Shown: piece after piece, positions 1-64,000 of the stretch
Layout of the letters: each line of letters begins with the position of its first letter
How positions within the stretch are numbered: position 1 is the first letter of the stretch
DNA from: a virus
DNA: 64,000 nt
Strand: one strand, 5' to 3'
Virus record (IMG/VR): IMGVR_UViG_3300020421_000007
Span: 1 to 64,000 of that record
Notes under the pieces: generated by a model
Told to the model about the DNA's origin: nothing
Databases searched by the model: none
The model's input: the letters and a program-made list of their open reading frames with translations, nothing else
Position numbers and translations under genes: made by a program

Positions 1-171
1 ACATTGGATGGTAATCATCAGAGAATTCTTATGTATCACCCACTGTTATCTGATGGCAATGTTGAATCAAACCGTGGTGCTTATGAGTATGTTGAATGGG
101 ATGAACTAGATGATGATACATTGGATGAGGCAGATAGATGTCACAAACTGTTGTTGAGTGAGGTTAACTAA
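1..171 (+). CDS. 3' end of an unidentified small protein (partial)
   Basis: An open frame runs in from the left edge and ends at TAA 169-171, leaving 56 residues. The tail is acidic (a DELDDD stretch) and ends SEVN. No start is visible and I do not recognise the family. It is on the same strand as the small-gene array that follows, and a hairpin begins at its stop codon. Read-through of the frame without interruption and the match with the next gene's spacing support it as a real gene end. Confidence 0.55.
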   Translation, partial: TLDGNHQRILMYHPLLSDGNVESNRGAYEYVEWDELDDDTLDEADRCHKLLLSEVN

Positions 172-196
172 CTGGTCAGCCGCCCCAACCAGTTGG
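168..196 (+). other. Hairpin overlapping the stop codon of the first gene
   Basis: AACTGGT (170-176) pairs with ACCAGTT (188-194), extended by a U-G and a C-G pair (168-169 with 195-196), with an 11-base loop. No T-run follows, so it is not a standard intrinsic terminator. Similar hairpins recur at most gene ends in this array. Confidence 0.5.
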
Positions 197-236
197 CAAG
201 GTGGCACACAAAATAGGCACAGCACCCCAGATCGTG

Positions 237-242
237 TATTGT
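237..242 (+). promoter_or_regulatory. Possible sigma70-type -10 element (TATTGT)
   Basis: TATTGT lies only 6 bases before ATG 249, so a transcript would start almost at the start codon. The same hexamer precedes the next two genes. No convincing -35 is seen. Confidence 0.35.
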
Positions 243-248
243 GTACAC

Positions 249-431
249 ATGAACAAAACACTCCTCTCCAATCCACAAACCCTGCAGGACCTGCAGGACT
301 TTATGTTCGATACCATGATGCCCGCTGATCTGTGTGTCGATTGGTTCTGTGATCGCTTCAACGTGTCTGCCACTGATGAGGTGATAGATTACGTGGTCGA
401 GGCGCACTTCGGCATGTTCGCTGACCAGTGA
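249..431 (+). CDS. Small acidic protein of unknown function
   Basis: A 60-residue acidic protein. I place the start at ATG 249 (MNKTLLSNPQ) because an upstream alternative at 201 would begin before the probable -10 box at 237-242. It reads DLCVDWFCDRFNVS in the middle and ends FADQ. No known domain is recognised. It belongs to an array of short genes with short spacers, typical of the early or host-takeover regions of T4-like cyanophages. The function is unknown. Confidence 0.6.
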   Translation: MNKTLLSNPQTLQDLQDFMFDTMMPADLCVDWFCDRFNVSATDEVIDYVVEAHFGMFADQ

Positions 432-446
432 GCAAACTGGCACAGC
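420..446 (+). other. Hairpin spanning the stop codon
   Basis: CCAGT (425-429) pairs with ACTGG (436-440), and GCTG (420-423) pairs with CAGC (443-446) across a small internal bulge. The stop TGA 429-431 lies at the edge of the loop. No T-run follows. Confidence 0.4.
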
Positions 447-451
447 ATCGG

Positions 452-479
452 TTGATCTGTGCCCCATCTCCTGTATTGT
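452..479 (+). promoter_or_regulatory. Sigma70-like promoter for the 502 gene
   Basis: TTGATC (452-457) and TATTGT (474-479) are separated by 16 bases, a reasonable match to a host sigma70 promoter. The predicted transcript start is about 486, giving a leader of roughly 16 bases before ATG 502. Confidence 0.5.
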
Positions 480-501
480 TAACTCAAGTTCAAAAAACAC
501 C

Positions 502-738
502 ATGACCGAAAACATCATCGACAGAGACAAACTGCAAGATGCACTCATTGAGTCCATCATCGATGGTATGGATCACAAGTCAATGTATGCATACGTTTAT
601 GATAGTTTGGATGGCAACTTTGACAACTATTCAATGAAAGAACTCATCACAGAAACAGAAGAGTATTACCCTGAATTGTTGACTGATGCCGCTGTTCATA
701 AGGTAACATACAGCGACACGCCACAGGATGCCAGTTGA
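502..738 (+). CDS. Conserved small cyanophage protein, acidic, unknown function
   Basis: A 78-residue acidic protein. It contains DALIESIIDGMDHKSMY followed by a tyrosine- and glutamate-rich stretch ending EEYYPELL. From memory, proteins of this pattern are widespread in T4-like cyanophages and annotated only as hypothetical. The start is ATG 502, 22 bases after a good -10 box. It looks all-helical, with no signal peptide or membrane segment. It may be an early-expressed protein; the function is not known. Confidence 0.75.
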   Translation: MTENIIDRDKLQDALIESIIDGMDHKSMYAYVYDSLDGNFDNYSMKELITETEEYYPELLTDAAVHKVTYSDTPQDAS

Positions 739-757
739 GGTAGTGGCACAAAGGGGG

Positions 758-786
758 TTTACTTCCCCCCTCATCCATTCTATTGT
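758..786 (+). promoter_or_regulatory. Possible sigma70-type promoter for the 816 gene
   Basis: TTTACT (758-763) and TATTGT (781-786) are 17 bases apart. The upstream half overlaps a GGGGG...CCCCC inverted repeat (about 752-770), which could end transcripts of the preceding gene. The TTG at 783 falls inside the -10, which argues against using it as a start codon. Confidence 0.4.
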
Positions 787-815
787 TCATTCAAGTCAAA
801 CAACCAACGACTCTC

Positions 816-1157
816 ATGCGTAAGATCGAACAGCAAATGTGTGCCGCTATCCAGGCAGACAAGAACTGGTCATCAGGCAACACACAAGTTGTTACAAACG
901 ATGGTGTGTCTACAGTGTATCTCCACGGCAACAAGATCGCCATGGTTGATGACACCTCGCTGACAATCTTCGATGGTGGATGGCAGTCAGTCACCACCAA
1001 ATCACGACTCAATGCATTGTGCTCTGAGTTCTGCATTGCTGGTGAGGGTATATTCCAGAAAGACTTTCTGTGGTATGTTCGCAAGTTCACTGGTGCAATC
1101 AATGGCAAGAATGTGTACATGACTGAGGATTTCTGTTCTGGTTATGTGTTCGCCTAA
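816..1157 (+). CDS. Conserved cyanophage hypothetical protein
   Basis: A 113-residue protein starting MRKIEQQM. The ATG at 816 is preferred over the TTG at 783, which overlaps the likely -10 box. Conserved-looking blocks are YLHGNKIA, IFDGGW and TTKSRLNALC. The fold appears mixed alpha/beta, with three cysteines in the C-terminal half. From memory, this family recurs in T4-like cyanophage genomes in tandem arrays of small genes, with no assigned function. Single-domain and soluble, with no signal peptide. Confidence 0.75.
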   Translation: MRKIEQQMCAAIQADKNWSSGNTQVVTNDGVSTVYLHGNKIAMVDDTSLTIFDGGWQSVTTKSRLNALCSEFCIAGEGIFQKDFLWYVRKFTGAINGKNVYMTEDFCSGYVFA

Positions 1158-1186
1158 GGGCGACACTTTTCACACTAAGTAACACA

Positions 1187-1209
1187 AACTGGGCGGCCAC
1201 CGCCTAGTT
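1187..1209 (+). other. Strong GC-rich hairpin downstream of the 816 gene
   Basis: AACTGGGCGG (1187-1196) pairs with CCGCCTAGTT (1200-1209) through ten pairs, one of them G-U, around a CCA loop. It lies 30 bases after the stop codon. No T-run follows. It has the same ACTGG core as other hairpins in the array. Confidence 0.5.
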
Positions 1210-1226
1210 CACCCATACTAGCACCC

Positions 1227-1343
1227 ATGTCTCACTATTCCATGCCTTACCTGCCCACCACTAGGACAGAGGCGAGACTGTCCACATACATAGGCATCGC
1301 CCGCATCTTGGGCTCTATAATCAAATCAATCAAAGGCAATTGA
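1227..1343 (+). CDS. Possible 38-residue micro-protein
   Basis: A short open frame (MSHYSMPYLP...IKSIKGN) fills the otherwise empty 1158-1345 gap and stops 2 bases before the next ATG. A CATACT element just upstream could act as a -10. However, the -10 box of the next gene (TATAAT, 1316-1321) lies inside it, and I do not recognise it in other phages. It may be non-coding leader DNA. Confidence 0.25.
   Translation: MSHYSMPYLPTTRTEARLSTYIGIARILGSIIKSIKGN
1316..1321 (+). promoter_or_regulatory. Consensus -10 box TATAAT
   Basis: A perfect TATAAT, 24 bases before ATG 1346. No clear -35 at 17 bases; TAGGCA lies at 1291-1296. It probably drives the 1346 gene with a leader of about 18 bases. Confidence 0.45.
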
Positions 1344-1345
1344 TC

Positions 1346-1582
1346 ATGTTCGCAGTCCAACCCGCCAACTGGTATCGTTTCGATGAGCATGGCGCAGACT
1401 ATGCCATCAGCATTTCCCACGCCTATCGCATCTGTTCAGCATGGCAGGAGAGCGGAGACGCTGAGGGGGAAGATATGATGATTTGGCGTCTCACCTCTGG
1501 TCATCCTATCAAATGGGTTCGGGTCTACAAGGATGAGAGCGTGGACACTGTGACAGAGCAGGAACTGGCACTGCTTGCCTAG
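1346..1582 (+). CDS. Small protein of unknown function
   Basis: A 78-residue protein starting MFAVQPANWYRFDE. ATG 1346 is chosen over a TTG two codons earlier. Aromatic N-terminal half, with AYRICSAWQ and a later IKWVRVYKDES. It resembles short beta-rich cyanophage hypothetical proteins but carries no motif that allows a function call. It is followed by an 8-bp stop-spanning hairpin and then another small gene after 31 bases. Confidence 0.6.
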   Translation: MFAVQPANWYRFDEHGADYAISISHAYRICSAWQESGDAEGEDMMIWRLTSGHPIKWVRVYKDESVDTVTEQELALLA

Positions 1583-1594
1583 ATAACCAGTTCC
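1561..1594 (+). other. Stop-spanning inverted repeat
   Basis: GGAACTGG (1561-1568) is perfectly complementary to CCAGTTCC (1587-1594). The stop TAG 1580-1582 lies in the 18-base loop. No T-run follows. Confidence 0.5.
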
Positions 1595-1613
1595 GACCCT
1601 GTAGACTAACAGC

Positions 1614-1814
1614 ATGGAAAACAAAACAACCAAACTCGAAACCTCTGCTGATGGCATCTTCATGCACAGCAAGAACCCATCACCAGTCATGCAAGCAGCG
1701 ATGGACAGCATCCGCCGTCAGATGATCGCTGAGACAGCATACCGTCAGCGTGTGCGTCAGGGACTAGAGCCAGCAGGACAGTGGGGGAACTGGTCCATCA
1801 GTGATCGCCACTGA
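1614..1814 (+). CDS. Small basic protein of unknown function
   Basis: A 66-residue protein with MENKTTKLETSADGIFMHS at the N terminus and an arginine-rich helix further on (SIRRQMIAETAYRQRVRQG). A TAGACT element at 1602-1607 could be a -10, which would make the transcript nearly leaderless. No recognised domain. The basic helical part could bind nucleic acid, but that is only a guess from composition. Confidence 0.55.
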   Translation: MENKTTKLETSADGIFMHSKNPSPVMQAAMDSIRRQMIAETAYRQRVRQGLEPAGQWGNWSISDRH

Positions 1815-1815
1815 T
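1797..1815 (+). other. Stop-spanning hairpin
   Basis: ATCAGTG (1797-1803) pairs perfectly with CACTGAT (1809-1815) around a 5-base loop. The stop TGA 1812-1814 is in the 3' arm. No T-run follows. Confidence 0.5.
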
Positions 1816-1827
1816 CACCCCATCGTC

Positions 1828-1833
1828 TACAAT
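1828..1833 (+). promoter_or_regulatory. Possible -10 element TACAAT
   Basis: TACAAT lies 25 bases before ATG 1859, at a spacing similar to the -10 boxes of the 502 and 1346 genes. No clear -35. Confidence 0.35.
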
Positions 1834-1858
1834 ACACACAAGCAAACAAACAAACCAC

Positions 1859-2128
1859 ATGACCGCTTCCACCATGACTGCCGACACCACATACAACGGT
1901 TGGGCAAACTATGAGACCTGGAATGCATCCCTCTGGATTCAGAACGACCGCTTCCTGTACAACACTGCCCAAGCATGTGTGACGTACTGTGAGGCAGGCG
2001 ACACGCCATACGCTTGCTTCGTTCGCTGCATGGATAACTGCGCTCGCACCATGACAGGTGATGACGTGGCATGGACAGATCCTGCCATCGACGCAGACGA
2101 GATGAACGAGATGATGGCAGACCTCTGA
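1859..2128 (+). CDS. NGWxNYETW-motif small protein (DUF7249-like)
   Basis: An 89-residue acidic protein with YNGWANYETWNASLWIQND near residues 11-30 and several cysteines in the middle. The NGW-NYETW signature recurs in many phage proteins annotated as DUF7249; the family name is from memory and its function is unknown. It is the last gene of the array and is followed after 23 bases by a strong terminator. ATG 1859 is used; a second ATG at residue 6 is possible. Confidence 0.7.
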   Translation: MTASTMTADTTYNGWANYETWNASLWIQNDRFLYNTAQACVTYCEAGDTPYACFVRCMDNCARTMTGDDVAWTDPAIDADEMNEMMADL

Positions 2129-2151
2129 GTCTACCACAGCAGAGGGGCAGG

Positions 2152-2176
2152 GGGGCAGTGATATGCCCCTTTTTTA
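2152..2176 (+). terminator. Intrinsic terminator closing the small-gene array
   Basis: GGGGCA (2152-2157) and TGCCCC (2164-2169) form a 6-bp GC-rich stem with a 6-base loop, followed by six T. This is the only canonical terminator in the first 2.2 kb. It separates the array from the late structural module. Confidence 0.85.
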
Positions 2177-2247
2177 TGTGGTCGCGAAGCGCCAAGCGGT
2201 TTGGGACTCCTACCCCTTCCCTAACCTACAAAAGTATCCAGACGAGA

Positions 2248-2255
2248 GATAAATA
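2248..2255 (+). promoter_or_regulatory. T4-type late promoter GATAAATA
   Basis: GATAAATA matches the T4 late promoter core (TATAAATA), which is read by the phage sigma factor gp55. It lies 57 bases before ATG 2312, at the boundary where structural genes begin. The region from 2180 to 2311 holds no other gene. Confidence 0.7.
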
Positions 2256-2311
2256 TTTTTGAAATGGTTTTTTTGAAACCTTGAAAAGGAAAAAAATTTC
2301 CCAGCAAAAAA

Positions 2312-2569
2312 ATGACTGAAAAACCCGAGTACAAAAACTTTGACGACATTGTTAACAACTTCGATGCGTTCTGTGACGAGTTTGAGTCGCGAGCATCTGA
2401 AGCATTCATGAGAGGAGATCAAAACGATGGAAGAGTTACACAAGCAGCAGCAGAGTCTGGAGCAGGCACTCCTGAAGCTGTCCGAGAGGTTGACGAGCCT
2501 GGACCAACGGATTTCGCAGCTGGAGCGACCACAATTGATGTATCGTCGTCCAGCGGAGAAGAACTATGA
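2312..2569 (+). CDS. Short acidic protein, overlapping the next gene
   Basis: An 85-residue frame starting MTEKPEYKNFDDIVNN. It is first after the late promoter. Residues 1-36 look like a genuine acidic protein; beyond that it becomes alanine/glycine-rich, low-complexity sequence lying antiparallel in reading sense to the coiled-coil gene that overlaps it from 2427. The 143-base overlap makes the C-terminal half doubtful. It could be real, or only its N-terminal part may matter. Shine-Dalgarno support is weak. Confidence 0.4.
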   Translation: MTEKPEYKNFDDIVNNFDAFCDEFESRASEAFMRGDQNDGRVTQAAAESGAGTPEAVREVDEPGPTDFAAGATTIDVSSSSGEEL

Positions 2570-2654
2570 AAGTCTCTCAGACACATTAGATTATCTTCAC
2601 AATAATGTGGAAGGAATTAAGGAAGATCTTTTAAAGGTAGCGAGAGCGGTATAG
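2427..2654 (+). CDS. Coiled-coil small protein, probably structural
   Basis: A 75-residue protein beginning MEELHKQQQSLEQALLKLSE. Residues 1-35 have a leucine heptad pattern typical of a coiled coil, followed by a polar linker and a second helix ending LLKVARAV. GGAG sits about 8 bases before ATG 2427, and the frame closes upstream at a TGA near 2409, which fixes the start. It ends 1 base before the next gene. Placed in the late baseplate module; the exact role is unknown. Confidence 0.6.
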   Translation: MEELHKQQQSLEQALLKLSERLTSLDQRISQLERPQLMYRRPAEKNYESLSDTLDYLHNNVEGIKEDLLKVARAV

Positions 2655-2655
2655 G

Positions 2656-3588
2656 ATGGCAACGCTATTAGATGATAGGTTAACTGTAGGTATCTGGCCA
2701 TTACCAGGGACTGCGAAACGTGCCGACCTGTTATCGGGTGTTGTCACGCCAGGGGTTGGTAGTTTCGAGTTAAGACCTCTAGCGTATGAGAATATGGCAG
2801 AGGCAGTGGAGAATGGCGACGTATCTTCTGTGGATGATTATATCTCACCATATCAGGTATTCTCGTTAACAGTCACAGCAATCCCCACACTGCCCGATGA
2901 GATCATCTTAAACGTATCGTTCGACCCAATACCTCCTGTACCTGCTTTCACACCCTTCAAGGCGATTATAGAGGAACCTAACCCAGTTACATTAGTTAGT
3001 AGGACTGGTGCAGAAAAACCACAAGAGATTTTACCCAGTCCTAATTGGAATCCACCCCTGGTCAATGAAGAGTTCATTCAGACTTTAGGAGGGGTGACGA
3101 CTGCCACGATTGGGGGATACTATACTGAGAAGGCATTTTATGATCGTGAATGGGTTCTGAAGTTTCCTGATGTGATCGCAAGGATCAGCGGCGCAGGCGT
3201 GAGATATTTGAAGTATGAAAAGATCCCTCAGGGCGTACCATTCGATCCGTTGTTATTTGATACCGCACCGATTGCTCCGAGTAGTATTACGCCTGCTACG
3301 TGGTATTCACTCACCAAAGCGGATGCCGAGATCTTAGATGCGCCTGAGATGCAGAGGTTTCTTACAAGATCATCTGGTATTGTATCGTATAAGGCATCAG
3401 AGATCAGGAAGTTGCGCTTCTTCTATATTATTACAATCACTTCAAAGTTACCAGGGACGTTGATTCCGATAAAGACCACTATTCCCGCGTTTATGACGGT
3501 ACAGAACAATAGTAGTTGGGCACAGAAGAGATTACTCTATGCCCTAAATACGCCGAAAGCGCCGAGACCATTATTACTTGGAGTATAA
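2656..3588 (+). CDS. Virion/baseplate-region protein of unknown function
   Basis: A 310-residue, proline- and beta-rich protein starting MATLLDDRLTVGIWPLPGT. No motif allows assignment to a T4 protein. Its position directly before a PAAR spike-tip gene and upstream of gp25 and gp6 suggests a baseplate or hub component. The stop overlaps the next start (TAATG). There is no signal peptide and few cysteines. Alternatives include a cyanophage-specific hub accessory protein. A structure-based comparison with T4 gp27, gp48 and gp54 would be informative. Confidence 0.6.
   Translation: MATLLDDRLTVGIWPLPGTAKRADLLSGVVTPGVGSFELRPLAYENMAEAVENGDVSSVDDYISPYQVFSLTVTAIPTLPDEIILNVSFDPIPPVPAFTPFKAIIEEPNPVTLVSRTGAEKPQEILPSPNWNPPLVNEEFIQTLGGVTTATIGGYYTEKAFYDREWVLKFPDVIARISGAGVRYLKYEKIPQGVPFDPLLFDTAPIAPSSITPATWYSLTKADAEILDAPEMQRFLTRSSGIVSYKASEIRKLRFFYIITITSKLPGTLIPIKTTIPAFMTVQNNSSWAQKRLLYALNTPKAPRPLLLGV
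3544..3550 (+). promoter_or_regulatory. Possible late promoter CTAAATA
   Basis: CTAAATA lies inside the end of the preceding gene and 38 bases before the PAAR start at 3588. That spacing matches other late promoters in the window. Confidence 0.4.
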
Positions 3589-3956
3589 TGTTAAGTACAA
3601 CACCCGCGTTATCAATGGTTTTAGACATGACTACAGGTCATGGTCCATGGTCTCCTGTTGGATTTCTACCACCCTCCCCTACTCCTCCTAGTGGTGCGAG
3701 TTTGAATGTTATCATTAATGGTCGTAATGTACATAAGGTAGGTGATACAACATTACCACACTTTGCGATACTTCCTGTACCACCTGATCTACACTCTGAT
3801 ACAATCTCCACAGGGTCTCCAACAGTCATGGTTAATGGTACTCCTATGGCAGTGATCGGAAGTTTGTTAGGATCGCCTGTGGGACCTGCTGGTATCGTTT
3901 CAGGATTTGGAGCATTAACTGTAGTGGTTGACAGCAGACCCCTAGAGAAGGTATAA
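3588..3956 (+). CDS. 5.4: PAAR-domain spike tip protein (T4 gp5.4-like)
   Basis: A 122-residue protein rich in Gly, Pro and Val with the PAAR pattern: DMTTGHGPW near the N terminus, VIINGRNVHKVGDTTLPH, and then SPTVMVNGTPMAVIGS. PAAR proteins fold as a sharp beta cone, often with a bound metal, and cap the central spike of contractile tails; in T4 this is gp5.4. Histidines in TGHG and TLPH are candidate metal ligands. The start at 3588 overlaps the previous stop; an ATG eight codons later (3612) is an alternative. Likely a component of the tail spike that pierces the host envelope. Confidence 0.85.
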   Translation: MLSTTPALSMVLDMTTGHGPWSPVGFLPPSPTPPSGASLNVIINGRNVHKVGDTTLPHFAILPVPPDLHSDTISTGSPTVMVNGTPMAVIGSLLGSPVGPAGIVSGFGALTVVVDSRPLEKV

Positions 3957-3980
3957 TACAAGAGTCAATCGAACAAAATT

Positions 3981-4127
3981 ATGGCACGAAGCAAAGTTGG
4001 TCTTAGTGGCGGTCTCATGATCGAGTCGAAACCAAAAAAGACTCGTCAGGGATCAGGACAGCACACGAAGTACGCTGCTACATCACGTAACAACAAGAAA
4101 AAGCGTTATCGTGGACAGGGACGATGA
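3981..4127 (+). CDS. Tiny highly basic protein
   Basis: A 48-residue protein starting MARSKVGLSGGLMIESKPKK and ending KKKRYRGQGR, with more than a quarter Lys and Arg. It fits exactly between the PAAR gene and the next gene, whose ATG overlaps its stop (ATGA). From memory, near-identical proteins occur at the same locus in other T4-like cyanophages. The basic tail suggests DNA or RNA contact or a scaffold role. Not characterised. Confidence 0.75.
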   Translation: MARSKVGLSGGLMIESKPKKTRQGSGQHTKYAATSRNNKKKRYRGQGR

Positions 4128-4813
4128 ATTTAATTTGCAATCTTCCCGCTGAGAAAGTCTGGGTACGTAAAGAATACTTACGAGATCATCAAGATGGTCA
4201 TGGGGAGTTTGTTGAGGGCGTTTGGGTATCTGCTAAAAGCATACCTGGACGCGCTTTTTATTTTGAGACATACTTACCCACGTATGGAGCAATGTACGAC
4301 AAACTTCCCATTAGTGCGTTTGTACGATCCCCTGAAACCCCAGTCATAGACATGGATTTGGCGAATCTACAATTCTGGAATTGCATGGACTATGGAGTCA
4401 TGGCAATCAACAAAGGATTCATTGCTCAAATGGAAGTGGAGATCTTTACTCGTGACCATGGGTTACAGAAAGGAAAATACTTGTTTACATTGGATAACTA
4501 TCATGCGAACCCTGATGTGATAGATAATAATGTGAGCGAAACTCCTCAGGAGCATAAATCGCACAATTGTATTGCGTTGAACAATGGTCAATACGCTTTG
4601 TATCCTAATAATAGGATGCGACTGTATGACCTCTCCTTGACTCCAGAACAACCTACATTCCCTGACTTTAAAGTATCTACCATAGAATACGAAGTCGAGG
4701 GTGGAACCGATTGGGGACGCCTTGGAGACACTGATAATTATTTTTGGGAAACAAATGCTGAACGAAAACAACGGACGGAGACCACAGATGGACAAACGAG
4801 TGGACAAGAGTGA
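4124..4813 (+). CDS. Conserved cyanophage protein upstream of gp25
   Basis: A 229-residue protein starting MNLICNLPAEKVWVRKEYL. The N-terminal 150 residues look like a compact beta-rich domain (GRAFYFETYLPTYG, YDKLPISAFV). The last 25 residues are polar and probably disordered (WETNAERKQRTETT). It is syntenic in T4-like cyanophages between the PAAR gene and gp25 as I remember. The function is unknown; a late-stage or packaging-related role is as likely as a baseplate one. The start overlaps the preceding stop by 4 bases. Confidence 0.7.
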   Translation: MNLICNLPAEKVWVRKEYLRDHQDGHGEFVEGVWVSAKSIPGRAFYFETYLPTYGAMYDKLPISAFVRSPETPVIDMDLANLQFWNCMDYGVMAINKGFIAQMEVEIFTRDHGLQKGKYLFTLDNYHANPDVIDNNVSETPQEHKSHNCIALNNGQYALYPNNRMRLYDLSLTPEQPTFPDFKVSTIEYEVEGGTDWGRLGDTDNYFWETNAERKQRTETTDGQTSGQE

Positions 4814-4958
4814 AGAGTTCAAAGAATCGGGAATGACCCTAATTACCGAAACTGATAGCGAACGTCATCTTAAGAGAGCACGTAAGATGCGAGATGTCAA
4901 AGAGGGTGAAATCTTTGACAATCAAGTAGAATGGGCAGACGGATTCTGTGGTAAGTGA
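4788..4958 (+). CDS. Small charged protein of unknown function
   Basis: A 56-residue protein starting MDKRVDKSEEFKESGMTLI and ending WADGFCGK. ATG 4788 has GGAG about 7 bases upstream. Longer starts in frame at 4755 and 4701 would overlap the previous gene more extensively. Very charged and probably helical. Its stop overlaps the GATAAATA late promoter of gp25. No family recognised. Confidence 0.55.
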   Translation: MDKRVDKSEEFKESGMTLITETDSERHLKRARKMRDVKEGEIFDNQVEWADGFCGK

Positions 4959-4964
4959 TAAATA
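4957..4964 (+). promoter_or_regulatory. Late promoter GATAAATA before gp25
   Basis: GATAAATA, 25 bases before ATG 4989, overlapping the stop of the previous gene. Expected to drive gp25, gp6 and gp7. Confidence 0.65.
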
Positions 4965-4988
4965 GTAACAGCCTATTGCTGTGTCTAA

Positions 4989-5381
4989 ATGCCTACCTTT
5001 GAGACATTCAAAGATTTGAGTGTTACATTTAAGAAGCATCCTGTTACTGATGATTTGGTAACAGTAAAAGACAAGGCAGCTATCGTTCAGGCGATTACTG
5101 CCTTGCTTCTTACTAAGAAGGGAGAGAGACCATTTCAACCTCAATTGGGATGTGGTCTTCAAAATGTATTATTTGAACCATTAGATTATGGTAGTGCCAG
5201 TATTATCAAATCAGAAATTAGAGACGTTCTAGAACGTTACGAACCAAGAATTACTGTAGATAGTATTTTGTGCAACCCAGATGATATGAATAACGGTTAT
5301 GAAGTTGAATTGGCATATACTATTGTCGGTAGAAATGACGAACCAGTAATTGTAGAATTCTTCTTAGAGCGTACACGATAA
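4989..5381 (+). CDS. 25: Baseplate wedge subunit gp25
   Basis: A 130-residue protein of the GPW/gp25 family. The hallmark KGERPFQPQLGCGL followed by LFEPLD is present in the middle, as in T4 gp25 (132 aa). gp25 sits with gp53 and gp6 in the inner baseplate wedge and helps start sheath polymerisation. It has a lysozyme-like fold without the activity. The stop overlaps the start of gp6 (TAATG), so the two are translationally coupled, in the same order as in T4. The start has a late promoter at 4957. Confidence 0.96.
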   Translation: MPTFETFKDLSVTFKKHPVTDDLVTVKDKAAIVQAITALLLTKKGERPFQPQLGCGLQNVLFEPLDYGSASIIKSEIRDVLERYEPRITVDSILCNPDDMNNGYEVELAYTIVGRNDEPVIVEFFLERTR

Positions 5382-7177
5382 TGCCTTATACTCAGGTTGC
5401 CAATTTAGACTTTGAAGATATCAAAGTTGCTCTTAAAGATTATTTGAGAGCACAGTCAGATTTTACTGACTATGATTTTGATGGCAGTGCTTTATCGACT
5501 TTGCTCGACACACTTGCCTACAATACCTATTATACAGCGTTTAACGCTAACATGGTAGTCAATGAACTATTCATTGATTCTGCCACCCTCAGGGACAACG
5601 TAGTAGCGATTGCGAAGCAGTTAGGATACAGACCTAGAAGCATTACCTCTCCAACTGCTATTATTTCCTTTCAAGTTACTTATGGAACTCCAACTACAGA
5701 TACTGAGTTAGTTCTTAAAAAAGGAACAGGATTTATCACCTCATATGATAACAACATTTATCAATATGTTACATTAGATGATGTAACAGGACAGGTAGTA
5801 AACGATGTCGCGACATTTAATAATGTCGTTGTTAGAGAAGGCACACTACTTGTAAACACATTTACAGTTAATACATCATTATCGAATCAAAGATTTATTC
5901 TTGATAATGAAAAGATTGACACAGAAACTATTAAAGTAAAGGTTTTCCCAACAGGAGGATCTTTAAACGAACCATACCTAGTTGCTGATAACATTCTAGA
6001 TGTTGATGCAACCTCAAAAGTTTTCTTCCTTGATGAAACAGAAGACAATCGTTATGAATTAATTTTTGGAGATGGTGTTTTAGGAAAGAAACTAGACAAT
6101 GGCGCAAGGATTGAAGTATCGTATGTTACAACAACTGGTCCAGAATCAAATAGTGTAAAGACATTTGTATTCTCTGGTGTTGTCGAAAATCCTTTTGGTG
6201 TTTCTCCAAATTCATTTACAACAAACATAACATCCGTAGAACCAGCACAGGGTGGAGAAGAAGAAGAGTCTACAGCAAAAATTAAGTTTAACGCACCCAA
6301 GACTTATGGCACACAAGATCGTGCTGTAACTGCTCAGGATTATGCTGCTATTGTTCGTAAAGTATATCCATCTACTAGCGACATTATAATTTTTGGTGGT
6401 GAAGATCAAGAACCACCCGAGTACGGAAAAGTTTTTATTGTAATCAAAGCAGAGAATGCCGCTTTCTTGACATCTTTAACTAAACAACAAATTATTGATG
6501 ATTTAAAGAAGTACATGGTTGCTTCTGTTAGACCAGTAATTGTAGATCCTTCCATTCTATATGTTGAGTTGGATTCAAAGATCTTCTACAATGGATCTGT
6601 AACGGATGAGAGTCCAGGACAAATTAGAGATAGAGTAATTGGTTCTGTACAAAATTATCTCGACAATTCTGATATCGAGAAGTTTAACGGCAAGTTTAGA
6701 TTTAGTAAAATGGTTGGTGTTATTGATGATACGGATAGATCAATTAACTCTAATTTGACTGAAGTAACAATGAGAAAGGATTTTTATCCTAGTCTCAATT
6801 CTACCTTCTATTATGAAGTATGTTTCCAAAACGAATTTGATAAAGATTGTGACGGACCTACCTTGTCATCAACTGGGTTTAGGGTAACTGAATATCCTAC
6901 ATTTGATGTTTATCTAGAAGATAGGGATGGCAAAATTGTCCTATATAGAATAGATAGCGTAACAGGCGAAAAGGTTGTTCTAGACAGTAATGTTGGCGAC
7001 ATTGATTATGTAAAAGGTGAACTAAAAATGTATGCCCTTACTATTATTAAGGGTACATTTATTGACAATCGCATTTCTGTTAGAGTTAAACCCCTTTCCA
7101 ATGATATCAAGGCACTCCGCGAGGTTTATCTTGACGTTGATGTTGCGAATTCCTCGTTCACTGCATACAAAGAGTAA
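5381..7177 (+). CDS. 6: Baseplate wedge subunit gp6
   Basis: A 598-residue protein, close to T4 gp6 (about 660). Residues 1-130 contain the typical wedge helix region (LSTLLDTLAYNTYYTAFNAN, then LGYRPRS), and the central part shows the baseplate-J pattern (NEPYLVADNILDVDATSKVF and YELIFGDGVLGKKL). gp6 forms the continuous ring that joins the wedges of the contractile baseplate. Its place right after gp25 and before a gp7-like gene reproduces the T4 order. The C-terminal part (VYLEDRDGKIVLYRID) appears cyanophage-specific. Confidence 0.95.
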   Translation: MPYTQVANLDFEDIKVALKDYLRAQSDFTDYDFDGSALSTLLDTLAYNTYYTAFNANMVVNELFIDSATLRDNVVAIAKQLGYRPRSITSPTAIISFQVTYGTPTTDTELVLKKGTGFITSYDNNIYQYVTLDDVTGQVVNDVATFNNVVVREGTLLVNTFTVNTSLSNQRFILDNEKIDTETIKVKVFPTGGSLNEPYLVADNILDVDATSKVFFLDETEDNRYELIFGDGVLGKKLDNGARIEVSYVTTTGPESNSVKTFVFSGVVENPFGVSPNSFTTNITSVEPAQGGEEEESTAKIKFNAPKTYGTQDRAVTAQDYAAIVRKVYPSTSDIIIFGGEDQEPPEYGKVFIVIKAENAAFLTSLTKQQIIDDLKKYMVASVRPVIVDPSILYVELDSKIFYNGSVTDESPGQIRDRVIGSVQNYLDNSDIEKFNGKFRFSKMVGVIDDTDRSINSNLTEVTMRKDFYPSLNSTFYYEVCFQNEFDKDCDGPTLSSTGFRVTEYPTFDVYLEDRDGKIVLYRIDSVTGEKVVLDSNVGDIDYVKGELKMYALTIIKGTFIDNRISVRVKPLSNDIKALREVYLDVDVANSSFTAYKE

Positions 7178-7181
7178 GTAA

Positions 7182-10100
7182 ATGCCTGCTGTAAAGACTA
7201 AGAGAATCTCTACTCTAATCGAGTCACAGCTTCCTGAATTCATTTCTACTGAGTATGAACTTTTTTCAAAGTTTGTACAAAAGTATTATGAAGGACAGGA
7301 GGTACAGGGTGGTCCTCTGGATGTTCTAAGTAACATTCAAAAGTATGCTGATATCGATTATTACGAGAAGTCGCTTCTAAAGCAAAGTGACTCCTTAGTC
7401 TCAAACATTAGCGATAGTGATACCACTATCAATTTAGTAAATGCAGAATCATTTCCAGAGAAAAATGGTTATGTAAGAATTAACGATGAGATTATTTTTT
7501 ACGAGAGTCGTACAGGCACCCAGTTACAGAACTGCTCTAGAGGAGTAAGTGGAAATACTAAACTAGGTGATCTTTATAGTTCTTCTAATTTTACTAGTAC
7601 ATCTGCTTCTTCACACTTTGCTGGGACAGAAGTATTCAATATTAGTAACTTATTTCTGTATGCGTTTGTAAAAAACTTTGAAAATCAATATCTTGGTTCA
7701 TTTCCAGAAAAATATTTAAAGGGCGAAGTAGATAAGAGAACTCTGATTAAGAATATTCAGAAATTCTATAAAGCAAAAGGAACTGATAGTTCCATTAAAT
7801 TCATTTTCAACACCATTGTTGCTACTGATGTAGAGAACAAACCAGAAGTATATCATCCCAGAGAATTTACATACAAATCATCTGAATCCGATTGGATTAA
7901 TGTATATGCTTTAAAGGTAAAGATAGTATCAGGTGATCCAAAAGATTTAATTGGCAAACAAATTGTTCAAACACCATCTGAAGAGTATGGGTATGCTTCT
8001 GCTACTGTAGATAATGTTATTGCTCAAGGAACGATTGATAATGAAGTAATTTGGAATATTGTTGTTGCTCCTGAAACTATCAATGGTATTTTCGGAATCT
8101 CCACAAAAGCAAAATTAGAAAAAGCATTTACATCCACTCTTGGTGTTGGTGATAGAATTAACGTTTCATCTACTATTGGTTGGGATTCCACAGGAGAAAT
8201 CTTAATTGGTGAAGAAGTAATTAAATTTGATGACAAGACAGTAACTCAGTTTATTGTCAGTGAAAGAAATTCTTCAGCATCACATAGTCTTGGAGATTTT
8301 GTATACAAACCTGTTACCATAGAAGGGTCTGGTGTAAAATTACTTACATTGGGAATTGTGTATGATGCTCTACCAGATGATACACAACCATACTCTTTCA
8401 CAGGTGACGCTGTACAGGTATCTAATCCTGGTTTTCAGTCTGCGGACCCAAGAATTGTATTGACTGGTACAAATCAACTCAGATGGATTAAAGACACTGG
8501 AACTTCTGTTACATCTAGTACAAACACCAATGTAGAACAATCTTTGGATGGTGTTTCTAATAATGTCTCTGCTATCTTTGCAGATGATCAATACTACTAT
8601 ATCACATCTTCTAGTTATCCATCATATAACATTTTTGATGGTCCTGTTATTACACAGTCTGTACAGGATCAAAAAATTCTTAGGATTCTTAGAAAAACAC
8701 CAACTGTAACTACTGAAGTTTACGAGACTTCTAAAAGAGATGTTGGAATTTTATTAAATGGTGTACCTATCTATGGATATAAAGATCAAGATAGTATTCG
8801 TTTTGGAAAGTTAGATACAATTCGTGTAGATGATAGAGGTCGTGGATATGTAAATCCTCCATTTGTTATTGTTGATGGTCTTCCTGGAAGAGCAAGAGCA
8901 CAAATGGTTGGTCAAGTTGTTGATAGCATTATCATTGACACTACTATTACGTTTCCTGTAACACCTACTGTAGAAATTACTTCAGGAAGAGATGCTGTTG
9001 CTAAAGCAATTGTTACTGGTGGGGAAGTAACTAGTATTGTTGTAGAAAATCCTGGCAAATTCTATTCTTCTCCACCTATTGTAAGAATTACTGATAAACT
9101 TGGAAAAGGTAGATTTGCTGAATATACTGCAGTAATTGATACAGATGGATCTATTACTAGTTTTGAAAAAATAGCAGGCGGTACGCTATACACCCAACAA
9201 AATATTATGGTAGATATTATTCCTGTGGGAGCAGGTGCTGCTGTAACACCTTTCCTTAAAGAATGGAATAAAAATCGTTTTTCTAAACTATCCACAGTAA
9301 TTGATAAACAATTCGGATATGTTTTTGAAAACATAAACAATGTTTTGGAATATGGTTATGGTCAAATTGCTAATCCAAAAGCACTCAGAGTTCAATTAAA
9401 TGATAACTTAAACTCTGCTGATACAGAACCAGCTGTTAAAACCCATTCTCCTATTCTTGGATTTGCTTATGATGGCAATCCAATCTATGGTCCATTTAGT
9501 TACGAAAATCCACTAGATGTAAGTTCATCAATTGTAAGGATGACTTCTAGTTATTCATTAGTTGGAAATAGACAAGATGGTCCGCCTACAACAAAATATC
9601 CTCTTGGGTCATTCGTAAATGATTACGTTTATACTCATAAAAGTGGTTCTCTAGATGAAAACAATGGACGATTCTGTATTACCCCAGATTTCCCAGAAGG
9701 AACTTATGCTTATTTCATTACTATTGATAGCAATCAAGTACCGCAATTCCCATATGTTGTAGGAAAAAATTATTATTCTCTACCAGTAGATAGTAATTAC
9801 AATTCTAATATTAATCAAAACGATATTCCAAAAAATGCTAAGAGATTTTTCTCTGCGGGTATGCTTGGAAATGGTGATGGTTTAGTTGCTACTATTTCAG
9901 AAGTTAAATCTGGTACAGTAGATAAAATTGCTGTTGATGGTTCTTCCAATAACTTCTCAGTTAATTGCCAATTATATTTTGATAATCAAGGAACTCAAGG
10001 AAAGGATGCTTCTGCTTTGGTTTCTTCGGTTACGGGAAAACCCGTTAACTACTTACAAAGTAAAGAAGATAAAGTTGTAAAACTAACCACAATTCAAAAT

Positions 10101-13100
10101 GCTTTCTTGTTTGTAGATGATACATTAAGACAACCATCATCTGCTGCATCTGGTACTATTGTAGGTACAGTTCAAAATGATAACGTCATTGTCTTAAAAG
10201 ATGTTGTAGGAACGTTCGATAATACTGGAACTTTCTCTGCTGATATCAAAACTTTTATTCTTACTATTGATCAAGATAGTTCTTATACCAAAGGAGCTAC
10301 TCTAAGTTTAACTGATGGTGTAAATCCACCAATCGCTACTGCTGAAATTTTAGAAGGGACTAGTAGACAGAACACTGTTACTATTAAAGTATTAACAGGA
10401 ACATGGATTATTGACGATGATTATTACATTCAATCGGATAACCTATTCAACACATCGGGATCTAAAATTATAACCTTAGTTTCTCTAAGTGACAACTTAG
10501 AACCATTTGAAGTAAATCAAAGTGTTGCTTTAATAGAAACTACTGAAAATCATGGTTTGGCAATTGGAGATACTGTTGACATTAGTATTTTCCCAGATGA
10601 TGTTACTAAAACTAAAAATTATTACCTACGAAAGAGATTATATCAACAGGTAACTTTCAAGGCACCATCAAACACATCCACAATTAATTTTGATGGTATT
10701 GGTAGATTTACCATTCTAAATGGTGGAGCAGATTATACTGAAGATGTTTATACTGATGTTCCATTAACTGGTGGTACAGGATCTGGTGCTAAAGCAACTA
10801 TATCTGTGTCTAGTATTGGTGTTGTCAATAACATTGTATTGACAGATCCAGGAACTGGATATAGAAGAGGTGATTACTTAGGTGTAGATGATGATCAACT
10901 ACAAAGATCTGGTGCTTCTTTAAGTTCTTCTAGACTAGCACTATACATCGATCATTCAGGTATTTCTTTTGACGCATCAGAGATTAAAGTTAAAACTGCA
11001 AAGGGATTTGCTGAAGGAGACCTAGTATCGATTGGTTCAGAAATTGTAGAAATTACTGCTATCAATGATACTGTTCTTACTGTTACCAGGGGAAAAGAAG
11101 GAACAGTTGCTGTGGATCATTACAATGGCGGATCACTGTCATTGTATAAACCAAAATACAATTTTTCAAATAATTTTAAAATTACCAATACTAATGGTAG
11201 TGGATATATTCAATCATATGATTTAGACACCCAAACTGCTGTAATTGTATTTGATTACAGTATTGGTAAGCGAGAGTCAGAACCATTAACTTTAAGTTCT
11301 GTTTTCTTTGATGAAAGTAGTCAAGAGAGATTAGTATCAGTAGTTTCTGCTGGAAACATCGATTTTAAATTTGAATTTTCTGAAGATAACAGTACATTTA
11401 CCCCCAATCCAAATATTGAAATTCAAGAGTTTTACAAATATACTTTTGATACTTCACACTCTTCATTAACTGGAACATATTTTGATATGAGTCCTAGTAA
11501 GAGTTTTAATCTTTTAACTTTAGAAAAAGTTGCGACAACTATTTTACCAGGAAACTCTGGTGCATCAACTTCAGTTAAATTTGGATTTGGTCCTAGATTA
11601 ACACAAAATCTTTATGACAATAAAGAAGGAACAAATTTCTCTAATTTCTATTACTTTGATAAAAATGGCATTGTAAATTCAGAGGGTGCTTTCTTTGAAA
11701 TTATTACAGATCCACTACAAGGAACAAAAACACTCAATTATGTAACTCCAAATAGATTTGTATACAATATTACCAAAACACCACTATGGGATGGTTCTGG
11801 TTCTATCTCATATACTACCAGTGGACAGTTTGCTGTTGGAGAGATCAACGATATTAATATCACAAATTTAGGACAGAATTACAAAAAAGTTCCTCTTGTC
11901 ATTGGTTGTGATCCTTCGGAACCATTTAGAGGAAGTGCTACAGTTCTATTTGATACAGCAACAAACATTATTACTGGTATTGATATCGATAACATTGGAT
12001 CTAATTATGTAAATCCAAAAGTTGTTATTGTAGACGGTGATGGAACTGGAGCACAGTTTACAGCAACTCAGCGTAATGGTGAGTTATTTTCTATAATTGT
12101 AGATAATCCTGGGTTTGGATATACCTACGCTCCACAAATAAAAATTATTGAATCTGCTGTTAGTTTGTATTCAGAGAGTAACAGTATTGGCATTCCCCAA
12201 AGTGTTAGGATTATCAATAATGGTGCTGGATATCACTTAGATAAAACAGTAGCATCTGATGTTACTTCAAAGTATACACTAGCATTAAAATCTTTCTCTG
12301 GACAATATCAAAAAGGTGAATTACTAACACAATCAATTAATGGCGTAGAAGTTTCGAGAGCAGTAGTATCAGAATACAGAAATGGTTCTAATTTACTCAA
12401 GATCGAAAAAGTAACTGGTATTATTAGAGAAAATGTTGCTATTATTGGTTATATTTCTGGTGCTTCTGGTGTAGTTAAAAAAGCGTATATTACTACATTC
12501 AATACTACAACGGCATCAACGTATGACAATCTTGGATTCTACACTTCCGACAAAGGAAGACTTGGTGTATCCAATCAAAAACTTACTGACAGTTTCTTCT
12601 ATCAAGATTATTCATATGTTGTAAAGTCCAAGACATCTATTGAGCAGTGGAGAGACCTTATCAAGTCTACCACACACCCTGCTGGATTTAAATTATTTGG
12701 ACAAGTTGATGTTGAAACAAGTGCTAATTCTGAGATGCCATCTGTTATTAAAAAAGCAGATAGTTTCTCAATTATTCAACTCTGGAATCCAGAGAAAAAC
12801 AAAATTACGGTAGAGAGCACTAAACAAGTAACAACTCAAACTATCCAGTCTATTGAAAACACCAGAATACGCGATGGTCAAGGATCTGCTGCTACATCAG
12901 AGTTTAATTTCAATGAGACTCGTGCATTTGAATTTACACTCTCTGCTCCTTTTGATGGATATTTTGATACTGATGGTAGGTTACAAGGTACAACTGTTTT
13001 CCAAGTATTGGATAACACAGGATCTCCTTTCACTCCTATTAGTGCCGAAAGTTTAATTGTTACTCTTGATGGTATCTTACAGGAACCTGGGGTAGCATAT

Positions 13101-16100
13101 ACAGTAAGTGGTGATACTATTGTTTTTAGCGCACCTCCATTAGGTTCAGGAACAAAATTAACTGGAAATAGTCTTACTGATGTATCTCCATATAATGGAA
13201 CAAAATTTGTTGGCAGACATTTCTACTTCAAAGATAATCAGTATAACACTCGATACATTAAGAAACTTAGAAATATTTTCCAGAGAGGTGGCACATGGAT
13301 AGATGCTGCTAATCAGATTGATAGGAATAGACAGTTTATTATTGAAGAATCTATTGGATATGGAAAACAGTATTACAGTTCTTTAGATTGGAGCACAAAA
13401 CTAGATGATTATACACTGGATATTGGTTATATTCTTGATGCTTATCAACATGATTTGAGATTTGGTGGAAATAGTAAAGTTATTGATTATGCTAACATTT
13501 TTGCTAATGGTTCTAAGTATATTACCGACAACAAAACAGAGTCTCTGTCTATTTTCAGATATGCTACAAATTTAGCAAACCTAGCAATTATTAATTGGGA
13601 TTATGTAGAGCAATCAGTTGTTTTCTTCCAAGGTTCTACTGAAGTTAGAGTAGCTGATACCGATAGGATTGCTATTGGCATGACTATCAGTGCTGGAAAA
13701 GCATTTAGTCCAAATACTATTGTTGTTTCTATTGATAGTAAAACAAAATTAACACTTTCAAAACCAGCTTTAGCAAATGCTGGTGGTGGTGGCGGTGCAT
13801 CAGCAGGAGTTACATATTTGAATGGAACTACCAGTGGCAATGAAGTTTTACCATCTAGTACAGGTGCCGTATTGCCAGGAAATCAATATTCTGTAAATCC
13901 AGGAGATACAGTACAAGTTCCTACATCATTCGCTTCTACTGACAGTGCTACATTCTACTTTAGTGGAATCAATAATGGAACTTACTACGATGCTTCAAAT
14001 CTAATTAACAACAATAAAGCATATTTACAAGAAGAAGTAAGTGAATTTGTATATGCTAACTATGCTCTACCATCATCGGATAAAGCAAAGTGTGCTAGAG
14101 ATATTGGAATTCTAGTTGATAATGTTGTCTACCATTTGAGATTTGGTGGAAATGCTAAATTAGTTGAATTCGCTCAATTGTATTATACCAATCGTGGATA
14201 TCCTTATGGAGAAGAATTAACTTATCTAAATGGATTGGAAATTACAGCAGCAAATGCAGCATGGGATAGATTAAAGGATCTCATGGTTCTCGCAATGCGA
14301 AATACTTTGGGAACGGGAACTTATACTAACATAAATCCATATACTGATAATACAGTTTTTACTGATACTGATTTCCCAGTTTGCGCTGAAGTTGAGTCAT
14401 CTATCGACACAATGATCAGCATTGTTAAAGATATTATTGCTAAAGGAACTGGTGTAGTAGAAGTTGTAAATATCAATCCAAACAAATCTGGTTATTGGTC
14501 TGCTACTCTTACATATTCAAATTACAACATTTTACCAGATCCATTAATCCCAGACTCAGAATGTGCAGATGTAATTTCGTCTGTAAATTCTCTATACAAT
14601 AATCTGGATGATATTTTAAATGAGTTGGAAGTTGCTAGGGCACTACCAGATTACATTGATGGTGAGACTAAAGAATTTGAATTATATTGGCAAGATGGTT
14701 CTTCAGTTGTTACAGAACCTGATGAAAATTTCTTACTATCATTAAACGCTGTACTACAAGAAACTAAGTACAATGCTTCATATCCAGGTGATGACTCATA
14801 TTACATTGACAGAACTGTAGTTCCCAACAAATTAGTATTTGATGTTGCTCCTATCTGGGATCAATATGCTGGAGCAAGAACTCTAGGAGAACCAACTGCA
14901 GTTGAAAAAGTTGTAGGTACTGGTGTTGGTAATTACAAGAGAATGACTCTTGATAAGAATTTAATTAACAATGTTAGAACTGGTCCTTTCTTAATTTTAG
15001 ATTTAGAAGATTTAACTGTTGCCAATATTGAAGAACCTGCTTATTTCTTAGTATTCATCGATGGAGTGCTTCAGAAAAGTGGTGAATCATACACTGTGTC
15101 TGGTCCAAACATTTTCTTTAACTTCCCAATTACAGAACAAATGAATGTTGACATGAGATACCTATATGGTAGAAATGTCGGACAAATTTTAAATCTGTAT
15201 GATTTCAATGTAGATAACTACTATGCTAATGGTACAGTTTCTCTACAAACTACATTTGGTATCCCTGAGTTCTTGAGTAGGAACTGGATGGGTATTAGAA
15301 GAGGAGATAGAATTCAAGCATATCAATATGGAAATTCCACCACATACAATGTAATTGGTGAAGTTTATGATATCTCTAGTAATGGAAACACATTAAATTT
15401 CCGTATATTTGGAAACAAGTGTGAGATAATTCAAGGTAGAGATGTTTACTTTGCTGTTGTTGGAAGATATGAAAGTGTGTATACTATTGTTGGATTAGAT
15501 TCCTCTGGGTCTAGTATAACATACGAAACTGATGCTGACAACAGAATTCTCGTAAGAGGAAGTGAAACATGGCGCGGTACACTTTTAAGAAAGACATACA
15601 AAAATCCTTTTATAAACTTATCAAATAATACTTTAATTAAGGTTGATGGAGAAGATAGTTTTAGACGAGTAAAAGAACTTCCATCAGATTTAGTTGCTAA
15701 AGAACAAAGACCACAAGAACAGTTATCAAATAATTTCTTTGGTCAAGTTGAAGTTGAAGCATACAATGGTGTTACTAGAGGTGAAGGTCTTTCTATTGTT
15801 GCTACCATTGAAAATGGTTCTGTTGTAAAACTTGATTGGAACAAACGTAGTTATGATCCTATTACACAACCAACTGCATATCAATACTATACCCCACCTG
15901 TAATTAACTTCATTCCAGAAAATGGAGAAGGTGGTGGTGCTAGAGCAGCAGTTATTGTTAGTAAGGGACAAGTAATCAGTGTTGAATTAATTTCTGGTGG
16001 TTCTGGTTATACCAAAGCACCAAAAGTAGTTGTTGCTAGAAGATATAAGATATTCAAAGAAACTGATATTGGTGTTTCTTTAATTAATGCTTCAATTAAT

Positions 16101-17498
16101 ATTAAAGAAAGTGTAGGAGTAACTGTAGTATCAGAAATTTCTGTTCTTGGTAATCAAATTGAAGGTATCAATACATTTACTTCAGTTCTATTTGATAGTC
16201 CAGTTGATTCTGATAGAGATATCATCTCAATAGTTCAAACAGGAGAACTTAATGTAGTTGATGGAAATTCAACTATGCCAGTTGGCACTGATCAACCAGA
16301 CGGTGCTCAAATTGTTTATATTGAACCAGAACCTGTTGAGATTGAGGGTGAAGGTGGAGCATTACGGATCCAGGATAATCAAACGATTCTTTCGGTCAAG
16401 ATTAATAGTATTCTTACTACAAATTCTATTTCTACAGTAAGTAGAGAGATAACATCTGGTATCAACCCAGATGTTATTCAGAACACTGCTCTATCTAATA
16501 TTAACTACTACCAGGTTGGTGCATTCTTGGATGCTCCTTTGGATGCTGGTGATACTATCATTTACGTTGGAAATACAGACAAATTTAGTACAAATGGTTA
16601 CTTATTAATCGGTACAGAAATTGTCAGGTATCTACGTAAGATCAATGATCGTTTCTTAAGCGTACAAAGAGGACAAAAGAATACCACAGATCAGAATTGG
16701 AATGCTGGAACGTTCCTGAGACAGATTCCAGATCCAGTATCTATCGCATACGCTGGTGTTGCGGTTGTTGAATCTGAGTCTCAACTTGTTACTGTAAAAG
16801 GTGGTGCTGCTGTTGGCATAACCCAGAGAGAAACTGAATATCAAATTGAAGTTCAGGATCTATCCCCAAGAAAAGATAAGTTAGAATTCCTTAGAATTCC
16901 ACCTCCAAGTGGAGTAATTGATGGTTATCAAGAAAGTGTACTTATTAACGATCCAGTTCAAACTAGATTGAATGGTCTTGTAGATCTACTTGATGATTAT
17001 GGTGTTGTACAACGTGATGGAACTATTATCTACGCCAGAAACCAGGTATTCCAGAATAGCGTATTCTATATTGGAGATTATACCACAACAAATGCTGGTC
17101 ACACCATTAGTCACTTTGATGGTATATTTGATGATGGTGCTTGTAATGTTTCAGCAATGACTCTTGCCGAATTGGAGACATATTTCCCCGCGTTAGGCAT
17201 TCGTGATTTTGAACTAAGAAAAGATTCTACTTTCACACTTGCTGGAGACAAACTTACATTAACTCCACCATCTATACAGAATCCAGTTTCTATATCTGCT
17301 GGTTCTCAATCAATTTCTGTTGGGACAGTAAACGTACAAAAAACTACTTTCTTCCCATCAGAAGGTCATTTATTTACAAGTGATGGAACTTTAATTAAAT
17401 ACACCAGTAAAACATCTACTTCATTTGAAGGATGTACTGTTGTTAGTGGACCAGCAAACATCACACTAAATGCTGAAATTGTACCGTTTATAAAGTAA
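7182..17498 (+). CDS. 7: Giant gp7-like baseplate wedge protein with fibre-type modules
   Basis: A 3438-residue protein in the gp7 position between gp6 and gp8; T4 gp7 is about 1030 residues. Residues 1-330 resemble the C-terminal part of T4 gp7 (EVDKRTLIKNIQKFYKAKGT, then DLIGKQIV). A second T4-like segment, SIEQWRDLIKSTTHPAGF, comes only near residue 1820, so about 1,500 residues are inserted between. The insertion holds GxGY repeats and a YHYH-like domain (about 753-868: GFAYDGNPIYGP, LDENNGRF, GTYAYF). The C-terminal half carries at least three fibre-like modules of the type VTLDGILQEPGVAYTVSG and two helical modules with RFGGN (about 2038-2130 and 2270-2480). Probably the outer wedge scaffold plus peripheral adhesin or fibre-attachment domains. 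The assignment to gp7 rests on remembered T4 sequence and gene order. Confidence 0.8.
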   Translation: MPAVKTKRISTLIESQLPEFISTEYELFSKFVQKYYEGQEVQGGPLDVLSNIQKYADIDYYEKSLLKQSDSLVSNISDSDTTINLVNAESFPEKNGYVRINDEIIFYESRTGTQLQNCSRGVSGNTKLGDLYSSSNFTSTSASSHFAGTEVFNISNLFLYAFVKNFENQYLGSFPEKYLKGEVDKRTLIKNIQKFYKAKGTDSSIKFIFNTIVATDVENKPEVYHPREFTYKSSESDWINVYALKVKIVSGDPKDLIGKQIVQTPSEEYGYASATVDNVIAQGTIDNEVIWNIVVAPETINGIFGISTKAKLEKAFTSTLGVGDRINVSSTIGWDSTGEILIGEEVIKFDDKTVTQFIVSERNSSASHSLGDFVYKPVTIEGSGVKLLTLGIVYDALPDDTQPYSFTGDAVQVSNPGFQSADPRIVLTGTNQLRWIKDTGTSVTSSTNTNVEQSLDGVSNNVSAIFADDQYYYITSSSYPSYNIFDGPVITQSVQDQKILRILRKTPTVTTEVYETSKRDVGILLNGVPIYGYKDQDSIRFGKLDTIRVDDRGRGYVNPPFVIVDGLPGRARAQMVGQVVDSIIIDTTITFPVTPTVEITSGRDAVAKAIVTGGEVTSIVVENPGKFYSSPPIVRITDKLGKGRFAEYTAVIDTDGSITSFEKIAGGTLYTQQNIMVDIIPVGAGAAVTPFLKEWNKNRFSKLSTVIDKQFGYVFENINNVLEYGYGQIANPKALRVQLNDNLNSADTEPAVKTHSPILGFAYDGNPIYGPFSYENPLDVSSSIVRMTSSYSLVGNRQDGPPTTKYPLGSFVNDYVYTHKSGSLDENNGRFCITPDFPEGTYAYFITIDSNQVPQFPYVVGKNYYSLPVDSNYNSNINQNDIPKNAKRFFSAGMLGNGDGLVATISEVKSGTVDKIAVDGSSNNFSVNCQLYFDNQGTQGKDASALVSSVTGKPVNYLQSKEDKVVKLTTIQNAFLFVDDTLRQPSSAASGTIVGTVQNDNVIVLKDVVGTFDNTGTFSADIKTFILTIDQDSSYTKGATLSLTDGVNPPIATAEILEGTSRQNTVTIKVLTGTWIIDDDYYIQSDNLFNTSGSKIITLVSLSDNLEPFEVNQSVALIETTENHGLAIGDTVDISIFPDDVTKTKNYYLRKRLYQQVTFKAPSNTSTINFDGIGRFTILNGGADYTEDVYTDVPLTGGTGSGAKATISVSSIGVVNNIVLTDPGTGYRRGDYLGVDDDQLQRSGASLSSSRLALYIDHSGISFDASEIKVKTAKGFAEGDLVSIGSEIVEITAINDTVLTVTRGKEGTVAVDHYNGGSLSLYKPKYNFSNNFKITNTNGSGYIQSYDLDTQTAVIVFDYSIGKRESEPLTLSSVFFDESSQERLVSVVSAGNIDFKFEFSEDNSTFTPNPNIEIQEFYKYTFDTSHSSLTGTYFDMSPSKSFNLLTLEKVATTILPGNSGASTSVKFGFGPRLTQNLYDNKEGTNFSNFYYFDKNGIVNSEGAFFEIITDPLQGTKTLNYVTPNRFVYNITKTPLWDGSGSISYTTSGQFAVGEINDINITNLGQNYKKVPLVIGCDPSEPFRGSATVLFDTATNIITGIDIDNIGSNYVNPKVVIVDGDGTGAQFTATQRNGELFSIIVDNPGFGYTYAPQIKIIESAVSLYSESNSIGIPQSVRIINNGAGYHLDKTVASDVTSKYTLALKSFSGQYQKGELLTQSINGVEVSRAVVSEYRNGSNLLKIEKVTGIIRENVAIIGYISGASGVVKKAYITTFNTTTASTYDNLGFYTSDKGRLGVSNQKLTDSFFYQDYSYVVKSKTSIEQWRDLIKSTTHPAGFKLFGQVDVETSANSEMPSVIKKADSFSIIQLWNPEKNKITVESTKQVTTQTIQSIENTRIRDGQGSAATSEFNFNETRAFEFTLSAPFDGYFDTDGRLQGTTVFQVLDNTGSPFTPISAESLIVTLDGILQEPGVAYTVSGDTIVFSAPPLGSGTKLTGNSLTDVSPYNGTKFVGRHFYFKDNQYNTRYIKKLRNIFQRGGTWIDAANQIDRNRQFIIEESIGYGKQYYSSLDWSTKLDDYTLDIGYILDAYQHDLRFGGNSKVIDYANIFANGSKYITDNKTESLSIFRYATNLANLAIINWDYVEQSVVFFQGSTEVRVADTDRIAIGMTISAGKAFSPNTIVVSIDSKTKLTLSKPALANAGGGGGASAGVTYLNGTTSGNEVLPSSTGAVLPGNQYSVNPGDTVQVPTSFASTDSATFYFSGINNGTYYDASNLINNNKAYLQEEVSEFVYANYALPSSDKAKCARDIGILVDNVVYHLRFGGNAKLVEFAQLYYTNRGYPYGEELTYLNGLEITAANAAWDRLKDLMVLAMRNTLGTGTYTNINPYTDNTVFTDTDFPVCAEVESSIDTMISIVKDIIAKGTGVVEVVNINPNKSGYWSATLTYSNYNILPDPLIPDSECADVISSVNSLYNNLDDILNELEVARALPDYIDGETKEFELYWQDGSSVVTEPDENFLLSLNAVLQETKYNASYPGDDSYYIDRTVVPNKLVFDVAPIWDQYAGARTLGEPTAVEKVVGTGVGNYKRMTLDKNLINNVRTGPFLILDLEDLTVANIEEPAYFLVFIDGVLQKSGESYTVSGPNIFFNFPITEQMNVDMRYLYGRNVGQILNLYDFNVDNYYANGTVSLQTTFGIPEFLSRNWMGIRRGDRIQAYQYGNSTTYNVIGEVYDISSNGNTLNFRIFGNKCEIIQGRDVYFAVVGRYESVYTIVGLDSSGSSITYETDADNRILVRGSETWRGTLLRKTYKNPFINLSNNTLIKVDGEDSFRRVKELPSDLVAKEQRPQEQLSNNFFGQVEVEAYNGVTRGEGLSIVATIENGSVVKLDWNKRSYDPITQPTAYQYYTPPVINFIPENGEGGGARAAVIVSKGQVISVELISGGSGYTKAPKVVVARRYKIFKETDIGVSLINASINIKESVGVTVVSEISVLGNQIEGINTFTSVLFDSPVDSDRDIISIVQTGELNVVDGNSTMPVGTDQPDGAQIVYIEPEPVEIEGEGGALRIQDNQTILSVKINSILTTNSISTVSREITSGINPDVIQNTALSNINYYQVGAFLDAPLDAGDTIIYVGNTDKFSTNGYLLIGTEIVRYLRKINDRFLSVQRGQKNTTDQNWNAGTFLRQIPDPVSIAYAGVAVVESESQLVTVKGGAAVGITQRETEYQIEVQDLSPRKDKLEFLRIPPPSGVIDGYQESVLINDPVQTRLNGLVDLLDDYGVVQRDGTIIYARNQVFQNSVFYIGDYTTTNAGHTISHFDGIFDDGACNVSAMTLAELETYFPALGIRDFELRKDSTFTLAGDKLTLTPPSIQNPVSISAGSQSISVGTVNVQKTTFFPSEGHLFTSDGTLIKYTSKTSTSFEGCTVVSGPANITLNAEIVPFIK

Positions 17499-17508
17499 TA
17501 AATATCGG

Positions 17509-17522
17509 TATAAATATAAATA
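17509..17522 (+). promoter_or_regulatory. Tandem overlapping late promoters TATAAATATAAATA
   Basis: Two TATAAATA cores share two bases (17509-17516 and 17515-17522), 38 bases before ATG 17560. A third partial copy, TAATAAATA, occurs at 17496-17504. Expected to give strong late expression of gp8. Confidence 0.7.
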
Positions 17523-17559
17523 ACTCAGGCACAAATCACAACGTCGGATAAAGAAACCC

Positions 17560-19371
17560 ATGGCTGCTATTATTTCTGATAAGTTTCGTATTTTTAACGC
17601 GAAACAATTCCTAGAATCCTTGACGGAAGGTCCAAGCGAAACAAGTGCTGAGCGCACTAGAATGTACTTCTTTGTTGGGCGTCCCCAACCTTGGAAAGCA
17701 TATCTAGAAGTGTATTCAAATTCTTCTACTAATTTTACTGTAGGTAACGAGGTTTACGTTGGTACTTACGGTTCCACAACATTCCGTGCCACAGTTGCCG
17801 AAGTTTATGATAGTGCCCTTCTCCTAACCGACGTTTTTGGTAGCAACGGAACAAACTCCACTCCAACTCTAGGACAAGATCTAAAAGAAACTGCCAACGC
17901 TGGATCTTCCGACACAGCAGCAACTGCTAAGGTAGGTGTCTACCGCTACGCTACTGAGGATGTTCCACCTCTACCTCTTGATAACCAAAGAGAAAAGATT
18001 AATGTATATGATGAATTGATCGCTGCTAAGCGTATTACTGATTCTTTTGCTAGAACAGTTATTCGCCGTTATAACTGGGATCTAGTTGCGAATCCTAAGT
18101 TTGACATGTGGAAACCTGATTACTCTGCTACCCCTGCTGGTGGTGGTCAGGTTGGCAAATCAACTGCAACAGGTCAGTCTGCTATTGCTGATGCTAAGTT
18201 CTATGTAATGAACTCTGATTATGAAGTATTCAAGTGCCTTTATAATGGGGAGAATATTGCTAACCCATCTGGTCAAAACGCAACTGAAGAACCAAAAACT
18301 TCTGGTGGTAACTATGCTTCTTCCACTGGTCTCTACACAGAGACTTCTGGTGCTGGATACATCTGGAAGTATATGTACACCATGCCAACTGATGATGTCC
18401 TAAGATTCCTATCTTCGGATTTCATGCCAATTGTTCTTCCCTCCAACAACTCTCGTACTGCTGTTACTGGATCTGCTGTTGCTGGTGCGATTGATGTCGC
18501 TCTAATTGAAGATGGTGGTTCTAATTTACCTGCATCGCAAACTCTGTACACTGGCATTAAAGGTGACGGAACTAATGGTGTTATTATGTTTGCTACTAAT
18601 GGTTCTGGAACTATTACATCAGCATCTGTACAAAACCGTGGATCGGGTTATACATATGCCAACGTTCTTCTTGGTAACGGCAACCTCTTCTCTGACGCTA
18701 GTTTAAGTACAGCAGTTACTACTCCTGCTAACGGAATTGGTTCTATCGAAGTTGTGATGCCACCTCAAGGTGGTCATGGTTCGGATCATGAAGTAGAACT
18801 TAATGGTAAGCGTGTGATGACTAACATCCGCTTAACTTATGCTGAAGGTTCTGGTGATTTCCCAGTTGACAATGACTTCCGTCGTATTGGAATCATTAAA
18901 GATCCATACAACTGGGGTACAACAACATTTGCAACTGATGACACTCGTTCTGGTTTAAGAGCAGTTAAGATTACTGGTGCTACAGCAGATTTCATTCCTG
19001 ATGAAACCATCAGTCAGACTGTAACTGACGGTACTGCAAAAGGAACTGTTGTTTCATGGACTCTTGATAGTGGTTCAACAACTGCTGGAGTTCTTAAGTA
19101 CATCCAGACTAATGATGCTCACACTGATCAAGGTGTTGTAAGAGCATTTGAAAGCAATGGATCAAACGCAATTAGTGGTGTTGGTTCTGCTGCTTCTGGT
19201 AATGTAGATACTACCTATTCTCAGTCTCTACTCGGTTCAACTTTCTCTTCTGGTCTTGCTACTCCAGAAATTGAAAACAACTCTGGTGATATCATCTATC
19301 AGGAAAATCGTCGTCTCATCACCCGTGCTCCTGACCAAATTGAAGATATCAAATTAGTTATCGAATTCTAA
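17560..19371 (+). CDS. 8: Baseplate wedge protein gp8
   Basis: A 603-residue protein homologous to T4 gp8 (334 aa) by several remembered landmarks: SDKFRIFNAKQFLES at the N terminus, FFVGRPQPW, GYIWKYMYTMP in the middle, DFRRIGIIKDPYN, and the closing GDIIYQENRRLITRAPDQIE. T4 gp8 is a dimer in the wedge arm joining gp7 and gp10. The extra length includes a block around residues 315-390 with a GSGY repeat (QNRGSGYTYANVLLGN), of the type found in neighbouring fibre proteins, and a second insertion after the IKDPYN block. Followed by a strong terminator. Confidence 0.92.
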   Translation: MAAIISDKFRIFNAKQFLESLTEGPSETSAERTRMYFFVGRPQPWKAYLEVYSNSSTNFTVGNEVYVGTYGSTTFRATVAEVYDSALLLTDVFGSNGTNSTPTLGQDLKETANAGSSDTAATAKVGVYRYATEDVPPLPLDNQREKINVYDELIAAKRITDSFARTVIRRYNWDLVANPKFDMWKPDYSATPAGGGQVGKSTATGQSAIADAKFYVMNSDYEVFKCLYNGENIANPSGQNATEEPKTSGGNYASSTGLYTETSGAGYIWKYMYTMPTDDVLRFLSSDFMPIVLPSNNSRTAVTGSAVAGAIDVALIEDGGSNLPASQTLYTGIKGDGTNGVIMFATNGSGTITSASVQNRGSGYTYANVLLGNGNLFSDASLSTAVTTPANGIGSIEVVMPPQGGHGSDHEVELNGKRVMTNIRLTYAEGSGDFPVDNDFRRIGIIKDPYNWGTTTFATDDTRSGLRAVKITGATADFIPDETISQTVTDGTAKGTVVSWTLDSGSTTAGVLKYIQTNDAHTDQGVVRAFESNGSNAISGVGSAASGNVDTTYSQSLLGSTFSSGLATPEIENNSGDIIYQENRRLITRAPDQIEDIKLVIEF

Positions 19372-19390
19372 TAAAAATAGATTAATTAAG

Positions 19391-19419
19391 TCCCCCGAGA
19401 GATCGGGGGATTTTTTTTA
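19391..19419 (+). terminator. Intrinsic terminator after gp8
   Basis: TCCCCCGA (19391-19398) pairs perfectly with TCGGGGGA (19403-19410) around a GAGA tetraloop, followed by eight T. It ends the gp25-gp8 unit immediately before a new late promoter. Confidence 0.92.
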
Positions 19420-19423
19420 TCTC

Positions 19424-19431
19424 TATAAATA
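19424..19431 (+). promoter_or_regulatory. Late promoter TATAAATA
   Basis: A perfect T4-type late promoter 5 bases after the terminator and 37 bases before ATG 19468. Confidence 0.75.
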
Positions 19432-19467
19432 CTAAGGACAAAGAATGCTAGTATTTGGCGGAAAACG

Positions 19468-22400
19468 ATGCCACAAAAGACTAACTTAAATGTAAATCCT
19501 TACTACGAGGACTTTGACGCGAATAAGAATTTTTATAAGATTCTATTCCGTCCTGGGTACTCTATTCAAGGTAGAGAACTAACACAGATCCAATCGATTC
19601 TACAGAATCAAGTTGAATCTTTTGGTAAGTATGCTTTCAAACAGGGAGACTTAGTTGTTCCTGGGGAAGTGGGTCTTAACACAAAGTTAGATTACGTTAA
19701 GTTATCCTCAGTATCTGAAGTTGCTGTTTCAGAGGGAGATGATATCGTATATAAAAAGTATGATATCAGTCAATTAATTGGTCTAGAAATCAGAGGTTTA
19801 AGTTCTGGTGTTGTTGCTACTGTTTTAGAAACAAAACTAGCGACAGAATCTACTGCCGATACGGTATACGTAAACTACCTTAGCAGTGGTGATTCTAACT
19901 TAGATACAACTTTCCGTCAAGGTGAGACACTAGAAGTAGTTGATGGTGTCAACACTCCACTTTTAGTTGTTGGAACTGACGGTAGTGTTCTTCCAACTAG
20001 TATCGAAGTTAAAAATCCAGATACAGGAGAAGTTACGTCTCTAGAAAGTCCTGCCATGGGATATGCTTCTGCTGTAAAAGTGGAAGAAGGTATTTACTTT
20101 GTTAATGGATACTTTGTTCGTAACGATAAACAACTATTAGTAATTGATGATTACTATGATAATCCATCAGCAAAAGTTGGATTTACTATTAAAGAAGACA
20201 TTGTAACTCCAGAAGAGGATGCTTCTTTATATGATAACTCAATTGGATCTTCAAACTATTCTGCTCCTGGAGCACATAGACTAAAAATTAGTTTAACTAT
20301 TAAAAAATTTGAATTGTCAGAAACAACTGACAAAAATTTCATTCAACTTATCACAGTATATAAAGGTGCTGTTCAAAAGAAAGTATCTCCTACAAACTAT
20401 AGTCTAATTGAGCAGACTCTTGCTAGAAGAACTTTTGATGAGAGTGGAGATTATATTGTAAATGATTTTTCTGTAGATATTAGAGAATATGCACAGAAAG
20501 ATAAAAATGGTGGATTCTATAAAGTTGACGAATTCGGATCATTTAATGGTTTAACAGAGTCTGAAGCAAGTAGAAAAATGCTTGCTGGTATTGGACCAGG
20601 TAAAGCATATATCAGAGGATATGAGATTGTCAACAAAGAGACAAAGTATCTAGAAATTAACAAAGCGAGAGAGTCGCTTTCAAGCGATAATGTTACTCTA
20701 AAAACAAAAGGTCTTCCAACTTTTAATATTACTAACACATATGGTAGTGTTCCTTTGAATAAGGAAGGTGGAGATTTAACCGCTTATCCATATGTTAACT
20801 TATTCGCAACTTATAATGATGGTTCTATAGGTCTTAGTGGCACAGAGTTATCAACTGACCACAGACAAACTTTAGATAAAAGAGGAACTACATTAACTAG
20901 TAATGATGGTATTAAAACCATTACAATCGATGTAACAAATACCACTACAACTTTAGCGTCAATTTCAGACGGTAATTTTTCAAATTTATCAGAACTTTAT
21001 TTTATCAAAACTAGAGATGATGCTGGTAATGCTCTCACAACAGGCAAACTCAAGTCTCTATCTTATGCTAAAGTAAACAAACCTCTGCTAAACGCCAATG
21101 ATCAGGTTCTATTTTTAGAACTTACAGTTGTTGGAGATAAAGATGATATTGATCTACTTCTCCTTGAGTATGATCCAGGAGACACCAACTATCAAAGAAA
21201 TATTTTCTTATCTGAAGCAGATGCTGCTACAGATTCAAATGAGTTGGGATTTATTATTGATTATAGTGAAACTATTACTCCATTAATTGGTAGAGCAAAA
21301 CCAAGTAATTTTTTCCTAAAGCAAAGAGGTCTTGGTTTTAATTCTGATTCTGATATTGTTATATCTAAAGGTAGACTAGCAGGTGGTGGAGACACATATA
21401 ATGCTATTTTTGGATTGTCATATTTTGATCCACAATTTTTCACCAAATTACTTCTAGAAGTAACTCCTACCAATAATAGTTTCGGTATTGGTAAGTATGT
21501 TACTGGTTTAACTAGTGGTGCTTATGGTGTTGTTGAAGGTGCGCCTTCTGGTGTATATTCCATTGGAAAAATTTTATTTGTAAAAACCCTATCAGGAAAA
21601 TTTGTTTCTGGAGAGTCTATCAGAGACGAAGATGGCGTAACAAATAGAATTGCTAAAGATAATACTATTTCACATTTTATTGTAGCAAATAGAGGACTTG
21701 GATATGCTGATAATTCGACTCTCGTAATTAATGGTGTTGAATATGATGCTGCAGCAGCAGAAGCTATTCGTTTAACAAATGGTTCTTTCTATGCTGTACA
21801 AATTAACAACAAATCTGCGCTTTCTACAGAGTATGCACAACCACCATCAGTAAGTATTAAACAACCAGATGGTGCCGCTAACCCAAGTATTACTGCTGTT
21901 ATTTTACCAGTATTGGTTAGGAATGCTGTAACTACATACAACCCCCAGAATGTAAAATCTTTATCTGCTCAGTATGGTTCTGGAAATGCTAATATCTTTA
22001 CTGCTGATTTGGTAACAGATGATCAAGCATTTGCAGAAATTAAATCTGTAACTAGTTTTACTTTCTTTGGATCCAAGGGATATAATTTCATTGAATCTAC
22101 TAGTTTTAGTGCTGACGCAAGTCTTCTATTACAACAGGGTGATGTCATTCAATTCTCAGATGAAGACAACACACTTGTTCGTGCTGTTGTACAACTTGCT
22201 ACTGTCAGACAAGGATCTTCTAAGTCACGAGTATATCTAGATACTGTTCTTCCTGGAAACGTTACTAATACTAGTATTGTTAGATTGCGTCCTAGAGTTG
22301 ATAATTCTAGTCAAGGAACTCTTCTGTTCCCCACGGGAAGTAGTCAGATTAAAAAAGTAGCTGATACACCAGAAGAAACTAAAATTAAGTATTTCTTCCG

Positions 22401-25400
22401 TAGAGATTTTGTAACTACAGCATCCACATCAGGTGGTACAATTACATTTGCTGCTCAGTTACCATTTGGAACACAAAGATTTTCCACATTTAATGAAGAA
22501 AATTATATCATTACAGTTTTAGATCCTGGCGATGCTTCCAACATTACTAAAGGTGATATTATTTACATTGATAAAGATAACGTAGTAATTTCATCGTCAA
22601 CTGATACTGCCAGTGGATTGACTTCTGGCAGTATTAGTTTGAACTTACCATCAACATACTTTGGTATTATTCCAACAAACGGAACGTTCCCCAAACTAAA
22701 ACTATCAGCAACACTAGAAGTTCTAAATGCTAAACCTAGATTAAAAACATCTATTGAAAATAAAAGGATTGTTGTTACTTCGTCTGGAGATCGTGTAATT
22801 CCATTTAGAGGAACAGATTATGATAGCGATGTAGTAGAAACTATTTCATATTCTGATGCGTATAGACTAAGATACGTATATGAAGGAAGTGCTACTCAAC
22901 CACCATCTGTAGATACTTCAGGTAATTTAATTTCTGGTATAGATGTAACTGATAGATTTACATTTGATAATGGACAAAGAGATACTGTATATGACGTTTC
23001 TAGGATTGTATTGAAACCAGGAAAAGAACAAACCTCTGGACAACTTGTAATTGCTTTTGATTACTTTGAACAATCTCAAGGAGATTTCTGTACCATCGAT
23101 AGTTACATACATGAAGCTGGAGTAACAGAAGACTTAATTCCATCATTTAACTCTGCTGTACATGGCATTCTAAATCTAAAAAATGTATTAGACTTTAGAC
23201 CTAAAGTAGATTCTGCTACTACAATTTCTGGATTCCAAAACGAATCTTCATTAGCAAATAGTATTGGTAGTTTTGCTGGTGCTGGATCAGTTATTGCTGC
23301 TACTCCAGCGCCAGATACCAATCTAGAGTATACACTGTCATTTAGTCAAGTACAATATCTTGATAGAATAGATGGCGTTTTCTTAAATAAAAATGGAAAC
23401 TTTATTGTTAAAGAAGGAAACTCTTCACTAAATCCAACAAAACCAGATCCAATTGATGATGCTATTCCTCTATTCTATGCTTACATTCCTGCTTATACAC
23501 AAACAAGTAAAGATGTAAGAATTACCTCTGTTGACAATCGTCGTTATACGATGCGTGATATTGGTAAGTTAGAAAAACGCATTGAAAGACTTGAATATTA
23601 TACCACTCTTAGTATTCTAGAGCAACAAGCTCTTAATATGCAAGTTAAAGATGAAATTGGTCTTGATAGATTTAAGTCTGGTTTCTTAGTTGATAACTTT
23701 GAAGCACATAGATCTGGAAGTCTCGTATCTTTAGATTATCAGTGTGCTATCGATTCCCAACAATCTGTAATGCGTCCACAGTCTAAAGAAGATTCACTTT
23801 TCCTCAAAGAGGTTAATAAAAGAGAAGATCAGAGATTTGTTTCTGGATACAAAAAATCTGGTGATATTGTCACCCTTCCATACACCAGTTTAAATCTTTT
23901 AGGAAATAATTTTGCTTCTAAAACACTAAATCCAAATCCATTTGTAGTTCTTCAGTATGTTGGCGATGCTGCGTTATCACCAAGTATTGATCAATGGTAT
24001 GATCAATCCACGGAACCATTAGTTGTAGATACCAATACTGATCTCTACAAGATCTTTATTGCTAAGCAAGATGTTAGAGAAAGTTTCTCAAGTTTATTCA
24101 ATTCATTTATTACTAATTGGGTTGGTTCGTCTCCATCATTTACATCTATTAATTCACTAGGACAAGTAAATTCTTTAGATGTTCAATCTTCAGTAAGCAA
24201 TGCTTCTACTGCATCTTCATCTAATATTAGTCCACAAAATAATGATGTTGCTAAAGGTGTTCAATCTTCTACAATAAGAGGCAACGTAGTATCCAATGGT
24301 GTACAATTCTTCGCTAGAAGTCAACCAGTCAAATTTGTAGTTAGAAGGTTAAAACCAAATACTAGAATTTCTGTTTTCTTAGAAGGAAGAGATATTAGTC
24401 GTTGGGTTAATCCAGATCTTAGATTTACTGGAATTGCTGGAAATTCTTTGTCGGCATTTAATGGAACTGTTACCACAGATGATGACGGCAATGCTAGTGG
24501 TCTTATTCTCCTACCAGCAGGATTTGCTCCTAGACAAAATGCTACTTGGGGTGGAGATGTAGATACTGTTGATTATGACACAGATTCAGAAGAAGTAAGA
24601 GTAACTACAGGAATAAAAACCTTTAGATTTACATCTAGTTCTAATGATGCTGACAAACTAACAGTAGATACTTATGCTGAAGTCAAGTATTATGCTGTTG
24701 GTATTTTACCAGAAAATCCAGTAAGTATTATTTCCACAAAACCATCATTCTTTAAAGCAAATGAGGGTGTACAGTTTGTGGATAGTAATACTGATAACCC
24801 AGTAAGACCAAATCCACTTGCTCAAACATTTAAAATTGAAAATTATGATGGTGGAGTATTTACTACTGGTATTGATCTATACTTCAGTTCTAAGAGTAGT
24901 AAAGTTCCCGTCAAAATTTACTTAACTAATGTTGAATCAGATAAACCTGGTAAGAATATTATTCCTGGAACAGAGAAAGTTATATCACCACTATCATACA
25001 TTAAGTTCTTTACTAACGCAAACGTATATGTTACTAGGGGAGAAAAAGTAACTGGAACAACATCTGCTGCTAGTGGTCCCATTGAGAAAATCATCGACAA
25101 AAATGGTGTTGATTTAGTTCCATCTTCATCTGGAAGATTCTTATTAACAAACGAGCAGGTTTACACTATGGTTCTTAGTAACCATAATGGTCGTTCTTTC
25201 AATCAAAATGAAACATTATCAATTCCATCAGTAACTCTCAGAAATAATACTGAAGGAGAATCTGGTATTGTAACTATTGCTAAAGATAGTGGTAAAGTTT
25301 CAGAAATTAGAATTACTAATCCTGGACAAAATTATAATAATGCTATTTTAACTATAGAAAGTCCACAACTTCCTGGTGGTTCTGTTGCTACCGCTAGCGT

Positions 25401-27582
25401 AGAAGTTTCGGATGGTAAGATTTATAATACTGAAATTAGTCTAAATGGATTTGGATACACAGAACCACCTTCTGTGGTCATCAAAGGCATCGGTAACGGT
25501 GCTGGAGGATGTGTAATTGAGACAGAGATAGAGATTGATAGTCCAGCAGTTAGAATGGGTGTAGCGGTCGATCAGGAGGGTCTTACAGATTCTACTGTTC
25601 CTACTCACTTTGAATTCGATCATCCTGTATATTTACAGAATGACACCGAATATGCTATGGCAATTGAGACAGATTCCACAGATTATGAACTGTGGGTATC
25701 AAGACTTGGAGAAGTTGACGTTGCAACAAGCACCGTAATTACAACACAACCATCACTAGGATCTGTTTATAGATCGCAAAATGTAGACAACTGGACCGAA
25801 GATATTTTTGAAGATGTCAAGTTCTCTTTATACAGAGCAGAATTTGATATCAGTAAGACTGCTGAACTTTTATTGACTAATGAGTCTCTTGGATACGAAC
25901 TTCTTCCCAAGAACCCATTTACCACTAATGCTACCGCAAATACTAATGCAACATCTAGACTGTTCAGAAATAATAATAATATTGTTCAAGTATCTCATAG
26001 AGATAATGGATTTGAAACTTCTGGTCTATCATATGTTTTCTATAAAGGAGCATTAGAAACAGGTGGTGTTACGGCAGATGTCCTCAACAACACTCTTTTC
26101 CAAATTACGAATAGTGGCATTGATACTTACAATATTACGTCATCTATCGCTGCTTCTGGAAATGTTGACGGTGGTGGTGAAAAAATCTATGCTACCTACA
26201 ATAGGAAGTATGAAACTTTATATCCACAGATTCAATATTTGTCCTTCACTGGCACTAAATTAGAGTCAATGGTCAAAACAACTAATGTTGTTCCTGTAGA
26301 TTCCACCACGATAAACTATACTTCATATTCACAAAGTGACTATGAAAAAACTTTCTTGAATGAACCACATTTCTTTACCAATCAAAAATTTATTGCTTCT
26401 GATATTAATGAAACTCTAAACAATGTTACATCATTAACTTATAAGTTATCACTGTCGTCTACGGTTTCATATTTGTCTCCTGTAATTGATCTTTCCACAG
26501 CAAGTGTTAAAACTGTTTCTAATAGAATTGAATCTGCTTCTGGTCAAGAGAACAGATATGGAAGAAGAGATCAAATTATTAAGTTCTTCCCAATCTATAA
26601 GTTTAACATTGGAAATACTAGTGGAACACAAATTCAAGACAATCAAGCAATTGAAGGGTATACTTCAAAAGCAGTTGGTACTATCGCTAAAGTAGAAGGT
26701 TCGACAGTATTTGTTAGGTTAAAAACTACTCAATTCTTTAAGAGAGGAGAAAGACTTACATTAGGAAATCAACCAACATTAGTTGAAACAGAAAATGGAG
26801 TAATTGTACCAGCTGCTAAAGTTGACACAAACCCAATTGAAACTTTAATTGATATTCCAGATGCTGCAACTATGACTGCTAGAAATCCATCAACGATTTT
26901 AGAATCTTATGATAATATTATTACTGGAAGCGCAGTAATTTGGGATGATAAAACTCAACAACTAGAGGTTAGAAATGATACTCAACCAATTCTAGATGAT
27001 TTTACTAGTAGGATTATTGACAATTTCGTATTCAATAGAAACTCAGTTGTCAACGATCAACTTGCTGATATCTTTAGAGTAGGAGATATCCTTAAGTATC
27101 CAAATCAACCAGATGATGAAGCAAGTTTCTTAGAAATTAAATCAATTGATTACGCAAATGGAATTACATATGTTTCTGATAACACATCCAAAAATAGTTC
27201 TTCTGTAGCAAAATACGTTACTAAAGAAGTTGCTATTAGCAATCCAGGAACATCAATTAATCTTCAGTTGACTGTAAATGCAAAAGACATTAATGATGTC
27301 CAAGTTCTTTACAAATTTAAGAGATCTTCCAGTCAAGAAAATTTTGATGATATCAACTGGATTTACTTTAATGAAAATGGTCAACCAGATTCATTAGAGA
27401 TTGCTACTCCAGAAAATACCATTTCTTCTGTACTAGAAAAACAATCCTCTTATCAAGATATCAGATATAGTGTATCTGATTTACCTGAGTTTTCATCTTT
27501 TGCTATTAAGATTGTCATGAAGGGAGTTGATCCTGCATTTGTTCCTAAGGTTCAAGATATTCGTGCTGTTGCTTCTTTCTGA
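19468..27582 (+). CDS. Giant DUF4815-type tail/baseplate structural protein
   Basis: A 2704-residue protein. Residues 1-60 carry the DUF4815 signature NPYYEDFDANKNFYKILFRP then GRELTQIQSILQNQ, common to structural proteins of marine myoviruses and podoviruses. A coiled-coil-like helix (DIGKLEKRIERLEYYTTLSI) occurs near residue 1365-1390. The C-terminal third is beta-rich with GxGY repeats (GQNYNNA, GFGYTEPPSVVIKG near residues 1950-2010). Its place after gp8 corresponds to T4 gp9/gp10/gp11, so it probably links the baseplate periphery to the fibres. No homology to a specific T4 protein could be confirmed. Its stop overlaps the next start (TGATG). Confidence 0.82.
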   Translation: MPQKTNLNVNPYYEDFDANKNFYKILFRPGYSIQGRELTQIQSILQNQVESFGKYAFKQGDLVVPGEVGLNTKLDYVKLSSVSEVAVSEGDDIVYKKYDISQLIGLEIRGLSSGVVATVLETKLATESTADTVYVNYLSSGDSNLDTTFRQGETLEVVDGVNTPLLVVGTDGSVLPTSIEVKNPDTGEVTSLESPAMGYASAVKVEEGIYFVNGYFVRNDKQLLVIDDYYDNPSAKVGFTIKEDIVTPEEDASLYDNSIGSSNYSAPGAHRLKISLTIKKFELSETTDKNFIQLITVYKGAVQKKVSPTNYSLIEQTLARRTFDESGDYIVNDFSVDIREYAQKDKNGGFYKVDEFGSFNGLTESEASRKMLAGIGPGKAYIRGYEIVNKETKYLEINKARESLSSDNVTLKTKGLPTFNITNTYGSVPLNKEGGDLTAYPYVNLFATYNDGSIGLSGTELSTDHRQTLDKRGTTLTSNDGIKTITIDVTNTTTTLASISDGNFSNLSELYFIKTRDDAGNALTTGKLKSLSYAKVNKPLLNANDQVLFLELTVVGDKDDIDLLLLEYDPGDTNYQRNIFLSEADAATDSNELGFIIDYSETITPLIGRAKPSNFFLKQRGLGFNSDSDIVISKGRLAGGGDTYNAIFGLSYFDPQFFTKLLLEVTPTNNSFGIGKYVTGLTSGAYGVVEGAPSGVYSIGKILFVKTLSGKFVSGESIRDEDGVTNRIAKDNTISHFIVANRGLGYADNSTLVINGVEYDAAAAEAIRLTNGSFYAVQINNKSALSTEYAQPPSVSIKQPDGAANPSITAVILPVLVRNAVTTYNPQNVKSLSAQYGSGNANIFTADLVTDDQAFAEIKSVTSFTFFGSKGYNFIESTSFSADASLLLQQGDVIQFSDEDNTLVRAVVQLATVRQGSSKSRVYLDTVLPGNVTNTSIVRLRPRVDNSSQGTLLFPTGSSQIKKVADTPEETKIKYFFRRDFVTTASTSGGTITFAAQLPFGTQRFSTFNEENYIITVLDPGDASNITKGDIIYIDKDNVVISSSTDTASGLTSGSISLNLPSTYFGIIPTNGTFPKLKLSATLEVLNAKPRLKTSIENKRIVVTSSGDRVIPFRGTDYDSDVVETISYSDAYRLRYVYEGSATQPPSVDTSGNLISGIDVTDRFTFDNGQRDTVYDVSRIVLKPGKEQTSGQLVIAFDYFEQSQGDFCTIDSYIHEAGVTEDLIPSFNSAVHGILNLKNVLDFRPKVDSATTISGFQNESSLANSIGSFAGAGSVIAATPAPDTNLEYTLSFSQVQYLDRIDGVFLNKNGNFIVKEGNSSLNPTKPDPIDDAIPLFYAYIPAYTQTSKDVRITSVDNRRYTMRDIGKLEKRIERLEYYTTLSILEQQALNMQVKDEIGLDRFKSGFLVDNFEAHRSGSLVSLDYQCAIDSQQSVMRPQSKEDSLFLKEVNKREDQRFVSGYKKSGDIVTLPYTSLNLLGNNFASKTLNPNPFVVLQYVGDAALSPSIDQWYDQSTEPLVVDTNTDLYKIFIAKQDVRESFSSLFNSFITNWVGSSPSFTSINSLGQVNSLDVQSSVSNASTASSSNISPQNNDVAKGVQSSTIRGNVVSNGVQFFARSQPVKFVVRRLKPNTRISVFLEGRDISRWVNPDLRFTGIAGNSLSAFNGTVTTDDDGNASGLILLPAGFAPRQNATWGGDVDTVDYDTDSEEVRVTTGIKTFRFTSSSNDADKLTVDTYAEVKYYAVGILPENPVSIISTKPSFFKANEGVQFVDSNTDNPVRPNPLAQTFKIENYDGGVFTTGIDLYFSSKSSKVPVKIYLTNVESDKPGKNIIPGTEKVISPLSYIKFFTNANVYVTRGEKVTGTTSAASGPIEKIIDKNGVDLVPSSSGRFLLTNEQVYTMVLSNHNGRSFNQNETLSIPSVTLRNNTEGESGIVTIAKDSGKVSEIRITNPGQNYNNAILTIESPQLPGGSVATASVEVSDGKIYNTEISLNGFGYTEPPSVVIKGIGNGAGGCVIETEIEIDSPAVRMGVAVDQEGLTDSTVPTHFEFDHPVYLQNDTEYAMAIETDSTDYELWVSRLGEVDVATSTVITTQPSLGSVYRSQNVDNWTEDIFEDVKFSLYRAEFDISKTAELLLTNESLGYELLPKNPFTTNATANTNATSRLFRNNNNIVQVSHRDNGFETSGLSYVFYKGALETGGVTADVLNNTLFQITNSGIDTYNITSSIAASGNVDGGGEKIYATYNRKYETLYPQIQYLSFTGTKLESMVKTTNVVPVDSTTINYTSYSQSDYEKTFLNEPHFFTNQKFIASDINETLNNVTSLTYKLSLSSTVSYLSPVIDLSTASVKTVSNRIESASGQENRYGRRDQIIKFFPIYKFNIGNTSGTQIQDNQAIEGYTSKAVGTIAKVEGSTVFVRLKTTQFFKRGERLTLGNQPTLVETENGVIVPAAKVDTNPIETLIDIPDAATMTARNPSTILESYDNIITGSAVIWDDKTQQLEVRNDTQPILDDFTSRIIDNFVFNRNSVVNDQLADIFRVGDILKYPNQPDDEASFLEIKSIDYANGITYVSDNTSKNSSSVAKYVTKEVAISNPGTSINLQLTVNAKDINDVQVLYKFKRSSSQENFDDINWIYFNENGQPDSLEIATPENTISSVLEKQSSYQDIRYSVSDLPEFSSFAIKIVMKGVDPAFVPKVQDIRAVASF

Positions 27583-27788
27583 TGAGTTTTATAAAAGTAA
27601 AAGGTCATGATGGTCTTGTAAGAGACTCTGGCACGGGAGCTATCATTAACAATGATGCTTCCGCGTTAGAAGCACGAAGAAAATCTAAAAATCTTAGTGC
27701 TGCCATAGAAGACATAAATAACTTGAAGGAAGAAATATCTGAAATTAAACAGCTCCTTAAAGAGATAGTACGAAATGGCAGTTCTTAG
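27582..27788 (+). CDS. Small fibre-associated protein with C-terminal coiled coil
   Basis: A 68-residue protein. Residues 1-26 have the recurring pattern VKGHDGLVRDSGTGAIIN; residues 35-62 form a leucine/isoleucine coiled coil (INNLKEEISEIKQLLKEI). From memory, such proteins occur near tail-fibre genes in many marine T4-like phages. The start overlaps the preceding stop by 1 base and its end overlaps the next gene by 14 bases. Probably a small virion or assembly protein; the role is not proven. Confidence 0.75.
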   Translation: MSFIKVKGHDGLVRDSGTGAIINNDASALEARRKSKNLSAAIEDINNLKEEISEIKQLLKEIVRNGSS

Positions 27789-30700
27789 ATTCGTTGCTAA
27801 AACAGACACCTTTGAAAGACAAAGGCAAGTTATCAACACGATAGGTCAAGATATATTTGATTTATCCGTTGCTACTGGGGAAGGTGCTTTCAGCCTTTCT
27901 GATGGTACTGTTGATCAACCATCTCTGTTTTTTACAAACGCAGCTGATGTAGGTATATACAGAACGGGAGTTGGAAAACAACTGTTTATTGGAGCAGAAG
28001 GAAACTCGATTGCTTCTTTTGAAAAGGATTCTCTTACATTATTACAAAAAATTCAAAATTTATCAACTCCAATTAATACAGTCACAATTGGTAGTGGTGG
28101 TTCTGGATATAATGTTGGAGCATATCCGAAAGCAAGAATTACTGGTGGTAACGGAGCTGGAGCACAAGCATCAGTAATCGTTAGCATGGAAGGAACATTC
28201 CAATCTGGCGGTGGATATGAGGGAGGAACATATACTCAAGTTCCTCTACAAGGTGGTAATGGTTCTGGAGCAGAAGCAACTCTAGAAATCGCCACTATGG
28301 GTGGTAATATTACAGCAGCTGGATCTAATGGAACTGCCAACACATATAATAATGTTTCACTAACAAACGTATCTAGTAGTGGTTCTGGCGCGGTTGCTGC
28401 CGAAATTACAGTAGCTCAAATTGGTCCAGATGTTGGTGTTATTGGTGTTTTCTTTGAACAAGGATTTAATACTGGAGCATTTGGTAATGGATACAAAACA
28501 GGAGATGTATTAAGTGTTAATCCAGCAGATATTGGTGGTGTTACTGGATTTGAATTTACTCTAACTGGTGGTGGAGAAGTAACTAGTGTAGAAATTACTG
28601 ATGGTGGCGATGGTAATTATCAAGCAGGAGATACATTATTCATTTTACCATCAGACGTACAAAGTAATGGTGGACCTCCTGTTAATAGTCCATCTGGATT
28701 CTCATTTAATGTTACTGGGGTAGGAATTATTACTGATGTTACCATCACTGATGGTGGTGATAACTATAAAGTTGGTGATTCTATTGATGTTCCATCCAGT
28801 GAATTAGTAAACACAGTTACATATCTTGTAAAAATTCTAGATTCACAATTAGTAGAATTTACAGGAACTTTACCATCAACAGGGTTTAATGTTGGTGATA
28901 CTTTAACATACAACGGTGTATCTAAAGAGATTGTAAAAAGATTTTTAAATGGAAGCAATCAAGTTGAAGCAGTAACTGTAAAAGATATTAATTTAAATTT
29001 TTCTGCTGGATTACAAGCAGATGATGGTAATGGAAATCAAGCAGAAGTTAGTGAACTGACAGCAGCATTAAACTATTATTTTAGTTTTGATGGCGGTACA
29101 ACATATACTAACATTCCAGATTTCACATTTCAAAAAAATGTAAGATATAATTTTGATCAAACTGATGCATCAAATATTGGTCACCCACTCAGATTCAGTG
29201 AAAACCGAGATGGATTTCATGGTAAAGTTCAACTAAACCCAACCATATATGGAGAGACTTATAATGGAATAGAAGTTGATTATTCATACCTAACTAATGT
29301 TGTATCAATTGTTCCAAAATCAACAACTCCAACAACATTATATTATTTCTGTGGCGAAGGAACATCAGAGGGTGCTGCTCATAAAGATGAAGGTGGTTTT
29401 GATAATAGAGAAGGAACAATCACTGTTTCTGGAGAAGCAGCATTAGTTGGTTCTGGATTAAGTATTACAGTTTCTGATGTTACTCAGACTAGCACATTTT
29501 CTGTATTAAAAGATGGCACAACTACATTAGGAAATACCACTGCAACTAGATTTGTAAATACGGGAACTACAGATTTACAAGGCAATATTACAGCTGGTGG
29601 AACTTTTAACCTAGGTCCAGATTTATTTACTATTGCTGCTAATGGCGATACAGTAATTGAAGGAACTCTTACAGCAAATAGTGATCTGTTCTTTACATCA
29701 GATGCTACCTTTGGTGGGGTACTCTATGTTGACGCTACCAATAATAAAATTTCTATCAATAGAGATCCATCAGTAACTCCTTTAGTCGAAGATTTTGAAG
29801 TAGATGGATCAGTTTCAATTGATGGTAATGTAAAACTTGCTTCCGATTCAGGAGCATATGTCTCAATTGGTGGCGCGATTGGAACTCAAGCACTAGACGT
29901 TAGTGGAAGTGCTATCGTTTCTGGAAAATACATCGCACCAACAACTGGAGTAGTATCATCTCCTGTTTACACATTTGAGGGTTATGAAAGAATTGGATTA
30001 TCTGCTAATTCTACAAACAAATCTATTTCTGTAACTGGACAATCTGGAGAACTAGTTAGATTTGAACCAATACAGTCTTCCTCGTTTAGAGACTTTGTAA
30101 CTTATAAGAGAGAAATTACTGCTACAACAATTTCATCTCCTGGAGCAGAATATACACCAGGATCATACAGTGGTGTTGCTAGTTCTGGTGGTACTGGTGA
30201 TGGATTAGATGCTGATATTACTATCGCGTTTTCAGTTCCAATAGGAAAAATTGCCACACTCGGAACTATTACCACATCTGTAGATCCATTAAGGTTAGTA
30301 GGTACTTATAATAAAGTAACATATACAACGAATGGTTCTGGTATCGATGCTAAATTTAATGTTGTAATTGATGGTACAGGTGCTGTATCTAGTGTTTCTG
30401 TAGTAACTGGAGAACTTACAAATTTCACAAGTTCCGTTAATACTATTGCCGCAGATTCACTGACCTCATATTCTGGAGTTTCTGGAACTTCTTCTGGTTC
30501 AGGATCTGGAGCAACGTTTAATGTTTCTAGAAATATTTCTGGAGCAGCAACAGTTACATTGGTTAATAGTGGTCAAAATTATGTTGTCAATGAAACAATT
30601 ACTATTCTCGGATCTAGTATTGGTGGTATTGATGTTACTAATGATCTCACAATTACAATAACTGCGGTTAGTTCTGGGGGAGGTTTAGGATATGCTATTA

Positions 30701-32442
30701 ATGATGTTATCACTGTTTCTGGTACAGTATTTGGTGATGGAACAACTACTCCAGCAGATGTTACTTTCCAAGTATCAAATTTAGTTGGAATTTTAGGTGC
30801 TGGTTATACAGATAATGAATATGTAAATGTTCCACTATCCACAGATGGTAGTGGTGTTGGTGCTACAGCTAATATTACAATTACTGGAGGTGCAGTTTCT
30901 GCTATTGCTATATCATCAGAAGGATCTGGTGGATATGTTCCAGGTGATGAAATTACGTTTGATCATAATAATTTAATCGATCCAACTACAGGCACTGTAA
31001 GTTCAGCACCATCTCTAGCGGCACAATTTTTTGTTGGGTCATTGGGAACAATTCAAGTTGTAGATATTGTTGATAATGGATTTGGTTATGTTAATGGTGA
31101 TGTATTAACATTCCCACTGTTACCAGGAACTCCCACAAGTACGTTTGAACTTACTATTGGAACAGTAACAGAAACTGAGGTAATTAAATTAGAAACTAAC
31201 ACTGGTTTAATTACTTCAGAGTCATTAAAAACTAAGTCTATTAATATAAACGATAAAATTTCTATCGTTGATTCTACCATTTCAAATCAAGCATCAGAAG
31301 ATGTTACTATTTCTCCTGGTGGTCCTACAAAACTCTTAAGAGTAACTGGAACTGGTGGTGTTAAAGTTCCCGTTGGAACATCTACCAATAGACCTTCTGC
31401 TTCTACTTTAGGTATTATCAGATACAATAGTTCCACTCAACAATATGAGGGATCTAACGGAAGTGATTTTATTTCGCTTGGTGGTGTAAGAGATGTTGAT
31501 GGCAATACTTATATTCTAGCAGAAAAAACTGTAGGTGCTAATGATAATATTTTATATTTCTATAATGATGCGGTAAACACTAGTAGATTTAACAAAACTG
31601 ATATTGAATTAGTTACCAACAACACTATTAAATCTGTTGCTACAGATGGTAAAACATTATGGAAAGATGGTATCTCTGTTGTTCTTAATGAGCAAGTATA
31701 TGCTGGTGAATACATTTATGAAGTAACTGTTGCTGGAACTACTGGAAGTAATCCTCCTACTCACACAACTGGTGCTCTAGATGATGGCAATGGAGTAGAA
31801 TTTACTTTTGTTGGTTCTGTTTATCAACCATTAACATTCAAAGCATCAAATATTACATTTGACGCTACACTAACTCTAGGAGCATTAGAATCATATTCTT
31901 ATAATAGTGTATCTTCGGTATTAGAAACAGGTCTTAACAACATAGAATTTGCTTTTGGTAAAGTTGGTGGTGCTCCAAATACATCATTTACGTTATCTGA
32001 TGACGGTTCATTAAAAGCAAATAGATCTTTTGATACATCAAATGCTGTATCTAATTTAAAAATTTTAGATTATACAGCAAAATTCTTGGAGTTGGACGAT
32101 GTTGTTATTTCTACAAGTGATCTTACTCTAACAAGAGGAGCAACAGAATCTGCTAATTTTGTTGTTTACGACCCAACAGTTTCAAAATCTGCAAAAGTAA
32201 CTGTAACTGCTGAGAACACAACAACTAATGATATTCATACCACAGAAATTCAACTGTTAGCAAAAGGATCTGATATCTTTATTTCTGAGTATGCTTCTCT
32301 AAATACTGGTCAAGAACAGTTTACTTATACTGTTTCGTTTGATCCTTCTGGAGAAGTACAAATTTCATACACCATGGATCAAACTTTAACAGTAGGTGAT
32401 GTAGTTGTTATCACATCAAGTTCCACATCTATTAAGAAATAA
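27775..32442 (+). CDS. Long tail-fibre/adhesin protein with GxGY repeats and a cupredoxin-like domain
   Basis: A 1555-residue protein. The N terminus (MAVLRFVAKTDTFERQ, IGQDIFDLS) looks like an attachment domain. Residues about 100-400 are serial beta repeats of the GSGYNVGAYPKARITGG and YKVGDSI types. At about 430-550 the blocks GHPLRFSENRDG and TLYYFCGEG resemble a cupredoxin-like module that recurs in marine phage structural proteins; here the usual CxxH-type ligand cluster is altered. Further GSGA and GAGY repeats follow to about residue 1130, then a fibre-like region (SNRPSASTLGIIRYNSST). The C-terminal 200 residues are beta-rich and end in a repeat of threonines. Likely a fibre or part of the long adhesin; gene order supports this. 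Confidence 0.75.
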   Translation: MAVLRFVAKTDTFERQRQVINTIGQDIFDLSVATGEGAFSLSDGTVDQPSLFFTNAADVGIYRTGVGKQLFIGAEGNSIASFEKDSLTLLQKIQNLSTPINTVTIGSGGSGYNVGAYPKARITGGNGAGAQASVIVSMEGTFQSGGGYEGGTYTQVPLQGGNGSGAEATLEIATMGGNITAAGSNGTANTYNNVSLTNVSSSGSGAVAAEITVAQIGPDVGVIGVFFEQGFNTGAFGNGYKTGDVLSVNPADIGGVTGFEFTLTGGGEVTSVEITDGGDGNYQAGDTLFILPSDVQSNGGPPVNSPSGFSFNVTGVGIITDVTITDGGDNYKVGDSIDVPSSELVNTVTYLVKILDSQLVEFTGTLPSTGFNVGDTLTYNGVSKEIVKRFLNGSNQVEAVTVKDINLNFSAGLQADDGNGNQAEVSELTAALNYYFSFDGGTTYTNIPDFTFQKNVRYNFDQTDASNIGHPLRFSENRDGFHGKVQLNPTIYGETYNGIEVDYSYLTNVVSIVPKSTTPTTLYYFCGEGTSEGAAHKDEGGFDNREGTITVSGEAALVGSGLSITVSDVTQTSTFSVLKDGTTTLGNTTATRFVNTGTTDLQGNITAGGTFNLGPDLFTIAANGDTVIEGTLTANSDLFFTSDATFGGVLYVDATNNKISINRDPSVTPLVEDFEVDGSVSIDGNVKLASDSGAYVSIGGAIGTQALDVSGSAIVSGKYIAPTTGVVSSPVYTFEGYERIGLSANSTNKSISVTGQSGELVRFEPIQSSSFRDFVTYKREITATTISSPGAEYTPGSYSGVASSGGTGDGLDADITIAFSVPIGKIATLGTITTSVDPLRLVGTYNKVTYTTNGSGIDAKFNVVIDGTGAVSSVSVVTGELTNFTSSVNTIAADSLTSYSGVSGTSSGSGSGATFNVSRNISGAATVTLVNSGQNYVVNETITILGSSIGGIDVTNDLTITITAVSSGGGLGYAINDVITVSGTVFGDGTTTPADVTFQVSNLVGILGAGYTDNEYVNVPLSTDGSGVGATANITITGGAVSAIAISSEGSGGYVPGDEITFDHNNLIDPTTGTVSSAPSLAAQFFVGSLGTIQVVDIVDNGFGYVNGDVLTFPLLPGTPTSTFELTIGTVTETEVIKLETNTGLITSESLKTKSININDKISIVDSTISNQASEDVTISPGGPTKLLRVTGTGGVKVPVGTSTNRPSASTLGIIRYNSSTQQYEGSNGSDFISLGGVRDVDGNTYILAEKTVGANDNILYFYNDAVNTSRFNKTDIELVTNNTIKSVATDGKTLWKDGISVVLNEQVYAGEYIYEVTVAGTTGSNPPTHTTGALDDGNGVEFTFVGSVYQPLTFKASNITFDATLTLGALESYSYNSVSSVLETGLNNIEFAFGKVGGAPNTSFTLSDDGSLKANRSFDTSNAVSNLKILDYTAKFLELDDVVISTSDLTLTRGATESANFVVYDPTVSKSAKVTVTAENTTTNDIHTTEIQLLAKGSDIFISEYASLNTGQEQFTYTVSFDPSGEVQISYTMDQTLTVGDVVVITSSSTSIKK

Positions 32443-32444
32443 CA

Positions 32445-32954
32445 ATGGCAATAGAAAATAAAACCTTTAATTCTGAGTATGGATTTGGAATTAACGAAAC
32501 AACTGTTCTAGACGATAGTAGAAATATTCTGAACATCAATACGATGACTATTCAGAATGAACATTTTACTAACGCAACTAAACATTCTTTTATTACTAGT
32601 GGTCTTAATAATACAATTTTAACAACTGACGGAGTTTCTGTATCAACTTTATATGATAACACAATTAATTTTATCACAACAAAAGTTATTGGTGTAAATG
32701 CTCTTGGTACAGGTCACTACGCGGTAAAATTTGAAACAAATGCAACTGTGGATGGTAATGGTAATGTTTTAATTTTAGGAGAATTAAAAACTACTATAAA
32801 AGATGCTATTCCAGCTGGGCAAAATTGGTCTGTATCTTCATATGGTTCTGGTGGTCCCAGAGAGTATAGTTATTCCACAAATAGAGGCGGTACAACAGAT
32901 ACTATTAAGTGGGTAGCATATACAGAGGTTGTTAGTATTGATTGGTCTGCTTGA
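32445..32954 (+). CDS. Probable fibre-associated virion protein
   Basis: A 169-residue beta-rich protein starting MAIENKTFNSEYGFGINE. It contains NTMTIQNEHFTNATKHSFIT and a C-terminal Gly/Ser/Tyr-rich stretch (YGSGGPREYSYSTNRGG). It starts 2 bases after the preceding fibre gene and ends at the next late promoter. No recognised family. Possible roles include a fibre tip or chaperone. Confidence 0.6.
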   Translation: MAIENKTFNSEYGFGINETTVLDDSRNILNINTMTIQNEHFTNATKHSFITSGLNNTILTTDGVSVSTLYDNTINFITTKVIGVNALGTGHYAVKFETNATVDGNGNVLILGELKTTIKDAIPAGQNWSVSSYGSGGPREYSYSTNRGGTTDTIKWVAYTEVVSIDWSA

Positions 32955-32960
32955 TAAATA
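32953..32960 (+). promoter_or_regulatory. Late promoter GATAAATA
   Basis: GATAAATA overlaps the stop of the preceding gene and lies 34 bases before ATG 32994. Confidence 0.65.
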
Positions 32961-32993
32961 AAGGAGTAAGAAGCATCTGCCAGATAGAGCAAA

Positions 32994-35900
32994 ATGAGCT
33001 TAGATTTTAATGTAGATAAACAGATTTTATCTGGAACCGAACCTAAGATCTTAGGTTCCGAGAACTTTATTGTTAGATCTGGAAGTGGATCTGATGAGAA
33101 AGAAGTTTTCCGAACGCTTTTAGATCCATCAACTAAATTACCTAGACTTGGTATTAACAGGACTGGTAACAAAGTTGAGTCTATCACAGTAAATGAGAAC
33201 CAAGGTGGTACTGGATATACTGTCGTTCCCAACGTTGAGTTATCATATCCAGATCCGAATAATCTTGCTTTTGGTACTAGAGCTCTTGCTTCTGCATTAA
33301 TTAACAACGGTCAGGTTGTTGCTATTGTTGTTGATAATCAAGGAGCAGGATATACATCAGCACCAACCGTAACTATCACAGGTGGTGGTGGATCGGGTGC
33401 TGCTGCTACTGCTGTTCTAGACACTGTTGATTTTGAACTTGACATCAATGGTGCTATCAGAACATCTACTTCTATCATTTCTGATACGGCAAAAATTCTA
33501 AACCTGGATATTGATAATTTCATTACTCCAGATGCAAACTTTAGAGCACCAAATTTAAAAACTTGGGCAAATAATAGTGGTACTCCTTGGGCAGCAAATA
33601 TTGTTTTACAAAAAGGAGATTATTATTATAACGGAGGAAATATCTATGAAGTATTAGAAACAGGTCTTTCTGGTACTGTAGGTCCAGTTCACATAGACGG
33701 AATCGAACCCAATGGAGATGCTTCATTAAAGCATATTGGTTTTAGAGTCATTAATCCAGATCTTCCTTTATATAATGATACTGGAGATTCTGGAATTTTC
33801 CCTAGATCTATTACTCCAAAGTTAGGAGACAAATCAGATAAAATTGCTACTACAGAATACGTCCTCAACCTAGCAACGAATGACGTTGGTGGTCGTGTCT
33901 ATGTTTCACAATCTATTGGTAGTGATAACAATGATGGTAGATCTGCTGCTGCTCCTGTAAGAACAATTAAGAGAGCATGTCAGGTTGCTTCTGAAAGTGT
34001 TGGAGTTAAAGAAACAGTTATTATTGCTGGTGGTGATTATGTAGAAGATAATCCAATTTCTATTCCACCAGATTGTTCGATTGTTGGTGATAACCTTCGC
34101 TTGGTTATTGTTCGTCCTGCTAATCCTGGCAAACACATCTTTAAATTTGGCGATAAAAACTACGTTATTGGTGTAACATTCAGGGATCAAATTAACTCTG
34201 CTGGTGATGCTGTAGCAACTTGGGACTTTGCTATGGTCTTCGACGACAAGCAAAGAGTTTATTTTGATAGAAATGCTGGTGGTGATTTTGGAAGAAGTTT
34301 TCCTATTGGTCACCAGATATTTGGTCCAGAAAAAATTAGAGTTACTTTCCAAACTAACACAGGAACAAATCAATTATTAGTTGGAGAAACTGTACGAGGT
34401 GTTAACACTGGTGCTGTTGGTACAGTAACATCAGTAACTTTTGATGAGACAGACGCCAATGAACCAGATGCTTTTGTAAATGGTTCTATAGAAATTGATA
34501 TTGTCAGTGGTTCGTTTAACCTTGGAGAAACTTTTGAATATGAAATTGGTGCTGCTCCAAACATAACCACATTTGAATTTGTTGCTGTAGGACTTAAATC
34601 TATTCGAGCAGAGGGTGAAGTTGTATCCACTGGAATGGATCTAACAAATACCTTATCAATTGCTAGAATTGATACTACACTACAAGGTACAGCAGAAGTT
34701 TCTCAAAATGGTTTTGGATCTGAAACAGAAGGAAATGCCGAAGATCTTGGTGGTATTGTTATCTACACAAATGAATTACTTGGAAGAGATAATATACACG
34801 ATTTCCAAAACGGTGATGAGGTTATCATTAGTGGTCTTCCATCTTCAAACCCAGATCTTTCTTTCTTAAATGGAAAACAAAGAATTTATAAGGTCTTAGA
34901 AGATGCTGATGGTCGTTCTAGAAGATTTGTAATTCCAAAGAAAACTACATATTCAAATGCTAATTACGTACCAGTATCAGCATCTGTCTCCCACTATGCC
35001 GATTACGTTACCCTTACACTTCTAAACTCCCCAAATAAATTTGAGAGAGCAAACTATGTTGCGAGAAGATATCAAGATGCTTGTAACTTAATTAGAAATA
35101 ACGCAGATTTTATTGCGGCAGAAGTAGTAGGTCAAGTCAATAAAGAATTTGCAAAAGAGTATTTTGAAGTATCTGCTGTAAATACTAATGCTAATACTTT
35201 CCAAGTATATACAACTCCAAACAATTTTGTACATACTTACGTAAGTGGAGGAACTGTTTCTTATGGAGGTCAAACTTTTACGGTAACAGATCTAGATTAC
35301 AGTAATATTAGTGGCATCGGTACTATTACATTAAATAGTTCTCCAAACTTTACAGATGGTCAAACTGTAAAAATTGAAGGAATTATAGTTTCTTGTACAG
35401 TTAATGGAGTAACATCACAGAAAGAATATCCAAGTTTTAATATTCCAATTGGTGATTATAAGTGTACTAGAGACCTTAAGATTATTATCCATTCCCTGTT
35501 AATGGATTTGGAATACGGAAGTAATGATAATGTTATTGAAGCAGCAAAGAGATATATTGTTGGAAATCAAATTGACTTTGTTGATAAAGAAATTATTCAA
35601 ACAGTAAGAGCAATTGAATACACAAGACAATTGTGTATCCTTGCCATGAGAAATTGGAGAGTAGGAACAGGACTTGTAACAGAACCCATTTATGTTCCTA
35701 AGTATGCAACAGGTGTAGCAAGATATTTTGATGATACTGTAATTACAACTACTGCTGGTGTAAATGCGGATGGATCAGCATCTGATGGAACAGCATGTGC
35801 TGATGTTAAATCAGCAATTGATACATTAGCATACTTATTTGTTGATGTTCTTGCTAACAATGCTTCGGGAACATTATTAGATGCTGCATATTTGATCGCA

Positions 35901-38900
35901 AGAAACAGAGATCTTATTGTTGATCAAGCGTTAATAGATGCTCAAATTACATATCCTTCATTATCTTTAGGAGTTCTAGGAGAATATAAGTGTAGAAGAG
36001 ATAGTAACATAATTTTAACCAATGTAATTCGAGATTTAGTTCTAGGTGGTAATGCTGGAATTGTTACTGCCGCTGAATCTTATTATACTGGTACAGAACT
36101 TACAGGTCTTCCAGCAAATGAAGTTGCTGCTACAATCTATGCCTTTGGTAAAGTTAAAGATTACGCTATTGACGCAATGCGTAATTGGACTGATGGAACA
36201 GCTGCTTCAGCTCCTGTGCTTGCCACAGCAACTAATGCTACTTACAACTCAAATACAGGAGATGTAACTGTTACCATTGCTGATCCAGCAACAGCATTGA
36301 CTACCAGTGACAGAGTTGCCTTTAAAGAAGGTGCTATGACTTGGACATGTTCATCGAATGGTGGTGGAGATCTGGCAAGTCCTACATTCCAAGATAGAAA
36401 TAACGGAAGAAGTCTTGAAATTATTTCTGTAAGTTCTTCCAGTGGATCTACAACATTTACTTTTAACGTTGGTGATGCTGGTTCTGTACAGGGTGTTGCT
36501 CACACATTTGTTAGTGGATTGGCAAATGGTGTTGTTCTTATCTATGAACCACTTGCTGCTAATTCATCTTCTATTCCAAGATATGATGATTGGAATATTC
36601 TTCCAGATCCAAGTGATCCTAATTGTGCTACTGTTGCTTCTGCTATCACAACATCTTTTGAACTGTTGGAAGATATTTTAGATGGAACTACTGCTCCTGG
36701 AGGAACAGTAAAAACATTTGGAACTCTATATGATACCACAAATATTATTAATTACGCATCAACAACGTTATATGATGCGAACAATGATAGAATTACTCCA
36801 ACTGCTGTATATGATGATCTCCCAATTATTGAGGCATCTCCATACACTCAAAACTCCTCAATCATTTCTTTCTTAGGTGGTGGCGGATCTCTAGTTGATG
36901 GTTCTAAAGTTAAGAGTCCAAACTGTCCTTTCCCTGGTTTGGAACCAGATGGAAGCGCATCGTTCCCCAATCAAGGTAAGTCGATGGTTGCTTCGGCATT
37001 CACGATTGTTTCATTTGGTGGCACTGGATACAAAGTTGTAGAAGATGGATATACACAACTTGTATCTGTTTTTGTTATTTTCTGTGAAGATGGTATTCTT
37101 TGTGAAACTGGTGGTTATGCGTCAGTTACTAACTCAGCAACTAACTTTGGTACATTTGCTTTAAGAGCAACTGGATTTAGAAAAGATCCATACACCTTTG
37201 ACGTTGGTCAAATTGTTGGTGTAAGTTCTTCTACTGGAACAAATAGAACTCAATTTAGAGTAAGTGGTCTTGGCAGAGAACCATTAGAGCATTACATTGT
37301 CAAAATTGACGGATATAAAAATCACAATCCAGATATTGAATTTTTCGTTGAAACTGTAGAACAAGTAACAGTTGGTCCTCCTTTTGAAGCATTACTAACA
37401 TTAGAAAGTGGTTCTGGTGGAGCAGCTGAATTTGAAGATGTAAATAACCCTGGAGTAATTGTAAGTAATTCTTTAGCAGAATTTAGTGGAGTTACTCTAA
37501 GATTACATAGACCATCTATTGTTAACTCTTCTTCCCACACCTGGGAATTTGCTGGTTCTGGTACTAACTACAATGCTCTACCTGAGAACGGTGGTACTAA
37601 GATTGAAGCAAACGAGCAAGTACCACAGAACTATGGTCGTGTTTACTGTTCTGGTACTGACGAACTTGGTGACTTCAAGGTTGGTACGTTCGCTAAGATT
37701 GAGAACAGAACTGGTGCTATTACCTTCACAGGTACTGTTACGATCTCGGAAGTTGAATTCTTGAAACTGAAAGGTGGCGACGTTGTTGTTACTGGTTTCG
37801 ATGCATCCAACACACTTGGTGGCGCTAACTCTACCGACTCTAAACTACCTACACAGAAGGCAGTTAAGGATTACATTACTAACAACCTTGGTCCTTATCT
37901 CAACAAACCATATTCCACAAACGCTGTTCCTAGAGCACTAGTCGAACTTACAGATTCTGGTAAAATTTCTATTGACCAGATTCCAGCACTCAGACCTTTT
38001 AGTGTCTTCACTGTTGCCGATCAAGCAGAAAGATTAGCACTAGAAGGAGCACTTGCTGGTGACATTGCTATTCAGCAAGACAACAATGTCTCGTTCATTC
38101 TAAACAATGACCTGAGTAGTTTGTTTGTTGGTTTCCCAATCGACTCCAATTTAGTATTCAACACAGGAGATATCTACACTGGTTCTAATACGGGTGGTAG
38201 AATCCAAGCAACTGAATATAGACAGGGTGTTGTATATCAATTAAATATTACTGATGCTGGTTCTGGATACACATCAGCACCAACCGTTACAATTAACCAT
38301 GCTGGCAATGCTCCATCCGTGGAAGCAAAAGCAGTAGCAACCATCGCAAATGGTCAAGTTGTTACACTAACTTTAATTACGTTTAACAGTTACATTGGTG
38401 GTCTTGGTTATGACGCTCAACCAACAGTAAATATCGCTGCTCCTGGTGGTGGTGGAACAACTGCGGTTGCCAGTGCTCTAATTGAAAGTAGAGTATACGG
38501 TGATATTGTTAACAACATTAAGATTGACGATACTGATAGTATTGATGATAGCGATTCTCCCGCAAATACTGTTTCTATTAATAGAGTAGTTAACACATCA
38601 TCGAACATTGCTAGCAACTGGGTATCTCTATCTGCCACTCAAATTTCTGCTACAGATATTACATCTGGTATTATTTCTACTTCCAGACTAGCATTAAATT
38701 CATCTGCAGCAAACTCTTTCACCTTCTTAAGAGGAGATCAAGCATATGCTCCTGCTGTTCAGTCATTTAAAGCAGCAGAAACAAGATACTTTGCTATCTT
38801 GTCTAGTCAAGCAAACAATGGTTCATCACAATTAGTCTTCCCGACTAATGCTGATGTACTAAAAGGACATGAAGTAAAAGCAACTGTAAATGGTATTCAA

Positions 38901-41633
38901 GTAAATACTACAATTTCTGTAGTTGTAACTGCTGCTGGATTTACTACTATCACACTGAATAATCCAGTCAATCAAAACATTCCTGCAGGAACTGTTATTG
39001 AATTTGAGAGAAGTGCTTCTCCACTTACACTAGAATCTAGTTTCACGCAAGGTAATTTTGTAGACGATATTGTTATTGTTAATGGTGGATCTGGATACAC
39101 AAATAGTCAATACTTTGATGTTTCCATCGATGGTGGAACTGGAACAGGTTTAAAAGCAAATATTATTGTTGCTAATGGAGAAGTAACAGAACTTACTGTT
39201 ACTGATGGTGGTAGTGGATATAGTGCTGACTTTAGTGTTACTCCACTTCCAGCACAAATTGGCGCTGGATCTGGTTTAGTTCTTGCTGCTAAGTTAAGCA
39301 CTCAGAACAAACAATACGCAAATGTTTCTATTGATGTTAACAGAGTAACAGATGCTACTATTTCGTCTGATTTGTTTGGAACAGTTGGTGTTGCTAGATT
39401 CTTAAAATCGCAGTTTGAAATTGGTGAAGTTGGAAACGGATCTGTAAAACTTAAAACTGGTTCCGATTCTGGACTAGACGCTGACCTTCTTGATGGTGCC
39501 CAAGGTGTTTTCTATACAAATGCTAGCAACCTTTCAGCGGGTACTGTTCCTATTGAAAGAATGTCTGGTACTTATAATATCAGTATTTCTGGTCAATCTG
39601 GTAACACTCTACGTTTAATTTCATCTACTAACAACCCAACATCTAGTCCAGATCCTGATACTTTCTCTACAGGTATTGTTGCCAACACTCTAAACAATAC
39701 TGCTACATCACTATCTGATGGTGGATCTAGAGCACTTATCATGACTCTGAGGAACTTTGGTTCCAGTACGGATGCTACTGGTGGTGGCGCTAGACAATTA
39801 GGATTTACAGATAATGATAATATGTGGATCCGTGGTTCTGGATCTACATTAACATCATGGGGTACTTGGTATAAGATCTGGAGTTCTGGTAACGATGGTG
39901 TTGGTTCTGGATTAGATGCTGATAGACTTGATAACAAACAAGGATCTTGGTATCAGAATGCATTAAACATTAACACAGGAACTTTATCTGATAATAGATT
40001 ACCAATTTATCAAACTCATAAGTATTTTGAAAATCAGTTAAGCATTAGAGCTGCCGCTGGAAATCCAAGATATAGAATTTATGTTGAGGGACAACTACTA
40101 ACCACTTCACCATTCCTTGCTGGTCAGCAAGTTAATTTATATGATTCAAATGCTCAAGGAACTGGTACTATTTTAATTAGTGCTATTCCCACAAATGTAG
40201 ATAGTAATGATGCCACTAATAATTATTCTATCATCGAAGGTGTACTTCAAACTGGTACATTTACTGGAGCAATTGCCATTGGTACTACAGCAGTTTCTGT
40301 TCCCTTCCAAGACTTCAGTCTAGATGATGCTGGAACATTTGAAGTTAACAAACTTTATAGTGCTTCAGGTACTGGTATTCTTGCTCTTGGTAGGGTTGAT
40401 GGTGTTGCTGCGACAAGTCCAGCAATTCACTTTAGATCTAGTCTAACTCCTGCTACTGGTGGATATAACGTTGCTCTTACTGCTACTGGTGGAGGAACTA
40501 CACTAGGATCAGGAACTCTTAACGCTACAGTTGCTAACGCTGATGGTTTCACCATTAATAATAACGTTATCTGGAATGCTGGTAACATTACATTTGCTTC
40601 TAATAACGTTGTTAATACCGCAGTTAAACGTGACGCTTCTGGCAACTTTGCCGCTGGAACAATCACTGCAAATATAACTGGTGCTTCTTCACTGAACGTT
40701 TTGAAATCAGGCGATACCATGACTGGTAACCTGCAGTGGTCTCAAACTGATCGTGGTCTTGTTTGGGGATTCAATACTGATGGTGCTTCAATTAAGTTCT
40801 ATAATACTGGTAATGCTGATACCAATTCAAGATTAGAATTTAACGTTAATGATGATGCCAATGAGTTCTTCCGTTGGACTGGAACTGTGGGTGGAACTGC
40901 CAGAGAATTCATGAAGTTGGTTCCAGCATCTACTGATTACAATGGCAGATTATCTATCCGTGGTATTACTACAATTGAAGCAAATCATACAGGAAGTGAT
41001 CCATATGCTCAGTTAGTTGTTAAGGGTAGAGGAACTGGTGCTTCTTCATATACTGGCATTGTTCTAGATAATCCCGCAAGTCTACAATCTCATATTAGAT
41101 TTGCTGATAATGGAAGTTTGAAGTGTCAACTTAGATGGCACAATGGAACAACTCAAGATAACAAACTTAAAATTTATTCATGGATCACTAGTAGCGATTT
41201 TGTTACCTTTGATGCTGCTCAAGGAAACATGGGTGTGGGTACAACTTCACCAAGTTCTAATTATAAATTACAAGTTGCTGGAGCATTTGCTGCCACCAGC
41301 AAGTCGTTCTGTATTGAGCACCCAACTAAAGAGAACCACAACCTCGTCTACGGATCTCTGGAGGGTCCTGAGCACGGTGTATACGTTCGTGGTAAGGCAA
41401 GTAAGGTTATTGAACTTCCAGACTACTGGACCGCTCTTGTAGACGAGAACAGCATTACAGTTCAACTAACACCAATTGGTAACCATAGAGCATGGGTTGA
41501 GAAGATCGAAAACAATAAGATCTTCATCAATGGTGGAGAGTCGTTCTACTTCGTTCAGGCAACACGTAAGGATATTCTACCACTAGAGGTAGAAGTTGAA
41601 CTACCTACTGAGGAAAACGAAAATGGCAATTAG
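32994..41633 (+). CDS. Giant tail-fibre protein with beta-helix-like and repeated helical modules
   Basis: A 2879-residue protein. Residues 60-145: GxGY repeats (GAGYTSAPTVTITGGG). About 298-400: a parallel beta-helix-like start (GRVYVSQSIGSDNNDGRS, IKRACQVAS, DCSIVGDNLR), as in pectate-lyase-fold fibres. About 690-960 and 965-1235: two copies of the DAxxLI/CxRD/GGN/AMRNW helical module. Then GSGYTSAPTVTI repeats, the fibre motif GLDADLLDG (near 2160) and its relative GLDADRLDN. The C terminus has YGSLEGPEHGVYVRGKASK and ELPDYWTALVDE, a conserved end domain of cyanophage fibres that may be a trimerisation or chaperone domain. Probably the main host-binding fibre. No enzymatic residues could be verified. 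Confidence 0.8.
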   Translation: MSLDFNVDKQILSGTEPKILGSENFIVRSGSGSDEKEVFRTLLDPSTKLPRLGINRTGNKVESITVNENQGGTGYTVVPNVELSYPDPNNLAFGTRALASALINNGQVVAIVVDNQGAGYTSAPTVTITGGGGSGAAATAVLDTVDFELDINGAIRTSTSIISDTAKILNLDIDNFITPDANFRAPNLKTWANNSGTPWAANIVLQKGDYYYNGGNIYEVLETGLSGTVGPVHIDGIEPNGDASLKHIGFRVINPDLPLYNDTGDSGIFPRSITPKLGDKSDKIATTEYVLNLATNDVGGRVYVSQSIGSDNNDGRSAAAPVRTIKRACQVASESVGVKETVIIAGGDYVEDNPISIPPDCSIVGDNLRLVIVRPANPGKHIFKFGDKNYVIGVTFRDQINSAGDAVATWDFAMVFDDKQRVYFDRNAGGDFGRSFPIGHQIFGPEKIRVTFQTNTGTNQLLVGETVRGVNTGAVGTVTSVTFDETDANEPDAFVNGSIEIDIVSGSFNLGETFEYEIGAAPNITTFEFVAVGLKSIRAEGEVVSTGMDLTNTLSIARIDTTLQGTAEVSQNGFGSETEGNAEDLGGIVIYTNELLGRDNIHDFQNGDEVIISGLPSSNPDLSFLNGKQRIYKVLEDADGRSRRFVIPKKTTYSNANYVPVSASVSHYADYVTLTLLNSPNKFERANYVARRYQDACNLIRNNADFIAAEVVGQVNKEFAKEYFEVSAVNTNANTFQVYTTPNNFVHTYVSGGTVSYGGQTFTVTDLDYSNISGIGTITLNSSPNFTDGQTVKIEGIIVSCTVNGVTSQKEYPSFNIPIGDYKCTRDLKIIIHSLLMDLEYGSNDNVIEAAKRYIVGNQIDFVDKEIIQTVRAIEYTRQLCILAMRNWRVGTGLVTEPIYVPKYATGVARYFDDTVITTTAGVNADGSASDGTACADVKSAIDTLAYLFVDVLANNASGTLLDAAYLIARNRDLIVDQALIDAQITYPSLSLGVLGEYKCRRDSNIILTNVIRDLVLGGNAGIVTAAESYYTGTELTGLPANEVAATIYAFGKVKDYAIDAMRNWTDGTAASAPVLATATNATYNSNTGDVTVTIADPATALTTSDRVAFKEGAMTWTCSSNGGGDLASPTFQDRNNGRSLEIISVSSSSGSTTFTFNVGDAGSVQGVAHTFVSGLANGVVLIYEPLAANSSSIPRYDDWNILPDPSDPNCATVASAITTSFELLEDILDGTTAPGGTVKTFGTLYDTTNIINYASTTLYDANNDRITPTAVYDDLPIIEASPYTQNSSIISFLGGGGSLVDGSKVKSPNCPFPGLEPDGSASFPNQGKSMVASAFTIVSFGGTGYKVVEDGYTQLVSVFVIFCEDGILCETGGYASVTNSATNFGTFALRATGFRKDPYTFDVGQIVGVSSSTGTNRTQFRVSGLGREPLEHYIVKIDGYKNHNPDIEFFVETVEQVTVGPPFEALLTLESGSGGAAEFEDVNNPGVIVSNSLAEFSGVTLRLHRPSIVNSSSHTWEFAGSGTNYNALPENGGTKIEANEQVPQNYGRVYCSGTDELGDFKVGTFAKIENRTGAITFTGTVTISEVEFLKLKGGDVVVTGFDASNTLGGANSTDSKLPTQKAVKDYITNNLGPYLNKPYSTNAVPRALVELTDSGKISIDQIPALRPFSVFTVADQAERLALEGALAGDIAIQQDNNVSFILNNDLSSLFVGFPIDSNLVFNTGDIYTGSNTGGRIQATEYRQGVVYQLNITDAGSGYTSAPTVTINHAGNAPSVEAKAVATIANGQVVTLTLITFNSYIGGLGYDAQPTVNIAAPGGGGTTAVASALIESRVYGDIVNNIKIDDTDSIDDSDSPANTVSINRVVNTSSNIASNWVSLSATQISATDITSGIISTSRLALNSSAANSFTFLRGDQAYAPAVQSFKAAETRYFAILSSQANNGSSQLVFPTNADVLKGHEVKATVNGIQVNTTISVVVTAAGFTTITLNNPVNQNIPAGTVIEFERSASPLTLESSFTQGNFVDDIVIVNGGSGYTNSQYFDVSIDGGTGTGLKANIIVANGEVTELTVTDGGSGYSADFSVTPLPAQIGAGSGLVLAAKLSTQNKQYANVSIDVNRVTDATISSDLFGTVGVARFLKSQFEIGEVGNGSVKLKTGSDSGLDADLLDGAQGVFYTNASNLSAGTVPIERMSGTYNISISGQSGNTLRLISSTNNPTSSPDPDTFSTGIVANTLNNTATSLSDGGSRALIMTLRNFGSSTDATGGGARQLGFTDNDNMWIRGSGSTLTSWGTWYKIWSSGNDGVGSGLDADRLDNKQGSWYQNALNINTGTLSDNRLPIYQTHKYFENQLSIRAAAGNPRYRIYVEGQLLTTSPFLAGQQVNLYDSNAQGTGTILISAIPTNVDSNDATNNYSIIEGVLQTGTFTGAIAIGTTAVSVPFQDFSLDDAGTFEVNKLYSASGTGILALGRVDGVAATSPAIHFRSSLTPATGGYNVALTATGGGTTLGSGTLNATVANADGFTINNNVIWNAGNITFASNNVVNTAVKRDASGNFAAGTITANITGASSLNVLKSGDTMTGNLQWSQTDRGLVWGFNTDGASIKFYNTGNADTNSRLEFNVNDDANEFFRWTGTVGGTAREFMKLVPASTDYNGRLSIRGITTIEANHTGSDPYAQLVVKGRGTGASSYTGIVLDNPASLQSHIRFADNGSLKCQLRWHNGTTQDNKLKIYSWITSSDFVTFDAAQGNMGVGTTSPSSNYKLQVAGAFAATSKSFCIEHPTKENHNLVYGSLEGPEHGVYVRGKASKVIELPDYWTALVDENSITVQLTPIGNHRAWVEKIENNKIFINGGESFYFVQATRKDILPLEVEVELPTEENENGN

Positions 41634-42279
41634 ATATGGAAAAGGATCTAGAAGAATTACTTCTGGAGATATCCTAGCATACTACACCAACAATATGAAT
41701 AATGTTTCTTCTGGAGATGTTGGTGGTGGTTATGAATTTTATGGAACAAATACTCAAGGTGGTTGTGGTAATGTTAATGGTGATGCTGGTGTTTTAATTG
41801 TTCTTAAGGATGACATCTCTTGGAATAGAGTTACATGCCAATTTGAATTTGATGGCACTGCTTCTTGCTGGACTTTTTTAGGCGCAGGTTCTAGCACCAA
41901 TTCAACACAAGATGCTGCTGGTTATGGTTATGGAGCAAATGGTCCCAGTGTTCCAACAGAAATGTCTAATAGCAACAATTATAATGCTGGTGGTCATGGA
42001 AACATTTATGAATATAACGAAAATTTAGGAGATAGAATTTTTAATGATGTTAATGCTTTTAGTGATAGTGGTAACTTCATTAGAAAAGCAAGTGCCTGTG
42101 ACAACGAAAATACTAATATGTTCCATGGTAGTTTTAATGATGCTGGATACAAATCATTTTGGACTACAAGAAGAAGAGTTGAAAATGGATATCCAGGTGG
42201 AGTTTGGCATGGAAGATCCTGTGCTAGCACAGGAAGATATATAAGGATAAAGAATATTTTTGTTTGGTACGAGGGATAA
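41623..42279 (+). CDS. Tail-fibre-associated protein, Gly/Asn/Tyr-rich
   Basis: A 218-residue protein starting MAIRYGKGSRRITSGDILAY, with ATG 41623 preceded by AGGA and overlapping the end of the giant fibre by 11 bases. An earlier in-frame ATG at 41596 would overlap more extensively. The mid-region is Gly-, Asn- and Tyr-rich (QDAAGYGYGANGPSVP), and the C terminus (RYIRIKNIFVWYEG) is beta-like. It resembles a receptor-binding or fibre-tip domain. No family recognised. Confidence 0.6.
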   Translation: MAIRYGKGSRRITSGDILAYYTNNMNNVSSGDVGGGYEFYGTNTQGGCGNVNGDAGVLIVLKDDISWNRVTCQFEFDGTASCWTFLGAGSSTNSTQDAAGYGYGANGPSVPTEMSNSNNYNAGGHGNIYEYNENLGDRIFNDVNAFSDSGNFIRKASACDNENTNMFHGSFNDAGYKSFWTTRRRVENGYPGGVWHGRSCASTGRYIRIKNIFVWYEG

Positions 42280-42282
42280 CCA

Positions 42283-43050
42283 ATGGCAACATTTACAGGA
42301 CCACATGGAGTACAAAGAGGATTAATATTTTGTGTAGATGCAGGTAATCCTAAGTCTTACAAATCTGGAGATGCTGAGTGGAAAAATATTGCTCCTACAA
42401 CTTTTGGAAATATGAAACCTGTCTCTGGATTTAATTCACAGTGTCAGTGGAATTCAAATGGATATTTTGATATCAATAGTTATGCTGATAATCCACAACC
42501 AAATGCTATTGCTAGTTCCACAAACGATGCCCACATTTATCATACGGTTCCATCTGAATTTAGATTGGATGGCAGTAGTCAAGATAAAAGTTATGAAGCT
42601 TGGTTTAGAATAACAAATTTATCATATACTAATGGTTCTATTTTTAGGACTATGACTGGTACTGGTTGTAGCTATGCTTGTAATGGAGGTATAGAATATA
42701 ATAATGGAGTTGTAGAATTTACCCATTATGATAATAATGCTTATCATTTAACTAATGGTGGGTATGTTGCTACTCCAGGTGTTTGGATTCATGCTGTAGG
42801 AAGTTATACTTCTGGAGAAAATCCAAATAAAAAATTATATATTAATGGTGAATTAAATGCTTCTATGAATACATCAGCATTTGATTATGCTTCTGGTGGA
42901 GTGTATATTGAAATTGGTTTTAATAGAAAAGCAAATGCCCCAAGAACATTTGATGGTGACATTGCTATTGTCAGTATGTACAACGTTGGTCTTACGGCAG
43001 CAGAGGTTAAACAAAACTTTGATGCCAATAGAGCAAGATTTGGAATATAA
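42283..43050 (+). CDS. LamG/concanavalin-like lectin fibre protein
   Basis: A 255-residue protein with the features of a laminin-G-like jelly roll: GLIFCVDAGNPKSY at the N terminus, SYEAWFRITN, KKLYINGELNA, and the closing FDGDIAIVSMYN with LTAAEVKQNF. Such domains bind carbohydrate, and in phage virions they decorate fibres or capsids. Gene position right after the giant fibre and before another fibre gene supports receptor binding. It starts 3 bases after the previous stop. The late promoter at 43046 overlaps its end. Confidence 0.82.
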   Translation: MATFTGPHGVQRGLIFCVDAGNPKSYKSGDAEWKNIAPTTFGNMKPVSGFNSQCQWNSNGYFDINSYADNPQPNAIASSTNDAHIYHTVPSEFRLDGSSQDKSYEAWFRITNLSYTNGSIFRTMTGTGCSYACNGGIEYNNGVVEFTHYDNNAYHLTNGGYVATPGVWIHAVGSYTSGENPNKKLYINGELNASMNTSAFDYASGGVYIEIGFNRKANAPRTFDGDIAIVSMYNVGLTAAEVKQNFDANRARFGI

Positions 43051-43053
43051 ATA
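43046..43053 (+). promoter_or_regulatory. Late promoter TATAAATA
   Basis: A perfect late promoter overlapping the preceding stop, 23 bases before ATG 43076. Confidence 0.7.
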
Positions 43054-43075
43054 CTCAATAAAGGTCTAACTCAAG

Positions 43076-45076
43076 ATGGCGAATTCTGATAAGGACATCC
43101 TTATAACGCCCAATAGAGGCACAGCGAATATACCAGAAATTAGTTTTGTCGGACAAGATAATGCACCGATTAAACTTCGCGTACTTGATGACAACACGTT
43201 ATCCTTTGAAGGAAACTCGGGACAACTATTTTCTATTGATGATAATTTAACTACTGGAACAATATTTGCTGTTTCCGATATTAGTGGCGTACCATCAATT
43301 CAAGTTGATGCTAATGGAAGAATCGACATTGCCAGATATGGTGGATCATTAAATATCGGCAATAATAATAACACCACAGACAGAGCACTATGTGTTACTG
43401 GTGAGATAGCACTAACAACTATAAATTCAACACCAGCTGGTTTATGTTTCTGGGAAAGTGGAGATAATACTGGTACAGCACCAGCACAGATTTATTGGGA
43501 TGGACCTGGATATGCTGATAACAACAACTATCTTTCTCTCAGAACAAATAGTGCGGACAGATTAACAGTAACATATGCTGGTGCTGTTGGATTGGGCACC
43601 AACGCACCAAATAAAAAATTCCATCTTTATGGTGGTCATGGTGATACTTCCATGAGATTGACACTGCCATCAGGAAACAATGGTGCAGGAACTGGTGATA
43701 TTCATATGCAACTATGGGTATCAGAACCAGGAAGGACCTGGGATGGTGGTGGCATTGGTATGAATGTTACCAATTATTATACAACGTCATATCCATCATC
43801 TGCTAATGATCAATCAAATAATTATTTCCCACAACTGAATAGTGCCATCGGTCAAGCATATTTGAGATTTTTCCCTAATGGAGGAAGAATCGAATTCTCT
43901 ACGATGGACAATGATGGTACATCATATAGAGAACAAATCCATATGCTTAAAGGTGGCATTGGTATCAATACCACCACAGATGTCGGAAGCACTTACAAAT
44001 TAGTTGTTGGTGGTGATATTAATTTTACTGGTGAATTATATCAAAATGGAACAATTTTTGAAACTCTACCTCCACAAAGCGCAGCTACAATTGGCGCAGC
44101 ATTAAGATCTGATGGCACCAATGCTTTCTGGGATATTGGTGATCCATGGGGTGGTAACGGTACTGATGATCTTCCACACGCAGTAGAAGACAGATATAGA
44201 GTTGGATTCCAAATTAGCAGAGGATATGCTATGGCGGGATATAAGAACAGCACATCTTATAAGAATGTATGTTCTCTCGACATGGCAAATAATACCATCA
44301 CAAATCATGGAGACATTTTAACAAATGGTCAAGGTTATTGTGCGGGAGCACAAAACTTAAGCATGTACGCATACGTTATGATTGCGGTCAATGGTGTTGG
44401 TGGTACTGGATCTACTGTATCTAAGATCAATATGAATACATCATCAAACGCAAATACAACATCTATTAATAATAATAGATCTGCTACAAGTTTGATGAGG
44501 AGAGACTTTAAGTATGCGTATGTTTATGGTGGAGGAGACAGTAGACCAGATAGATTTAATTTAACTAATGACACTTCTGCTTTATCTCCAAATGGTAACC
44601 CAGCAGGTGGTGAAAATAATCCAGCAGGTGGTTTTGGTGCTACCTATGGATGGACTAGAAGAAATGGAGCATACTTATTCAGTTGGGCTGCTGAAACTTA
44701 TACTGCTTGGCCAAGTTCGCCTGGAACCGATGGATCGAATAAAACCTTAAATGCCAGACATGGATTTAATTATTGGAATACTGCTGGTGGATATAGAACT
44801 TCATCAAACCTTTCTAAGAGAAGCGCCCTTACAGGATCTGAGGCAACTCAGGTTGGTAAATTTGAATGTGGAGAAGAAACTTTCTTTACTGGTATGAACC
44901 GTGGATACATGTGTGGTATGTATGATGGTGCTCAAAAGAACACAGGAGCAGTTCTAAATTATTCTGCTGAAACATTTACTGCTGATAGTAATATAGATAG
45001 ACAAGGACCACCTGGATCTGCTTCTGGAGCTGGTGCTGAGTTTGGTACAGTTCTAACAGGTTACGACGGAGTATAA
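43076..45076 (+). CDS. Tail fibre protein
   Basis: A 666-residue protein starting MANSDKDILITPNRGT. Residues 1-330 are fibre-like beta modules (TGTIFAVSDISGVPSIQVD, GAVGLGTNAPNKKFHLYGG, YKLVVGGDINFTGELYQNG), a pattern common in marine phage fibres. The C-terminal half (about 360-666) is Gly-, Asn- and Tyr-rich with repeated YVYGGGD-, GYMCGMYDG- and GYKNST-type blocks, suggesting a blade or beta-barrel receptor domain. It has its own late promoter and is followed after 2 bases by a possible assembly gene. Confidence 0.75.
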   Translation: MANSDKDILITPNRGTANIPEISFVGQDNAPIKLRVLDDNTLSFEGNSGQLFSIDDNLTTGTIFAVSDISGVPSIQVDANGRIDIARYGGSLNIGNNNNTTDRALCVTGEIALTTINSTPAGLCFWESGDNTGTAPAQIYWDGPGYADNNNYLSLRTNSADRLTVTYAGAVGLGTNAPNKKFHLYGGHGDTSMRLTLPSGNNGAGTGDIHMQLWVSEPGRTWDGGGIGMNVTNYYTTSYPSSANDQSNNYFPQLNSAIGQAYLRFFPNGGRIEFSTMDNDGTSYREQIHMLKGGIGINTTTDVGSTYKLVVGGDINFTGELYQNGTIFETLPPQSAATIGAALRSDGTNAFWDIGDPWGGNGTDDLPHAVEDRYRVGFQISRGYAMAGYKNSTSYKNVCSLDMANNTITNHGDILTNGQGYCAGAQNLSMYAYVMIAVNGVGGTGSTVSKINMNTSSNANTTSINNNRSATSLMRRDFKYAYVYGGGDSRPDRFNLTNDTSALSPNGNPAGGENNPAGGFGATYGWTRRNGAYLFSWAAETYTAWPSSPGTDGSNKTLNARHGFNYWNTAGGYRTSSNLSKRSALTGSEATQVGKFECGEETFFTGMNRGYMCGMYDGAQKNTGAVLNYSAETFTADSNIDRQGPPGSASGAGAEFGTVLTGYDGV

Positions 45077-45078
45077 AA

Positions 45079-45831
45079 ATGAGAAGTTATTATCTTACAA
45101 ATTCCAGAGCAGTATCTAAACTGTTTTCTTTTAAAACGCATGGAGAAATCCTTAATTGGAGATTCTTTTCTATTGATTATCTCGACAAAGATAATTTAAA
45201 GGAACTAGCTCCACGATGTATTGAAGTGGAAAAGGATGTTGCTATATTTGGCATTAAATCTTGGGGAGAAACTAGAGATGAAATTTCTGTATATAACACA
45301 GAATGTGAAGTAGATAATGAATTTGAAGAGTTTGATGTTGTAGCAGCAAATCCTAAAGATACTCAAGGAAAAATTAAAATTCCTATGAGTGATAAAAGAA
45401 AGGGTGTTGTTAGAAAAGCAATGAAATTAATTGCTAAAGTTATTATTGAAGATGAATATGATGTTAAATATCGTAGTTACTTGGCAAAAACTTCCGCCTT
45501 AGAAAGAGACACATGGAAATATCAGGTAGAAGATACTGATTTTAGAAACTCTCTTGCTGATATTAAAGGACGCGAAAGAGAAGAATTTGGAAACATTGTT
45601 TTTAGTAGTGGAAACTCCCATGAGGACTATATAAAAACATTATACATAGAGTGTCAGTCATTAAAACAAAAATTTTATGATGCTGTGACTATTGAAGATC
45701 TAAGTGTTTTATATGAAGATCATTTCAATCTTCCCATGCAGTCCCATCTTGCTATTAAGTTGGGTAGAGAAATTGTTAATGCTGATAAACCAAACGAAAG
45801 ACTAGATGTTGGAGTTGGTTTAAATTTTTAA
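45079..45831 (+). CDS. Uncharacterised protein, possibly fibre assembly
   Basis: A 250-residue, charged, mostly helical protein. The segment KTSALERDTWKYQVEDTDFR weakly resembles the TWxxQ helix of DUF4376-type tail-fibre assembly proteins. The rest (YYLTNSRAVSKLFSF, KLIAKVIIEDEYDVKYRS) is unfamiliar. It follows a fibre gene by 2 bases, which fits an assembly chaperone, but the resemblance is weak. No catalytic motif seen. Confidence 0.5.
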   Translation: MRSYYLTNSRAVSKLFSFKTHGEILNWRFFSIDYLDKDNLKELAPRCIEVEKDVAIFGIKSWGETRDEISVYNTECEVDNEFEEFDVVAANPKDTQGKIKIPMSDKRKGVVRKAMKLIAKVIIEDEYDVKYRSYLAKTSALERDTWKYQVEDTDFRNSLADIKGREREEFGNIVFSSGNSHEDYIKTLYIECQSLKQKFYDAVTIEDLSVLYEDHFNLPMQSHLAIKLGREIVNADKPNERLDVGVGLNF

Positions 45832-45849
45832 ATTAATTTTTGAATCGCC

Positions 45850-46650
45850 ATGGCAATTGATGCAAATGAATTAGATATTGATACTATTGTAGATATCGCT
45901 AAAAAATGGGCAAGTGGTATGTCACCTCAGCAGTGTGACATGTATGTAATTCATTCTCAAGTTACAAAAGACAGGCAGGTTAAACAATGTCTGATGGAAA
46001 TTGAGAATAGAAATCACAATTTACAAAAACTTGATATTGAAAAGAGGAAGCACGAAGTAAATCTTAGAAAGGTTACTGCTTTATATGAGGCAGAAGAAGA
46101 TCCTGATGAAAAGGAACTTTTTCAAATTGAACTCGATAGTATGGCTTTAGATTTTGATGTGTTTAAACGCAGAAAAATTACACAAGAAAAAGAAATTCAA
46201 AGTTTCTTTCAGTGGTTGCTTGATGAAGGGTATACTGCTGAAGAATTAGAAAAAAGATTGGAGTATGATCCCGAAGAAGAAAGAAAGTATTGGATTTCTA
46301 GAATGGGTAAACAAGCAGCTCTTGATGTTGTATTCCAAGGAAGAATTGGAACAGGCAATTTAGATTCAATTGCCATGATGAAAGAGACAGATCAGCAAGC
46401 AATTTTAGAAATTGCTATGCAATATTCTGCATTGTATAATGTAAGTATGAAAAAAATTCAAGAGAGACTTCTTCCATACATTCAACAAATGGAAGAAAGT
46501 TCCACTGGAGCATTACCAACATTCCATGGCATCGATGATAATCTTGAAATTGGTTTATTGAGTGAATTAAAAACTATTAAAGGTGAATTGAATGCCGCCA
46601 AACCATCCACACCAAGTCTTCAGCTTACCTATAAACCCAAAGCTTCCTGA
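45850..46650 (+). CDS. Coiled-coil protein of unknown function
   Basis: A 266-residue, highly charged, helical protein. Residues about 45-120 have heptad-like spacing (ENRNHNLQKLDIEKRKHEV). A second block, YWISRMGKQAALDVVFQGR, is likely conserved. It could be a scaffold, a fibre-assembly chaperone or an adaptor for the enzymes that follow; nothing in the sequence decides. Its last 59 bases overlap the start of the next gene, which suggests translational coupling. Confidence 0.55.
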   Translation: MAIDANELDIDTIVDIAKKWASGMSPQQCDMYVIHSQVTKDRQVKQCLMEIENRNHNLQKLDIEKRKHEVNLRKVTALYEAEEDPDEKELFQIELDSMALDFDVFKRRKITQEKEIQSFFQWLLDEGYTAEELEKRLEYDPEEERKYWISRMGKQAALDVVFQGRIGTGNLDSIAMMKETDQQAILEIAMQYSALYNVSMKKIQERLLPYIQQMEESSTGALPTFHGIDDNLEIGLLSELKTIKGELNAAKPSTPSLQLTYKPKAS

Positions 46651-48295
46651 AGAATTTGTAGAAAATATTTTTATTCCCTTTCTAATTGAGTATAGGGAAT
46701 ATATTTTTGATTTATATTTTACCTGTAGAATGCCTCCTTTTACACAGGACGCTATGGGAGATCTTTTTGGTAATCCAAAAGATACAACTTTTAGTGCCTT
46801 GTATATTTCAAACAAGACAGGTATTCCTTTGTCTGCTACATTTAATAATATCTACATTAGACCAGATCAAGAAACTTTAGATTTGTTTATTAAAAATTTT
46901 AAGTATGTTTATGATAAGGGTGTGAGAATTGCTACTATTCCACACACCTCTTGGTTGATGACTGGACAAATTCAAAAAGCATTTCCAGATCTTTTTATTA
47001 AAAATACTATTTTGCGAGAAGTTACAAGACCAAATGAAATTGTATCTCTAGCAAAAGCAGGTTTTCACTATATCAATTTAGATAGAGATTTGATGCGTGA
47101 TAGAGATCAACTTGTAGCAATTAAAGAAGCAAAAGACTACTGTGAATCTATTGGCAAACCAGTAAAGATTTCTTTGCTTGCCAATGAAAATTGCTGGGGT
47201 GGGTGTCCCATTATGCCAGAACATTATCATTATAACAACACCAGAAGTGGAGACAATCCAGAATATTTTGCTGATGCTATTAGTAGAATCTCATGTTCTT
47301 CTTGGGACATTCACGATTCTTCATCTCCCCTAAAAGCAGCAATTCTACCTCCATGGAAAGAAGACTGGGAGGAATTTATTGATTTGGGTATTGATGTTTT
47401 TAAAATGCATGGTAGGGAGTCTGCCACAAGACTCAAAGAAAGCATGGACATCATTGAGAACTGGGCAGATGAAAAAGAATATTTGTTTCCAAATTTTGAT
47501 GAGTTTATTCATGACATCCACATCGAAAATAAACCTATCAATATATGGAGAGAAAAAATTAAATCATGTAAATTTGATTGTTGGAAATGTAATTACTGCG
47601 AATCTGTAATTGAATCTAGAAAGAAAAAATATCACAGAGACAATCATAAGTATGTCTATCATGTTTTAGATTCTTTAGATAAATCAGGAAGATACGAATC
47701 TAAATTTGATGCTGAGTCTTACGATATCGAAGGATTAACTTCTGATAGAGTTAGGCATTTTTTAAATAACCTTTGCTCTATAGAAGAAGCAAAGTATTTG
47801 GAGGTGGGTTCATATGCTGGCAGCACTTTTTTTGCTGCTACTATGAACAATGATATTCCATCATTTGCTGTCGATAATTATATTTGTAATGTATCTCCAG
47901 CAAGATTAGATGTTAAATGGAATGGATACTCTGCTCCAAAAAAGAAGTTCTTAAACAACAGAAAAAAATATAAGTCGGGAAAACTTATCGATAAACATAT
48001 TCAAGATGTTAACTTGTTTGATCTAAAAAACACTAAAGTTAATGTTGTATTTTATGACGGAAGTCATGAATATAAAGATCAACAGAAAGCATTAGAAACA
48101 GTTTTACCACTAGTTGAAGATACATTTATTTTAGTTATCGATGACGCAAATTTCAAAGATGTGGTAGAATCTGCTAAGCAGTTTATATCTGATAATAAAT
48201 TGACCTCTTTATATGAAAACCAACTTCTCACTACTAAGTATGAAGATTCTACCAGTTGGTGGAACGGTTTGTTTGTGGCGGTTTTAAAAAAATGA
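46592..48295 (+). CDS. U32-peptidase-like barrel fused to a SAM-dependent methyltransferase
   Basis: A 567-residue fusion. Residues 1-320 look like a TIM barrel of the U32 type: repeated beta/alpha units (GVRIATIPHTSWL, GFHYINLDRD) and LGIDVFKMHGRES, which resembles the U32 LGVDSFKIEGR block. Cysteines occur in ENCWGGCPIMPEH and in CKFDCWKCNYC (about 326-336), suitable for an Fe-S cluster. Residues 370-567 are a class I methyltransferase of the Methyltransf_24 kind: YLEVGSYAGSTF (motif I, about 402), VFYDGSHEYKDQ and FILVIDDAN. Known U32 proteins take part in oxygen-independent hydroxylations of ubiquinone, tRNA or rRNA; the substrate here is unknown. The start at ATG 46592 overlaps the preceding gene by 59 bases. 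The U32 call is moderate, the methyltransferase call good. Confidence 0.7.
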   Translation: MPPNHPHQVFSLPINPKLPEEFVENIFIPFLIEYREYIFDLYFTCRMPPFTQDAMGDLFGNPKDTTFSALYISNKTGIPLSATFNNIYIRPDQETLDLFIKNFKYVYDKGVRIATIPHTSWLMTGQIQKAFPDLFIKNTILREVTRPNEIVSLAKAGFHYINLDRDLMRDRDQLVAIKEAKDYCESIGKPVKISLLANENCWGGCPIMPEHYHYNNTRSGDNPEYFADAISRISCSSWDIHDSSSPLKAAILPPWKEDWEEFIDLGIDVFKMHGRESATRLKESMDIIENWADEKEYLFPNFDEFIHDIHIENKPINIWREKIKSCKFDCWKCNYCESVIESRKKKYHRDNHKYVYHVLDSLDKSGRYESKFDAESYDIEGLTSDRVRHFLNNLCSIEEAKYLEVGSYAGSTFFAATMNNDIPSFAVDNYICNVSPARLDVKWNGYSAPKKKFLNNRKKYKSGKLIDKHIQDVNLFDLKNTKVNVVFYDGSHEYKDQQKALETVLPLVEDTFILVIDDANFKDVVESAKQFISDNKLTSLYENQLLTTKYEDSTSWWNGLFVAVLKK

Positions 48296-48942
48296 AACTA
48301 TACGATCTTTTTCCTAATCCAATTTTTGGAATAGAATATCCGCATCATAAAAAATTGAAAGAAATAATTTTCAATGTGATGGAAGAAAACAAAGATAACT
48401 TTGAGGTCAATGGACAGTCTTCTAATCTACAACATCTTAATAACAAATTAAGTGAATCTATTTTACACGAAGAACCATTTGAAAGTTTTAGAGAATGGGT
48501 AGAAGAGTCATGTTCGGATTATGTAAGTGATTGTCTTGGATATAATTTGCCAGACAAAATGATGGTTACTGACAGTTGGTTAAATAAATGTGACAAGGGT
48601 GGATCTCAACATCCACACTATCATTCAAATGCATACATTTCTGGAACTTATTATGTAAACTTTGAAGAAGGTCATTCTCCTCTTATGTTTAATAAAAGAT
48701 CAGCATTACTTTTTCCAAATCATCCGACGATTGTTCTGGCAGAAAATGATGATTTTATCACTAAGTATAATACTGACTCTGCTGTATATCCAGAAGAGGG
48801 AGAACTATATTTGTGGCAGTCTCAAATGACACATAGTGTGCCTGAGAATGGAAAAGATAATCGTGTAAGTCTTTCTATGAATTTTATGCCAAATGTTGTA
48901 AGTAATACAAGATATGGTTTTAGAGTGGAGTATGCGAAGTGA
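48292..48942 (+). CDS. 2-oxoglutarate/Fe(II)-dependent oxygenase
   Basis: A 216-residue protein of the putative 2OG-Fe(II) oxygenase kind (2OG-FeII_Oxy_5). The signature HPHYHSNAYISGTYYVNF provides the first metal ligands, and WQSQMTHSVPENGKDNRVSL provides the distal His and the Arg that binds 2-oxoglutarate. These enzymes hydroxylate or otherwise oxidise a substrate using O2. The start at ATG 48292 overlaps the previous stop; a longer start at 48256 overlaps more. Such oxygenases are common in cyanophages next to structural genes. The substrate is unknown. Confidence 0.85.
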   Translation: MKLYDLFPNPIFGIEYPHHKKLKEIIFNVMEENKDNFEVNGQSSNLQHLNNKLSESILHEEPFESFREWVEESCSDYVSDCLGYNLPDKMMVTDSWLNKCDKGGSQHPHYHSNAYISGTYYVNFEEGHSPLMFNKRSALLFPNHPTIVLAENDDFITKYNTDSAVYPEEGELYLWQSQMTHSVPENGKDNRVSLSMNFMPNVVSNTRYGFRVEYAK

Positions 48943-49724
48943 TTGACTACAATGATATCGTAGAGAGATTCCCAGAAAATAAATGGGATATTGGATTGCT
49001 TAAGGGGACAGAATACAAAAAAGTTTTGAACTCACCTGTAAAAGCAGCGTGTCATTTTAAAGGTGAGATGTTGACCAATCGTTTACAAGCACCTTACCAA
49101 TCAGATAACACTTTAGTCTTCGCTAGATTATCAGAACATGCTGCCGATTATTCTCTCTATGAAGAAGCGGCAAGTTATCTTTCAGATTACATTGAACAAG
49201 GAAAATGTGTTCAAGTATATGTAAATTTTAAAGAAGCGGCAATACAATCTGGACTTGGTGTTAGAGCTAAAAACTCTTTGATATACAATAAAAAATTTGG
49301 ATTTCAATGTAAGTTATGTGCATTTACATTTTTAGATGATCTAGCAAATGCCCCAGAACCACAAATAAACAAAGGACAATTAGATCTTTGTGAAGGGTGT
49401 GATGACTGTATCAAACACTGTCCAGCAAATGCTATCCATGAAGATTTTATTGATGGTAATGCTTGCGATACTTTTGTTGGAGTTGGAAATAGTTCAGATC
49501 AAATGTCAATCAAATGGTTTTGGTATGAGTTAGTTAAACCAAATATTCCTAAAGAAGTTGTTGAGTCTTGGAATACCTTGGAAGATTTTAAAAATATTGT
49601 TTGGGATAATGGGTATGAGATGACTCCAAATGGATTAATGAAAGATGGAGAAGTAATTCCTATGCCACTCTGTAGAATGTGTCAACAACAACCAAGATGT
49701 AGTAAAATACCTGTATTATTATGA
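48939..49724 (+). CDS. QueG-like iron-sulphur reductase (4Fe-4S ferredoxin type)
   Basis: A 261-residue protein starting at GTG 48939 (GTGA overlap with the previous stop). It contains GLGVRAKNSLI (about 108), like the GxGxxxKN segment of epoxyqueuosine reductase QueG, followed by a classic CEGCDDCIKHCP cluster motif (about 151-162) and a later CRMCQQQPRC group near the C terminus. QueG has two 4Fe-4S clusters and binds cobalamin; this protein is about 120 residues shorter and its second cluster looks degenerate. It may be an electron donor or a reductase for the neighbouring oxidative enzymes. True tRNA queuosine function is not implied. Confidence 0.7.
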   Translation: MIDYNDIVERFPENKWDIGLLKGTEYKKVLNSPVKAACHFKGEMLTNRLQAPYQSDNTLVFARLSEHAADYSLYEEAASYLSDYIEQGKCVQVYVNFKEAAIQSGLGVRAKNSLIYNKKFGFQCKLCAFTFLDDLANAPEPQINKGQLDLCEGCDDCIKHCPANAIHEDFIDGNACDTFVGVGNSSDQMSIKWFWYELVKPNIPKEVVESWNTLEDFKNIVWDNGYEMTPNGLMKDGEVIPMPLCRMCQQQPRCSKIPVLL

Positions 49725-50341
49725 TGTTAAATATTGGACCATGGCACGTCAATCCATGTTTTTCTTTACCAGTTACATCAGCTGACATAGATTCTAATGT
49801 AAGTTTTCTTCTAAAAACTATGTCTAGAAAAATGGAATGGATTGAGGACAATCCAGATACAGGAATTAATGGATTTTATTCTAAAAATAGAAACGTATTA
49901 GATTCTGATTTGTCAATGAAAGAAGGATTAACTTCTATCTGTAAAGATTATATCGTAAATGCTTTATCATATAACACAGATATTAAAATCACAACTTCTT
50001 GGTTTACAAAAACTTTAAAAGGTGGGCAGTGTGTGGAACATGCTCACTGCAACTCTTGGTTTAGTGCAGTTGTATATTTTGGGGACTATGATGAAAAATC
50101 AGCACCACTAGTATTTTCAGTTGATCCTCCACAAATATTAGTACCAACATCTATGCCAAATTTTTTAAACTCATACAACTTGACAATTGAGTCAGAAAAG
50201 AATAAAATAATTATATTTCCCAGTCGTTTAAGGCACAAAGTTATTACACACAATTCAAATACTCCTAGGTATTCTCTTTCTTTTAACATTATGCCTGTTG
50301 GAACAGTTGGGGAAGGAGACTCCAGTTACACATATAAATAA
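49721..50341 (+). CDS. Second 2-oxoglutarate/Fe(II)-dependent oxygenase
   Basis: A 206-residue protein related in pattern to the 48292 oxygenase: EHAHCNSWFSAVVYFGDY gives the proximal ligands, and FPSRLRHKVITHNSNTPRYS gives the distal His and the 2-oxoglutarate Arg. The ATGA start overlaps the preceding stop; an alternative ATG is one codon later. It closes the enzyme cluster. The late promoter of the next unit lies within its last codons. The substrate is unknown. Confidence 0.82.
   Translation: MMLNIGPWHVNPCFSLPVTSADIDSNVSFLLKTMSRKMEWIEDNPDTGINGFYSKNRNVLDSDLSMKEGLTSICKDYIVNALSYNTDIKITTSWFTKTLKGGQCVEHAHCNSWFSAVVYFGDYDEKSAPLVFSVDPPQILVPTSMPNFLNSYNLTIESEKNKIIIFPSRLRHKVITHNSNTPRYSLSFNIMPVGTVGEGDSSYTYK
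50333..50340 (+). promoter_or_regulatory. Late promoter TATAAATA
   Basis: A perfect late promoter overlapping the end of the oxygenase gene, 27 bases before ATG 50367. Confidence 0.7.
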
Positions 50342-50366
50342 TCACACACATCATTCTTTATTAAAA

Positions 50367-50564
50367 ATGGACACTGACGCCCTTAAGAAAAATTTTGTCG
50401 AACAACTAGAACAAGCAGATAAGCAAATTGCTGAGTTGGAAACAAACCTTGTAAAAGCTAGAGAGTACAAACTAAAATTACAGGGGGGTTTGGAAACTTT
50501 GGAACTCCTCAATCCATCGGAAGAAGAATCAGCAGAAACAGCGCCTACTGAAGTAGCAGAATAA
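50367..50564 (+). CDS. Small coiled-coil protein upstream of gp13
   Basis: A 65-residue protein starting MDTDALKKNFVEQLEQADKQ. Residues 5-50 form a continuous coiled coil, then an acidic tail (SEEESAETAPTEVAE). ATG 50367 is preferred because the longer in-frame start lies upstream of the late promoter. It is followed by a terminator. Conserved in position upstream of gp13 in cyanophages as I recall, with unknown function. Confidence 0.7.
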   Translation: MDTDALKKNFVEQLEQADKQIAELETNLVKAREYKLKLQGGLETLELLNPSEEESAETAPTEVAE

Positions 50565-50571
50565 CTATCAG

Positions 50572-50607
50572 ATCCCTTCTTCCTAAATAGGTAAGAAGGG
50601 ATTTTTT
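50572..50607 (+). terminator. Intrinsic terminator with a late promoter element in its loop
   Basis: ATCCCTTCTT (50572-50581) pairs with AAGAAGGGAT (50593-50602), followed by six T. The 11-base loop contains CTAAATA (50583-50589), a T4-type late element 25 bases before the gp13 start. Confidence 0.88.
50583..50589 (+). promoter_or_regulatory. Late promoter CTAAATA for gp13, inside the terminator loop
   Basis: CTAAATA at the same spacing from the start codon (25 bases) as other CTAAATA elements in this window. See the terminator entry for the structure. Confidence 0.6.
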
Positions 50608-50614
50608 GTGTGTA

Positions 50615-51415
50615 ATGGCATCTCCAAGTTCTAGATCTGAACTCATCACTTATTGTAAGAGGCAACTTGGTGAACCTGTTCTCCAAGTAAACATTGATGA
50701 TGAGCAAGTAAACAATGTAATTGATGATACGTATCAATTCTTTCAGGAGAACTGTTACAATGGTATGGAGAGGTGTTACCTAAGACACGAAATTAACGCT
50801 GATGATAAAACAAGATTTGATGGTAAAGTAACTACGACTGAAGGAACAACAAATTGGGAAGAGTCAACAAACTTTATTCCAATTCCAGATCACGTTGTAG
50901 GTATTACCAAAGTATATGGTTTAGTTAGTAATTCAATTCGCTCTAATCTCTTCGGTGTTGAGTATCAACTATATCTAAATGATCTGTATGCGTTTGGATC
51001 ACTTGATATTCTCAATTATTATATGCATAAACAATATCTAGAAACTCTAGACATGGTTATGAACAATGGTTCATTCCAACAGTTTAGATTTACACAACGC
51101 CGTGATCGTTTGTATCTTGATATCAATAAAGCATTTCTTAAAGAAGATACATTCTTAGTAATTGAAGCACATCGTTTACTCGATCCCACAGATGCTACAG
51201 AGATGAACAATGATATGTTTGTCAAAAAGTATGCTACTGCTCTTATGAAGAGACAGTGGGGTCAGAACTTGATCAAGTATAATAATGTTCAATTACCTGG
51301 CGGTGTTACCCTTAACGGTAGAGAGATCTACACAGACGCACTAGCAGAAATTGAGAAAATCGAAAGCGAAGTTCTCAGTAAGTATGCTGTTCCACCAATG
51401 GATATGATCGGATAA
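50615..51415 (+). CDS. 13: Neck protein gp13
   Basis: A 266-residue protein (T4 gp13 about 309). It opens MASPSSRSELITYCKRQLG, and the internal blocks NNVIDDTYQFFQENCYNG and RFTQRRDRLYLDINKAFL are characteristic of gp13 in cyanophages. gp13 forms the neck collar that joins head and tail. It is followed by gp14, gp15, gp16, the same order as T4. The ATG at 50615 is preferred over a TTG three codons earlier that sits in the terminator T-run. Confidence 0.93.
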   Translation: MASPSSRSELITYCKRQLGEPVLQVNIDDEQVNNVIDDTYQFFQENCYNGMERCYLRHEINADDKTRFDGKVTTTEGTTNWEESTNFIPIPDHVVGITKVYGLVSNSIRSNLFGVEYQLYLNDLYAFGSLDILNYYMHKQYLETLDMVMNNGSFQQFRFTQRRDRLYLDINKAFLKEDTFLVIEAHRLLDPTDATEMNNDMFVKKYATALMKRQWGQNLIKYNNVQLPGGVTLNGREIYTDALAEIEKIESEVLSKYAVPPMDMIG

Positions 51416-51416
51416 A

Positions 51417-52538
51417 ATGCCTACCAGTCCCTACTTTCCAACTTACTACGCAGGTCACAGTGGCGAACAAGGTCTTGTTCAGGATCTTGTGGATGAACAA
51501 ATTAAACTGTTTGGTACAGACATATACTATATCCCTAGAGTAGTTTTACAAGACAACACTCTAGATGAAGTTAGATACTCAAAATATCAGGAGCAGTTTC
51601 AAATTGAGATGTTGCTTCAGAACGTCATGGGTTTTGGTGACAATGCTGAGTTCATCTCTAAATTTGGTTTAAGAATTACAGACGAGATTATCTTTCGTGT
51701 GTCTACAAGACGATGGACAGAAGAGGTAGCAGAGCATAATCCCAACCTAACAGTAGATAGCAGACCTAATGAGGGAGATCTATTGTATTTCCCATTAACA
51801 CAAGACATCTACGAAATCAAATTTGTTGGCAAGGAAGAACCATTCTTCCAGTTTGGTAAGATTCAATTCTATGCTATCACTGCTGAAATCTATGAGGTTG
51901 GTAGTGATAATTTTGACACTGGAGTGGCAGAAATTGATGATGTAGAGCAACTCTTCGATACTTCTATTAAACTCTTTATGGATCCTGGTGGTACAGGAGA
52001 CTTCACTGTAGGTGAGGAGGTAGTTGGTGATGAATTTCTTGCAAAAGCTACAGCAACTATTACTGGTGACGCTGTAACTGCTATAACTATTAATGATGGT
52101 GGTTCACATTATAAAGTTGCTACACCACCATCAGTAACTATTACAGGAGACGGAAGTGGTGCTACTGCGACTGCTACAGTCAGTTCTACTGGTATTGTTA
52201 ATGGTATTACTATCACAAGTGGTGGGAGCGGTTATAGTTCTGCGCCTACTGTTGTCATTGACTACTCCCCCAAAGACAATAGAGCAGAAGTCAAGTCCTG
52301 GGATAGCACAACCAGAGCTCTTGAAGTCTACAACAGAACAGGAACCTTTACTACTGCTGAAGTAATTACTGGTCTAACCTCTGGTGCCAAGTGGAGTCCT
52401 GAGACATTCGACACTCTAAATAATACAAATAGCAACTACGATCAAAACAGACAGATCGAAGATAGTGCGGATAATATTATTGATTGGACGGAAGGAAATC
52501 CGTTTGGTGAATATGGTAATCAGACAGGTAGCTTCTAA
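51417..52538 (+). CDS. 14: Neck protein gp14 carrying an inserted repeat domain
   Basis: A 373-residue protein (T4 gp14 256). Residues 1-190 match the gp14 family pattern (QGLVQDLVDEQIKLFGTDIY, EFISKFGLRITDEIIFRVS, RRWTEEV). About 192-325 contain an insertion of beta repeats: GGSHYKVATPPSVTITG and GGSGYSSAPTVVIDYS, the same family as in the fibre proteins. The last 45 residues (IDWTEGNPFGEYG) look like the normal gp14 end. gp14 with gp13 forms the neck. It starts 1 base after gp13 and its stop overlaps gp15. Confidence 0.92.
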   Translation: MPTSPYFPTYYAGHSGEQGLVQDLVDEQIKLFGTDIYYIPRVVLQDNTLDEVRYSKYQEQFQIEMLLQNVMGFGDNAEFISKFGLRITDEIIFRVSTRRWTEEVAEHNPNLTVDSRPNEGDLLYFPLTQDIYEIKFVGKEEPFFQFGKIQFYAITAEIYEVGSDNFDTGVAEIDDVEQLFDTSIKLFMDPGGTGDFTVGEEVVGDEFLAKATATITGDAVTAITINDGGSHYKVATPPSVTITGDGSGATATATVSSTGIVNGITITSGGSGYSSAPTVVIDYSPKDNRAEVKSWDSTTRALEVYNRTGTFTTAEVITGLTSGAKWSPETFDTLNNTNSNYDQNRQIEDSADNIIDWTEGNPFGEYGNQTGSF

Positions 52539-53338
52539 TGTTAGGATCACATTTTTACAATTCAATTGTTCGTAAGAACATTATTGCGTTTGGCACGCTC
52601 TTCAATAACATTAATATGAAGAGTACAGATCCTACTACAGGAGATGTACTTGAGGAAATTAAAGTTCCTTTAGCATATGGACCTAAGCAAAAGTTTCTTG
52701 TTAGGTTAGAAGAAAACGCATCATCTAGTAAGGTAGCTATTACACTACCACGTCTCTACTTTGAGATGACAGGAATTGAATATGATTCTACCCGTAAGAC
52801 ATCACCTATTCAAAAATACAAAACTGTCATCGATGGTAATGGTGATGAGGTCAGAGTTCAATATGTTCCTGTTCCCTACAATTTAAGTTTTGAACTGGGA
52901 GTTATTGCTAAGTCTCAAGACGATGCATTACAAATTGTAGAGCAAATTTTACCATATTTTCAACCTTCATTTTCCGTGACTCTTAATATGATTCCAGATA
53001 TGAATGAGAAAAAGGATGTTGCTATTGTACTTAACGGTATTAGTAGTGAAGATGAATGGGATGATAGTTTTCTGAACCGTAGATATATTACATATACCTT
53101 AAACTTTACAATGAAGTCTTACCTCTACGGTCCTTACAATACTGCTGATGTTATCAAGAAAGCAATTATTCATGAAACGCTTGGAGACCTTTCAGTCAAC
53201 CGCAGAACTATTACTAGAACATATACACCTAAAGCAAAAACAGATATCAATACAGATGGTGTCATCGATGTAAATGATGATGCCCTAGTTGATGCTGGTG
53301 ATGACTTTGGATTTAATGAAGGAATTCAATTCTTATGA
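52538..53338 (+). CDS. 15: Tail sheath stabiliser gp15
   Basis: A 266-residue protein (T4 gp15 272). The family-typical opening MLGSHFYNSIVRKNIIAFGT and the central blocks VAITLPRLYFEMTGIEYD and VPVPYNLSFELGVIAKSQDD are present. gp15 forms the terminator ring at the end of the tail and docks to the neck. The start overlaps the gp14 stop (TAATG), and gp16 starts within its last codons (ATGA). Confidence 0.94.
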   Translation: MLGSHFYNSIVRKNIIAFGTLFNNINMKSTDPTTGDVLEEIKVPLAYGPKQKFLVRLEENASSSKVAITLPRLYFEMTGIEYDSTRKTSPIQKYKTVIDGNGDEVRVQYVPVPYNLSFELGVIAKSQDDALQIVEQILPYFQPSFSVTLNMIPDMNEKKDVAIVLNGISSEDEWDDSFLNRRYITYTLNFTMKSYLYGPYNTADVIKKAIIHETLGDLSVNRRTITRTYTPKAKTDINTDGVIDVNDDALVDAGDDFGFNEGIQFL

Positions 53339-53748
53339 GTAACCTAGAAGAGAACATGGAGGAGATCCTCAACATTAGTGCTGAACCTATTGAGGAATCC
53401 AAACCATCTAAACCAGTTCCACCTAAGGTGGATGAGGAAGATCGTGAGAAAGATTATCGATATACCAGGGGTGAGTTATACTCGCTCATAGACAAGGGTC
53501 AGGAGGCGGTTAACGGTGCCTTAGAGGTCGCTCAGGAGTCAGGGCACCCAAGAGCGTATGAAGTTGCTGTAGCGGCAATGAAGCACGTCGCAGACATGAC
53601 TGAGAAACTCCAAGATCTACACAAGAAAATGAAGGATCTTGACGAAGAAAAGAAAGGTCCGTCTAAGGTAACTAACAATGCTATGTTTGTAGGATCTACA
53701 GCAGAACTACAGAAGATGCTCAAGGAGATGGGCGGGGGTAAACGCTAA
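53335..53748 (+). CDS. 16: Terminase small subunit gp16
   Basis: A 137-residue protein (T4 gp16 164). Acidic N terminus, then a central helical region (YTRGELYSLIDKGQEAVNG, GHPRAYEVAVAAMKHVADM) characteristic of T4-like small terminases, and a C-terminal basic tail. It recognises and regulates DNA for packaging by gp17. In T4, gp16 and gp17 are adjacent; here about 6 kb of metabolic genes separates them. Confidence 0.9.
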   Translation: MSNLEENMEEILNISAEPIEESKPSKPVPPKVDEEDREKDYRYTRGELYSLIDKGQEAVNGALEVAQESGHPRAYEVAVAAMKHVADMTEKLQDLHKKMKDLDEEKKGPSKVTNNAMFVGSTAELQKMLKEMGGGKR

Positions 53749-53751
53749 ATA
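53745..53751 (+). promoter_or_regulatory. Late promoter CTAAATA
   Basis: Overlaps the gp16 stop and lies 26 bases before ATG 53777. Confidence 0.55.
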
Positions 53752-53776
53752 GATTCGTAAACCCTCGTCGGTTATC

Positions 53777-54199
53777 ATGAGAGATTATAAAGAACTAAAA
53801 GAACTCTGTGAAGCAAAGCGCGGTCTCTACGCAAATATCCACGCTAAACGAAAAAGAGGAGAAGCTCCTGCGCGTCCTGGTAGTAAGGACTACCCCGCGA
53901 AGGATGCTTTCAAAAAGGCGGCGAGGACTGCCAAAGAAAGTTTTGAACTCGAAGAAGCAGCCTGGACAAAAAAAGCAGGCAAAAATAAAGAAGGAGGTCT
54001 CAATGAAAAGGGACGGAAATCTTACGAAAGAGAAAATCCTGGATCTGACCTTAAAGCACCAAGCAAGAAGGTTGGAAATCCCCGTCGCGCATCGTTCTGC
54101 GCTAGAATGAAGGGCATGAAGAAAAAGTTGACCTCCAAAAAAACCGCTAACGACAAAGATAGTCGTATCAATAAGTCTCTACGTGCGTGGAATTGCTGA
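53777..54199 (+). CDS. Conserved basic protein (DUF6321-like)
   Basis: A 140-residue, lysine-rich protein. The C-terminal half carries the recurring blocks AWTKKAGKN, GLNEKGRKSYERENPGSDLK, and SFCARMKGMKKKL with a final LRAWNC. I associate these with the DUF6321 family of phage proteins (name from memory). The basic charge suggests DNA binding or an internal head role. Preceded by a late promoter and followed by a host-type promoter, so it marks the end of the late neck unit. Confidence 0.78.
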   Translation: MRDYKELKELCEAKRGLYANIHAKRKRGEAPARPGSKDYPAKDAFKKAARTAKESFELEEAAWTKKAGKNKEGGLNEKGRKSYERENPGSDLKAPSKKVGNPRRASFCARMKGMKKKLTSKKTANDKDSRINKSLRAWNC

Positions 54200-54249
54200 C
54201 ATAACATGTAAAAACATTGTTAAGTTAGCGTAAAATTACTTAGTGAATC

Positions 54250-54255
54250 TATAAT
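54250..54255 (+). promoter_or_regulatory. Consensus -10 box TATAAT at the head of the metabolic island
   Basis: A perfect TATAAT, 11 bases before ATG 54261, in an AT-rich 60-base intergenic stretch. A transcript would begin near the start codon. No good -35 was identified. This is a host-sigma type element, unlike the late promoters on both sides. Confidence 0.55.
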
Positions 54256-54260
54256 TAGTT

Positions 54261-54425
54261 ATGAGTTCTGATATAAAAATGCGTTTGAATGACAACGATC
54301 TCACACGTCTTATTACCGCTTGTAAACTCTACCAAGAGCGTACAGGATCTGAGTGGATGTGGGAACAATATGATGATTTGATTAATAAACTCAGAGCTTA
54401 TAAAGAAAATTATTCCACGGACTGA
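54261..54425 (+). CDS. Small conserved protein before petE
   Basis: A 54-residue protein (MSSDIKMRLNDNDLTRLITA...), probably two helices. Its stop overlaps the start of petE (TGATG), so the two are coupled. A second ATG at codon 7 is an alternative start. Similar proteins occur in this spot in other cyanophages as I recall; the function is unknown. Confidence 0.7.
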   Translation: MSSDIKMRLNDNDLTRLITACKLYQERTGSEWMWEQYDDLINKLRAYKENYSTD

Positions 54426-54748
54426 TGAAATTTCTATTTGCGTTCTTAGCAACGCTATTTCTTGCTGCCCCCGCATGGGCAGTCGATGTAACGATGGGTT
54501 CAAATGGCAATCTAGTATTTGAACCAAACGACATTACAATTTCAGCAGGAGATACTGTTCATTTTGTGAACGGTATGCTACCTCCACATAACATTATTGT
54601 TGAAGGTCGTGCTGACCTCAGCAGAGAATCATTGATGTTTAATCCTGGTGAATCACAAGACATTAAGTTTGCTGATGCTGGAGACTACGATTTCTTCTGT
54701 GGTCCTCACCAAGGTGCTGGAATGGTTGGTACAATTCATGTAGAGTAA
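54425..54748 (+). CDS. petE: Plastocyanin
   Basis: A 107-residue blue copper protein. Residues 1-19 form a signal peptide (MKFLFAFLATLFLAAPAWA) for export to the thylakoid lumen. Copper ligands are visible: His in PPHNI (about residue 55), and Cys, His and Met in CGPHQGAGM near the C terminus. Plastocyanin carries electrons from cytochrome b6f to photosystem I; phage copies are thought to keep photosynthetic electron flow going during infection. It is 1 base overlapped with the genes on both sides, in an operon with PTOX. Confidence 0.95.
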   Translation: MKFLFAFLATLFLAAPAWAVDVTMGSNGNLVFEPNDITISAGDTVHFVNGMLPPHNIIVEGRADLSRESLMFNPGESQDIKFADAGDYDFFCGPHQGAGMVGTIHVE

Positions 54749-55251
54749 TGAAAAAATTCAACAGTTTAGTTTTAGATTTCACTGTTGCAATACTAGACTA
54801 CCTCTATAGAGGTAGACATTTCCAACGTTTCTGGGTGCTTGAGGAGATTGCTCGGGCACCTTATTTTGCATTTTTAAGCGTATTGCATTTTCGTGAAAGC
54901 ATGGGACTTCGTGGTCCTGAGCATTTATATCTAATGAAAACACACTTCGAGCAGTCAGTCAATGAGACAGAACATCTGGAGTACATGGAATCTAGGGGCG
55001 GCAATGCTTATTGGGTGGATCGCTTTGTCGCCAGACACCTCGTACTTATCTACTATTGGAGCAACGTGGTTTATTACTGGGTGGCTCCTCGCCTTGCTTA
55101 CCATTTGTCCTATGAAGTAGAAATCCACGCGGCAGAAACATATGCCAAATATCTAACTTATGAAGATTGGAATGATAAAAAAATTTGGGAGATTATGAAT
55201 GACGAGATCCAACACTTCCAAGAATTACAGGAAGCAATGGAGATGATCTAA
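54748..55251 (+). CDS. ptox: Plastoquinol terminal oxidase (PTOX)
   Basis: A 167-residue member of the alternative oxidase family. The di-iron ligands are visible: Glu in LEEIARAPYF, Glu and His in NETEHLEYM, Glu in YEVEIHAAETY, and Glu/His in DEIQHFQEL. The hydrophobic stretch LVLIYYWSNVVYYWVAP suits interfacial membrane binding. PTOX oxidises plastoquinol with O2 and relieves over-reduction while sparing photosystem I. Together with petE it rewires photosynthetic electron flow. It overlaps its neighbours by 1 base on each side. Confidence 0.93.
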   Translation: MKKFNSLVLDFTVAILDYLYRGRHFQRFWVLEEIARAPYFAFLSVLHFRESMGLRGPEHLYLMKTHFEQSVNETEHLEYMESRGGNAYWVDRFVARHLVLIYYWSNVVYYWVAPRLAYHLSYEVEIHAAETYAKYLTYEDWNDKKIWEIMNDEIQHFQELQEAMEMI

Positions 55252-55547
55252 TGTACAAAAACTACCCACCCGAGATGGAACCGCCCCATCTAACAACAAA
55301 AGAAGAAGTTCAGGAGATGCTTGACGATATGGCACATCGAATGACAGAAATTAAACCACCACATTATACTACTGAAGAGCAAGTACAGGAGATGATTGAC
55401 GATGCCATACGAAAACATAATCGCAATGCTGGAATTATCTCTATGTGTGTTGGGTGGGTTGTTCTCGCACTTTTTGCTGAGGGTCTGCTTCGACTTATTG
55501 GAGTAGTACCACCACTTTTTGATTGGCTAAATTTAAGTATACAATAA
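55251..55547 (+). CDS. Membrane micro-protein with an internal duplication
   Basis: A 98-residue protein. Two copies of a motif: PPHLTTKEEVQEMLDDM (about 11-27) and PPHYTTEEQVQEMIDDA (about 36-52). A single membrane segment follows (IISMCVGWVVLALFAEGLL), then a short tail ending LNLSIQ. It is coupled to PTOX by a 1-base overlap and precedes gnd by 6 bases. No characterised homologue known to me. The placement suggests a membrane-associated partner of electron-transfer proteins. Confidence 0.75.
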   Translation: MYKNYPPEMEPPHLTTKEEVQEMLDDMAHRMTEIKPPHYTTEEQVQEMIDDAIRKHNRNAGIISMCVGWVVLALFAEGLLRLIGVVPPLFDWLNLSIQ

Positions 55548-55553
55548 AAAACA

Positions 55554-56591
55554 ATGAAAATAGGAATGATCGGACTAGGTAGGATGGGCGAGGGAATGTC
55601 TCGTCGTCTTATCGCAGCGGGACATGAGGTGCATGGATACCGCAACAACTATAAGAAAGCAGAAGAGCAATTTGAAGCGGGTTATATCAGTGGATGTACA
55701 ACTTCTATTGAAAATCTTGTCCAAGTAATTCACCACAATAAAACAACAGGTGAAACTCCTGGTGTCTTTATGATGGTTGTACCAGCAGAAACAGTGGAGG
55801 ATACCCTTAATGAGCTATTACAGTTTTGTGTGGAGGGAGATATTATTATTGATCATGGCAATAGCAACTTTAAAGATTCTCGCAAGAGAGCAGAAAGGTT
55901 GGCTAAACTTGGCATCGCATATCTTGACTGTGGTACTAGTGGTGGTGTTTACGGTTTGGAGCGTGGATACTGTCTTATGGTTGGTGGCGGAAGCAGCGCA
56001 GTCGATGTCTGCCGTCCTGCATTCGACGCCCTCTCCCCTGGTATTGCCGCTGCCCCACGCACAGGCAACGATGATTACATAATGTATCCAGAAGAATATG
56101 GGTGGATCTATGCTGGTCCTCCTGGAGCAGGTCACTTCGTAAAGATGGTTCACAACGGTATTGAATATGGGATCATGCAAGCATACGCAGAAGGATTTAA
56201 TATCCTGCATGAAGCTAATGCTGGGGCAAAATATGTTGCTGAAGGGGATGCTGAGGTTGCCCCTATGGATTGTCCAGAAGATTATTGCTACGACATTGAC
56301 GTTGCTAAAGTTGCTGAGTGTTGGCGTCGTGGGTCTGTTGTTGGGTCTTGGTTGCTCGATCTTACCGCTGATGTACTACGAGGCGATAGAGAGCTTAGCA
56401 AGTTCGATGGGGGAGTATCAGACAGTGGTGAGGGTCGTTGGACTGTTCACGCTGCTGTGGATCTTGGTGTACCCTCTCCTGTTATCTCTAGTGCGTTATG
56501 GTCAAGATTTGAATCGAGAAGACTTGGAAAATTTGCTAACAAAGTCCTAAATGGTATGAGAGCAATGTTTGGAGGACACGACGTAAGATGA
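55554..56591 (+). CDS. gnd: 6-phosphogluconate dehydrogenase (decarboxylating)
   Basis: A 345-residue short-form enzyme. Rossmann nucleotide-binding motif GMIGLGRMGEGMS at the N terminus, DCGTSGGVYGLERGYCLMVG (substrate-binding region, about 125), and the 6PGD signature HNGIEYGIMQAYAEG (about 202). It oxidises 6-phosphogluconate to ribulose 5-phosphate, CO2 and NAD(P)H. Shorter than the 470-residue bacterial form; the short form occurs in cyanophages. With zwf next to it, the two oxidative steps of the pentose phosphate pathway are covered. Confidence 0.94.
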   Translation: MKIGMIGLGRMGEGMSRRLIAAGHEVHGYRNNYKKAEEQFEAGYISGCTTSIENLVQVIHHNKTTGETPGVFMMVVPAETVEDTLNELLQFCVEGDIIIDHGNSNFKDSRKRAERLAKLGIAYLDCGTSGGVYGLERGYCLMVGGGSSAVDVCRPAFDALSPGIAAAPRTGNDDYIMYPEEYGWIYAGPPGAGHFVKMVHNGIEYGIMQAYAEGFNILHEANAGAKYVAEGDAEVAPMDCPEDYCYDIDVAKVAECWRRGSVVGSWLLDLTADVLRGDRELSKFDGGVSDSGEGRWTVHAAVDLGVPSPVISSALWSRFESRRLGKFANKVLNGMRAMFGGHDVR

Positions 56592-56719
56592 CTTTTGGAC
56601 ATGTCTTACTTTGGACAGCAATACCCTTTGTTCTATCCACGATATACTTCGGGATGCGAAAAGGTGAAAATGTATACTACGAATCAGATAATTATGACGG
56701 AAACGGAACAGCTCACTAG
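56588..56719 (+). CDS. 43-residue membrane micro-protein between gnd and zwf
   Basis: Reads MTFGHVLLWTAIPFVLSTIY followed by a charged tail ending DGNGTAH. The first 23 residues form one membrane segment. It overlaps gnd by 4 bases (ATGA) and zwf by 26 bases, both typical of tight phage operons. Too small for family assignment, but the coding frame is clean. Confidence 0.7.
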   Translation: MTFGHVLLWTAIPFVLSTIYFGMRKGENVYYESDNYDGNGTAH

Positions 56720-58037
56720 ACGTATAGTAATCTTCGGTGCGACTGGAGATCTATGTAAAAAGAAACTTATCCCAGCACTATACAAACTTTGGAAGAAAGA
56801 TCTTCTTCCAAGTGGACTCTTAATTGTTGGTGCTTCTCGCAGAGAACTTCCAAGAGAAGTTTGGTTGAGAGATCTTGGTGATTATCCAGAAGGATTTACT
56901 CACTGGTTAGATTTTGTTTCTGTAGATCTTGATTGTAAGGAGAGTTTAAACAAACTACACGATAAGAGTAAAGACACAACTTATTTTCTATCAGTCCCAC
57001 CAGAGAGGTATGAAAATGCAATCACCAATCTCAAAGAAGCTGGGTTCTTGGATGACCCAGATCACTCCAGAGTGGTTATCGAGAAACCCTTTGGGTACGA
57101 TTATAAATCTGCTGATCATTTACAGTCAGTGGTGGAGCGACATCTACGCGAAAAACAAGTCTATCGCATTGACCATTATCTCGGCAAAGATACTGTTAAT
57201 AACATCCTTGCCACCCGCTTTAGCAATATTATATTGGAACCACTTTGGAACAGGAATTACATAGAAGAGGTTCAGATCTTTGCTACCGAAACTATCGGGT
57301 GTGAGGGTCGTGCTCAATACTATGACACTGCTGGTCAGGTCCGTGACATGCTACAGAATCACATCCTACAAGTCCTAGCACTTATTGCTATGGAAGCACC
57401 TTGTCGAATGTCAGCAACTGAAATCAGAAGAGAGAAGACAAAAGTTCTAGCAGCAACTAGAATGTCAAAGAACGTAATCTTGGGGCAATATGAATCTTAC
57501 CGTACTGAAGAGGGTGTTGGTCCTGGGAGTGACACTCCTACCTATTTTGCTGGTTCTCTATTCGTCGATAACTGGCGTTGGGAGGGTGTACCTTTTAACG
57601 TAATGACTGGTAAGAAGACTCCTTATCAATGTGTGGAAGTTGTCATTAAATTAAAAGCACCTCCACTAAAATTATATGAAGACGAAATAAATGATCGTAT
57701 TTGTATGCGTCTACAACCCAATCCTCATCTTGATATTAGAATGGATATCAAAAGTCCTGGATTAAATGATGACTTAGAACGTGCCACACTTTCCCATGAC
57801 TACCCACAAGAACGAGCAATTGATGGATATGAGAAACTCCTTTATGATGCTATCACTAATGATCAGTCGCACTTTGTACATGCAGAAGAAGTCATGGAGT
57901 CGTGGAGGATTGTAGACGATCTCCTATGTACTGGTCCGTCTTGTACTGTACGTACAATGCCATATTTGTATCATGAAGGTACATGGGGACCATCACATAA
58001 AACACAATTTATCACAGATTGGGATTATCCAGCATGA
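56694..58037 (+). CDS. zwf: Glucose-6-phosphate 1-dehydrogenase
   Basis: A 447-residue protein from ATG 56694 (MTETEQLTRRIVIFGATG). NADP-binding motif GATGDLCKKKLIPALYKLW at residues 13-31; the active-site signature RIDHYLGKD is present about residue 158. It oxidises glucose 6-phosphate to 6-phosphogluconolactone and makes NADPH. A longer upstream start at 56595 would overlap gnd and the micro-protein, so it is not favoured. It overlaps the next gene by 4 bases. Confidence 0.94.
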   Translation: MTETEQLTRRIVIFGATGDLCKKKLIPALYKLWKKDLLPSGLLIVGASRRELPREVWLRDLGDYPEGFTHWLDFVSVDLDCKESLNKLHDKSKDTTYFLSVPPERYENAITNLKEAGFLDDPDHSRVVIEKPFGYDYKSADHLQSVVERHLREKQVYRIDHYLGKDTVNNILATRFSNIILEPLWNRNYIEEVQIFATETIGCEGRAQYYDTAGQVRDMLQNHILQVLALIAMEAPCRMSATEIRREKTKVLAATRMSKNVILGQYESYRTEEGVGPGSDTPTYFAGSLFVDNWRWEGVPFNVMTGKKTPYQCVEVVIKLKAPPLKLYEDEINDRICMRLQPNPHLDIRMDIKSPGLNDDLERATLSHDYPQERAIDGYEKLLYDAITNDQSHFVHAEEVMESWRIVDDLLCTGPSCTVRTMPYLYHEGTWGPSHKTQFITDWDYPA

Positions 58038-58192
58038 GTCTAAACAGAAGGCATGGTCCACTAACTAGCGAGGAAGTGGAAGAACACAGGGAACTACGAA
58101 AAAAGTTATACGAACGTATTCGACAACTTCGTATGACTGAGTATATTGACGATGACGAAGAACCTGATGTATACATTGCGGAAGGAATATGA
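58034..58192 (+). CDS. Small charged protein after zwf
   Basis: A 52-residue protein, MSLNRRHGPLTSEEVEEHRE..., with an N-terminal basic then acidic helix and an acidic tail. The ATGA overlap with zwf and with the following gene supports translation. No family recognised. Confidence 0.6.
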   Translation: MSLNRRHGPLTSEEVEEHRELRKKLYERIRQLRMTEYIDDDEEPDVYIAEGI

Positions 58193-58350
58193 TCCTAGAA
58201 TTTGCTAGGTTTTGTGGAAGAACATTAAACAATCCATGGGCATGTGGTTTTATGGCATGGACTTTGGTGTTTGTTCCTATCTTAGGTATGTGGGCAGTTC
58301 ATAAATATGGATGGGAACACTGGGAACCTTTTACGAGGAAACACAAATGA
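58189..58350 (+). CDS. Membrane micro-protein
   Basis: A 53-residue protein: short amphipathic N terminus (MILEFARFCGRTLN), then a membrane segment (ACGFMAWTLVFVPILGMWAV) and a charged tail ending FTRKHK. Overlaps both neighbours by 4 bases (ATGA). Role unknown. Confidence 0.65.
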   Translation: MILEFARFCGRTLNNPWACGFMAWTLVFVPILGMWAVHKYGWEHWEPFTRKHK

Positions 58351-58556
58351 ATCCAGTAATTTTAATCGGTTGTTTCACACCACTGGTTTTAATTTTTATT
58401 GTAATGAAACTTGCTGTTTGGGTATCTGCTGTAAATTCTGAAACCGATTATGTCAGACGAGAACCTCTACGAAAACGAGGACCCTACGTGGAAAATCCAT
58501 ATGAGGATGTTGACGCAGAGGAAGAGGAGTATGGAGATCGCACAGATTATAGATGA
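58347..58556 (+). CDS. Membrane micro-protein with acidic tail
   Basis: A 69-residue protein from ATG 58347 (MNPVILIGCFTPLVLIFIVM). A membrane segment covers about residues 3-27, then a basic stretch (RREPLRKRG) and an acidic tail. A longer start at 58311 would overlap the previous gene more. It overlaps the 58531 gene at its end. Confidence 0.65.
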   Translation: MNPVILIGCFTPLVLIFIVMKLAVWVSAVNSETDYVRREPLRKRGPYVENPYEDVDAEEEEYGDRTDYR

Positions 58557-58680
58557 TGCTCTCTATGAATATTATGTGGTAGAACGTGGTCAGGAAGTTC
58601 CTAATTGGAGATACATAAAAGACCAAGATTGGTGGATTGAATATTTAAAACAATTAGGAATTAACCCTAGAAACCCATGA
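58531..58680 (+). CDS. Small soluble protein of unknown function
   Basis: A 49-residue protein from ATG 58531 (MEIAQIIDDALYEYYVVERG). AGGAG lies close upstream. Aromatic-rich C-terminal half. An upstream in-frame ATG at 58450 is possible but overlaps more. ATGA overlap with the next gene. No family recognised. Confidence 0.55.
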   Translation: MEIAQIIDDALYEYYVVERGQEVPNWRYIKDQDWWIEYLKQLGINPRNP

Positions 58681-58883
58681 ATTTATTATTGCGTCCGTTA
58701 GAAAATAATAACGACCCTGTTTGGAGTGTGATCATTAGTATCATGCTGCTCCTAGCAGGGGTTTTTTATGTCGTCTACTATATACTTGGTATTGACGAGA
58801 GAGAATCCCATGGGAGCAATGACACCACCCAGTCGGAAGAGCTGCTACAACTTCAGAGTGACAGAGATCAACAGAGTCCTTGA
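58677..58883 (+). CDS. Membrane micro-protein
   Basis: A 68-residue protein, MNLLLRPLENNNDPVWSVII..., with one membrane segment (about 16-39: VIISIMLLLAGVFYVVYYIL) followed by a polar tail. The tail overlaps the thermonuclease gene out of frame by 74 bases. Role unknown. Confidence 0.6.
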   Translation: MNLLLRPLENNNDPVWSVIISIMLLLAGVFYVVYYILGIDERESHGSNDTTQSEELLQLQSDRDQQSP

Positions 58884-59268
58884 TGGAGATACGATTGATG
58901 TTACAATTGATCTTGGATTTGACCTCTACAAAAAAGAACGTGTTCGTATCGCTGGTGTTGACACTCCTGAGAAACGCACGAGAGACTTGGAAGAAAAGGC
59001 ACTTGGACTAGATGCTACCAACTGGATGAAAGAGAAACTAGAGGGAGCGATTGCAGGTGATGACGAACTCTCTATTAGAACTGAGTTGGTTGGTGGTATG
59101 GGTAAGTACGGTCGCCTTCTTGGTTGGTTATATATTGGAGACGCAGAAGTATCATTGAACGAGCAGATGATTACCGAAGGGTATGCTTGGGGATATGATG
59201 GTGGCACTAAACAAAAAGACTTTGAAGAACTTCGTGAAATTAGAAGAAAACATGGTACTCTTGTTTAA
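58810..59268 (+). CDS. Staphylococcal nuclease-like (thermonuclease) protein
   Basis: A 152-residue SNase-fold protein. Conserved blocks: NRVLDGDTIDVTIDLGF (first catalytic Asp), RVRIAGVDTPEKRT (Arg and TPE of the active site), and EKALGLDAT, followed by GKYGRLLGWLYIGD and LNEQMITEGYAW. ATG 58810 is chosen; 58768 and 58819 are possible. Family members are Ca-dependent nucleases; here it could degrade host DNA for nucleotide recycling or take part in packaging. No signal peptide at the chosen start. Confidence 0.85.
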   Translation: MGAMTPPSRKSCYNFRVTEINRVLDGDTIDVTIDLGFDLYKKERVRIAGVDTPEKRTRDLEEKALGLDATNWMKEKLEGAIAGDDELSIRTELVGGMGKYGRLLGWLYIGDAEVSLNEQMITEGYAWGYDGGTKQKDFEELREIRRKHGTLV

Positions 59269-59274
59269 CAATCC

Positions 59275-59493
59275 ATGATGGATATACCACACGAAGATGA
59301 ATATGATTTTATCATGTACATCAAAATTGATGAAATACGTATGTTATATGATCACATATGTTATTCAATAAAAATGTGGCCTGGATCTCCCGCAAGACCA
59401 GTAGAAGAACAAGAGTATCTCATACAGCTTAAAAATAGGTTGTTTGCTATGATTGCTGATTACTCTTTTTCCCAACTTGACATAGATAATTAA
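59275..59493 (+). CDS. Small acidic protein of unknown function
   Basis: A 72-residue protein starting MMDIPHEDEYDFIMYIKIDE. Helical, charged, starting 6 bases after the nuclease. The second Met (59278) is an alternative start. No family recognised, though similar short proteins occur next to gp17 in other cyanophages as I recall. Confidence 0.6.
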   Translation: MMDIPHEDEYDFIMYIKIDEIRMLYDHICYSIKMWPGSPARPVEEQEYLIQLKNRLFAMIADYSFSQLDIDN

Positions 59494-59532
59494 TTCGTAT
59501 ACAATTGTTACATTATTTTTTCCTACATACGG

Positions 59533-59538
59533 TATAAT
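59533..59538 (+). promoter_or_regulatory. Consensus -10 box TATAAT
   Basis: A perfect TATAAT, 24 bases before ATG 59562 in the 68-base gap after the preceding gene. TTGTTACA lies near 59505-59512 but its spacing is long for a -35. Confidence 0.5.
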
Positions 59539-59561
59539 GTGATTACCACGTATACAAATTC

Positions 59562-59855
59562 ATGGCTAACGAATTTTCCGATTTTAGTTTGAGTCGAGTG
59601 GAGTGTGAGAAATGTGGAGCAACTTGGATTAACGGACAGCATGTTTGGAGAGGAACAGGTGGATCATCTGATTCTTCTGAATTAGATCTTGCTGGTCTTG
59701 TTTGTAATAAGTACGGAGACTCTCAGTGTATCAACCCCAAGAAAGGTCAAGATGGTGGACAAACTTGGGAATATCGTGCTGGATATATTGACGGCATGAT
59801 CAAAGGTAAGAAAGATGCCATCAATGAAATGAATGATAGATTTGGAGATCTCTAA
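59562..59855 (+). CDS. Small zinc-ribbon-like protein
   Basis: A 97-residue protein with VECEKCGATWINGQHVW (CxxC, residues about 14-17) followed by two further Cys in the middle (LVCNKYGDSQCINPKK). A plausible four-Cys zinc site. The C-terminal half is helical (YIDGMIKGKKDAINEM). From memory conserved upstream of gp17 in cyanophages. A role in DNA binding or packaging is a guess. Confidence 0.65.
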   Translation: MANEFSDFSLSRVECEKCGATWINGQHVWRGTGGSSDSSELDLAGLVCNKYGDSQCINPKKGQDGGQTWEYRAGYIDGMIKGKKDAINEMNDRFGDL

Positions 59856-59858
59856 ATA
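59852..59858 (+). promoter_or_regulatory. Late promoter CTAAATA for gp17
   Basis: Overlaps the preceding stop, 25 bases before the GTG start at 59883. Confidence 0.6.
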
Positions 59859-59882
59859 CTAGTGGTGAACTAGAATTTTGTT

Positions 59883-61532
59883 GTGTCTTCTAACGATATA
59901 TATTTGGGTAACCCGAACCTAAAGAAAGCGGGCACCCCAATACAGTTTTCAAAAAAACAAATTGACGAGTGGATCAAATGTAAAAATGATCCAATTTATT
60001 TTGCTATGAACTATATCAAAATCATCTCGCTAGATGAGGGTCTAGTTCCCTTTAGCATGTATGATTTTCAAAAAGAAATTCTAAACGACTTCCACAATAA
60101 TAGGTTTAACATTGCAAAACTTCCTAGACAGACTGGCAAATCGACCACTGTTGTTGCTTACCTGCTTTATTACGCTATCTTCTACGACAGTGTTAACATT
60201 GGTATTCTGGCTAACAAGGCATCTACCGCAAGGGAGTTACTCGGTCGTCTTCAACTAGCATATGAGAACTTGCCAAAATGGATGCAACATGGTATCCTTG
60301 TATGGAACAAAGGTAATGTTGAGTTAGAAAATGGCAGTAAGATATTGGCAGCTTCTACATCTGCAAGTGCTGTCCGAGGCATGTCGTTCAATATTCTCTT
60401 CCTCGACGAATTCGCCTTCGTTCCAAACCATGTTGCGGAGCAATTCTTTGCCTCTGTTTATCCTACTATTACTTCTGGTAAATCAACGAAGGTAATTATC
60501 ATCTCTACGCCTAACGGCATGAATCACTTCTACAAGATGTGGGAGGATGCTAGAAGAGGTAAGAATGATTATGTTACAAATGAGGTACATTGGTCTCAAG
60601 TACCTGGCAGAGATGCTAAATGGAAAGAGGAGACTATTAAGAACACGTCACCACGACAGTTCGCACAAGAATTTGAATGCGATTTCCTTGGTTCTGCTGA
60701 CACTTTGATTAGTCCAGCAAAACTACAAACTATACCATTTCACGATCCTATTAAGAGCAATGCTGGACTTGACATCTATGAGAGAGTTGAAAAGGATCAC
60801 GAATATATCATTACTGTTGATGTTGCCAGAGGAATTGGTGGCGACTATTCTGCTTTCCTCGTGTTTGATATCACCACTGTCCCGTATAAGATCGTTGCAA
60901 AGTACAGAAATAATGAGATTAAACCTGTACTGTTTCCCTCGGTAATCTTTCAGGTCTGTAAAGAATACAACAACCCATACGTACTAGTTGAGGTAAACGA
61001 CATTGGCGATTCTATTGCTGCTACTCTTAATTACGATCTTGAATATCCTAACGTACTTATGTGTGCGATGCGTGGTAGAGCTGGTCAAGTCGTGGGGCAA
61101 GGATTCTCAGGAACAAAAACCCAACTAGGTGTGAAGATGAGTGTAACCGTTAAGAAGATCGGTTGCTCCAATCTTAAAGCTATTATTGAAGAAGACAAAC
61201 TATTATTCAATGACTTTCAGATCTTCCAAGAGCTAACTACATTTGTACAGAAGAAACAAGCGTGGGAAGCAGACGAGGGATATCATGATGACCTCGTTAT
61301 GTGTATGGTATTGTTTGCGTGGTTAGTCATGCAAGAATACTTTAAGGAGATGACAGACCAGGACATTAGAAGGAGAATTTACGATGAGCAAAGAAATCAA
61401 ATTGAACAAGATATGGCTCCTTTTGGCTTTGTTGATGATGGTATGGGCGACGACACCTTTGTGGACGCAGATGGTAATCTGTGGGAGTATGGAGACAAGC
61501 AAGAAGAAGTCGGATACATGTGGAACTACTAA
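59883..61532 (+). CDS. 17: Terminase large subunit gp17
   Basis: A 549-residue packaging motor (T4 gp17 610). Walker A LPRQTGKSTT (about 79-88), Walker B ILFLDEFAF (about 171) and the coupling motif VIIISTPNG form the ATPase. The nuclease domain has TVDVARGIGGDYSAF (about 311, first metal-binding Asp) and HDDLVMCMVLFAW near 468. It translocates and cuts DNA at the portal. GTG start 59883; the next gene starts at its stop (TAATG). Late promoter upstream. Confidence 0.96.
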   Translation: MSSNDIYLGNPNLKKAGTPIQFSKKQIDEWIKCKNDPIYFAMNYIKIISLDEGLVPFSMYDFQKEILNDFHNNRFNIAKLPRQTGKSTTVVAYLLYYAIFYDSVNIGILANKASTARELLGRLQLAYENLPKWMQHGILVWNKGNVELENGSKILAASTSASAVRGMSFNILFLDEFAFVPNHVAEQFFASVYPTITSGKSTKVIIISTPNGMNHFYKMWEDARRGKNDYVTNEVHWSQVPGRDAKWKEETIKNTSPRQFAQEFECDFLGSADTLISPAKLQTIPFHDPIKSNAGLDIYERVEKDHEYIITVDVARGIGGDYSAFLVFDITTVPYKIVAKYRNNEIKPVLFPSVIFQVCKEYNNPYVLVEVNDIGDSIAATLNYDLEYPNVLMCAMRGRAGQVVGQGFSGTKTQLGVKMSVTVKKIGCSNLKAIIEEDKLLFNDFQIFQELTTFVQKKQAWEADEGYHDDLVMCMVLFAWLVMQEYFKEMTDQDIRRRIYDEQRNQIEQDMAPFGFVDDGMGDDTFVDADGNLWEYGDKQEEVGYMWNY

Positions 61533-61762
61533 TGGATATTGGGGATCAATTTTCTTTAGAACACTTACTTTTTAGGGAGAGGGTTTGTAGAACTTGTGGT
61601 CAAAAGAAAGATCTTATATCAGAATTTTATCTAACAAGAAAAAATAAAAAAGGACATCCATCAGCGTATGCTTATGAATGTAAAGACTGTACCGTCAAAA
61701 GAGTTATGGATACTAGAAAGAAAAGAGATCCATTTGTTGATTGGGGTTATCCAGACTGGTAG
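61532..61762 (+). CDS. Small CxxC protein, HNH or zinc-ribbon type
   Basis: A 76-residue protein with CRTCGQKKDLISEFYLTRKN and later YECKDCTVKRV, giving two CxxC pairs in the zinc-knuckle arrangement seen in the N-terminal part of endonuclease VII-like or HNH proteins. No catalytic His-Asn-His seen, so enzymatic activity is doubtful. ATG overlaps the gp17 stop by 1 base. Confidence 0.65.
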   Translation: MDIGDQFSLEHLLFRERVCRTCGQKKDLISEFYLTRKNKKGHPSAYAYECKDCTVKRVMDTRKKRDPFVDWGYPDW

Positions 61763-61797
61763 TTCATGCATAGTTTCCCCGTTTGAAACATATAAAA

Positions 61798-61815
61798 ATC
61801 TAAATACCTTTAGAT
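61798..61815 (+). other. Hairpin embedding the gp18 late promoter
   Basis: ATCTAAA (61798-61804) pairs with TTTAGAT (61809-61815) around a TACC loop. The stem contains most of the late element CTAAATA (61800-61806). No T-run follows. Confidence 0.45.
61800..61806 (+). promoter_or_regulatory. Late promoter CTAAATA for gp18
   Basis: Lies 35 bases before ATG 61841 in the gap after the zinc-ribbon gene. Expected to drive the abundant sheath and tube proteins. Confidence 0.6.
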
Positions 61816-61840
61816 AAATTTGATATCTAGAGGTAAAAAC

Positions 61841-63745
61841 ATGGCAAGTCAAGTCTCGCCTGGTGTTGTTATTAGAGAACGTGATTTTTCCAATGCTGTT
61901 GTCGTAGGAGCTACCGCTATTCGTGGCGCTTTCTCTTCTTCTTTCCGCAAAGGACCCGTAGGCAAAATTGTAAACATCGGTTCTGAAAGAGAACTCATCG
62001 ACACGTTCGGTACACCATCCGAGGCTAACGCTGGTGATTGGTTGGTTGCTTCCGAATTCCTCCGTTACGGCGGACAGTTGGGTGTAGTTCGTGCTGCTAC
62101 TGGTGTTTTAAACGCAACAGCATCTGGTTCAGGTGTTTTAATTGGAAGCAAAGAGTCATTCGATTCTGGTGTAACTTCCGAGAAGTTCGCTGCTAGAGAT
62201 GCTGGTGCTGACGGCAACAACCTTAGTGTTGTTATCGTAGACCGTGGTGCTGATTTTGTAATCAGCAAAACTGGTCACGGTTTAGCAGTTGGTGGCACAT
62301 ATACTGATGACGCTTCTGTAACACACGAAGTTGTTAAAGTAACTGACGCAAACACCTTTGAAATTATTCAAGGTTCTGCTACACCTACTCCCGCTTCTGG
62401 CGACACCGCTACTGCTTGGGATTACAATTCACAAGCAATCGCTTCAACTGGTTTAACTTACAAAGCAATCGCTCCCCGCCCTGGCACTAGTGCTTATGCT
62501 TCCGAGCGTTTCCTTTCCTATGACGAAGTACACGTTGCTGTAATTGACACCGCAACAAATACAATCGTCGAGAGAATGACATATCTCTCTAAACTTTCCG
62601 ATGCTAAAACACCTGAAGGTGCTTCGGCATATTGGAAAGATTATGTCAATGAGTATTCAGGTTTCATTTATGCTGGTGTTGGTCTCAGTTCTGCTGAAGT
62701 AACAACTACTGGTGAAGATCCTGGTGCTACAGCAGCATCTTATGGTGCTACTTCTGGTTCACCATTAGAACTCGCAAGAATTCTACCTACCGCAGGTGGT
62801 GCTCTATCGGGTGGTACTGATGACTATGCATATACTGCTGGTGAAATTCAAGCAGGATATGATCTATTCTTAGACACTGAAGAAACCACCGTAGATTTCG
62901 TTCTCATGGGTGGTGACGCTGCTAACGAAAACGATACTATTGCTAAAGCACAAGCAGTTGCTGCTATTGCTAATAGCAGAAAAGATTGTGTTGCTTTCAT
63001 CTCCCCCTGGTCTGGAGCACAAGTCGCAACCTCTGGTGGCGCTGCTCTAACTCCAGCGCAACAACTAGCAAACACTATGTCCTTCTTTAACAATATTGGA
63101 TCTTCTTCCTATGTTGTTTTAGACAGTGGTATTAAGTACACCTATGATCGCTTTAACGATAAGTATCGTTATGTTGGTTGTAACGGTGACGTTGCTGGTC
63201 TTTGTGTTTCAACTTCTTCTACTCTCGATGACTGGTTCTCACCCGCTGGTTTAAATCGTGGTGGTCTACAGAATGTTGTAAAATTAGCGTTCAATCCTAA
63301 CAAGGCACAACGCGATGATCTCTATACAAATAGAATCAACCCAATCGTTTCTATGCCTGGCAGTGGTCCTGTTCTCTTTGGAGACAAGACAGGTCTTTCT
63401 TCGCCTAGCGCATTTGACAGAATTAACGTTCGCCGTCTCTTCCTTAATGTTGAGAAGAGAGCAAGAGGACTTGCTGAGGGCGTACTCTTTGAGCAAAATG
63501 ACAGCGTAACTCGTGGAGGTTTTGCTGCTTCTATGTCCTCTTACCTCTCTGAGGTTCAGGCACGTAGAGGTGTTGTTGACTTCCTAGTTGTTTGTGATGA
63601 TACTAACAACACTCCTGAAGTTATCGACAGGAATGAGTTTGTTGCTGAACTGTACCTCAAGCCCACACGCTCCATCAACTTCGTAACAGTTACTGTTACT
63701 GCTACTAGATCTGGCGTTTCGTTCACTGAAGTCATCGGTAGATGA
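61841..63745 (+). CDS. 18: Tail sheath protein gp18
   Basis: A 634-residue sheath subunit (T4 gp18 659). Opens MASQVSPGVVIRERDFSNAV, and the family blocks SAYASERFLSYDEVHVAVID, GVGLSSAEVTTTGED, and the C-terminal VLFEQNDSVTRGGFAASMSS with SINFVTVTVTATRSGVSF are seen. It contracts to drive the tube through the envelope. A longer start at 61820 is unlikely: it sits upstream of the Shine-Dalgarno-like AGAGG. gp19 follows after 38 bases. Confidence 0.96.
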   Translation: MASQVSPGVVIRERDFSNAVVVGATAIRGAFSSSFRKGPVGKIVNIGSERELIDTFGTPSEANAGDWLVASEFLRYGGQLGVVRAATGVLNATASGSGVLIGSKESFDSGVTSEKFAARDAGADGNNLSVVIVDRGADFVISKTGHGLAVGGTYTDDASVTHEVVKVTDANTFEIIQGSATPTPASGDTATAWDYNSQAIASTGLTYKAIAPRPGTSAYASERFLSYDEVHVAVIDTATNTIVERMTYLSKLSDAKTPEGASAYWKDYVNEYSGFIYAGVGLSSAEVTTTGEDPGATAASYGATSGSPLELARILPTAGGALSGGTDDYAYTAGEIQAGYDLFLDTEETTVDFVLMGGDAANENDTIAKAQAVAAIANSRKDCVAFISPWSGAQVATSGGAALTPAQQLANTMSFFNNIGSSSYVVLDSGIKYTYDRFNDKYRYVGCNGDVAGLCVSTSSTLDDWFSPAGLNRGGLQNVVKLAFNPNKAQRDDLYTNRINPIVSMPGSGPVLFGDKTGLSSPSAFDRINVRRLFLNVEKRARGLAEGVLFEQNDSVTRGGFAASMSSYLSEVQARRGVVDFLVVCDDTNNTPEVIDRNEFVAELYLKPTRSINFVTVTVTATRSGVSFTEVIGR

Positions 63746-63783
63746 TAATTAGTTATAGAGAAAAAATTACGAGGTAAACAACA

Positions 63784-64000
63784 ATGGCACTGTCAAACGT
63801 TTCAAATTTCTTACAGACTATCGGACAGGGCGTCAAGCCCAATATGTTCCTGGTAGATGTTCAATTCCCAGATGCTCTAGCAAAGCAGGGTGAGGATCTA
63901 AATCTTACAAATATTCTTTGTAAGTCTGCTGCACTCCCAGGTTCTAACTTGGGTGTCATCGAAGTTCCTTTCCGTGGTAGAACTGTCAAGATCGCTGGTG
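63784..64000 (+). CDS. 19: Tail tube protein gp19 (partial, runs off the right edge)
   Basis: The first 72 residues are visible: MALSNVSNFLQTIGQGVKPN, then NMFLVDVQFPDAL, and LCKSAALPGSNLGVIEVPFRG, typical of gp19 (T4 about 163). It forms the inner tail tube. The AGG at 63774-63776 precedes ATG 63784. The 3' end is outside the window. Confidence 0.95.
   Translation, partial: MALSNVSNFLQTIGQGVKPNMFLVDVQFPDALAKQGEDLNLTNILCKSAALPGSNLGVIEVPFRGRTVKIAG

Follow-up and report, generated by a model that had tools for sequence, protein, structure and literature searches.

A paired GxGY repeat shared by six virion proteins of a cyanomyovirus and apparently exchanged as a cassette within its neck protein, gp14

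Domain sharing among phage structural proteins, neck proteins included, has already been described (PMC10684548), and promiscuous Ig-like and other shuffled domains provide cases in which one small beta domain is common to functionally different virion proteins, again with the neck among them (PMC10684548, PMC9230969). The extra domains of the T4 sheath protein sit at a distance from the tube, and according to an earlier description the sheath can form without them (PMC9230969); in the Dpo31 tailspike a protruding Ig-like domain, D3* (residues 434-536), has been solved (PMC13317679). Here we analyzed a GxGY repeat in a stretch of 64,000 nt (hereafter the window) of a virus record of 83,089 bases (IMGVR_UViG_3300020421_000007). 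We propose, with a probability of roughly two in three, that this repeat builds a promiscuous beta domain, kin to T4 gp18 domain I and D3*, that recombination moves as a cassette and that is likely a non-essential surface add-on. Under this proposal at least six virion proteins of one cyanomyovirus would carry the domain, recombination would move it on and off gp14, and its pairs would space or stabilise the large wedge and fibre proteins and decorate the neck.

The gp14 core encoded in the window shares 94% identity with its counterpart in Synechococcus phage ACG-2014e, and we therefore take the virus to be a cyanomyovirus; its virion proteins were assigned by family scans (Table 1). The GxGY motif occurs where the first-pass annotation had placed it (GAGYTSAPTVTI at 33342, GSGYTSAPTVTI at 38259 and GSGYSSAPTVVI at 52224). 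The repeat family that it proposed is real, but the span that it gave, 33200-52300, was too narrow and omitted the copies at 8805-30966. A unit is about 39 amino acids long (modal spacing 38-40) and consists of an AxAxV strand, a VxxIxV strand, the GxGY turn, a PxVxI strand and a glycine-rich loop. Conservation is complete or almost complete at the GxGY glycines and tyrosine, at the proline that follows and in the glycine-rich loop ahead of AxAxA.

Table 1. Virion protein genes, GxGY copies and gp14 parts in the window, with the evidence for each (profile values are E-values unless marked otherwise).
Feature	Position in window	Strand	Evidence
gp7-like protein	7182-17498	+	family scan
gp7-like, first GxGY cluster, residues 542-688	8805..9245	+	bacterial-only profile 7.6e-13, 4.7e-11; A3 profile 3.8e-27
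gp7-like, GxGY pair	10698..10862	+	bacterial-only profile 2.4e-9
gp7-like, three tandem GxGY units	11838..12152	+	bacterial-only profile 7.6e-11, 9.1e-13
gp7-like, GxGY pair	15882..16037	+	bacterial-only profile 1.4e-9
gp8	17560-19371	+	family scan
gp8, divergent GxGY pair	18484..18660	+	bacterial-only profile 1.1e-5; A3 profile 5.3e-5
DUF4815 protein	19468-27582	+	family scan
DUF4815 protein, divergent GxGY pair	21667..21876	+	bacterial-only profile 2.2e-5
DUF4815 protein, GxGY pair	25288..25506	+	bacterial-only profile 5.6e-13
1555-aa virion protein	27775-32442	+	family scan
1555-aa protein, GxGY units	28072..28281	+	bacterial-only profile 1.7e-4
1555-aa protein, GYxxGD-type units	28573..28803	+	bacterial-only profile 0.0015; PF23843 2.8e-4, PF22639 4.8e-4 (below curated cut-offs)
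1555-aa protein, GxGY pair	30796..30966	+	bacterial-only profile 1.7e-7
2879-aa fibre	32994-41633	+	family scan
2879-aa fibre, N-terminal GxGY pair	33165..33413	+	bacterial-only profile 6.7e-21; AF2 pLDDT 86-92; alignment A2
2879-aa fibre, second GxGY pair	38223..38471	+	bacterial-only profile 8.1e-16
2879-aa fibre, third GxGY pair	39060..39242	+	bacterial-only profile 2.5e-14
gp14	51417-52538	+	family scan
gp14 core, T4 neck protein fold, residues 1-182	51417..51962	+	PF11649 9.5e-21; T4 gp14 fold match Z 9.0
gp14 GxGY pair, optional cassette, residues 207-285	52035..52271	+	bacterial-only profile 2.4e-10, 1.4e-13; AF2 pLDDT 82-95
gp14 C-terminal module AEVKSWD...SGAKW	52284..52454	+	alignment with repeat-less gp14; profile 8.6e-25

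The repeat is biased in composition (rich in G, T, A, V and S), the low-complexity filter of BLAST masks part of it and BLAST matches cover less than half of the query, all of which could be expected if low-complexity glycine- and threonine-rich sequence had converged with no common domain. Shuffled proteins of the same composition score near zero, however. When a hand-seeded profile was trained without each protein in turn and compared with composition-matched shuffles, the omitted protein was recovered at 50.7 bits for gp14 (best shuffle 8.7), 59.9 bits for the 2879-aa fibre (7.1), 48.6 bits for the gp7-like protein (11.3) and 18.7 bits for the DUF4815 protein (7.3). In a stricter test, a profile trained exclusively on bacterial proteins (396 repeat segments) gave E-values of 3.5e-43 for the gp7-like protein, 2.4e-41 for the fibre, 5.4e-20 for gp14, 2e-14 for the DUF4815 protein, 1.7e-7 for the 1555-aa protein and 1.1e-5 for gp8, against 0.033 for the best of 280 shuffled proteins. 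The domain was thus found in exactly six proteins, with no convincing match to this profile elsewhere among the open reading frames of both strands of the window; the window's own gp18 (61820-63745) gave no match to the repeat profile. In addition, the PHROG profiles of the gp14, wedge, hub and fibre families cross-match at the same residues. The copies in the six virion proteins are homologous, and a convergent low-complexity origin has virtually no chance of being correct, since the shuffles and the search with the bacterial-only profile already refute it.

The predicted structures also speak against chance composition or unrelated folds in gp14 and the fibre. AlphaFold modelled the gp14 pair and the N-terminal fibre pair, which is kept in 44 relatives (alignment A2), confidently as blocks with three strands per unit (Table 1), and the strand order is the same in both; the comparison concerns strand order, and the remaining parts of both models are less certain. 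The repeat would be one half of a small beta domain, with two units of about 39 residues folding into a compact six-stranded domain of about 80 residues. Because the unit count of gp14 is 0, 2 or 4 in 303 of 311 unique proteins (eight exceptions), the functional block seems to be the pair. Units need not be even in number, though, given the long tandem arrays of up to 19 units in bacteria. Right after the N-terminal fibre pair, residues 193-252 (window 33570-33749) form a modelled domain that matches the C-terminal part of the cyanophage Pam1 tailspike (7EEA, Z 10.9, 1.1 Å, 60 residues) and, in the fold search, chitin-binding domains of chitinases.

Two fibre copies match at 24 of 26 DNA positions, as the first-pass annotation had noted in proposing a recent duplication. 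Since identity drops to 11/30 in the flanks on either side, and since the peptide, when coded twice independently under the codon usage of the window, yields a match this good in 4.6% of draws (P = 0.046), a recent duplication is unsupported by this match, and we rejected it.

The earlier suggestion of a spreading module is well supported, as gp14 shows. The pair is present in gp14 of the window, S-RIM2 and ACG-2014a and absent from that of S-RIM44 and S-P4. We collected 405 complete gp14 genes (311 unique) and placed 61 representatives in a tree of the core domain, on which the presence or absence of the pair changes at least 10 times, with at least six changes forced by well-supported branches; the state can differ even between genes whose cores are 95% identical. 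As the pair occurs in all three large gp14 clades and parsimony cannot separate gains from losses, these counts would also fit an ancestral cyanophage gp14 that carried the pair and lost it many times without horizontal exchange. Such vertical inheritance appears quite unlikely for three reasons. First, between repeat-bearing gp14 proteins of two distant clades the hinge is 83%, the insert 72% and the C-terminal part 63% alike against 41% for the core, whereas repeat-less proteins of the same two clades lack such an excess, at 54% in the hinge and 49% in the C-terminal part against 42% in the core (each comparison sampled 11-23 pairs). Second, the flanks differ between states together with the pair, so that a bare, precise insertion or deletion is unsupported and allele exchange is preferred. 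Third, the site differs by clade: the ACG-2014f/S-B05-type clade has the units ahead of a C-terminal-module hairpin that is left intact, but in the other two clades the units split this hairpin, as in the window, where the pair interrupts the first hairpin (51987-52031). This difference was established by reading the sequences, because automatic sorting of insertion sites with a profile of this C-terminal module is unreliable for the two-unit clades, and it suggests more than one acquisition. Exchange of the pair by recombination as a cassette fits these sequence comparisons best. The C-terminal module itself follows the pattern GxFTxGExVxG...AEVKSWD...TGxF..GExxxGxTSGA (51987-52031 and 52284-52454) and, judged by eye, has similar stretches in the gp7-like and DUF4815 proteins and in the fibre; a profile search for it in the gp7-like protein reached only E ~0.1, at residues 1706-1777.

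The module recurs outside gp14, not only across virion proteins but also in bacteria. With the A3 profile, we observed 8-24 matching stretches in each of 12 out of 12 cyanophage-type records and no match in T4, a Vibrio schizo-T4 phage or two Ackermannviridae. A search of genome collections with the repeat consensus as query located bacterial tandem arrays in Verrucomicrobiota, Planctomycetota, Bacteroidota and others. Arrays were also seen in secreted multicopper-oxidase-like proteins of Neobacillus and Geomesophilobacter (L517:3470-7846 and L562:377-6901), apparently inserted at one shared point that NYANSPLP and GIRKFVD flank. In a library of viral models, the fibre pair matched many phage proteins, including tail fibres, hub lysozymes and a P22 gp10-like head-completion protein (86 columns, 1.3 Å, 38% identity). 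The P22 gp10-like matches come from uncultured phages (BFVD A0A6J5SB35 and A0A6J5L2T0, 38% and 34% identity) and represent a second, unrelated type of neck protein that carries the domain. Repeat-bearing YHYH proteins are also among the viral fold matches, and the gp7-like wedge protein of the window contains a YHYH domain (PF14240, E 1.7e-30; residues 752-854, window 9435-9743) near its GxGY units. A protein of the giant virus Sylvanvirus (BFVD A0A3G5AH46) matches the fibre pair as well (85 columns, 47% identity), which raises the possibility that the domain also occurs outside phages and bacteria.

Regarding function, related viruses gain, lose and swap the domain even in gp14, the neck protein connecting head and tail, which gives it the look of a mobile surface accessory and not of a core component. 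By analogy with the additional domains of sheath proteins (PMC9230969), the likeliest role of the pairs is that of surface add-ons for spacing, stabilising or weak contact, and we infer that they would be exposed on the virion, act as spacers or stabilisers and be dispensable. The first-pass annotation had offered a generic spacer or a glycan-binding surface; the former is the likelier role. A specific binding role could nonetheless exist, and if the domain were a carbohydrate-binding module, its copies on fibres, wedge and neck would give weak multivalent attachment to host surface glycans. This would be in line with the reported weak similarity of D3* to sugar-binding domains (DALI Z 2.8-2.9; PMC13317679), the chitin-binding-like domain that directly follows the fibre pair and the adhesion role proposed for Ig-like phage domains (PMC9230969). 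In gp14, however, the invariant columns are nearly all structural (G, P, A, V and T, together with the tyrosine of GxGY) and show no polar or charged site that is conserved, which makes specific glycan recognition a minority view; the pair is, moreover, optional in gp14 and also sits in the neck, far from the fibres. We hence regard a carbohydrate-binding module as unlikely. It is quite unlikely that the gp14 pair is a selected, exchangeable adornment of the neck whose copies, in a ring around it, contact the host or another virion part and stand in for the T4 whiskers, with on and off alleles kept in phage populations by balancing selection.

The GxGY domain bears on the wedge and fibre proteins of cyanomyoviruses, which are very large and poorly understood. 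Much of their repeated content belongs to a single type of domain, for which the curated libraries that we used give no match above cut-off, and naming it makes these proteins parsable into domains. It would also link an abundant group of marine viruses to the T4 sheath and its surface domain. In addition, nearly identical gp14 cores occur both with and without the pair, which provides a natural on/off experiment for what surface beta domains do for a virion.

Among described systems, the pair is probably akin to domain I of T4 gp18 (PF22639; PDB 3FOA and 3FO8), though distantly, as judged from sequence and fold. Domain I is likewise an inserted beta domain (about 90 residues), with a GSNY(xx)GD motif in register with the GxGY of the window. 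The fibre pair aligns with gp18 residues 99-188 (Z 5.5, rmsd 2.8 Å, 75 residues, 19% identity), and the Klebsiella phage KP1 sheath is a further match; the fold matches of the gp14 model are filled by its core domain and barely sample the repeat region. Since a Z of 5.5 by itself may reflect a common arrangement, sequence tests were added. A plain HMM search did not raise T4 gp18 above shuffles. A profile-profile comparison with domain I of several T4-like phages scored 21.8, and none of 60 column-permuted controls exceeded 12.0, but the probability was only 25%. The Pfam family Gp18_dom_I matches a hand-written GYxxGD-type consensus at 7e-6. Its best native stretch in the window, in the 1555-aa protein, reaches 20.5 bits (E 4.8e-4), and no native stretch of the window attains the curated cut-off of 27 bits, which T4 and a Vibrio phage pass. 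In two cyanophage genomes (W05 and W08), the only weak matches of Gp18_dom_I fall on repeats found independently (alignment A3). The sequence similarity is very remote and, unlike domain I, which in T4 decorates the sheath only, the window copies lie in virion proteins other than the tail sheath protein. The GYxxGD-type units of the 1555-aa protein are the link to domain I and to DUF7210 (PF23843, 38 positions), which shares the unit length and the GYxxGD pattern; this family matches the 1555-aa protein weakly (20.8 bits at best, cut-off 27) and does not report the GxGYxxxP units of the window. The Dpo31 tailspike of the marine podovirus Carin-1 (PDB 8CK1 and 28LX) is the one solved protein reached by sequence (E 5e-4, residues 431-525), and was not among the matches listed for the fibre model in the fold search. 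Its D3*, like the window pairs, holds two GxGY units, in a protruding insert of a virion protein, but the carrier is a beta-helix tailspike, and the repeat goes undescribed by the authors, who call the fold Ig-like (PMC13317679). Like the promiscuous shuffled domains, the GxGY domain occurs in homologous form in six proteins of differing function, with cross-matching PHROG profiles, and its presence varies among close relatives. It differs from them in its two 39-residue halves, its GxGY signature and its on/off cassette in gp14. Our literature search for the GxGY motif strings found no paper on the motif, and the GxGY domain, which has mostly gone unannotated, is a new addition to the domains that phage structural proteins share.

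Follow-up and report, generated by a model that had tools for sequence, protein, structure and literature searches.

A predicted late gene unit of a marine cyanobacterial virus pairs a U32-like barrel–methyltransferase fusion with a modular slot for oxidising enzymes

The window, the whole stretch of DNA analysed, comprises 64,000 nucleotides (positions 1 to 64,000 of IMG/VR record IMGVR_UViG_3300020421_000007) of a marine cyanobacterial virus. It contains five ORFs, GC353 to oxygenase B, with successive overlaps of 59, 4, 4 and 4 nt (Table 1). A sequence-only reading had described five overlapping genes between fibre and neck genes. All five ORFs are borne out, but the overlap range given there, 1–59 nt, becomes 4–59 nt. 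The placement also holds: a tail fibre gene (32994–41633; phrog_5342, E=0) lies on one side, and gp13, followed by gp14, gp15 and gp16, lies downstream.

Table 1. Features of the predicted late unit and its borders
Feature	Position	Strand	Remark
Late-promoter core ATAAATA	43047..43053	+	just 5' of GC351; predicted start of late transcription unit
GC351-type fibre-like protein, phrog_1417 'sericin-like'	43076..45076	+	first gene of late unit
GC352, phrog_1604, conserved neighbour	45079..45831	+	family match
GC353, phrog_1409	45850..46650	+	family match 3e-61
Predicted U32-like TIM barrel + class I methyltransferase fusion (GC354, phrog_1458), 567 aa	46592..48295	+	
U32-like domain, seven invariant Cys	46616..47635	+	
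Methyltransf_24 domain (PF13578)	47798..48145	+	motifs LEVGSYAGST + FYDGSHEY
2OG-Fe(II) oxygenase A (PF13759; TIGR02466 above cut-off)	48292..48942	+	HYHSN...H181...R
Two-cluster [4Fe-4S] protein, QueG/reductive-dehalogenase superfamily	48939..49724	+	eight invariant Cys
2OG-Fe(II) oxygenase B (PF13759)	49721..50341	+	HAHCN...H172...R
Next late-promoter core ATAAATA	50334..50340	+	3' end of oxygenase B, before phrog_580; predicted end of unit
phrog_580 small protein	50361..50564	+	right-hand border of variable slot
gp13 neck protein (head-tail adaptor Ad2)	50612..51415	+	

The late-promoter core (motif NATAAATA in PMC2984593) occurs at 11 sites within the window, all on the + strand, and at 444 sites on + versus 40 on − across 158 related loci. 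Late promoters border the unit at 43047 and 50334, with none between them. A sigma-70 promoter scan gave hits at the level of chance, and a terminator scan barely exceeded it. Judged by the promoter pattern, the genes from GC351 to oxygenase B are predicted to form a single late transcription unit.

The fusion gene matches phrog_1458 (T4-GC 354) at 9e-227. It is present in 123 sequenced cyanophage records, with a 'hypothetical' label in the annotations examined. P-HM2, S-CAM4 and Syn33, for example, carry GC354; the fibre-to-neck interval of Syn9 lacks it. The overlap of the GC353 3' end with the start of the fusion gene is retained at ~40–80 nt in many relatives, and the pair recurs in most of the IMG/VR loci examined. 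Given this recurrence and the 123 phage records, the arrangement is not due to chance.

The AlphaFold model of the GC354 N-terminal domain contains eight alternating strands (residues 10–271), with pLDDT mostly >80 except in the Cys loops, and the domain is accordingly modelled as a TIM barrel. Among the Foldseek matches listed, the methyltransferase dominates, and the barrel assignment rests on the AlphaFold strand pattern; phmmer and hmmsearch against the PDB returned no match for the barrel. None of 33 phage members exceeds the PF01136 cut-off directly (one at E=0.046). Because hhalign of the phage barrel alone against U32 proteins is weak (0.0072 and 0.0014), bridge families were required. 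The phage barrel matches a cellular family, B, at 1.3e-16 by profile comparison. Family B exceeds the PF01136 cut-off (1.2e-15, 5.7e-11, 2.4e-9) and matches E. coli/Chloroflexota U32 proteins at 4.5e-12, and the phage and both cellular families pooled match U32 at 1e-10 (probability 97). Two candidate cellular barrel genes from the genome-contig search (L094, L095) were rejected as cyanophage-like contigs in MAGs. Despite the failed direct Pfam match, the profile chains make a firm link to PF01136: the barrel is U32-like, as the sequence-only reading had proposed, and the GC354 barrel is a divergent U32 subfamily.

The invariant Cys of the barrel (C201, C205, C235, C326, C330, C333 and C336) form the pattern CX3C...C...CX3CX2CX2C, and all seven are common to the cellular relatives. 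The U32 four-Cys motif CX6CX15CX3/4C (PMC6747719) is absent from the GC354 barrel. Compared with TrhP residues E162, C170 and C177 (PMC6599085), C201 and C205 are plausible Cys counterparts, while the E162 position has no Glu in an ungapped reading. The lack of a clear counterpart of this Glu, essential in TrhP, and the different Cys spacing count against the tailoring mechanism favoured below. GC354 resembles TrhP, RlhA and UbiU/UbiV in barrel profile homology (through the cellular bridge families), in Cys in the equivalent loop and in a GIDxFKxxGR strand that aligns with the U32 KIEGR strand; it differs from them in its fused methyltransferase as well as its Cys pattern, Pfam result and E162 position. 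The closest cellular relatives (1e-29 to 1e-33), in six Chloroflexota loci (L271–L276), adjoin rdhA, and three of the six also adjoin an O-methyltransferase. Unlike GC354, these U32-like genes are free-standing and chromosomal, and the neighbouring O-methyltransferase belongs to PF00891.

The claimed fusion to a methyltransferase is confirmed. PF13578 (Methyltransf_24) matches residues 403–518 of the same protein, which has the SAM motif LEVGSYAGST, at 30.4 bits (cut-off 26.3), and 31 of 33 GC354 members match it at E<=0.5. Foldseek matches of this domain include O-methyltransferases, with TrmR in the top group.

Both 2OG oxygenase calls are firm. Oxygenases A and B exceed the PF13759 cut-off of 27 bits (5e-17, 62.5 bits and 3e-14, 53.7 bits, respectively), and HxHxN, the distal H and the R are conserved in both. 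The start of oxygenase A is the ATG at 48292; the program-called start is a TTG at 48256. The nearest structures are the uncharacterised PDB entries 2rg4/3bvc.

The Fe-S protein (261 aa, GTG start) belongs to the QueG/RdhA superfamily but is not QueG itself, and 'QueG' was rejected as a family name. Its eight Cys (151, 154, 157, 161, 176, 245, 248 and 254) are invariant in ten sequences with identity down to ~39%, and together with a homologous GLG...KNS cofactor region they reproduce the two-cluster motif of QueG and RdhA. By hhalign it is closer to QueG (8.7e-10) than to RdhA (1.4e-6). Its matches to TIGR02486 RDH (3e-10) and TIGR00276 QueG (5e-8; 32.4 bits versus a cut-off of 200) are below cut-off. 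Unlike QueG, it has VYVNFKEA in place of VDTG(P), and its C-terminus stops after the second cluster, without the C-terminal repeat part. Its predicted structure is poor (pLDDT 52), and the Foldseek matches were set aside. No homologue was found in sequenced phages by tblastn.

The fixed part of the locus is GC353 and the fusion gene, and the downstream slot is modular. Specifically, the slot is empty (L013, L014, L016), or contains one 2OG gene, 2OG and Fe-S genes, the complete 2OG, Fe-S and 2OG set (10 contigs only), or a 2OG gene with a tryptophan halogenase; it may instead hold unrelated genes such as those for Fibrinogen_C, Laminin_G and glycine-rich proteins. Directly after the fusion gene in 88 clusters, a 2OG gene stands in 27% and a tryptophan halogenase in 20%. 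In three loci (L020, L037, L056) a 2OG gene lies directly 5' of it. The fibre-to-neck interval of phages without the fusion gene, in the stretch examined, contains 2OG, JmjC_2/Cupin_8, DUF6445 and halogenase genes in rows. The slot gene of ACG-2014j is annotated as 'minor coat protein'; Pfam gives DUF6445, and a coat role lacks support. The present locus resembles the rows of Syn9, P-TIM40 and Sf-FR1 and the jumbo-cyanophage cluster (PMC7824862) in interval and oxygenase families, but those intervals, as examined, lack the fusion gene that is fixed here, and the Fe-S gene occupies the place of the halogenase in other phages. A position in a variable region may also collect unrelated cargo, which speaks against a shared tailoring function.

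The single four-enzyme pathway of the sequence-only reading is not supported as an obligate one: the slot is variable, and relatives of the Fe-S gene occur without the fusion gene. Hydroxylation followed by methylation can still fairly be inferred in a narrower form, since the U32-like barrel is fused to a methyltransferase and a 2OG gene repeatedly follows. We tentatively favour a late, modular tailoring locus in which the fusion protein hydroxylates and then methylates, with a virion (fibre) protein as the likeliest target. In this mechanism, the divergent U32 iron-sulphur barrel would put a hydroxyl on the substrate or oxidise it otherwise, and the fused class I methyltransferase would cap the oxidised substrate, in an order that we infer. 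The fusion protein would be produced together with GC353 as a fixed core, and the slot would add redox enzymes, here two 2OG oxygenases flanking the Fe-S protein, elsewhere tryptophan halogenases or other 2OG enzymes. The target would be GC351, a possible substrate, or the large fibre, from the same or a neighbouring transcript, and modification before assembly would alter adhesion. JmjC_2 enzymes of characterised systems have protein substrates. The known substrates of U32 enzymes are RNA and quinone precursors rather than protein (PMC6599085, PMC6747719), which counts against a fibre-protein target. It is quite unlikely that GC354 is the first protein-acting U32-type enzyme, marking an adhesin of the cyanophage with a methoxy group while slot oxidases, halogenases and Fe-S reductases diversify the virion surface.

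The slot could also be an insertion hotspot, with the fusion protein and GC353 doing their own job and the 2OG and Fe-S proteins as independent passengers acting on other targets. Empty slots and those with unrelated genes are consistent with this, as are Fe-S relatives elsewhere, which adjoin nrdAB in L318 (with a similar-sized neighbour in L320), 2OG and mom genes in L321, and clpP and a free methyltransferase in L324. The Fe-S gene is thus not obligate, while the partnership of the fusion gene with 2OG holds partly. Against passengers, 2OG and halogenase genes cluster at +1 to +3 past the fusion gene (2OG frequency is 0–8% away from these positions), and the slot Fe-S gene comes after oxygenase A in 12 of 12 testable contigs. 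We regard passengers as rather unlikely.

An RNA target is improbable. The fusion would then be a TrhP–TrmR-like enzyme making a methoxylated tRNA or rRNA base, with the QueG-like protein modifying either that base or a different one in RNA. TrhP (U32) and TrmR hydroxylate then methylate U34 (PMC6599085), and GC354 would share with this mo5U34 pathway the order of steps, and its methyltransferase is similar at fold level; the nearer QueG profile points the same way. Unlike TrhP and TrmR, two bacterial proteins with a tRNA substrate, GC354 unites both domains in a single chain, and its phage operon is predicted to be expressed late, alongside structural genes. Its methyltransferase is PF13578, whose free relative in L324 is TylF/CmcI-like, E162 has no match, the Fe-S protein scores far below the QueG cut-off and lacks the VDTG(P) segment, and an RNA-binding domain was not found.

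About as improbable is tailoring of a host surface glycan, lipid or small molecule (capsule, LPS, quinone or secondary metabolite), for example to block superinfection: a quinone precursor is the UbiU–UbiV substrate (PMC6747719), capsule decoration or secondary-metabolite synthesis was proposed for the jumbo-cyanophage halogenase/2OG/cupin cluster (Iyer et al. 2021, PMC7824862), and the L324 methyltransferase also matches sugar/small-molecule O-methyltransferase models, but the unit contains no glycosyltransferase or sugar-nucleotide gene, late timing is ill-suited to excluding rival phages, and the slot lies amid virion genes in many lineages.

Overall, the swappable oxidising enzymes encoded after the fusion gene probably modify components of the virus or molecules of its host, and a tailoring locus is preferred. 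GC354, a common gene of marine T4-like cyanophages, can now be read as a U32–methyltransferase fusion, and its identity in a late fibre-proximal operon is directly testable in existing isolates. Its cellular relatives adjoining reductive dehalogenases lead into uncharted territory within the U32 family. One view of cyanophage 2OG oxygenases is that they tune host 2-oxoglutarate (PMC3037559); a tailoring locus would offer an alternative, and would join phage 2OG enzymes and halogenases in one locus.

The window comes from an IMG/VR virus record of 83,089 bases, whose source looks like a marine T4-like cyanophage. As the sequence-only reading had described, five overlapping genes lie between fibre and neck genes: all are on the + strand, with successive overlaps of 59, 4, 4 and 4 nt, a 2,879-aa tail fibre upstream and gp13, gp14, gp15 and gp16 downstream. 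Separately, residues ~187-284 of the gp14 neck protein (51417-52538) form a ~95-aa region common to tail fibre, baseplate wedge and structural protein families; the tail fibre at 32994-41633 matches the gp14 family over this region, and neck and fibres share a domain.

Open reading frames of the locus and bordering late-promoter cores in the window
Feature	Position	Strand	Basis or context
GC353	45850-46650	+	ORF call
U32-MT (U32-like barrel fused to methyltransferase)	46592-48295	+	ORF call
Oxygenase A	48292-48942	+	ORF call
Fe-S protein	48939-49724	+	ORF call
Oxygenase B	49721-50341	+	ORF call
ATAAATA core	43047	+	precedes GC351 (43076)
ATAAATA core	50334	+	precedes phrog_580 (50361)

ATAAATA, the core of the late-promoter motif NATAAATA described for S-PM2 (as cited in PMC2984593), occurs at 11 sites in the window, from 2249 to 58301, all on the + strand and mostly directly 5' of large structural genes. 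Its frequency is about half that expected by shuffling, and it is confined to the coding strand. A motif scan of the window finds no core between 43047 and 50334; therefore, fibre-like GC351, GC352, GC353, U32-MT, oxygenase A, the Fe-S protein and oxygenase B most simply form one late transcript. The core is found 444 times on the coding strand and 40 times on the other strand of 158 related loci. Both borders could be located in 35 loci; the core precedes GC351 in 19 of these and lies near phrog_580 in 21. In 24 of the 35 it also occurs somewhere inside the unit, so the single-unit reading fits the window and is not universal.

U32-MT (567 aa) matches phrog_1458 (9e-227) and is present in 123 phage records and >550 IMG/VR stretches. 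P-HM2 and P-SSM4 carry it under the label T4-GC 354, and the phage records examined call it 'hypothetical'. Within the paper collection searched, no description of a phage U32 protein came up. A Pfam search of U32-MT matches the C-terminal methyltransferase only, with no match to the N-terminal barrel, and barrel homology was assessed by a profile chain via cellular relatives. Specifically, in a genome search, a profile of divergent phage members reaches free-standing Chloroflexota and Thermoplasmatota proteins (E 1e-7 to 1e-33), and one group of free-standing relatives (L277-L279) scores above the Pfam U32 cut-off. In profile comparisons, the phage barrel matches this group at 1.3e-16, the group matches E. 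coli and Chloroflexota U32 proteins at 4.5e-12, and phage and cellular relatives combined match U32 at 1e-10. Seven Cys (C201, C205, C235, C326, C330, C333 and C336) are invariant from phage through cellular relatives, but they are not arranged in the canonical U32 motif CX6CX15CX3/4C (PMC6747719). In the structure model eight strands alternate, and C201, C205 and C235 fall in the loop that follows the seventh; model confidence drops in precisely these Cys loops, which limits what it says on the number of Fe-S clusters. On these profile matches, the barrel is assigned to a divergent subfamily within the U32 superfamily.

Among cellular proteins, the barrel's nearest relatives are free-standing and come from six loci (L271-L276) in five Chloroflexota genomes (G395, G332, G236, G409 and G041). 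A reductive-dehalogenase gene lies nearby in 6/6, and an O-methyltransferase also adjoins in 3. In G041, ~7% of the genome lies within 3 kb of an rdhA-like hit among the matches listed, so 6/6 exceeds background; however, the loci are partly orthologous and the listed matches are not the full set. The pairing is a curious parallel to U32-MT and the RdhA-like phage protein, not evidence of a shared reaction. By eye, the same-strand neighbour of the U32-like gene at L271 resembles DAHP synthase of the shikimate pathway. Two cyanophage-like contigs, PBPE01000072.1 and DANB01000001.1, sit in MAGs assigned to Dehalococcoidia and Euryarchaeota, respectively, likely by contamination.

The methyltransferase domain of U32-MT matches PF13578 above the cut-off and has the SAM motif. 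Its fold matches are class I methyltransferases, including catechol-type O-methyltransferases and the tRNA enzyme TrmR, at fold level only. Oxygenases A and B are both PF13759 members that keep the HxHxN motif, the distal His and the Arg, and their nearest solved structures are uncharacterised proteins. The Fe-S protein has eight invariant Cys among relatives to ~39% identity, and profile comparison aligns it to the QueG cofactor and ferredoxin region (8.7e-10) and to that of RdhA (1.4e-6). Identity with QueG was rejected: the score is far under the QueG cut-off, the C-terminal part is missing, and VYVNF stands where QueG has VDTG(P). By sequence it is a QueG/RdhA superfamily member, not QueG. 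The phrog_274 label 'DNA endonuclease V' is probably wrong for Syn9 (L295) gp51 and gp53 and for oxygenase B, which weakly match 2OG oxygenase models instead. Similarly, phrog_1644, annotated 'minor coat protein', is DUF6445 and may be an oxygenase-type protein.

Three sets served to follow the gene order next to U32-MT: the first 80 loci, 112 loci whose downstream sequence was long enough, and 92 clusters formed at 90% identity. Between U32-MT and phrog_580/gp13 lies a variable slot, which is empty (L013, L014, L016) or holds oxygenase A only (L021-L025, L059), oxygenase A and the Fe-S gene (L011, L012 and probably the truncated L092), or both with oxygenase B (the window, L004-L010, L026, L027, L036). 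Other contents are DUF6445, fibre-like genes, or 2OG genes with a tryptophan halogenase; L069-type phages have U32-MT followed by a 2OG gene, the halogenase (PF04820, 2e-90) and a second 2OG gene. Among clusters of these loci, which were retrieved through their similarity to a small number of queries and do not give population estimates, GC353 lies at most 2 ORFs upstream of U32-MT in ~88%, the position directly after U32-MT holds 2OG in 27% and halogenase in 20%, and 2OG occupies position +3 in 25% and positions outside +1 to +3 in 0-8%. In three loci (L020, L037, L056) the 2OG gene lies directly upstream instead.

The Fe-S gene is present in 13 slot contigs, 10 of which also carry oxygenase B. 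Its relatives at L313-L326 have no U32-MT in the flanks examined, which makes the Fe-S gene a module of its own. Specifically, a relative comes immediately after NrdA and NrdB in L318, overlapping by 4 nt (4548-8771; similar ORF lengths in L320), adjoins 2OG and Mom family genes and precedes a 1,952-aa ORF in L321, lies between DnaB-like and primase genes in L323, and precedes ClpP and a free Methyltransf_24 protein in L324. The sequence-only reading had proposed a four-enzyme cluster running one hydroxylate-then-methylate pathway. The genes, the U32-like barrel and the recurrent downstream 2OG gene bear this out in part, but the slot is variable and the Fe-S gene independent.

Syn9 carries, from the tail-fibre assembly gene onward, two tryptophan halogenases, several PF13759 and PF13640 proteins, one JmjC_2/Cupin_8 and one DUF6445, and the P-TIM40 and Sf-FR1 intervals resemble it. 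No isolate is common to the U32-MT and halogenase sets among the matches listed for each; the two occur together in uncultivated phages. For 2OG oxygenases, Sullivan et al. suggested a role in modulating 2OG and nitrogen signalling (PMC3037559).

On the best-supported reading, still tentative, the U32-MT interval is a late, modular tailoring locus that might well act on a virion protein. Its gene set includes families used on proteins in other systems, and a virion protein would be the likeliest target because of this, the late genes and the fibre-gene neighbours in several lineages. That the genes are instead independent cargo is unlikely; the changing slot would suit it, and the recurrent 2OG positions would not. 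RNA as target is improbable given the late, fibre-adjacent setting, even though TrhP and TrmR, acting in turn to make bacterial mo5U34 (PMC6599085), set an example of a U32 hydroxylation that leads into a methylation step. A glycan or small molecule is about as improbable in the same setting, although Iyer et al. proposed capsule decoration or a metabolite for a cyanophage halogenase/2OG/cupin cluster (PMC7824862). In a tailoring locus directed at a virion protein, U32-MT, co-translated with GC353, would oxidise and methylate the target, and the 2OG oxygenases, joined in some phages by the halogenase or the Fe-S protein, would add further changes.

Follow-up and report, generated by a model that had tools for sequence, protein, structure and literature searches.

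A single 567-residue chain encoded by a virus combines a divergent U32-type barrel, carrying seven invariant cysteines, with a class I methyltransferase of the metal-dependent O-methyltransferase type. The window analyzed here, a stretch of 64,000 nt, is part of an 83-kb viral record; genes for tail-fibre and neck proteins, for plastocyanin and of the alternative-oxidase type identify the virus as a T4-like cyanophage. By analogy with characterized U32 proteins, we tentatively favor a bifunctional enzyme in which an Fe-S-dependent, O2-independent hydroxylation would be followed by O-methylation. Both halves are of known kinds, but the open-access literature searched describes neither the U32 branch with seven cysteines nor its fusion in one chain to an O-methyltransferase. 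The same open-access search retrieved no earlier description of U32 in combination with a cyanophage or phage methyltransferase.

The fused gene and its two halves

The fused gene comprises the following elements:

46592..48295, plus strand: fused enzyme GC354/phrog_1458, 567 aa, U32-type barrel and class I methyltransferase (open reading frame; phrog_1458 match, E 9e-227)
46592..47629, plus strand: seven-Cys U32-type (beta/alpha) barrel with C-terminal cysteine tail, residues 1-346 (AF2 model, 5d88 match, hhalign)
47192..47296, plus strand: C201-x3-C205 and C235, residues 201-235, in the aligned region of the canonical essential C170/C177; invariant
47387..47419, plus strand: U32 motif GIDVFKMHGRE, residues 266-276, aligned to canonical K-I-E-G-R
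47567..47599, plus strand: tail motif C-x3-C-x2-C-x2-C (CKFDCWKCNYC), residues 326-336, invariant in 47/47 phage-type barrels; its four cysteines in 15/15 cellular stand-alone relatives
47630..48292, plus strand: class I SAM-dependent methyltransferase (Methyltransf_24), metal-dependent O-methyltransferase type, residues 347-567 (PF13578, fold)

The frame opens with an ATG preceded by AAGGTG, and its 5' end overlaps the upstream GC353 homologue by 59 nt; the opposite strand shows many stops in the frame read. Since a single unbroken frame spans both domains in full-length homologues, a frameshift or an assembly artefact as the origin of the fusion is ruled out. A previous sequence-only reading had described a 567-residue chain joining a barrel to a class I methyltransferase. 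The open reading frame agrees with this description exactly, all the strings that it quoted are found in the translation, and both halves are supported by homology and fold.

The C-terminal half almost certainly has a methyltransferase fold. Residues 347-567 match PF13578 with 32.7 bits against a cut-off of 26.3 (E 1.5e-7), and 27 of 30 family members match the same model, while one member matches PF05711 (TylF). The SAM-site motifs (Y-L-E-x-G...G, D428 and Y-D) are intact and invariant, as is an acidic D-D-x-N resembling the metal site of the O-methyltransferase group. A fold search left catechol, sugar and tRNA O-methyltransferases tied at Z 15-17, and the sole PDB match below E 0.001 by sequence profile was TrmR/YrrM (5zw3), which is a weak one (E 2e-4, domain E 0.0067).

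The full-length fold search was dominated by methyltransferases and did not touch the barrel, which was therefore folded separately. Modelled alone from 47 sequences (AF2; pLDDT 89.4, pTM 0.89), the barrel has as its best structural neighbor the U32 protein Mk0906 (5d88; Z 16.5, rmsd 3.2, 227 residues), the next fold, that of MTHFR-type barrels, scoring 3.3 Z lower (Z 13.2). Foldseek also related the model to U32 (E 2.7e-6), and in predicted viral structures the first match with a name, leaving aside the close family, was another phage 'Peptidase', of Escherichia phage OLB35. Searches of Pfam, NCBIfam and PDB sequences with the barrel gave no match; at the gathering cut-off of PF01136 the window protein was not matched, and E 0.003 was the best value reached, among the 3 of 47 family members that gave any signal.

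Direct alignment of the phage barrel profile with canonical U32 was weak (hhalign, Prob 11), so that the U32 link depends on intermediates and on the fold. Such intermediates occur in Desulfobacterota, the phylum of the stand-alone barrel L085: a search of 297 genomes with the barrel profile found relatives in 16 further genomes (E 8e-22 to 7e-6), of which L089, L090, L091, L094 and L097 exceed the PF01136 cut-off, reaching up to 51.7 bits. By hhalign, the phage barrels align with the bacterial seven-Cys relatives over 306 columns, tail included (Prob 99.7, E 2.6e-26). The bacterial relatives align in turn with canonical U32 proteins of the TrhP type (Prob 98.2, E 2.8e-14), the canonical set in this comparison including one ORF, L099:2-1093, that is a genomic neighbor of a seven-Cys profile match. 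Since the window protein stays under the Pfam cut-off while bacterial intermediates pass it, we file it as a divergent U32 relative and not as a Pfam-defined member, and we judge homology of the N-terminal half to U32, as a divergent branch, to be very probable. The earlier label 'U32-like' for this half is borne out by the 5d88 fold match and the profile chain to PF01136, so that its second refuting case, a different, non-U32 fold for this half, did not come true.

Seven cysteines shared with stand-alone barrels

Exactly seven cysteines, namely C201, C205, C235, C326, C330, C333, and C336, are invariant in all 40 phage proteins compared at less than 90% identity. All seven are kept in 47 of 47 phage-type barrels, among them the stand-alone L084, L175 and L085, and in 15 of 15 bacterial relatives, a tally that omits L096, for which the script chose a wrong ORF; in the bacterial proteins the tail reads CX3-4CX2CX2C. 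The set is unvarying across 62 diverse barrels, and the invariance of junction and barrel cysteines in the 40 phage proteins is far beyond chance. Non-conservation of the junction cysteines, on which the sequence-only reading would have fallen, did not come true: all four are invariant (40/40). K271, H273, G274 and R275 are also invariant in the phage-type barrels, and K271 and R275 are kept in the bacterial relatives.

In the register of the profile alignment, C201/C205 coincide with C170/C177 of TrhP and C169/C176 of RlhA, an essential cysteine pair whose mutation leaves either protein without function (PMC6599085). UbiU and UbiV each hold a [4Fe-4S] cluster with four cysteine ligands, and most U32 families retain a CX6CX15CX3/4C motif (PMC6747719), unlike the phage protein with its spacing CX3C...C plus CX3CX2CX2C. 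Judging from sequence, CX3CX2CX2C is a metal- or Fe-S-type motif, and the seven cysteines would allow room for one four-Cys cluster and one three-Cys cluster with an open site. We consider it likely that the fusion protein binds Fe-S. The phage protein has in common with TrhP, RlhA and UbiU-UbiV (PF01136) the barrel fold, the K-x-x-G-R motif, C201/C205 at the essential pair and a probable Fe-S cluster, whereas it lies below the Pfam threshold, carries CX3C in place of CX6C, has the extra C-terminal CX3CX2CX2C and the fused methyltransferase, and showed no Peptidase_U32_C domain.

The junction had also been called a cysteine knot, a label that is inapplicable since no disulfide pattern is shown. 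Its likeness to radical SAM spacing is correct insofar as a CX3CX2C is present after the barrel, but the comparison misleads: the N-terminal CX3CX2C is absent, for up to residue 180 the window protein has a single cysteine, C45, which is kept in 31/40 proteins. A radical SAM protein was rejected on this account. ThiC and the SPASM proteins are examples of radical SAM enzymes that do have cysteine motifs C-terminal of the barrel. More specifically, the sequence-only reading proposed that a new Fe-S site had been made at the junction to couple both domains. The four cysteines are indeed invariant and placed between the domains; however, the same CX3-4CX2CX2C tail ends the stand-alone L084, L175 and L085 and many Desulfobacterota proteins. 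Since these proteins carry no methyltransferase, the tail belongs to the U32 subfamily and not to the fusion: it is the C-terminal end of this subfamily and no invention of the junction. Coupling is refuted as the origin of the motif, and we regard a site newly made for it as highly improbable.

Stand-alone barrels without methyltransferase were found in phage (L084, L175), in a Desulfocapsa MAG (L085) and in many Desulfobacterota genomes. The MAG contigs labelled Dehalococcoidia (L082), Euryarchaeota (L083) and Cloacimonadota (L084) are phage sequence, and L084 shares 87% identity with a viral contig of 224 kb; a search of 124 genomes from the L084 phylum brought up no further relative. In a tree of the 62 barrels, the 15 bacterial proteins form one group (100/100) and the stand-alone phage-type L084, L175 and L085 another (100/100), adjoining the fused L209. 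One fusion, followed by at most one loss, is enough to account for this tree, which is limited by its long branches. The bacterial stand-alone proteins (L085, L088-L103 except L096) have in common with the phage enzyme the barrel family, the seven cysteines and the accompanying N198, H211, D258, K271 and R275. They differ by the lack of a methyltransferase and by their neighbors, which include molybdenum hydroxylase and secretion genes. The reading given below offers a testable function also for this seven-cysteine U32 branch, which is widespread.

Some arrangements around bacterial relatives can be noted alongside. Among Desulfobacterota genomes, L099 and L101 have a seven-cysteine U32 gene adjoining a canonical one of the TrhP type, and L234/L236 carry a tandem pair of seven-cysteine genes, recalling the UbiU-UbiV and TrhP1-TrhP2 pairs. 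L215, L216 and L217, which have the best bacterial scores against the phage barrel profile, adjoin genes for what appear, on reading their sequences, to be large subunits of molybdenum hydroxylases (xanthine/aldehyde dehydrogenase type).

Distribution and gene cassette

By tblastn, homologues of the fusion protein occur in 123 of 50,697 phage records, all of them cyanophages, counting matches that cover at least 80% of the 567-aa query. All are below 60% identity (51-58% among the 60 matches listed), and the independent lineages are far fewer than 123, because many records are near-identical S-RIM2 or S-RIM12 isolates. The neck protein gp13 matches 463 records that bear the name Synechococcus phage, cyanophage or Prochlorococcus phage, so that about a quarter of such phage records carry the fusion gene. 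IMG/VR holds at least 80 loci with a homologue of the fusion (44-100% identity), and a barrel-only query finds at least 588 relatives. The family is recorded as 'T4-LIKE GC: 354' in annotations and as phrog_1458, both denoting the same family at full length, with the label 'hypothetical' and no function given. Neither entry holds domain content; both domains and the cysteine set were assigned in the present analysis, which offers a testable function for this very common marine phage 'hypothetical'.

The fusion gene follows three genes on the same strand:

43076..45076, plus strand: GC351 homologue, 666 aa, annotated 'sericin 1 precursor-like' and presumed to be a tail fibre or adhesin, with a conserved C-terminal half
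45079..45831, plus strand: GC352 homologue (phrog_1604), 250 aa, no assigned function (phrog match, annotated cyanophages, locus survey)
45850..46650, plus strand: GC353 homologue (phrog_1409), 266 aa, no assigned function; present in as many phage records as GC354 (123)

This arrangement is fixed. The organism and host tallies of the GC353 records equal those of GC354, identity of the two sets being seen among the matches listed. Among these matches, GC353 mostly lies directly upstream of GC354, and about 6 kb off in the S-RIM14/S-ShM2 group; in S-ShM2, the same distance separates GC354 from the whole of GC351-353. In the IMG/VR loci with room, GC353 is found within 1.5 kb upstream of the fusion gene in 136/151, a GC352 homologue in 109/135 and a GC351 homologue in 125/135. 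The cassette is, by association, a set of a tail protein, two proteins without assigned function and a candidate modifying enzyme.

Candidate activities, substrates and downstream genes

In the two-step reading that we tentatively prefer, the seven-Cys barrel would bind one, and probably two, Fe-S clusters, with C201/C205/C235 in the barrel and C326/C330/C333/C336 in the tail, and would hydroxylate a substrate without O2, like TrhP, RlhA and UbiU-UbiV. The metal-type class I methyltransferase would then use SAM to methylate the new hydroxyl, as TrmR does after TrhP1/TrhP2, and the fusion would pass the hydroxylated intermediate between the two sites. Cluster binding, both activities and their order are what we infer here. 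U32 action followed by O-methylation has an experimental precedent in trans: in B. subtilis, TrmR methylates ho5U34 of tRNA directly after two U32 proteins, TrhP1 and TrhP2, whose genes share its operon (PMC6599085). This system (yrrO/yrrN/yrrM; mo5U34 in tRNA) likewise pairs U32 proteins with an O-methyltransferase of broadly this type, but it consists of three separate proteins and involves another U32 subfamily, whereas the phage has one chain. Several points count against the mechanism: the direct profile comparison with canonical U32 is weak, the cysteine spacing departs from the canonical one, the essential Glu of TrhP (E162) is not obviously retained in the phage barrel, the relationship to TrmR is weak while many O-methyltransferases suit the fold just as well, and the window holds no tRNA gene. 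Coupling of the two steps, if real, would make the protein a compact model of U32 chemistry. Cyanophages would then also be producing an Fe-S enzyme, perhaps sensitive to O2, within an O2-producing host, which would be surprising in itself.

As for the substrate, we judge the tail protein GC351 and RNA to be about equally likely, with a small molecule close behind. The fixed cassette makes GC351 a candidate: within the two-step reading, the enzyme might hydroxylate and methylate, or otherwise modify, a residue of GC351, with GC352 and GC353 as helpers. This choice is possible though rather unlikely. The matching record tallies of GC353 and GC354 and the frequency of GC353 and GC351 at the loci argue for it, as does the L085 stretch 1-4352, in which the stand-alone barrel gene is flanked by genes for an RTX repeat protein and for an ABC exporter of type I secretion. 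On the other hand, a shared cassette need not consist of enzyme and substrate, and tail regions gather other genes; GC354 is distant from GC351-353 in S-ShM2; the stand-alone L084 adjoins dCTP deaminase and DNA ligase genes, and no GC351-353 were found near L084 and L175. Furthermore, we know of no U32 protein that hydroxylates a protein side chain. A bolder version, in which the first single-chain 'hydroxylate then O-methylate' enzyme, with a seven-cysteine two-cluster U32 site, would add a methoxylated residue to the GC351 adhesin and thereby tune host recognition, is improbable.

Modification of RNA, by which one chain would produce a 5-methoxy-pyrimidine (e.g. mo5U34), or a similar methoxy base, in tRNA or rRNA of the host or the phage, is similarly doubtful. 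Among solved structures, the methyltransferase half comes nearest to TrmR, and TrhP and RlhA, U32 proteins with known RNA roles, are required for pyrimidine C5-hydroxylation (PMC6599085). However, that relationship is weak, no tRNA genes were found in the 64,000-nt window, the gene lies in a tail cassette away from translation genes, and U32 proteins act on small molecules too, as in the case of UbiU-UbiV (PMC6747719). A small molecule or surface sugar could be the target, the Methyltransf_24/TylF-like half methylating a sugar or an aromatic and the barrel giving a hydroxyl or a redox step. Sugar and catechol O-methyltransferases are among the fold neighbors at tied Z, the single TylF match points the same way, and bacterial seven-Cys relatives adjoin the apparent molybdenum hydroxylase genes; the cassette, however, is devoid of sugar or quinone pathway genes, and we hold this target to be unlikely as well. 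What speaks for the barrel as a protease trimming tail proteins is the family name, carried over in U32 'peptidase' labels. The U32 members that have been characterized serve in hydroxylation and carry Fe-S clusters (PMC6747719, PMC6599085), and the cysteines and the methyltransferase partner suit hydroxylation better; a peptidase appears scarcely credible.

Together with the genes directly downstream, the fusion gene forms a series of Fe-S, methyltransferase and oxygenase genes. Downstream of it lies a gene for a 261-aa ferredoxin-like protein (48939-49724, plus strand) with CEGCDDCIKHCP, of the Fer4_16 double-cluster type though below cut-off, flanked by two differing PF13759 2OG-Fe(II) oxygenase genes (48301-48942 and 49721-50341, plus strand). 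The Fer4_16 domain type is known from epoxyqueuosine reductase. The ferredoxin-like protein had no match in the 50,697 phage records and its gene is confined to close relatives (17 of 161 IMG/VR loci with room downstream), so that it was rejected as a general electron donor for the fusion enzyme. Elsewhere in the window, genes for a plastocyanin (PF00127; 54425-54748, plus strand) and an alternative-oxidase-family protein (PF01786, plastoquinol-oxidase-like; 54748-55251, plus strand) stand in tandem with a 1-base overlap.
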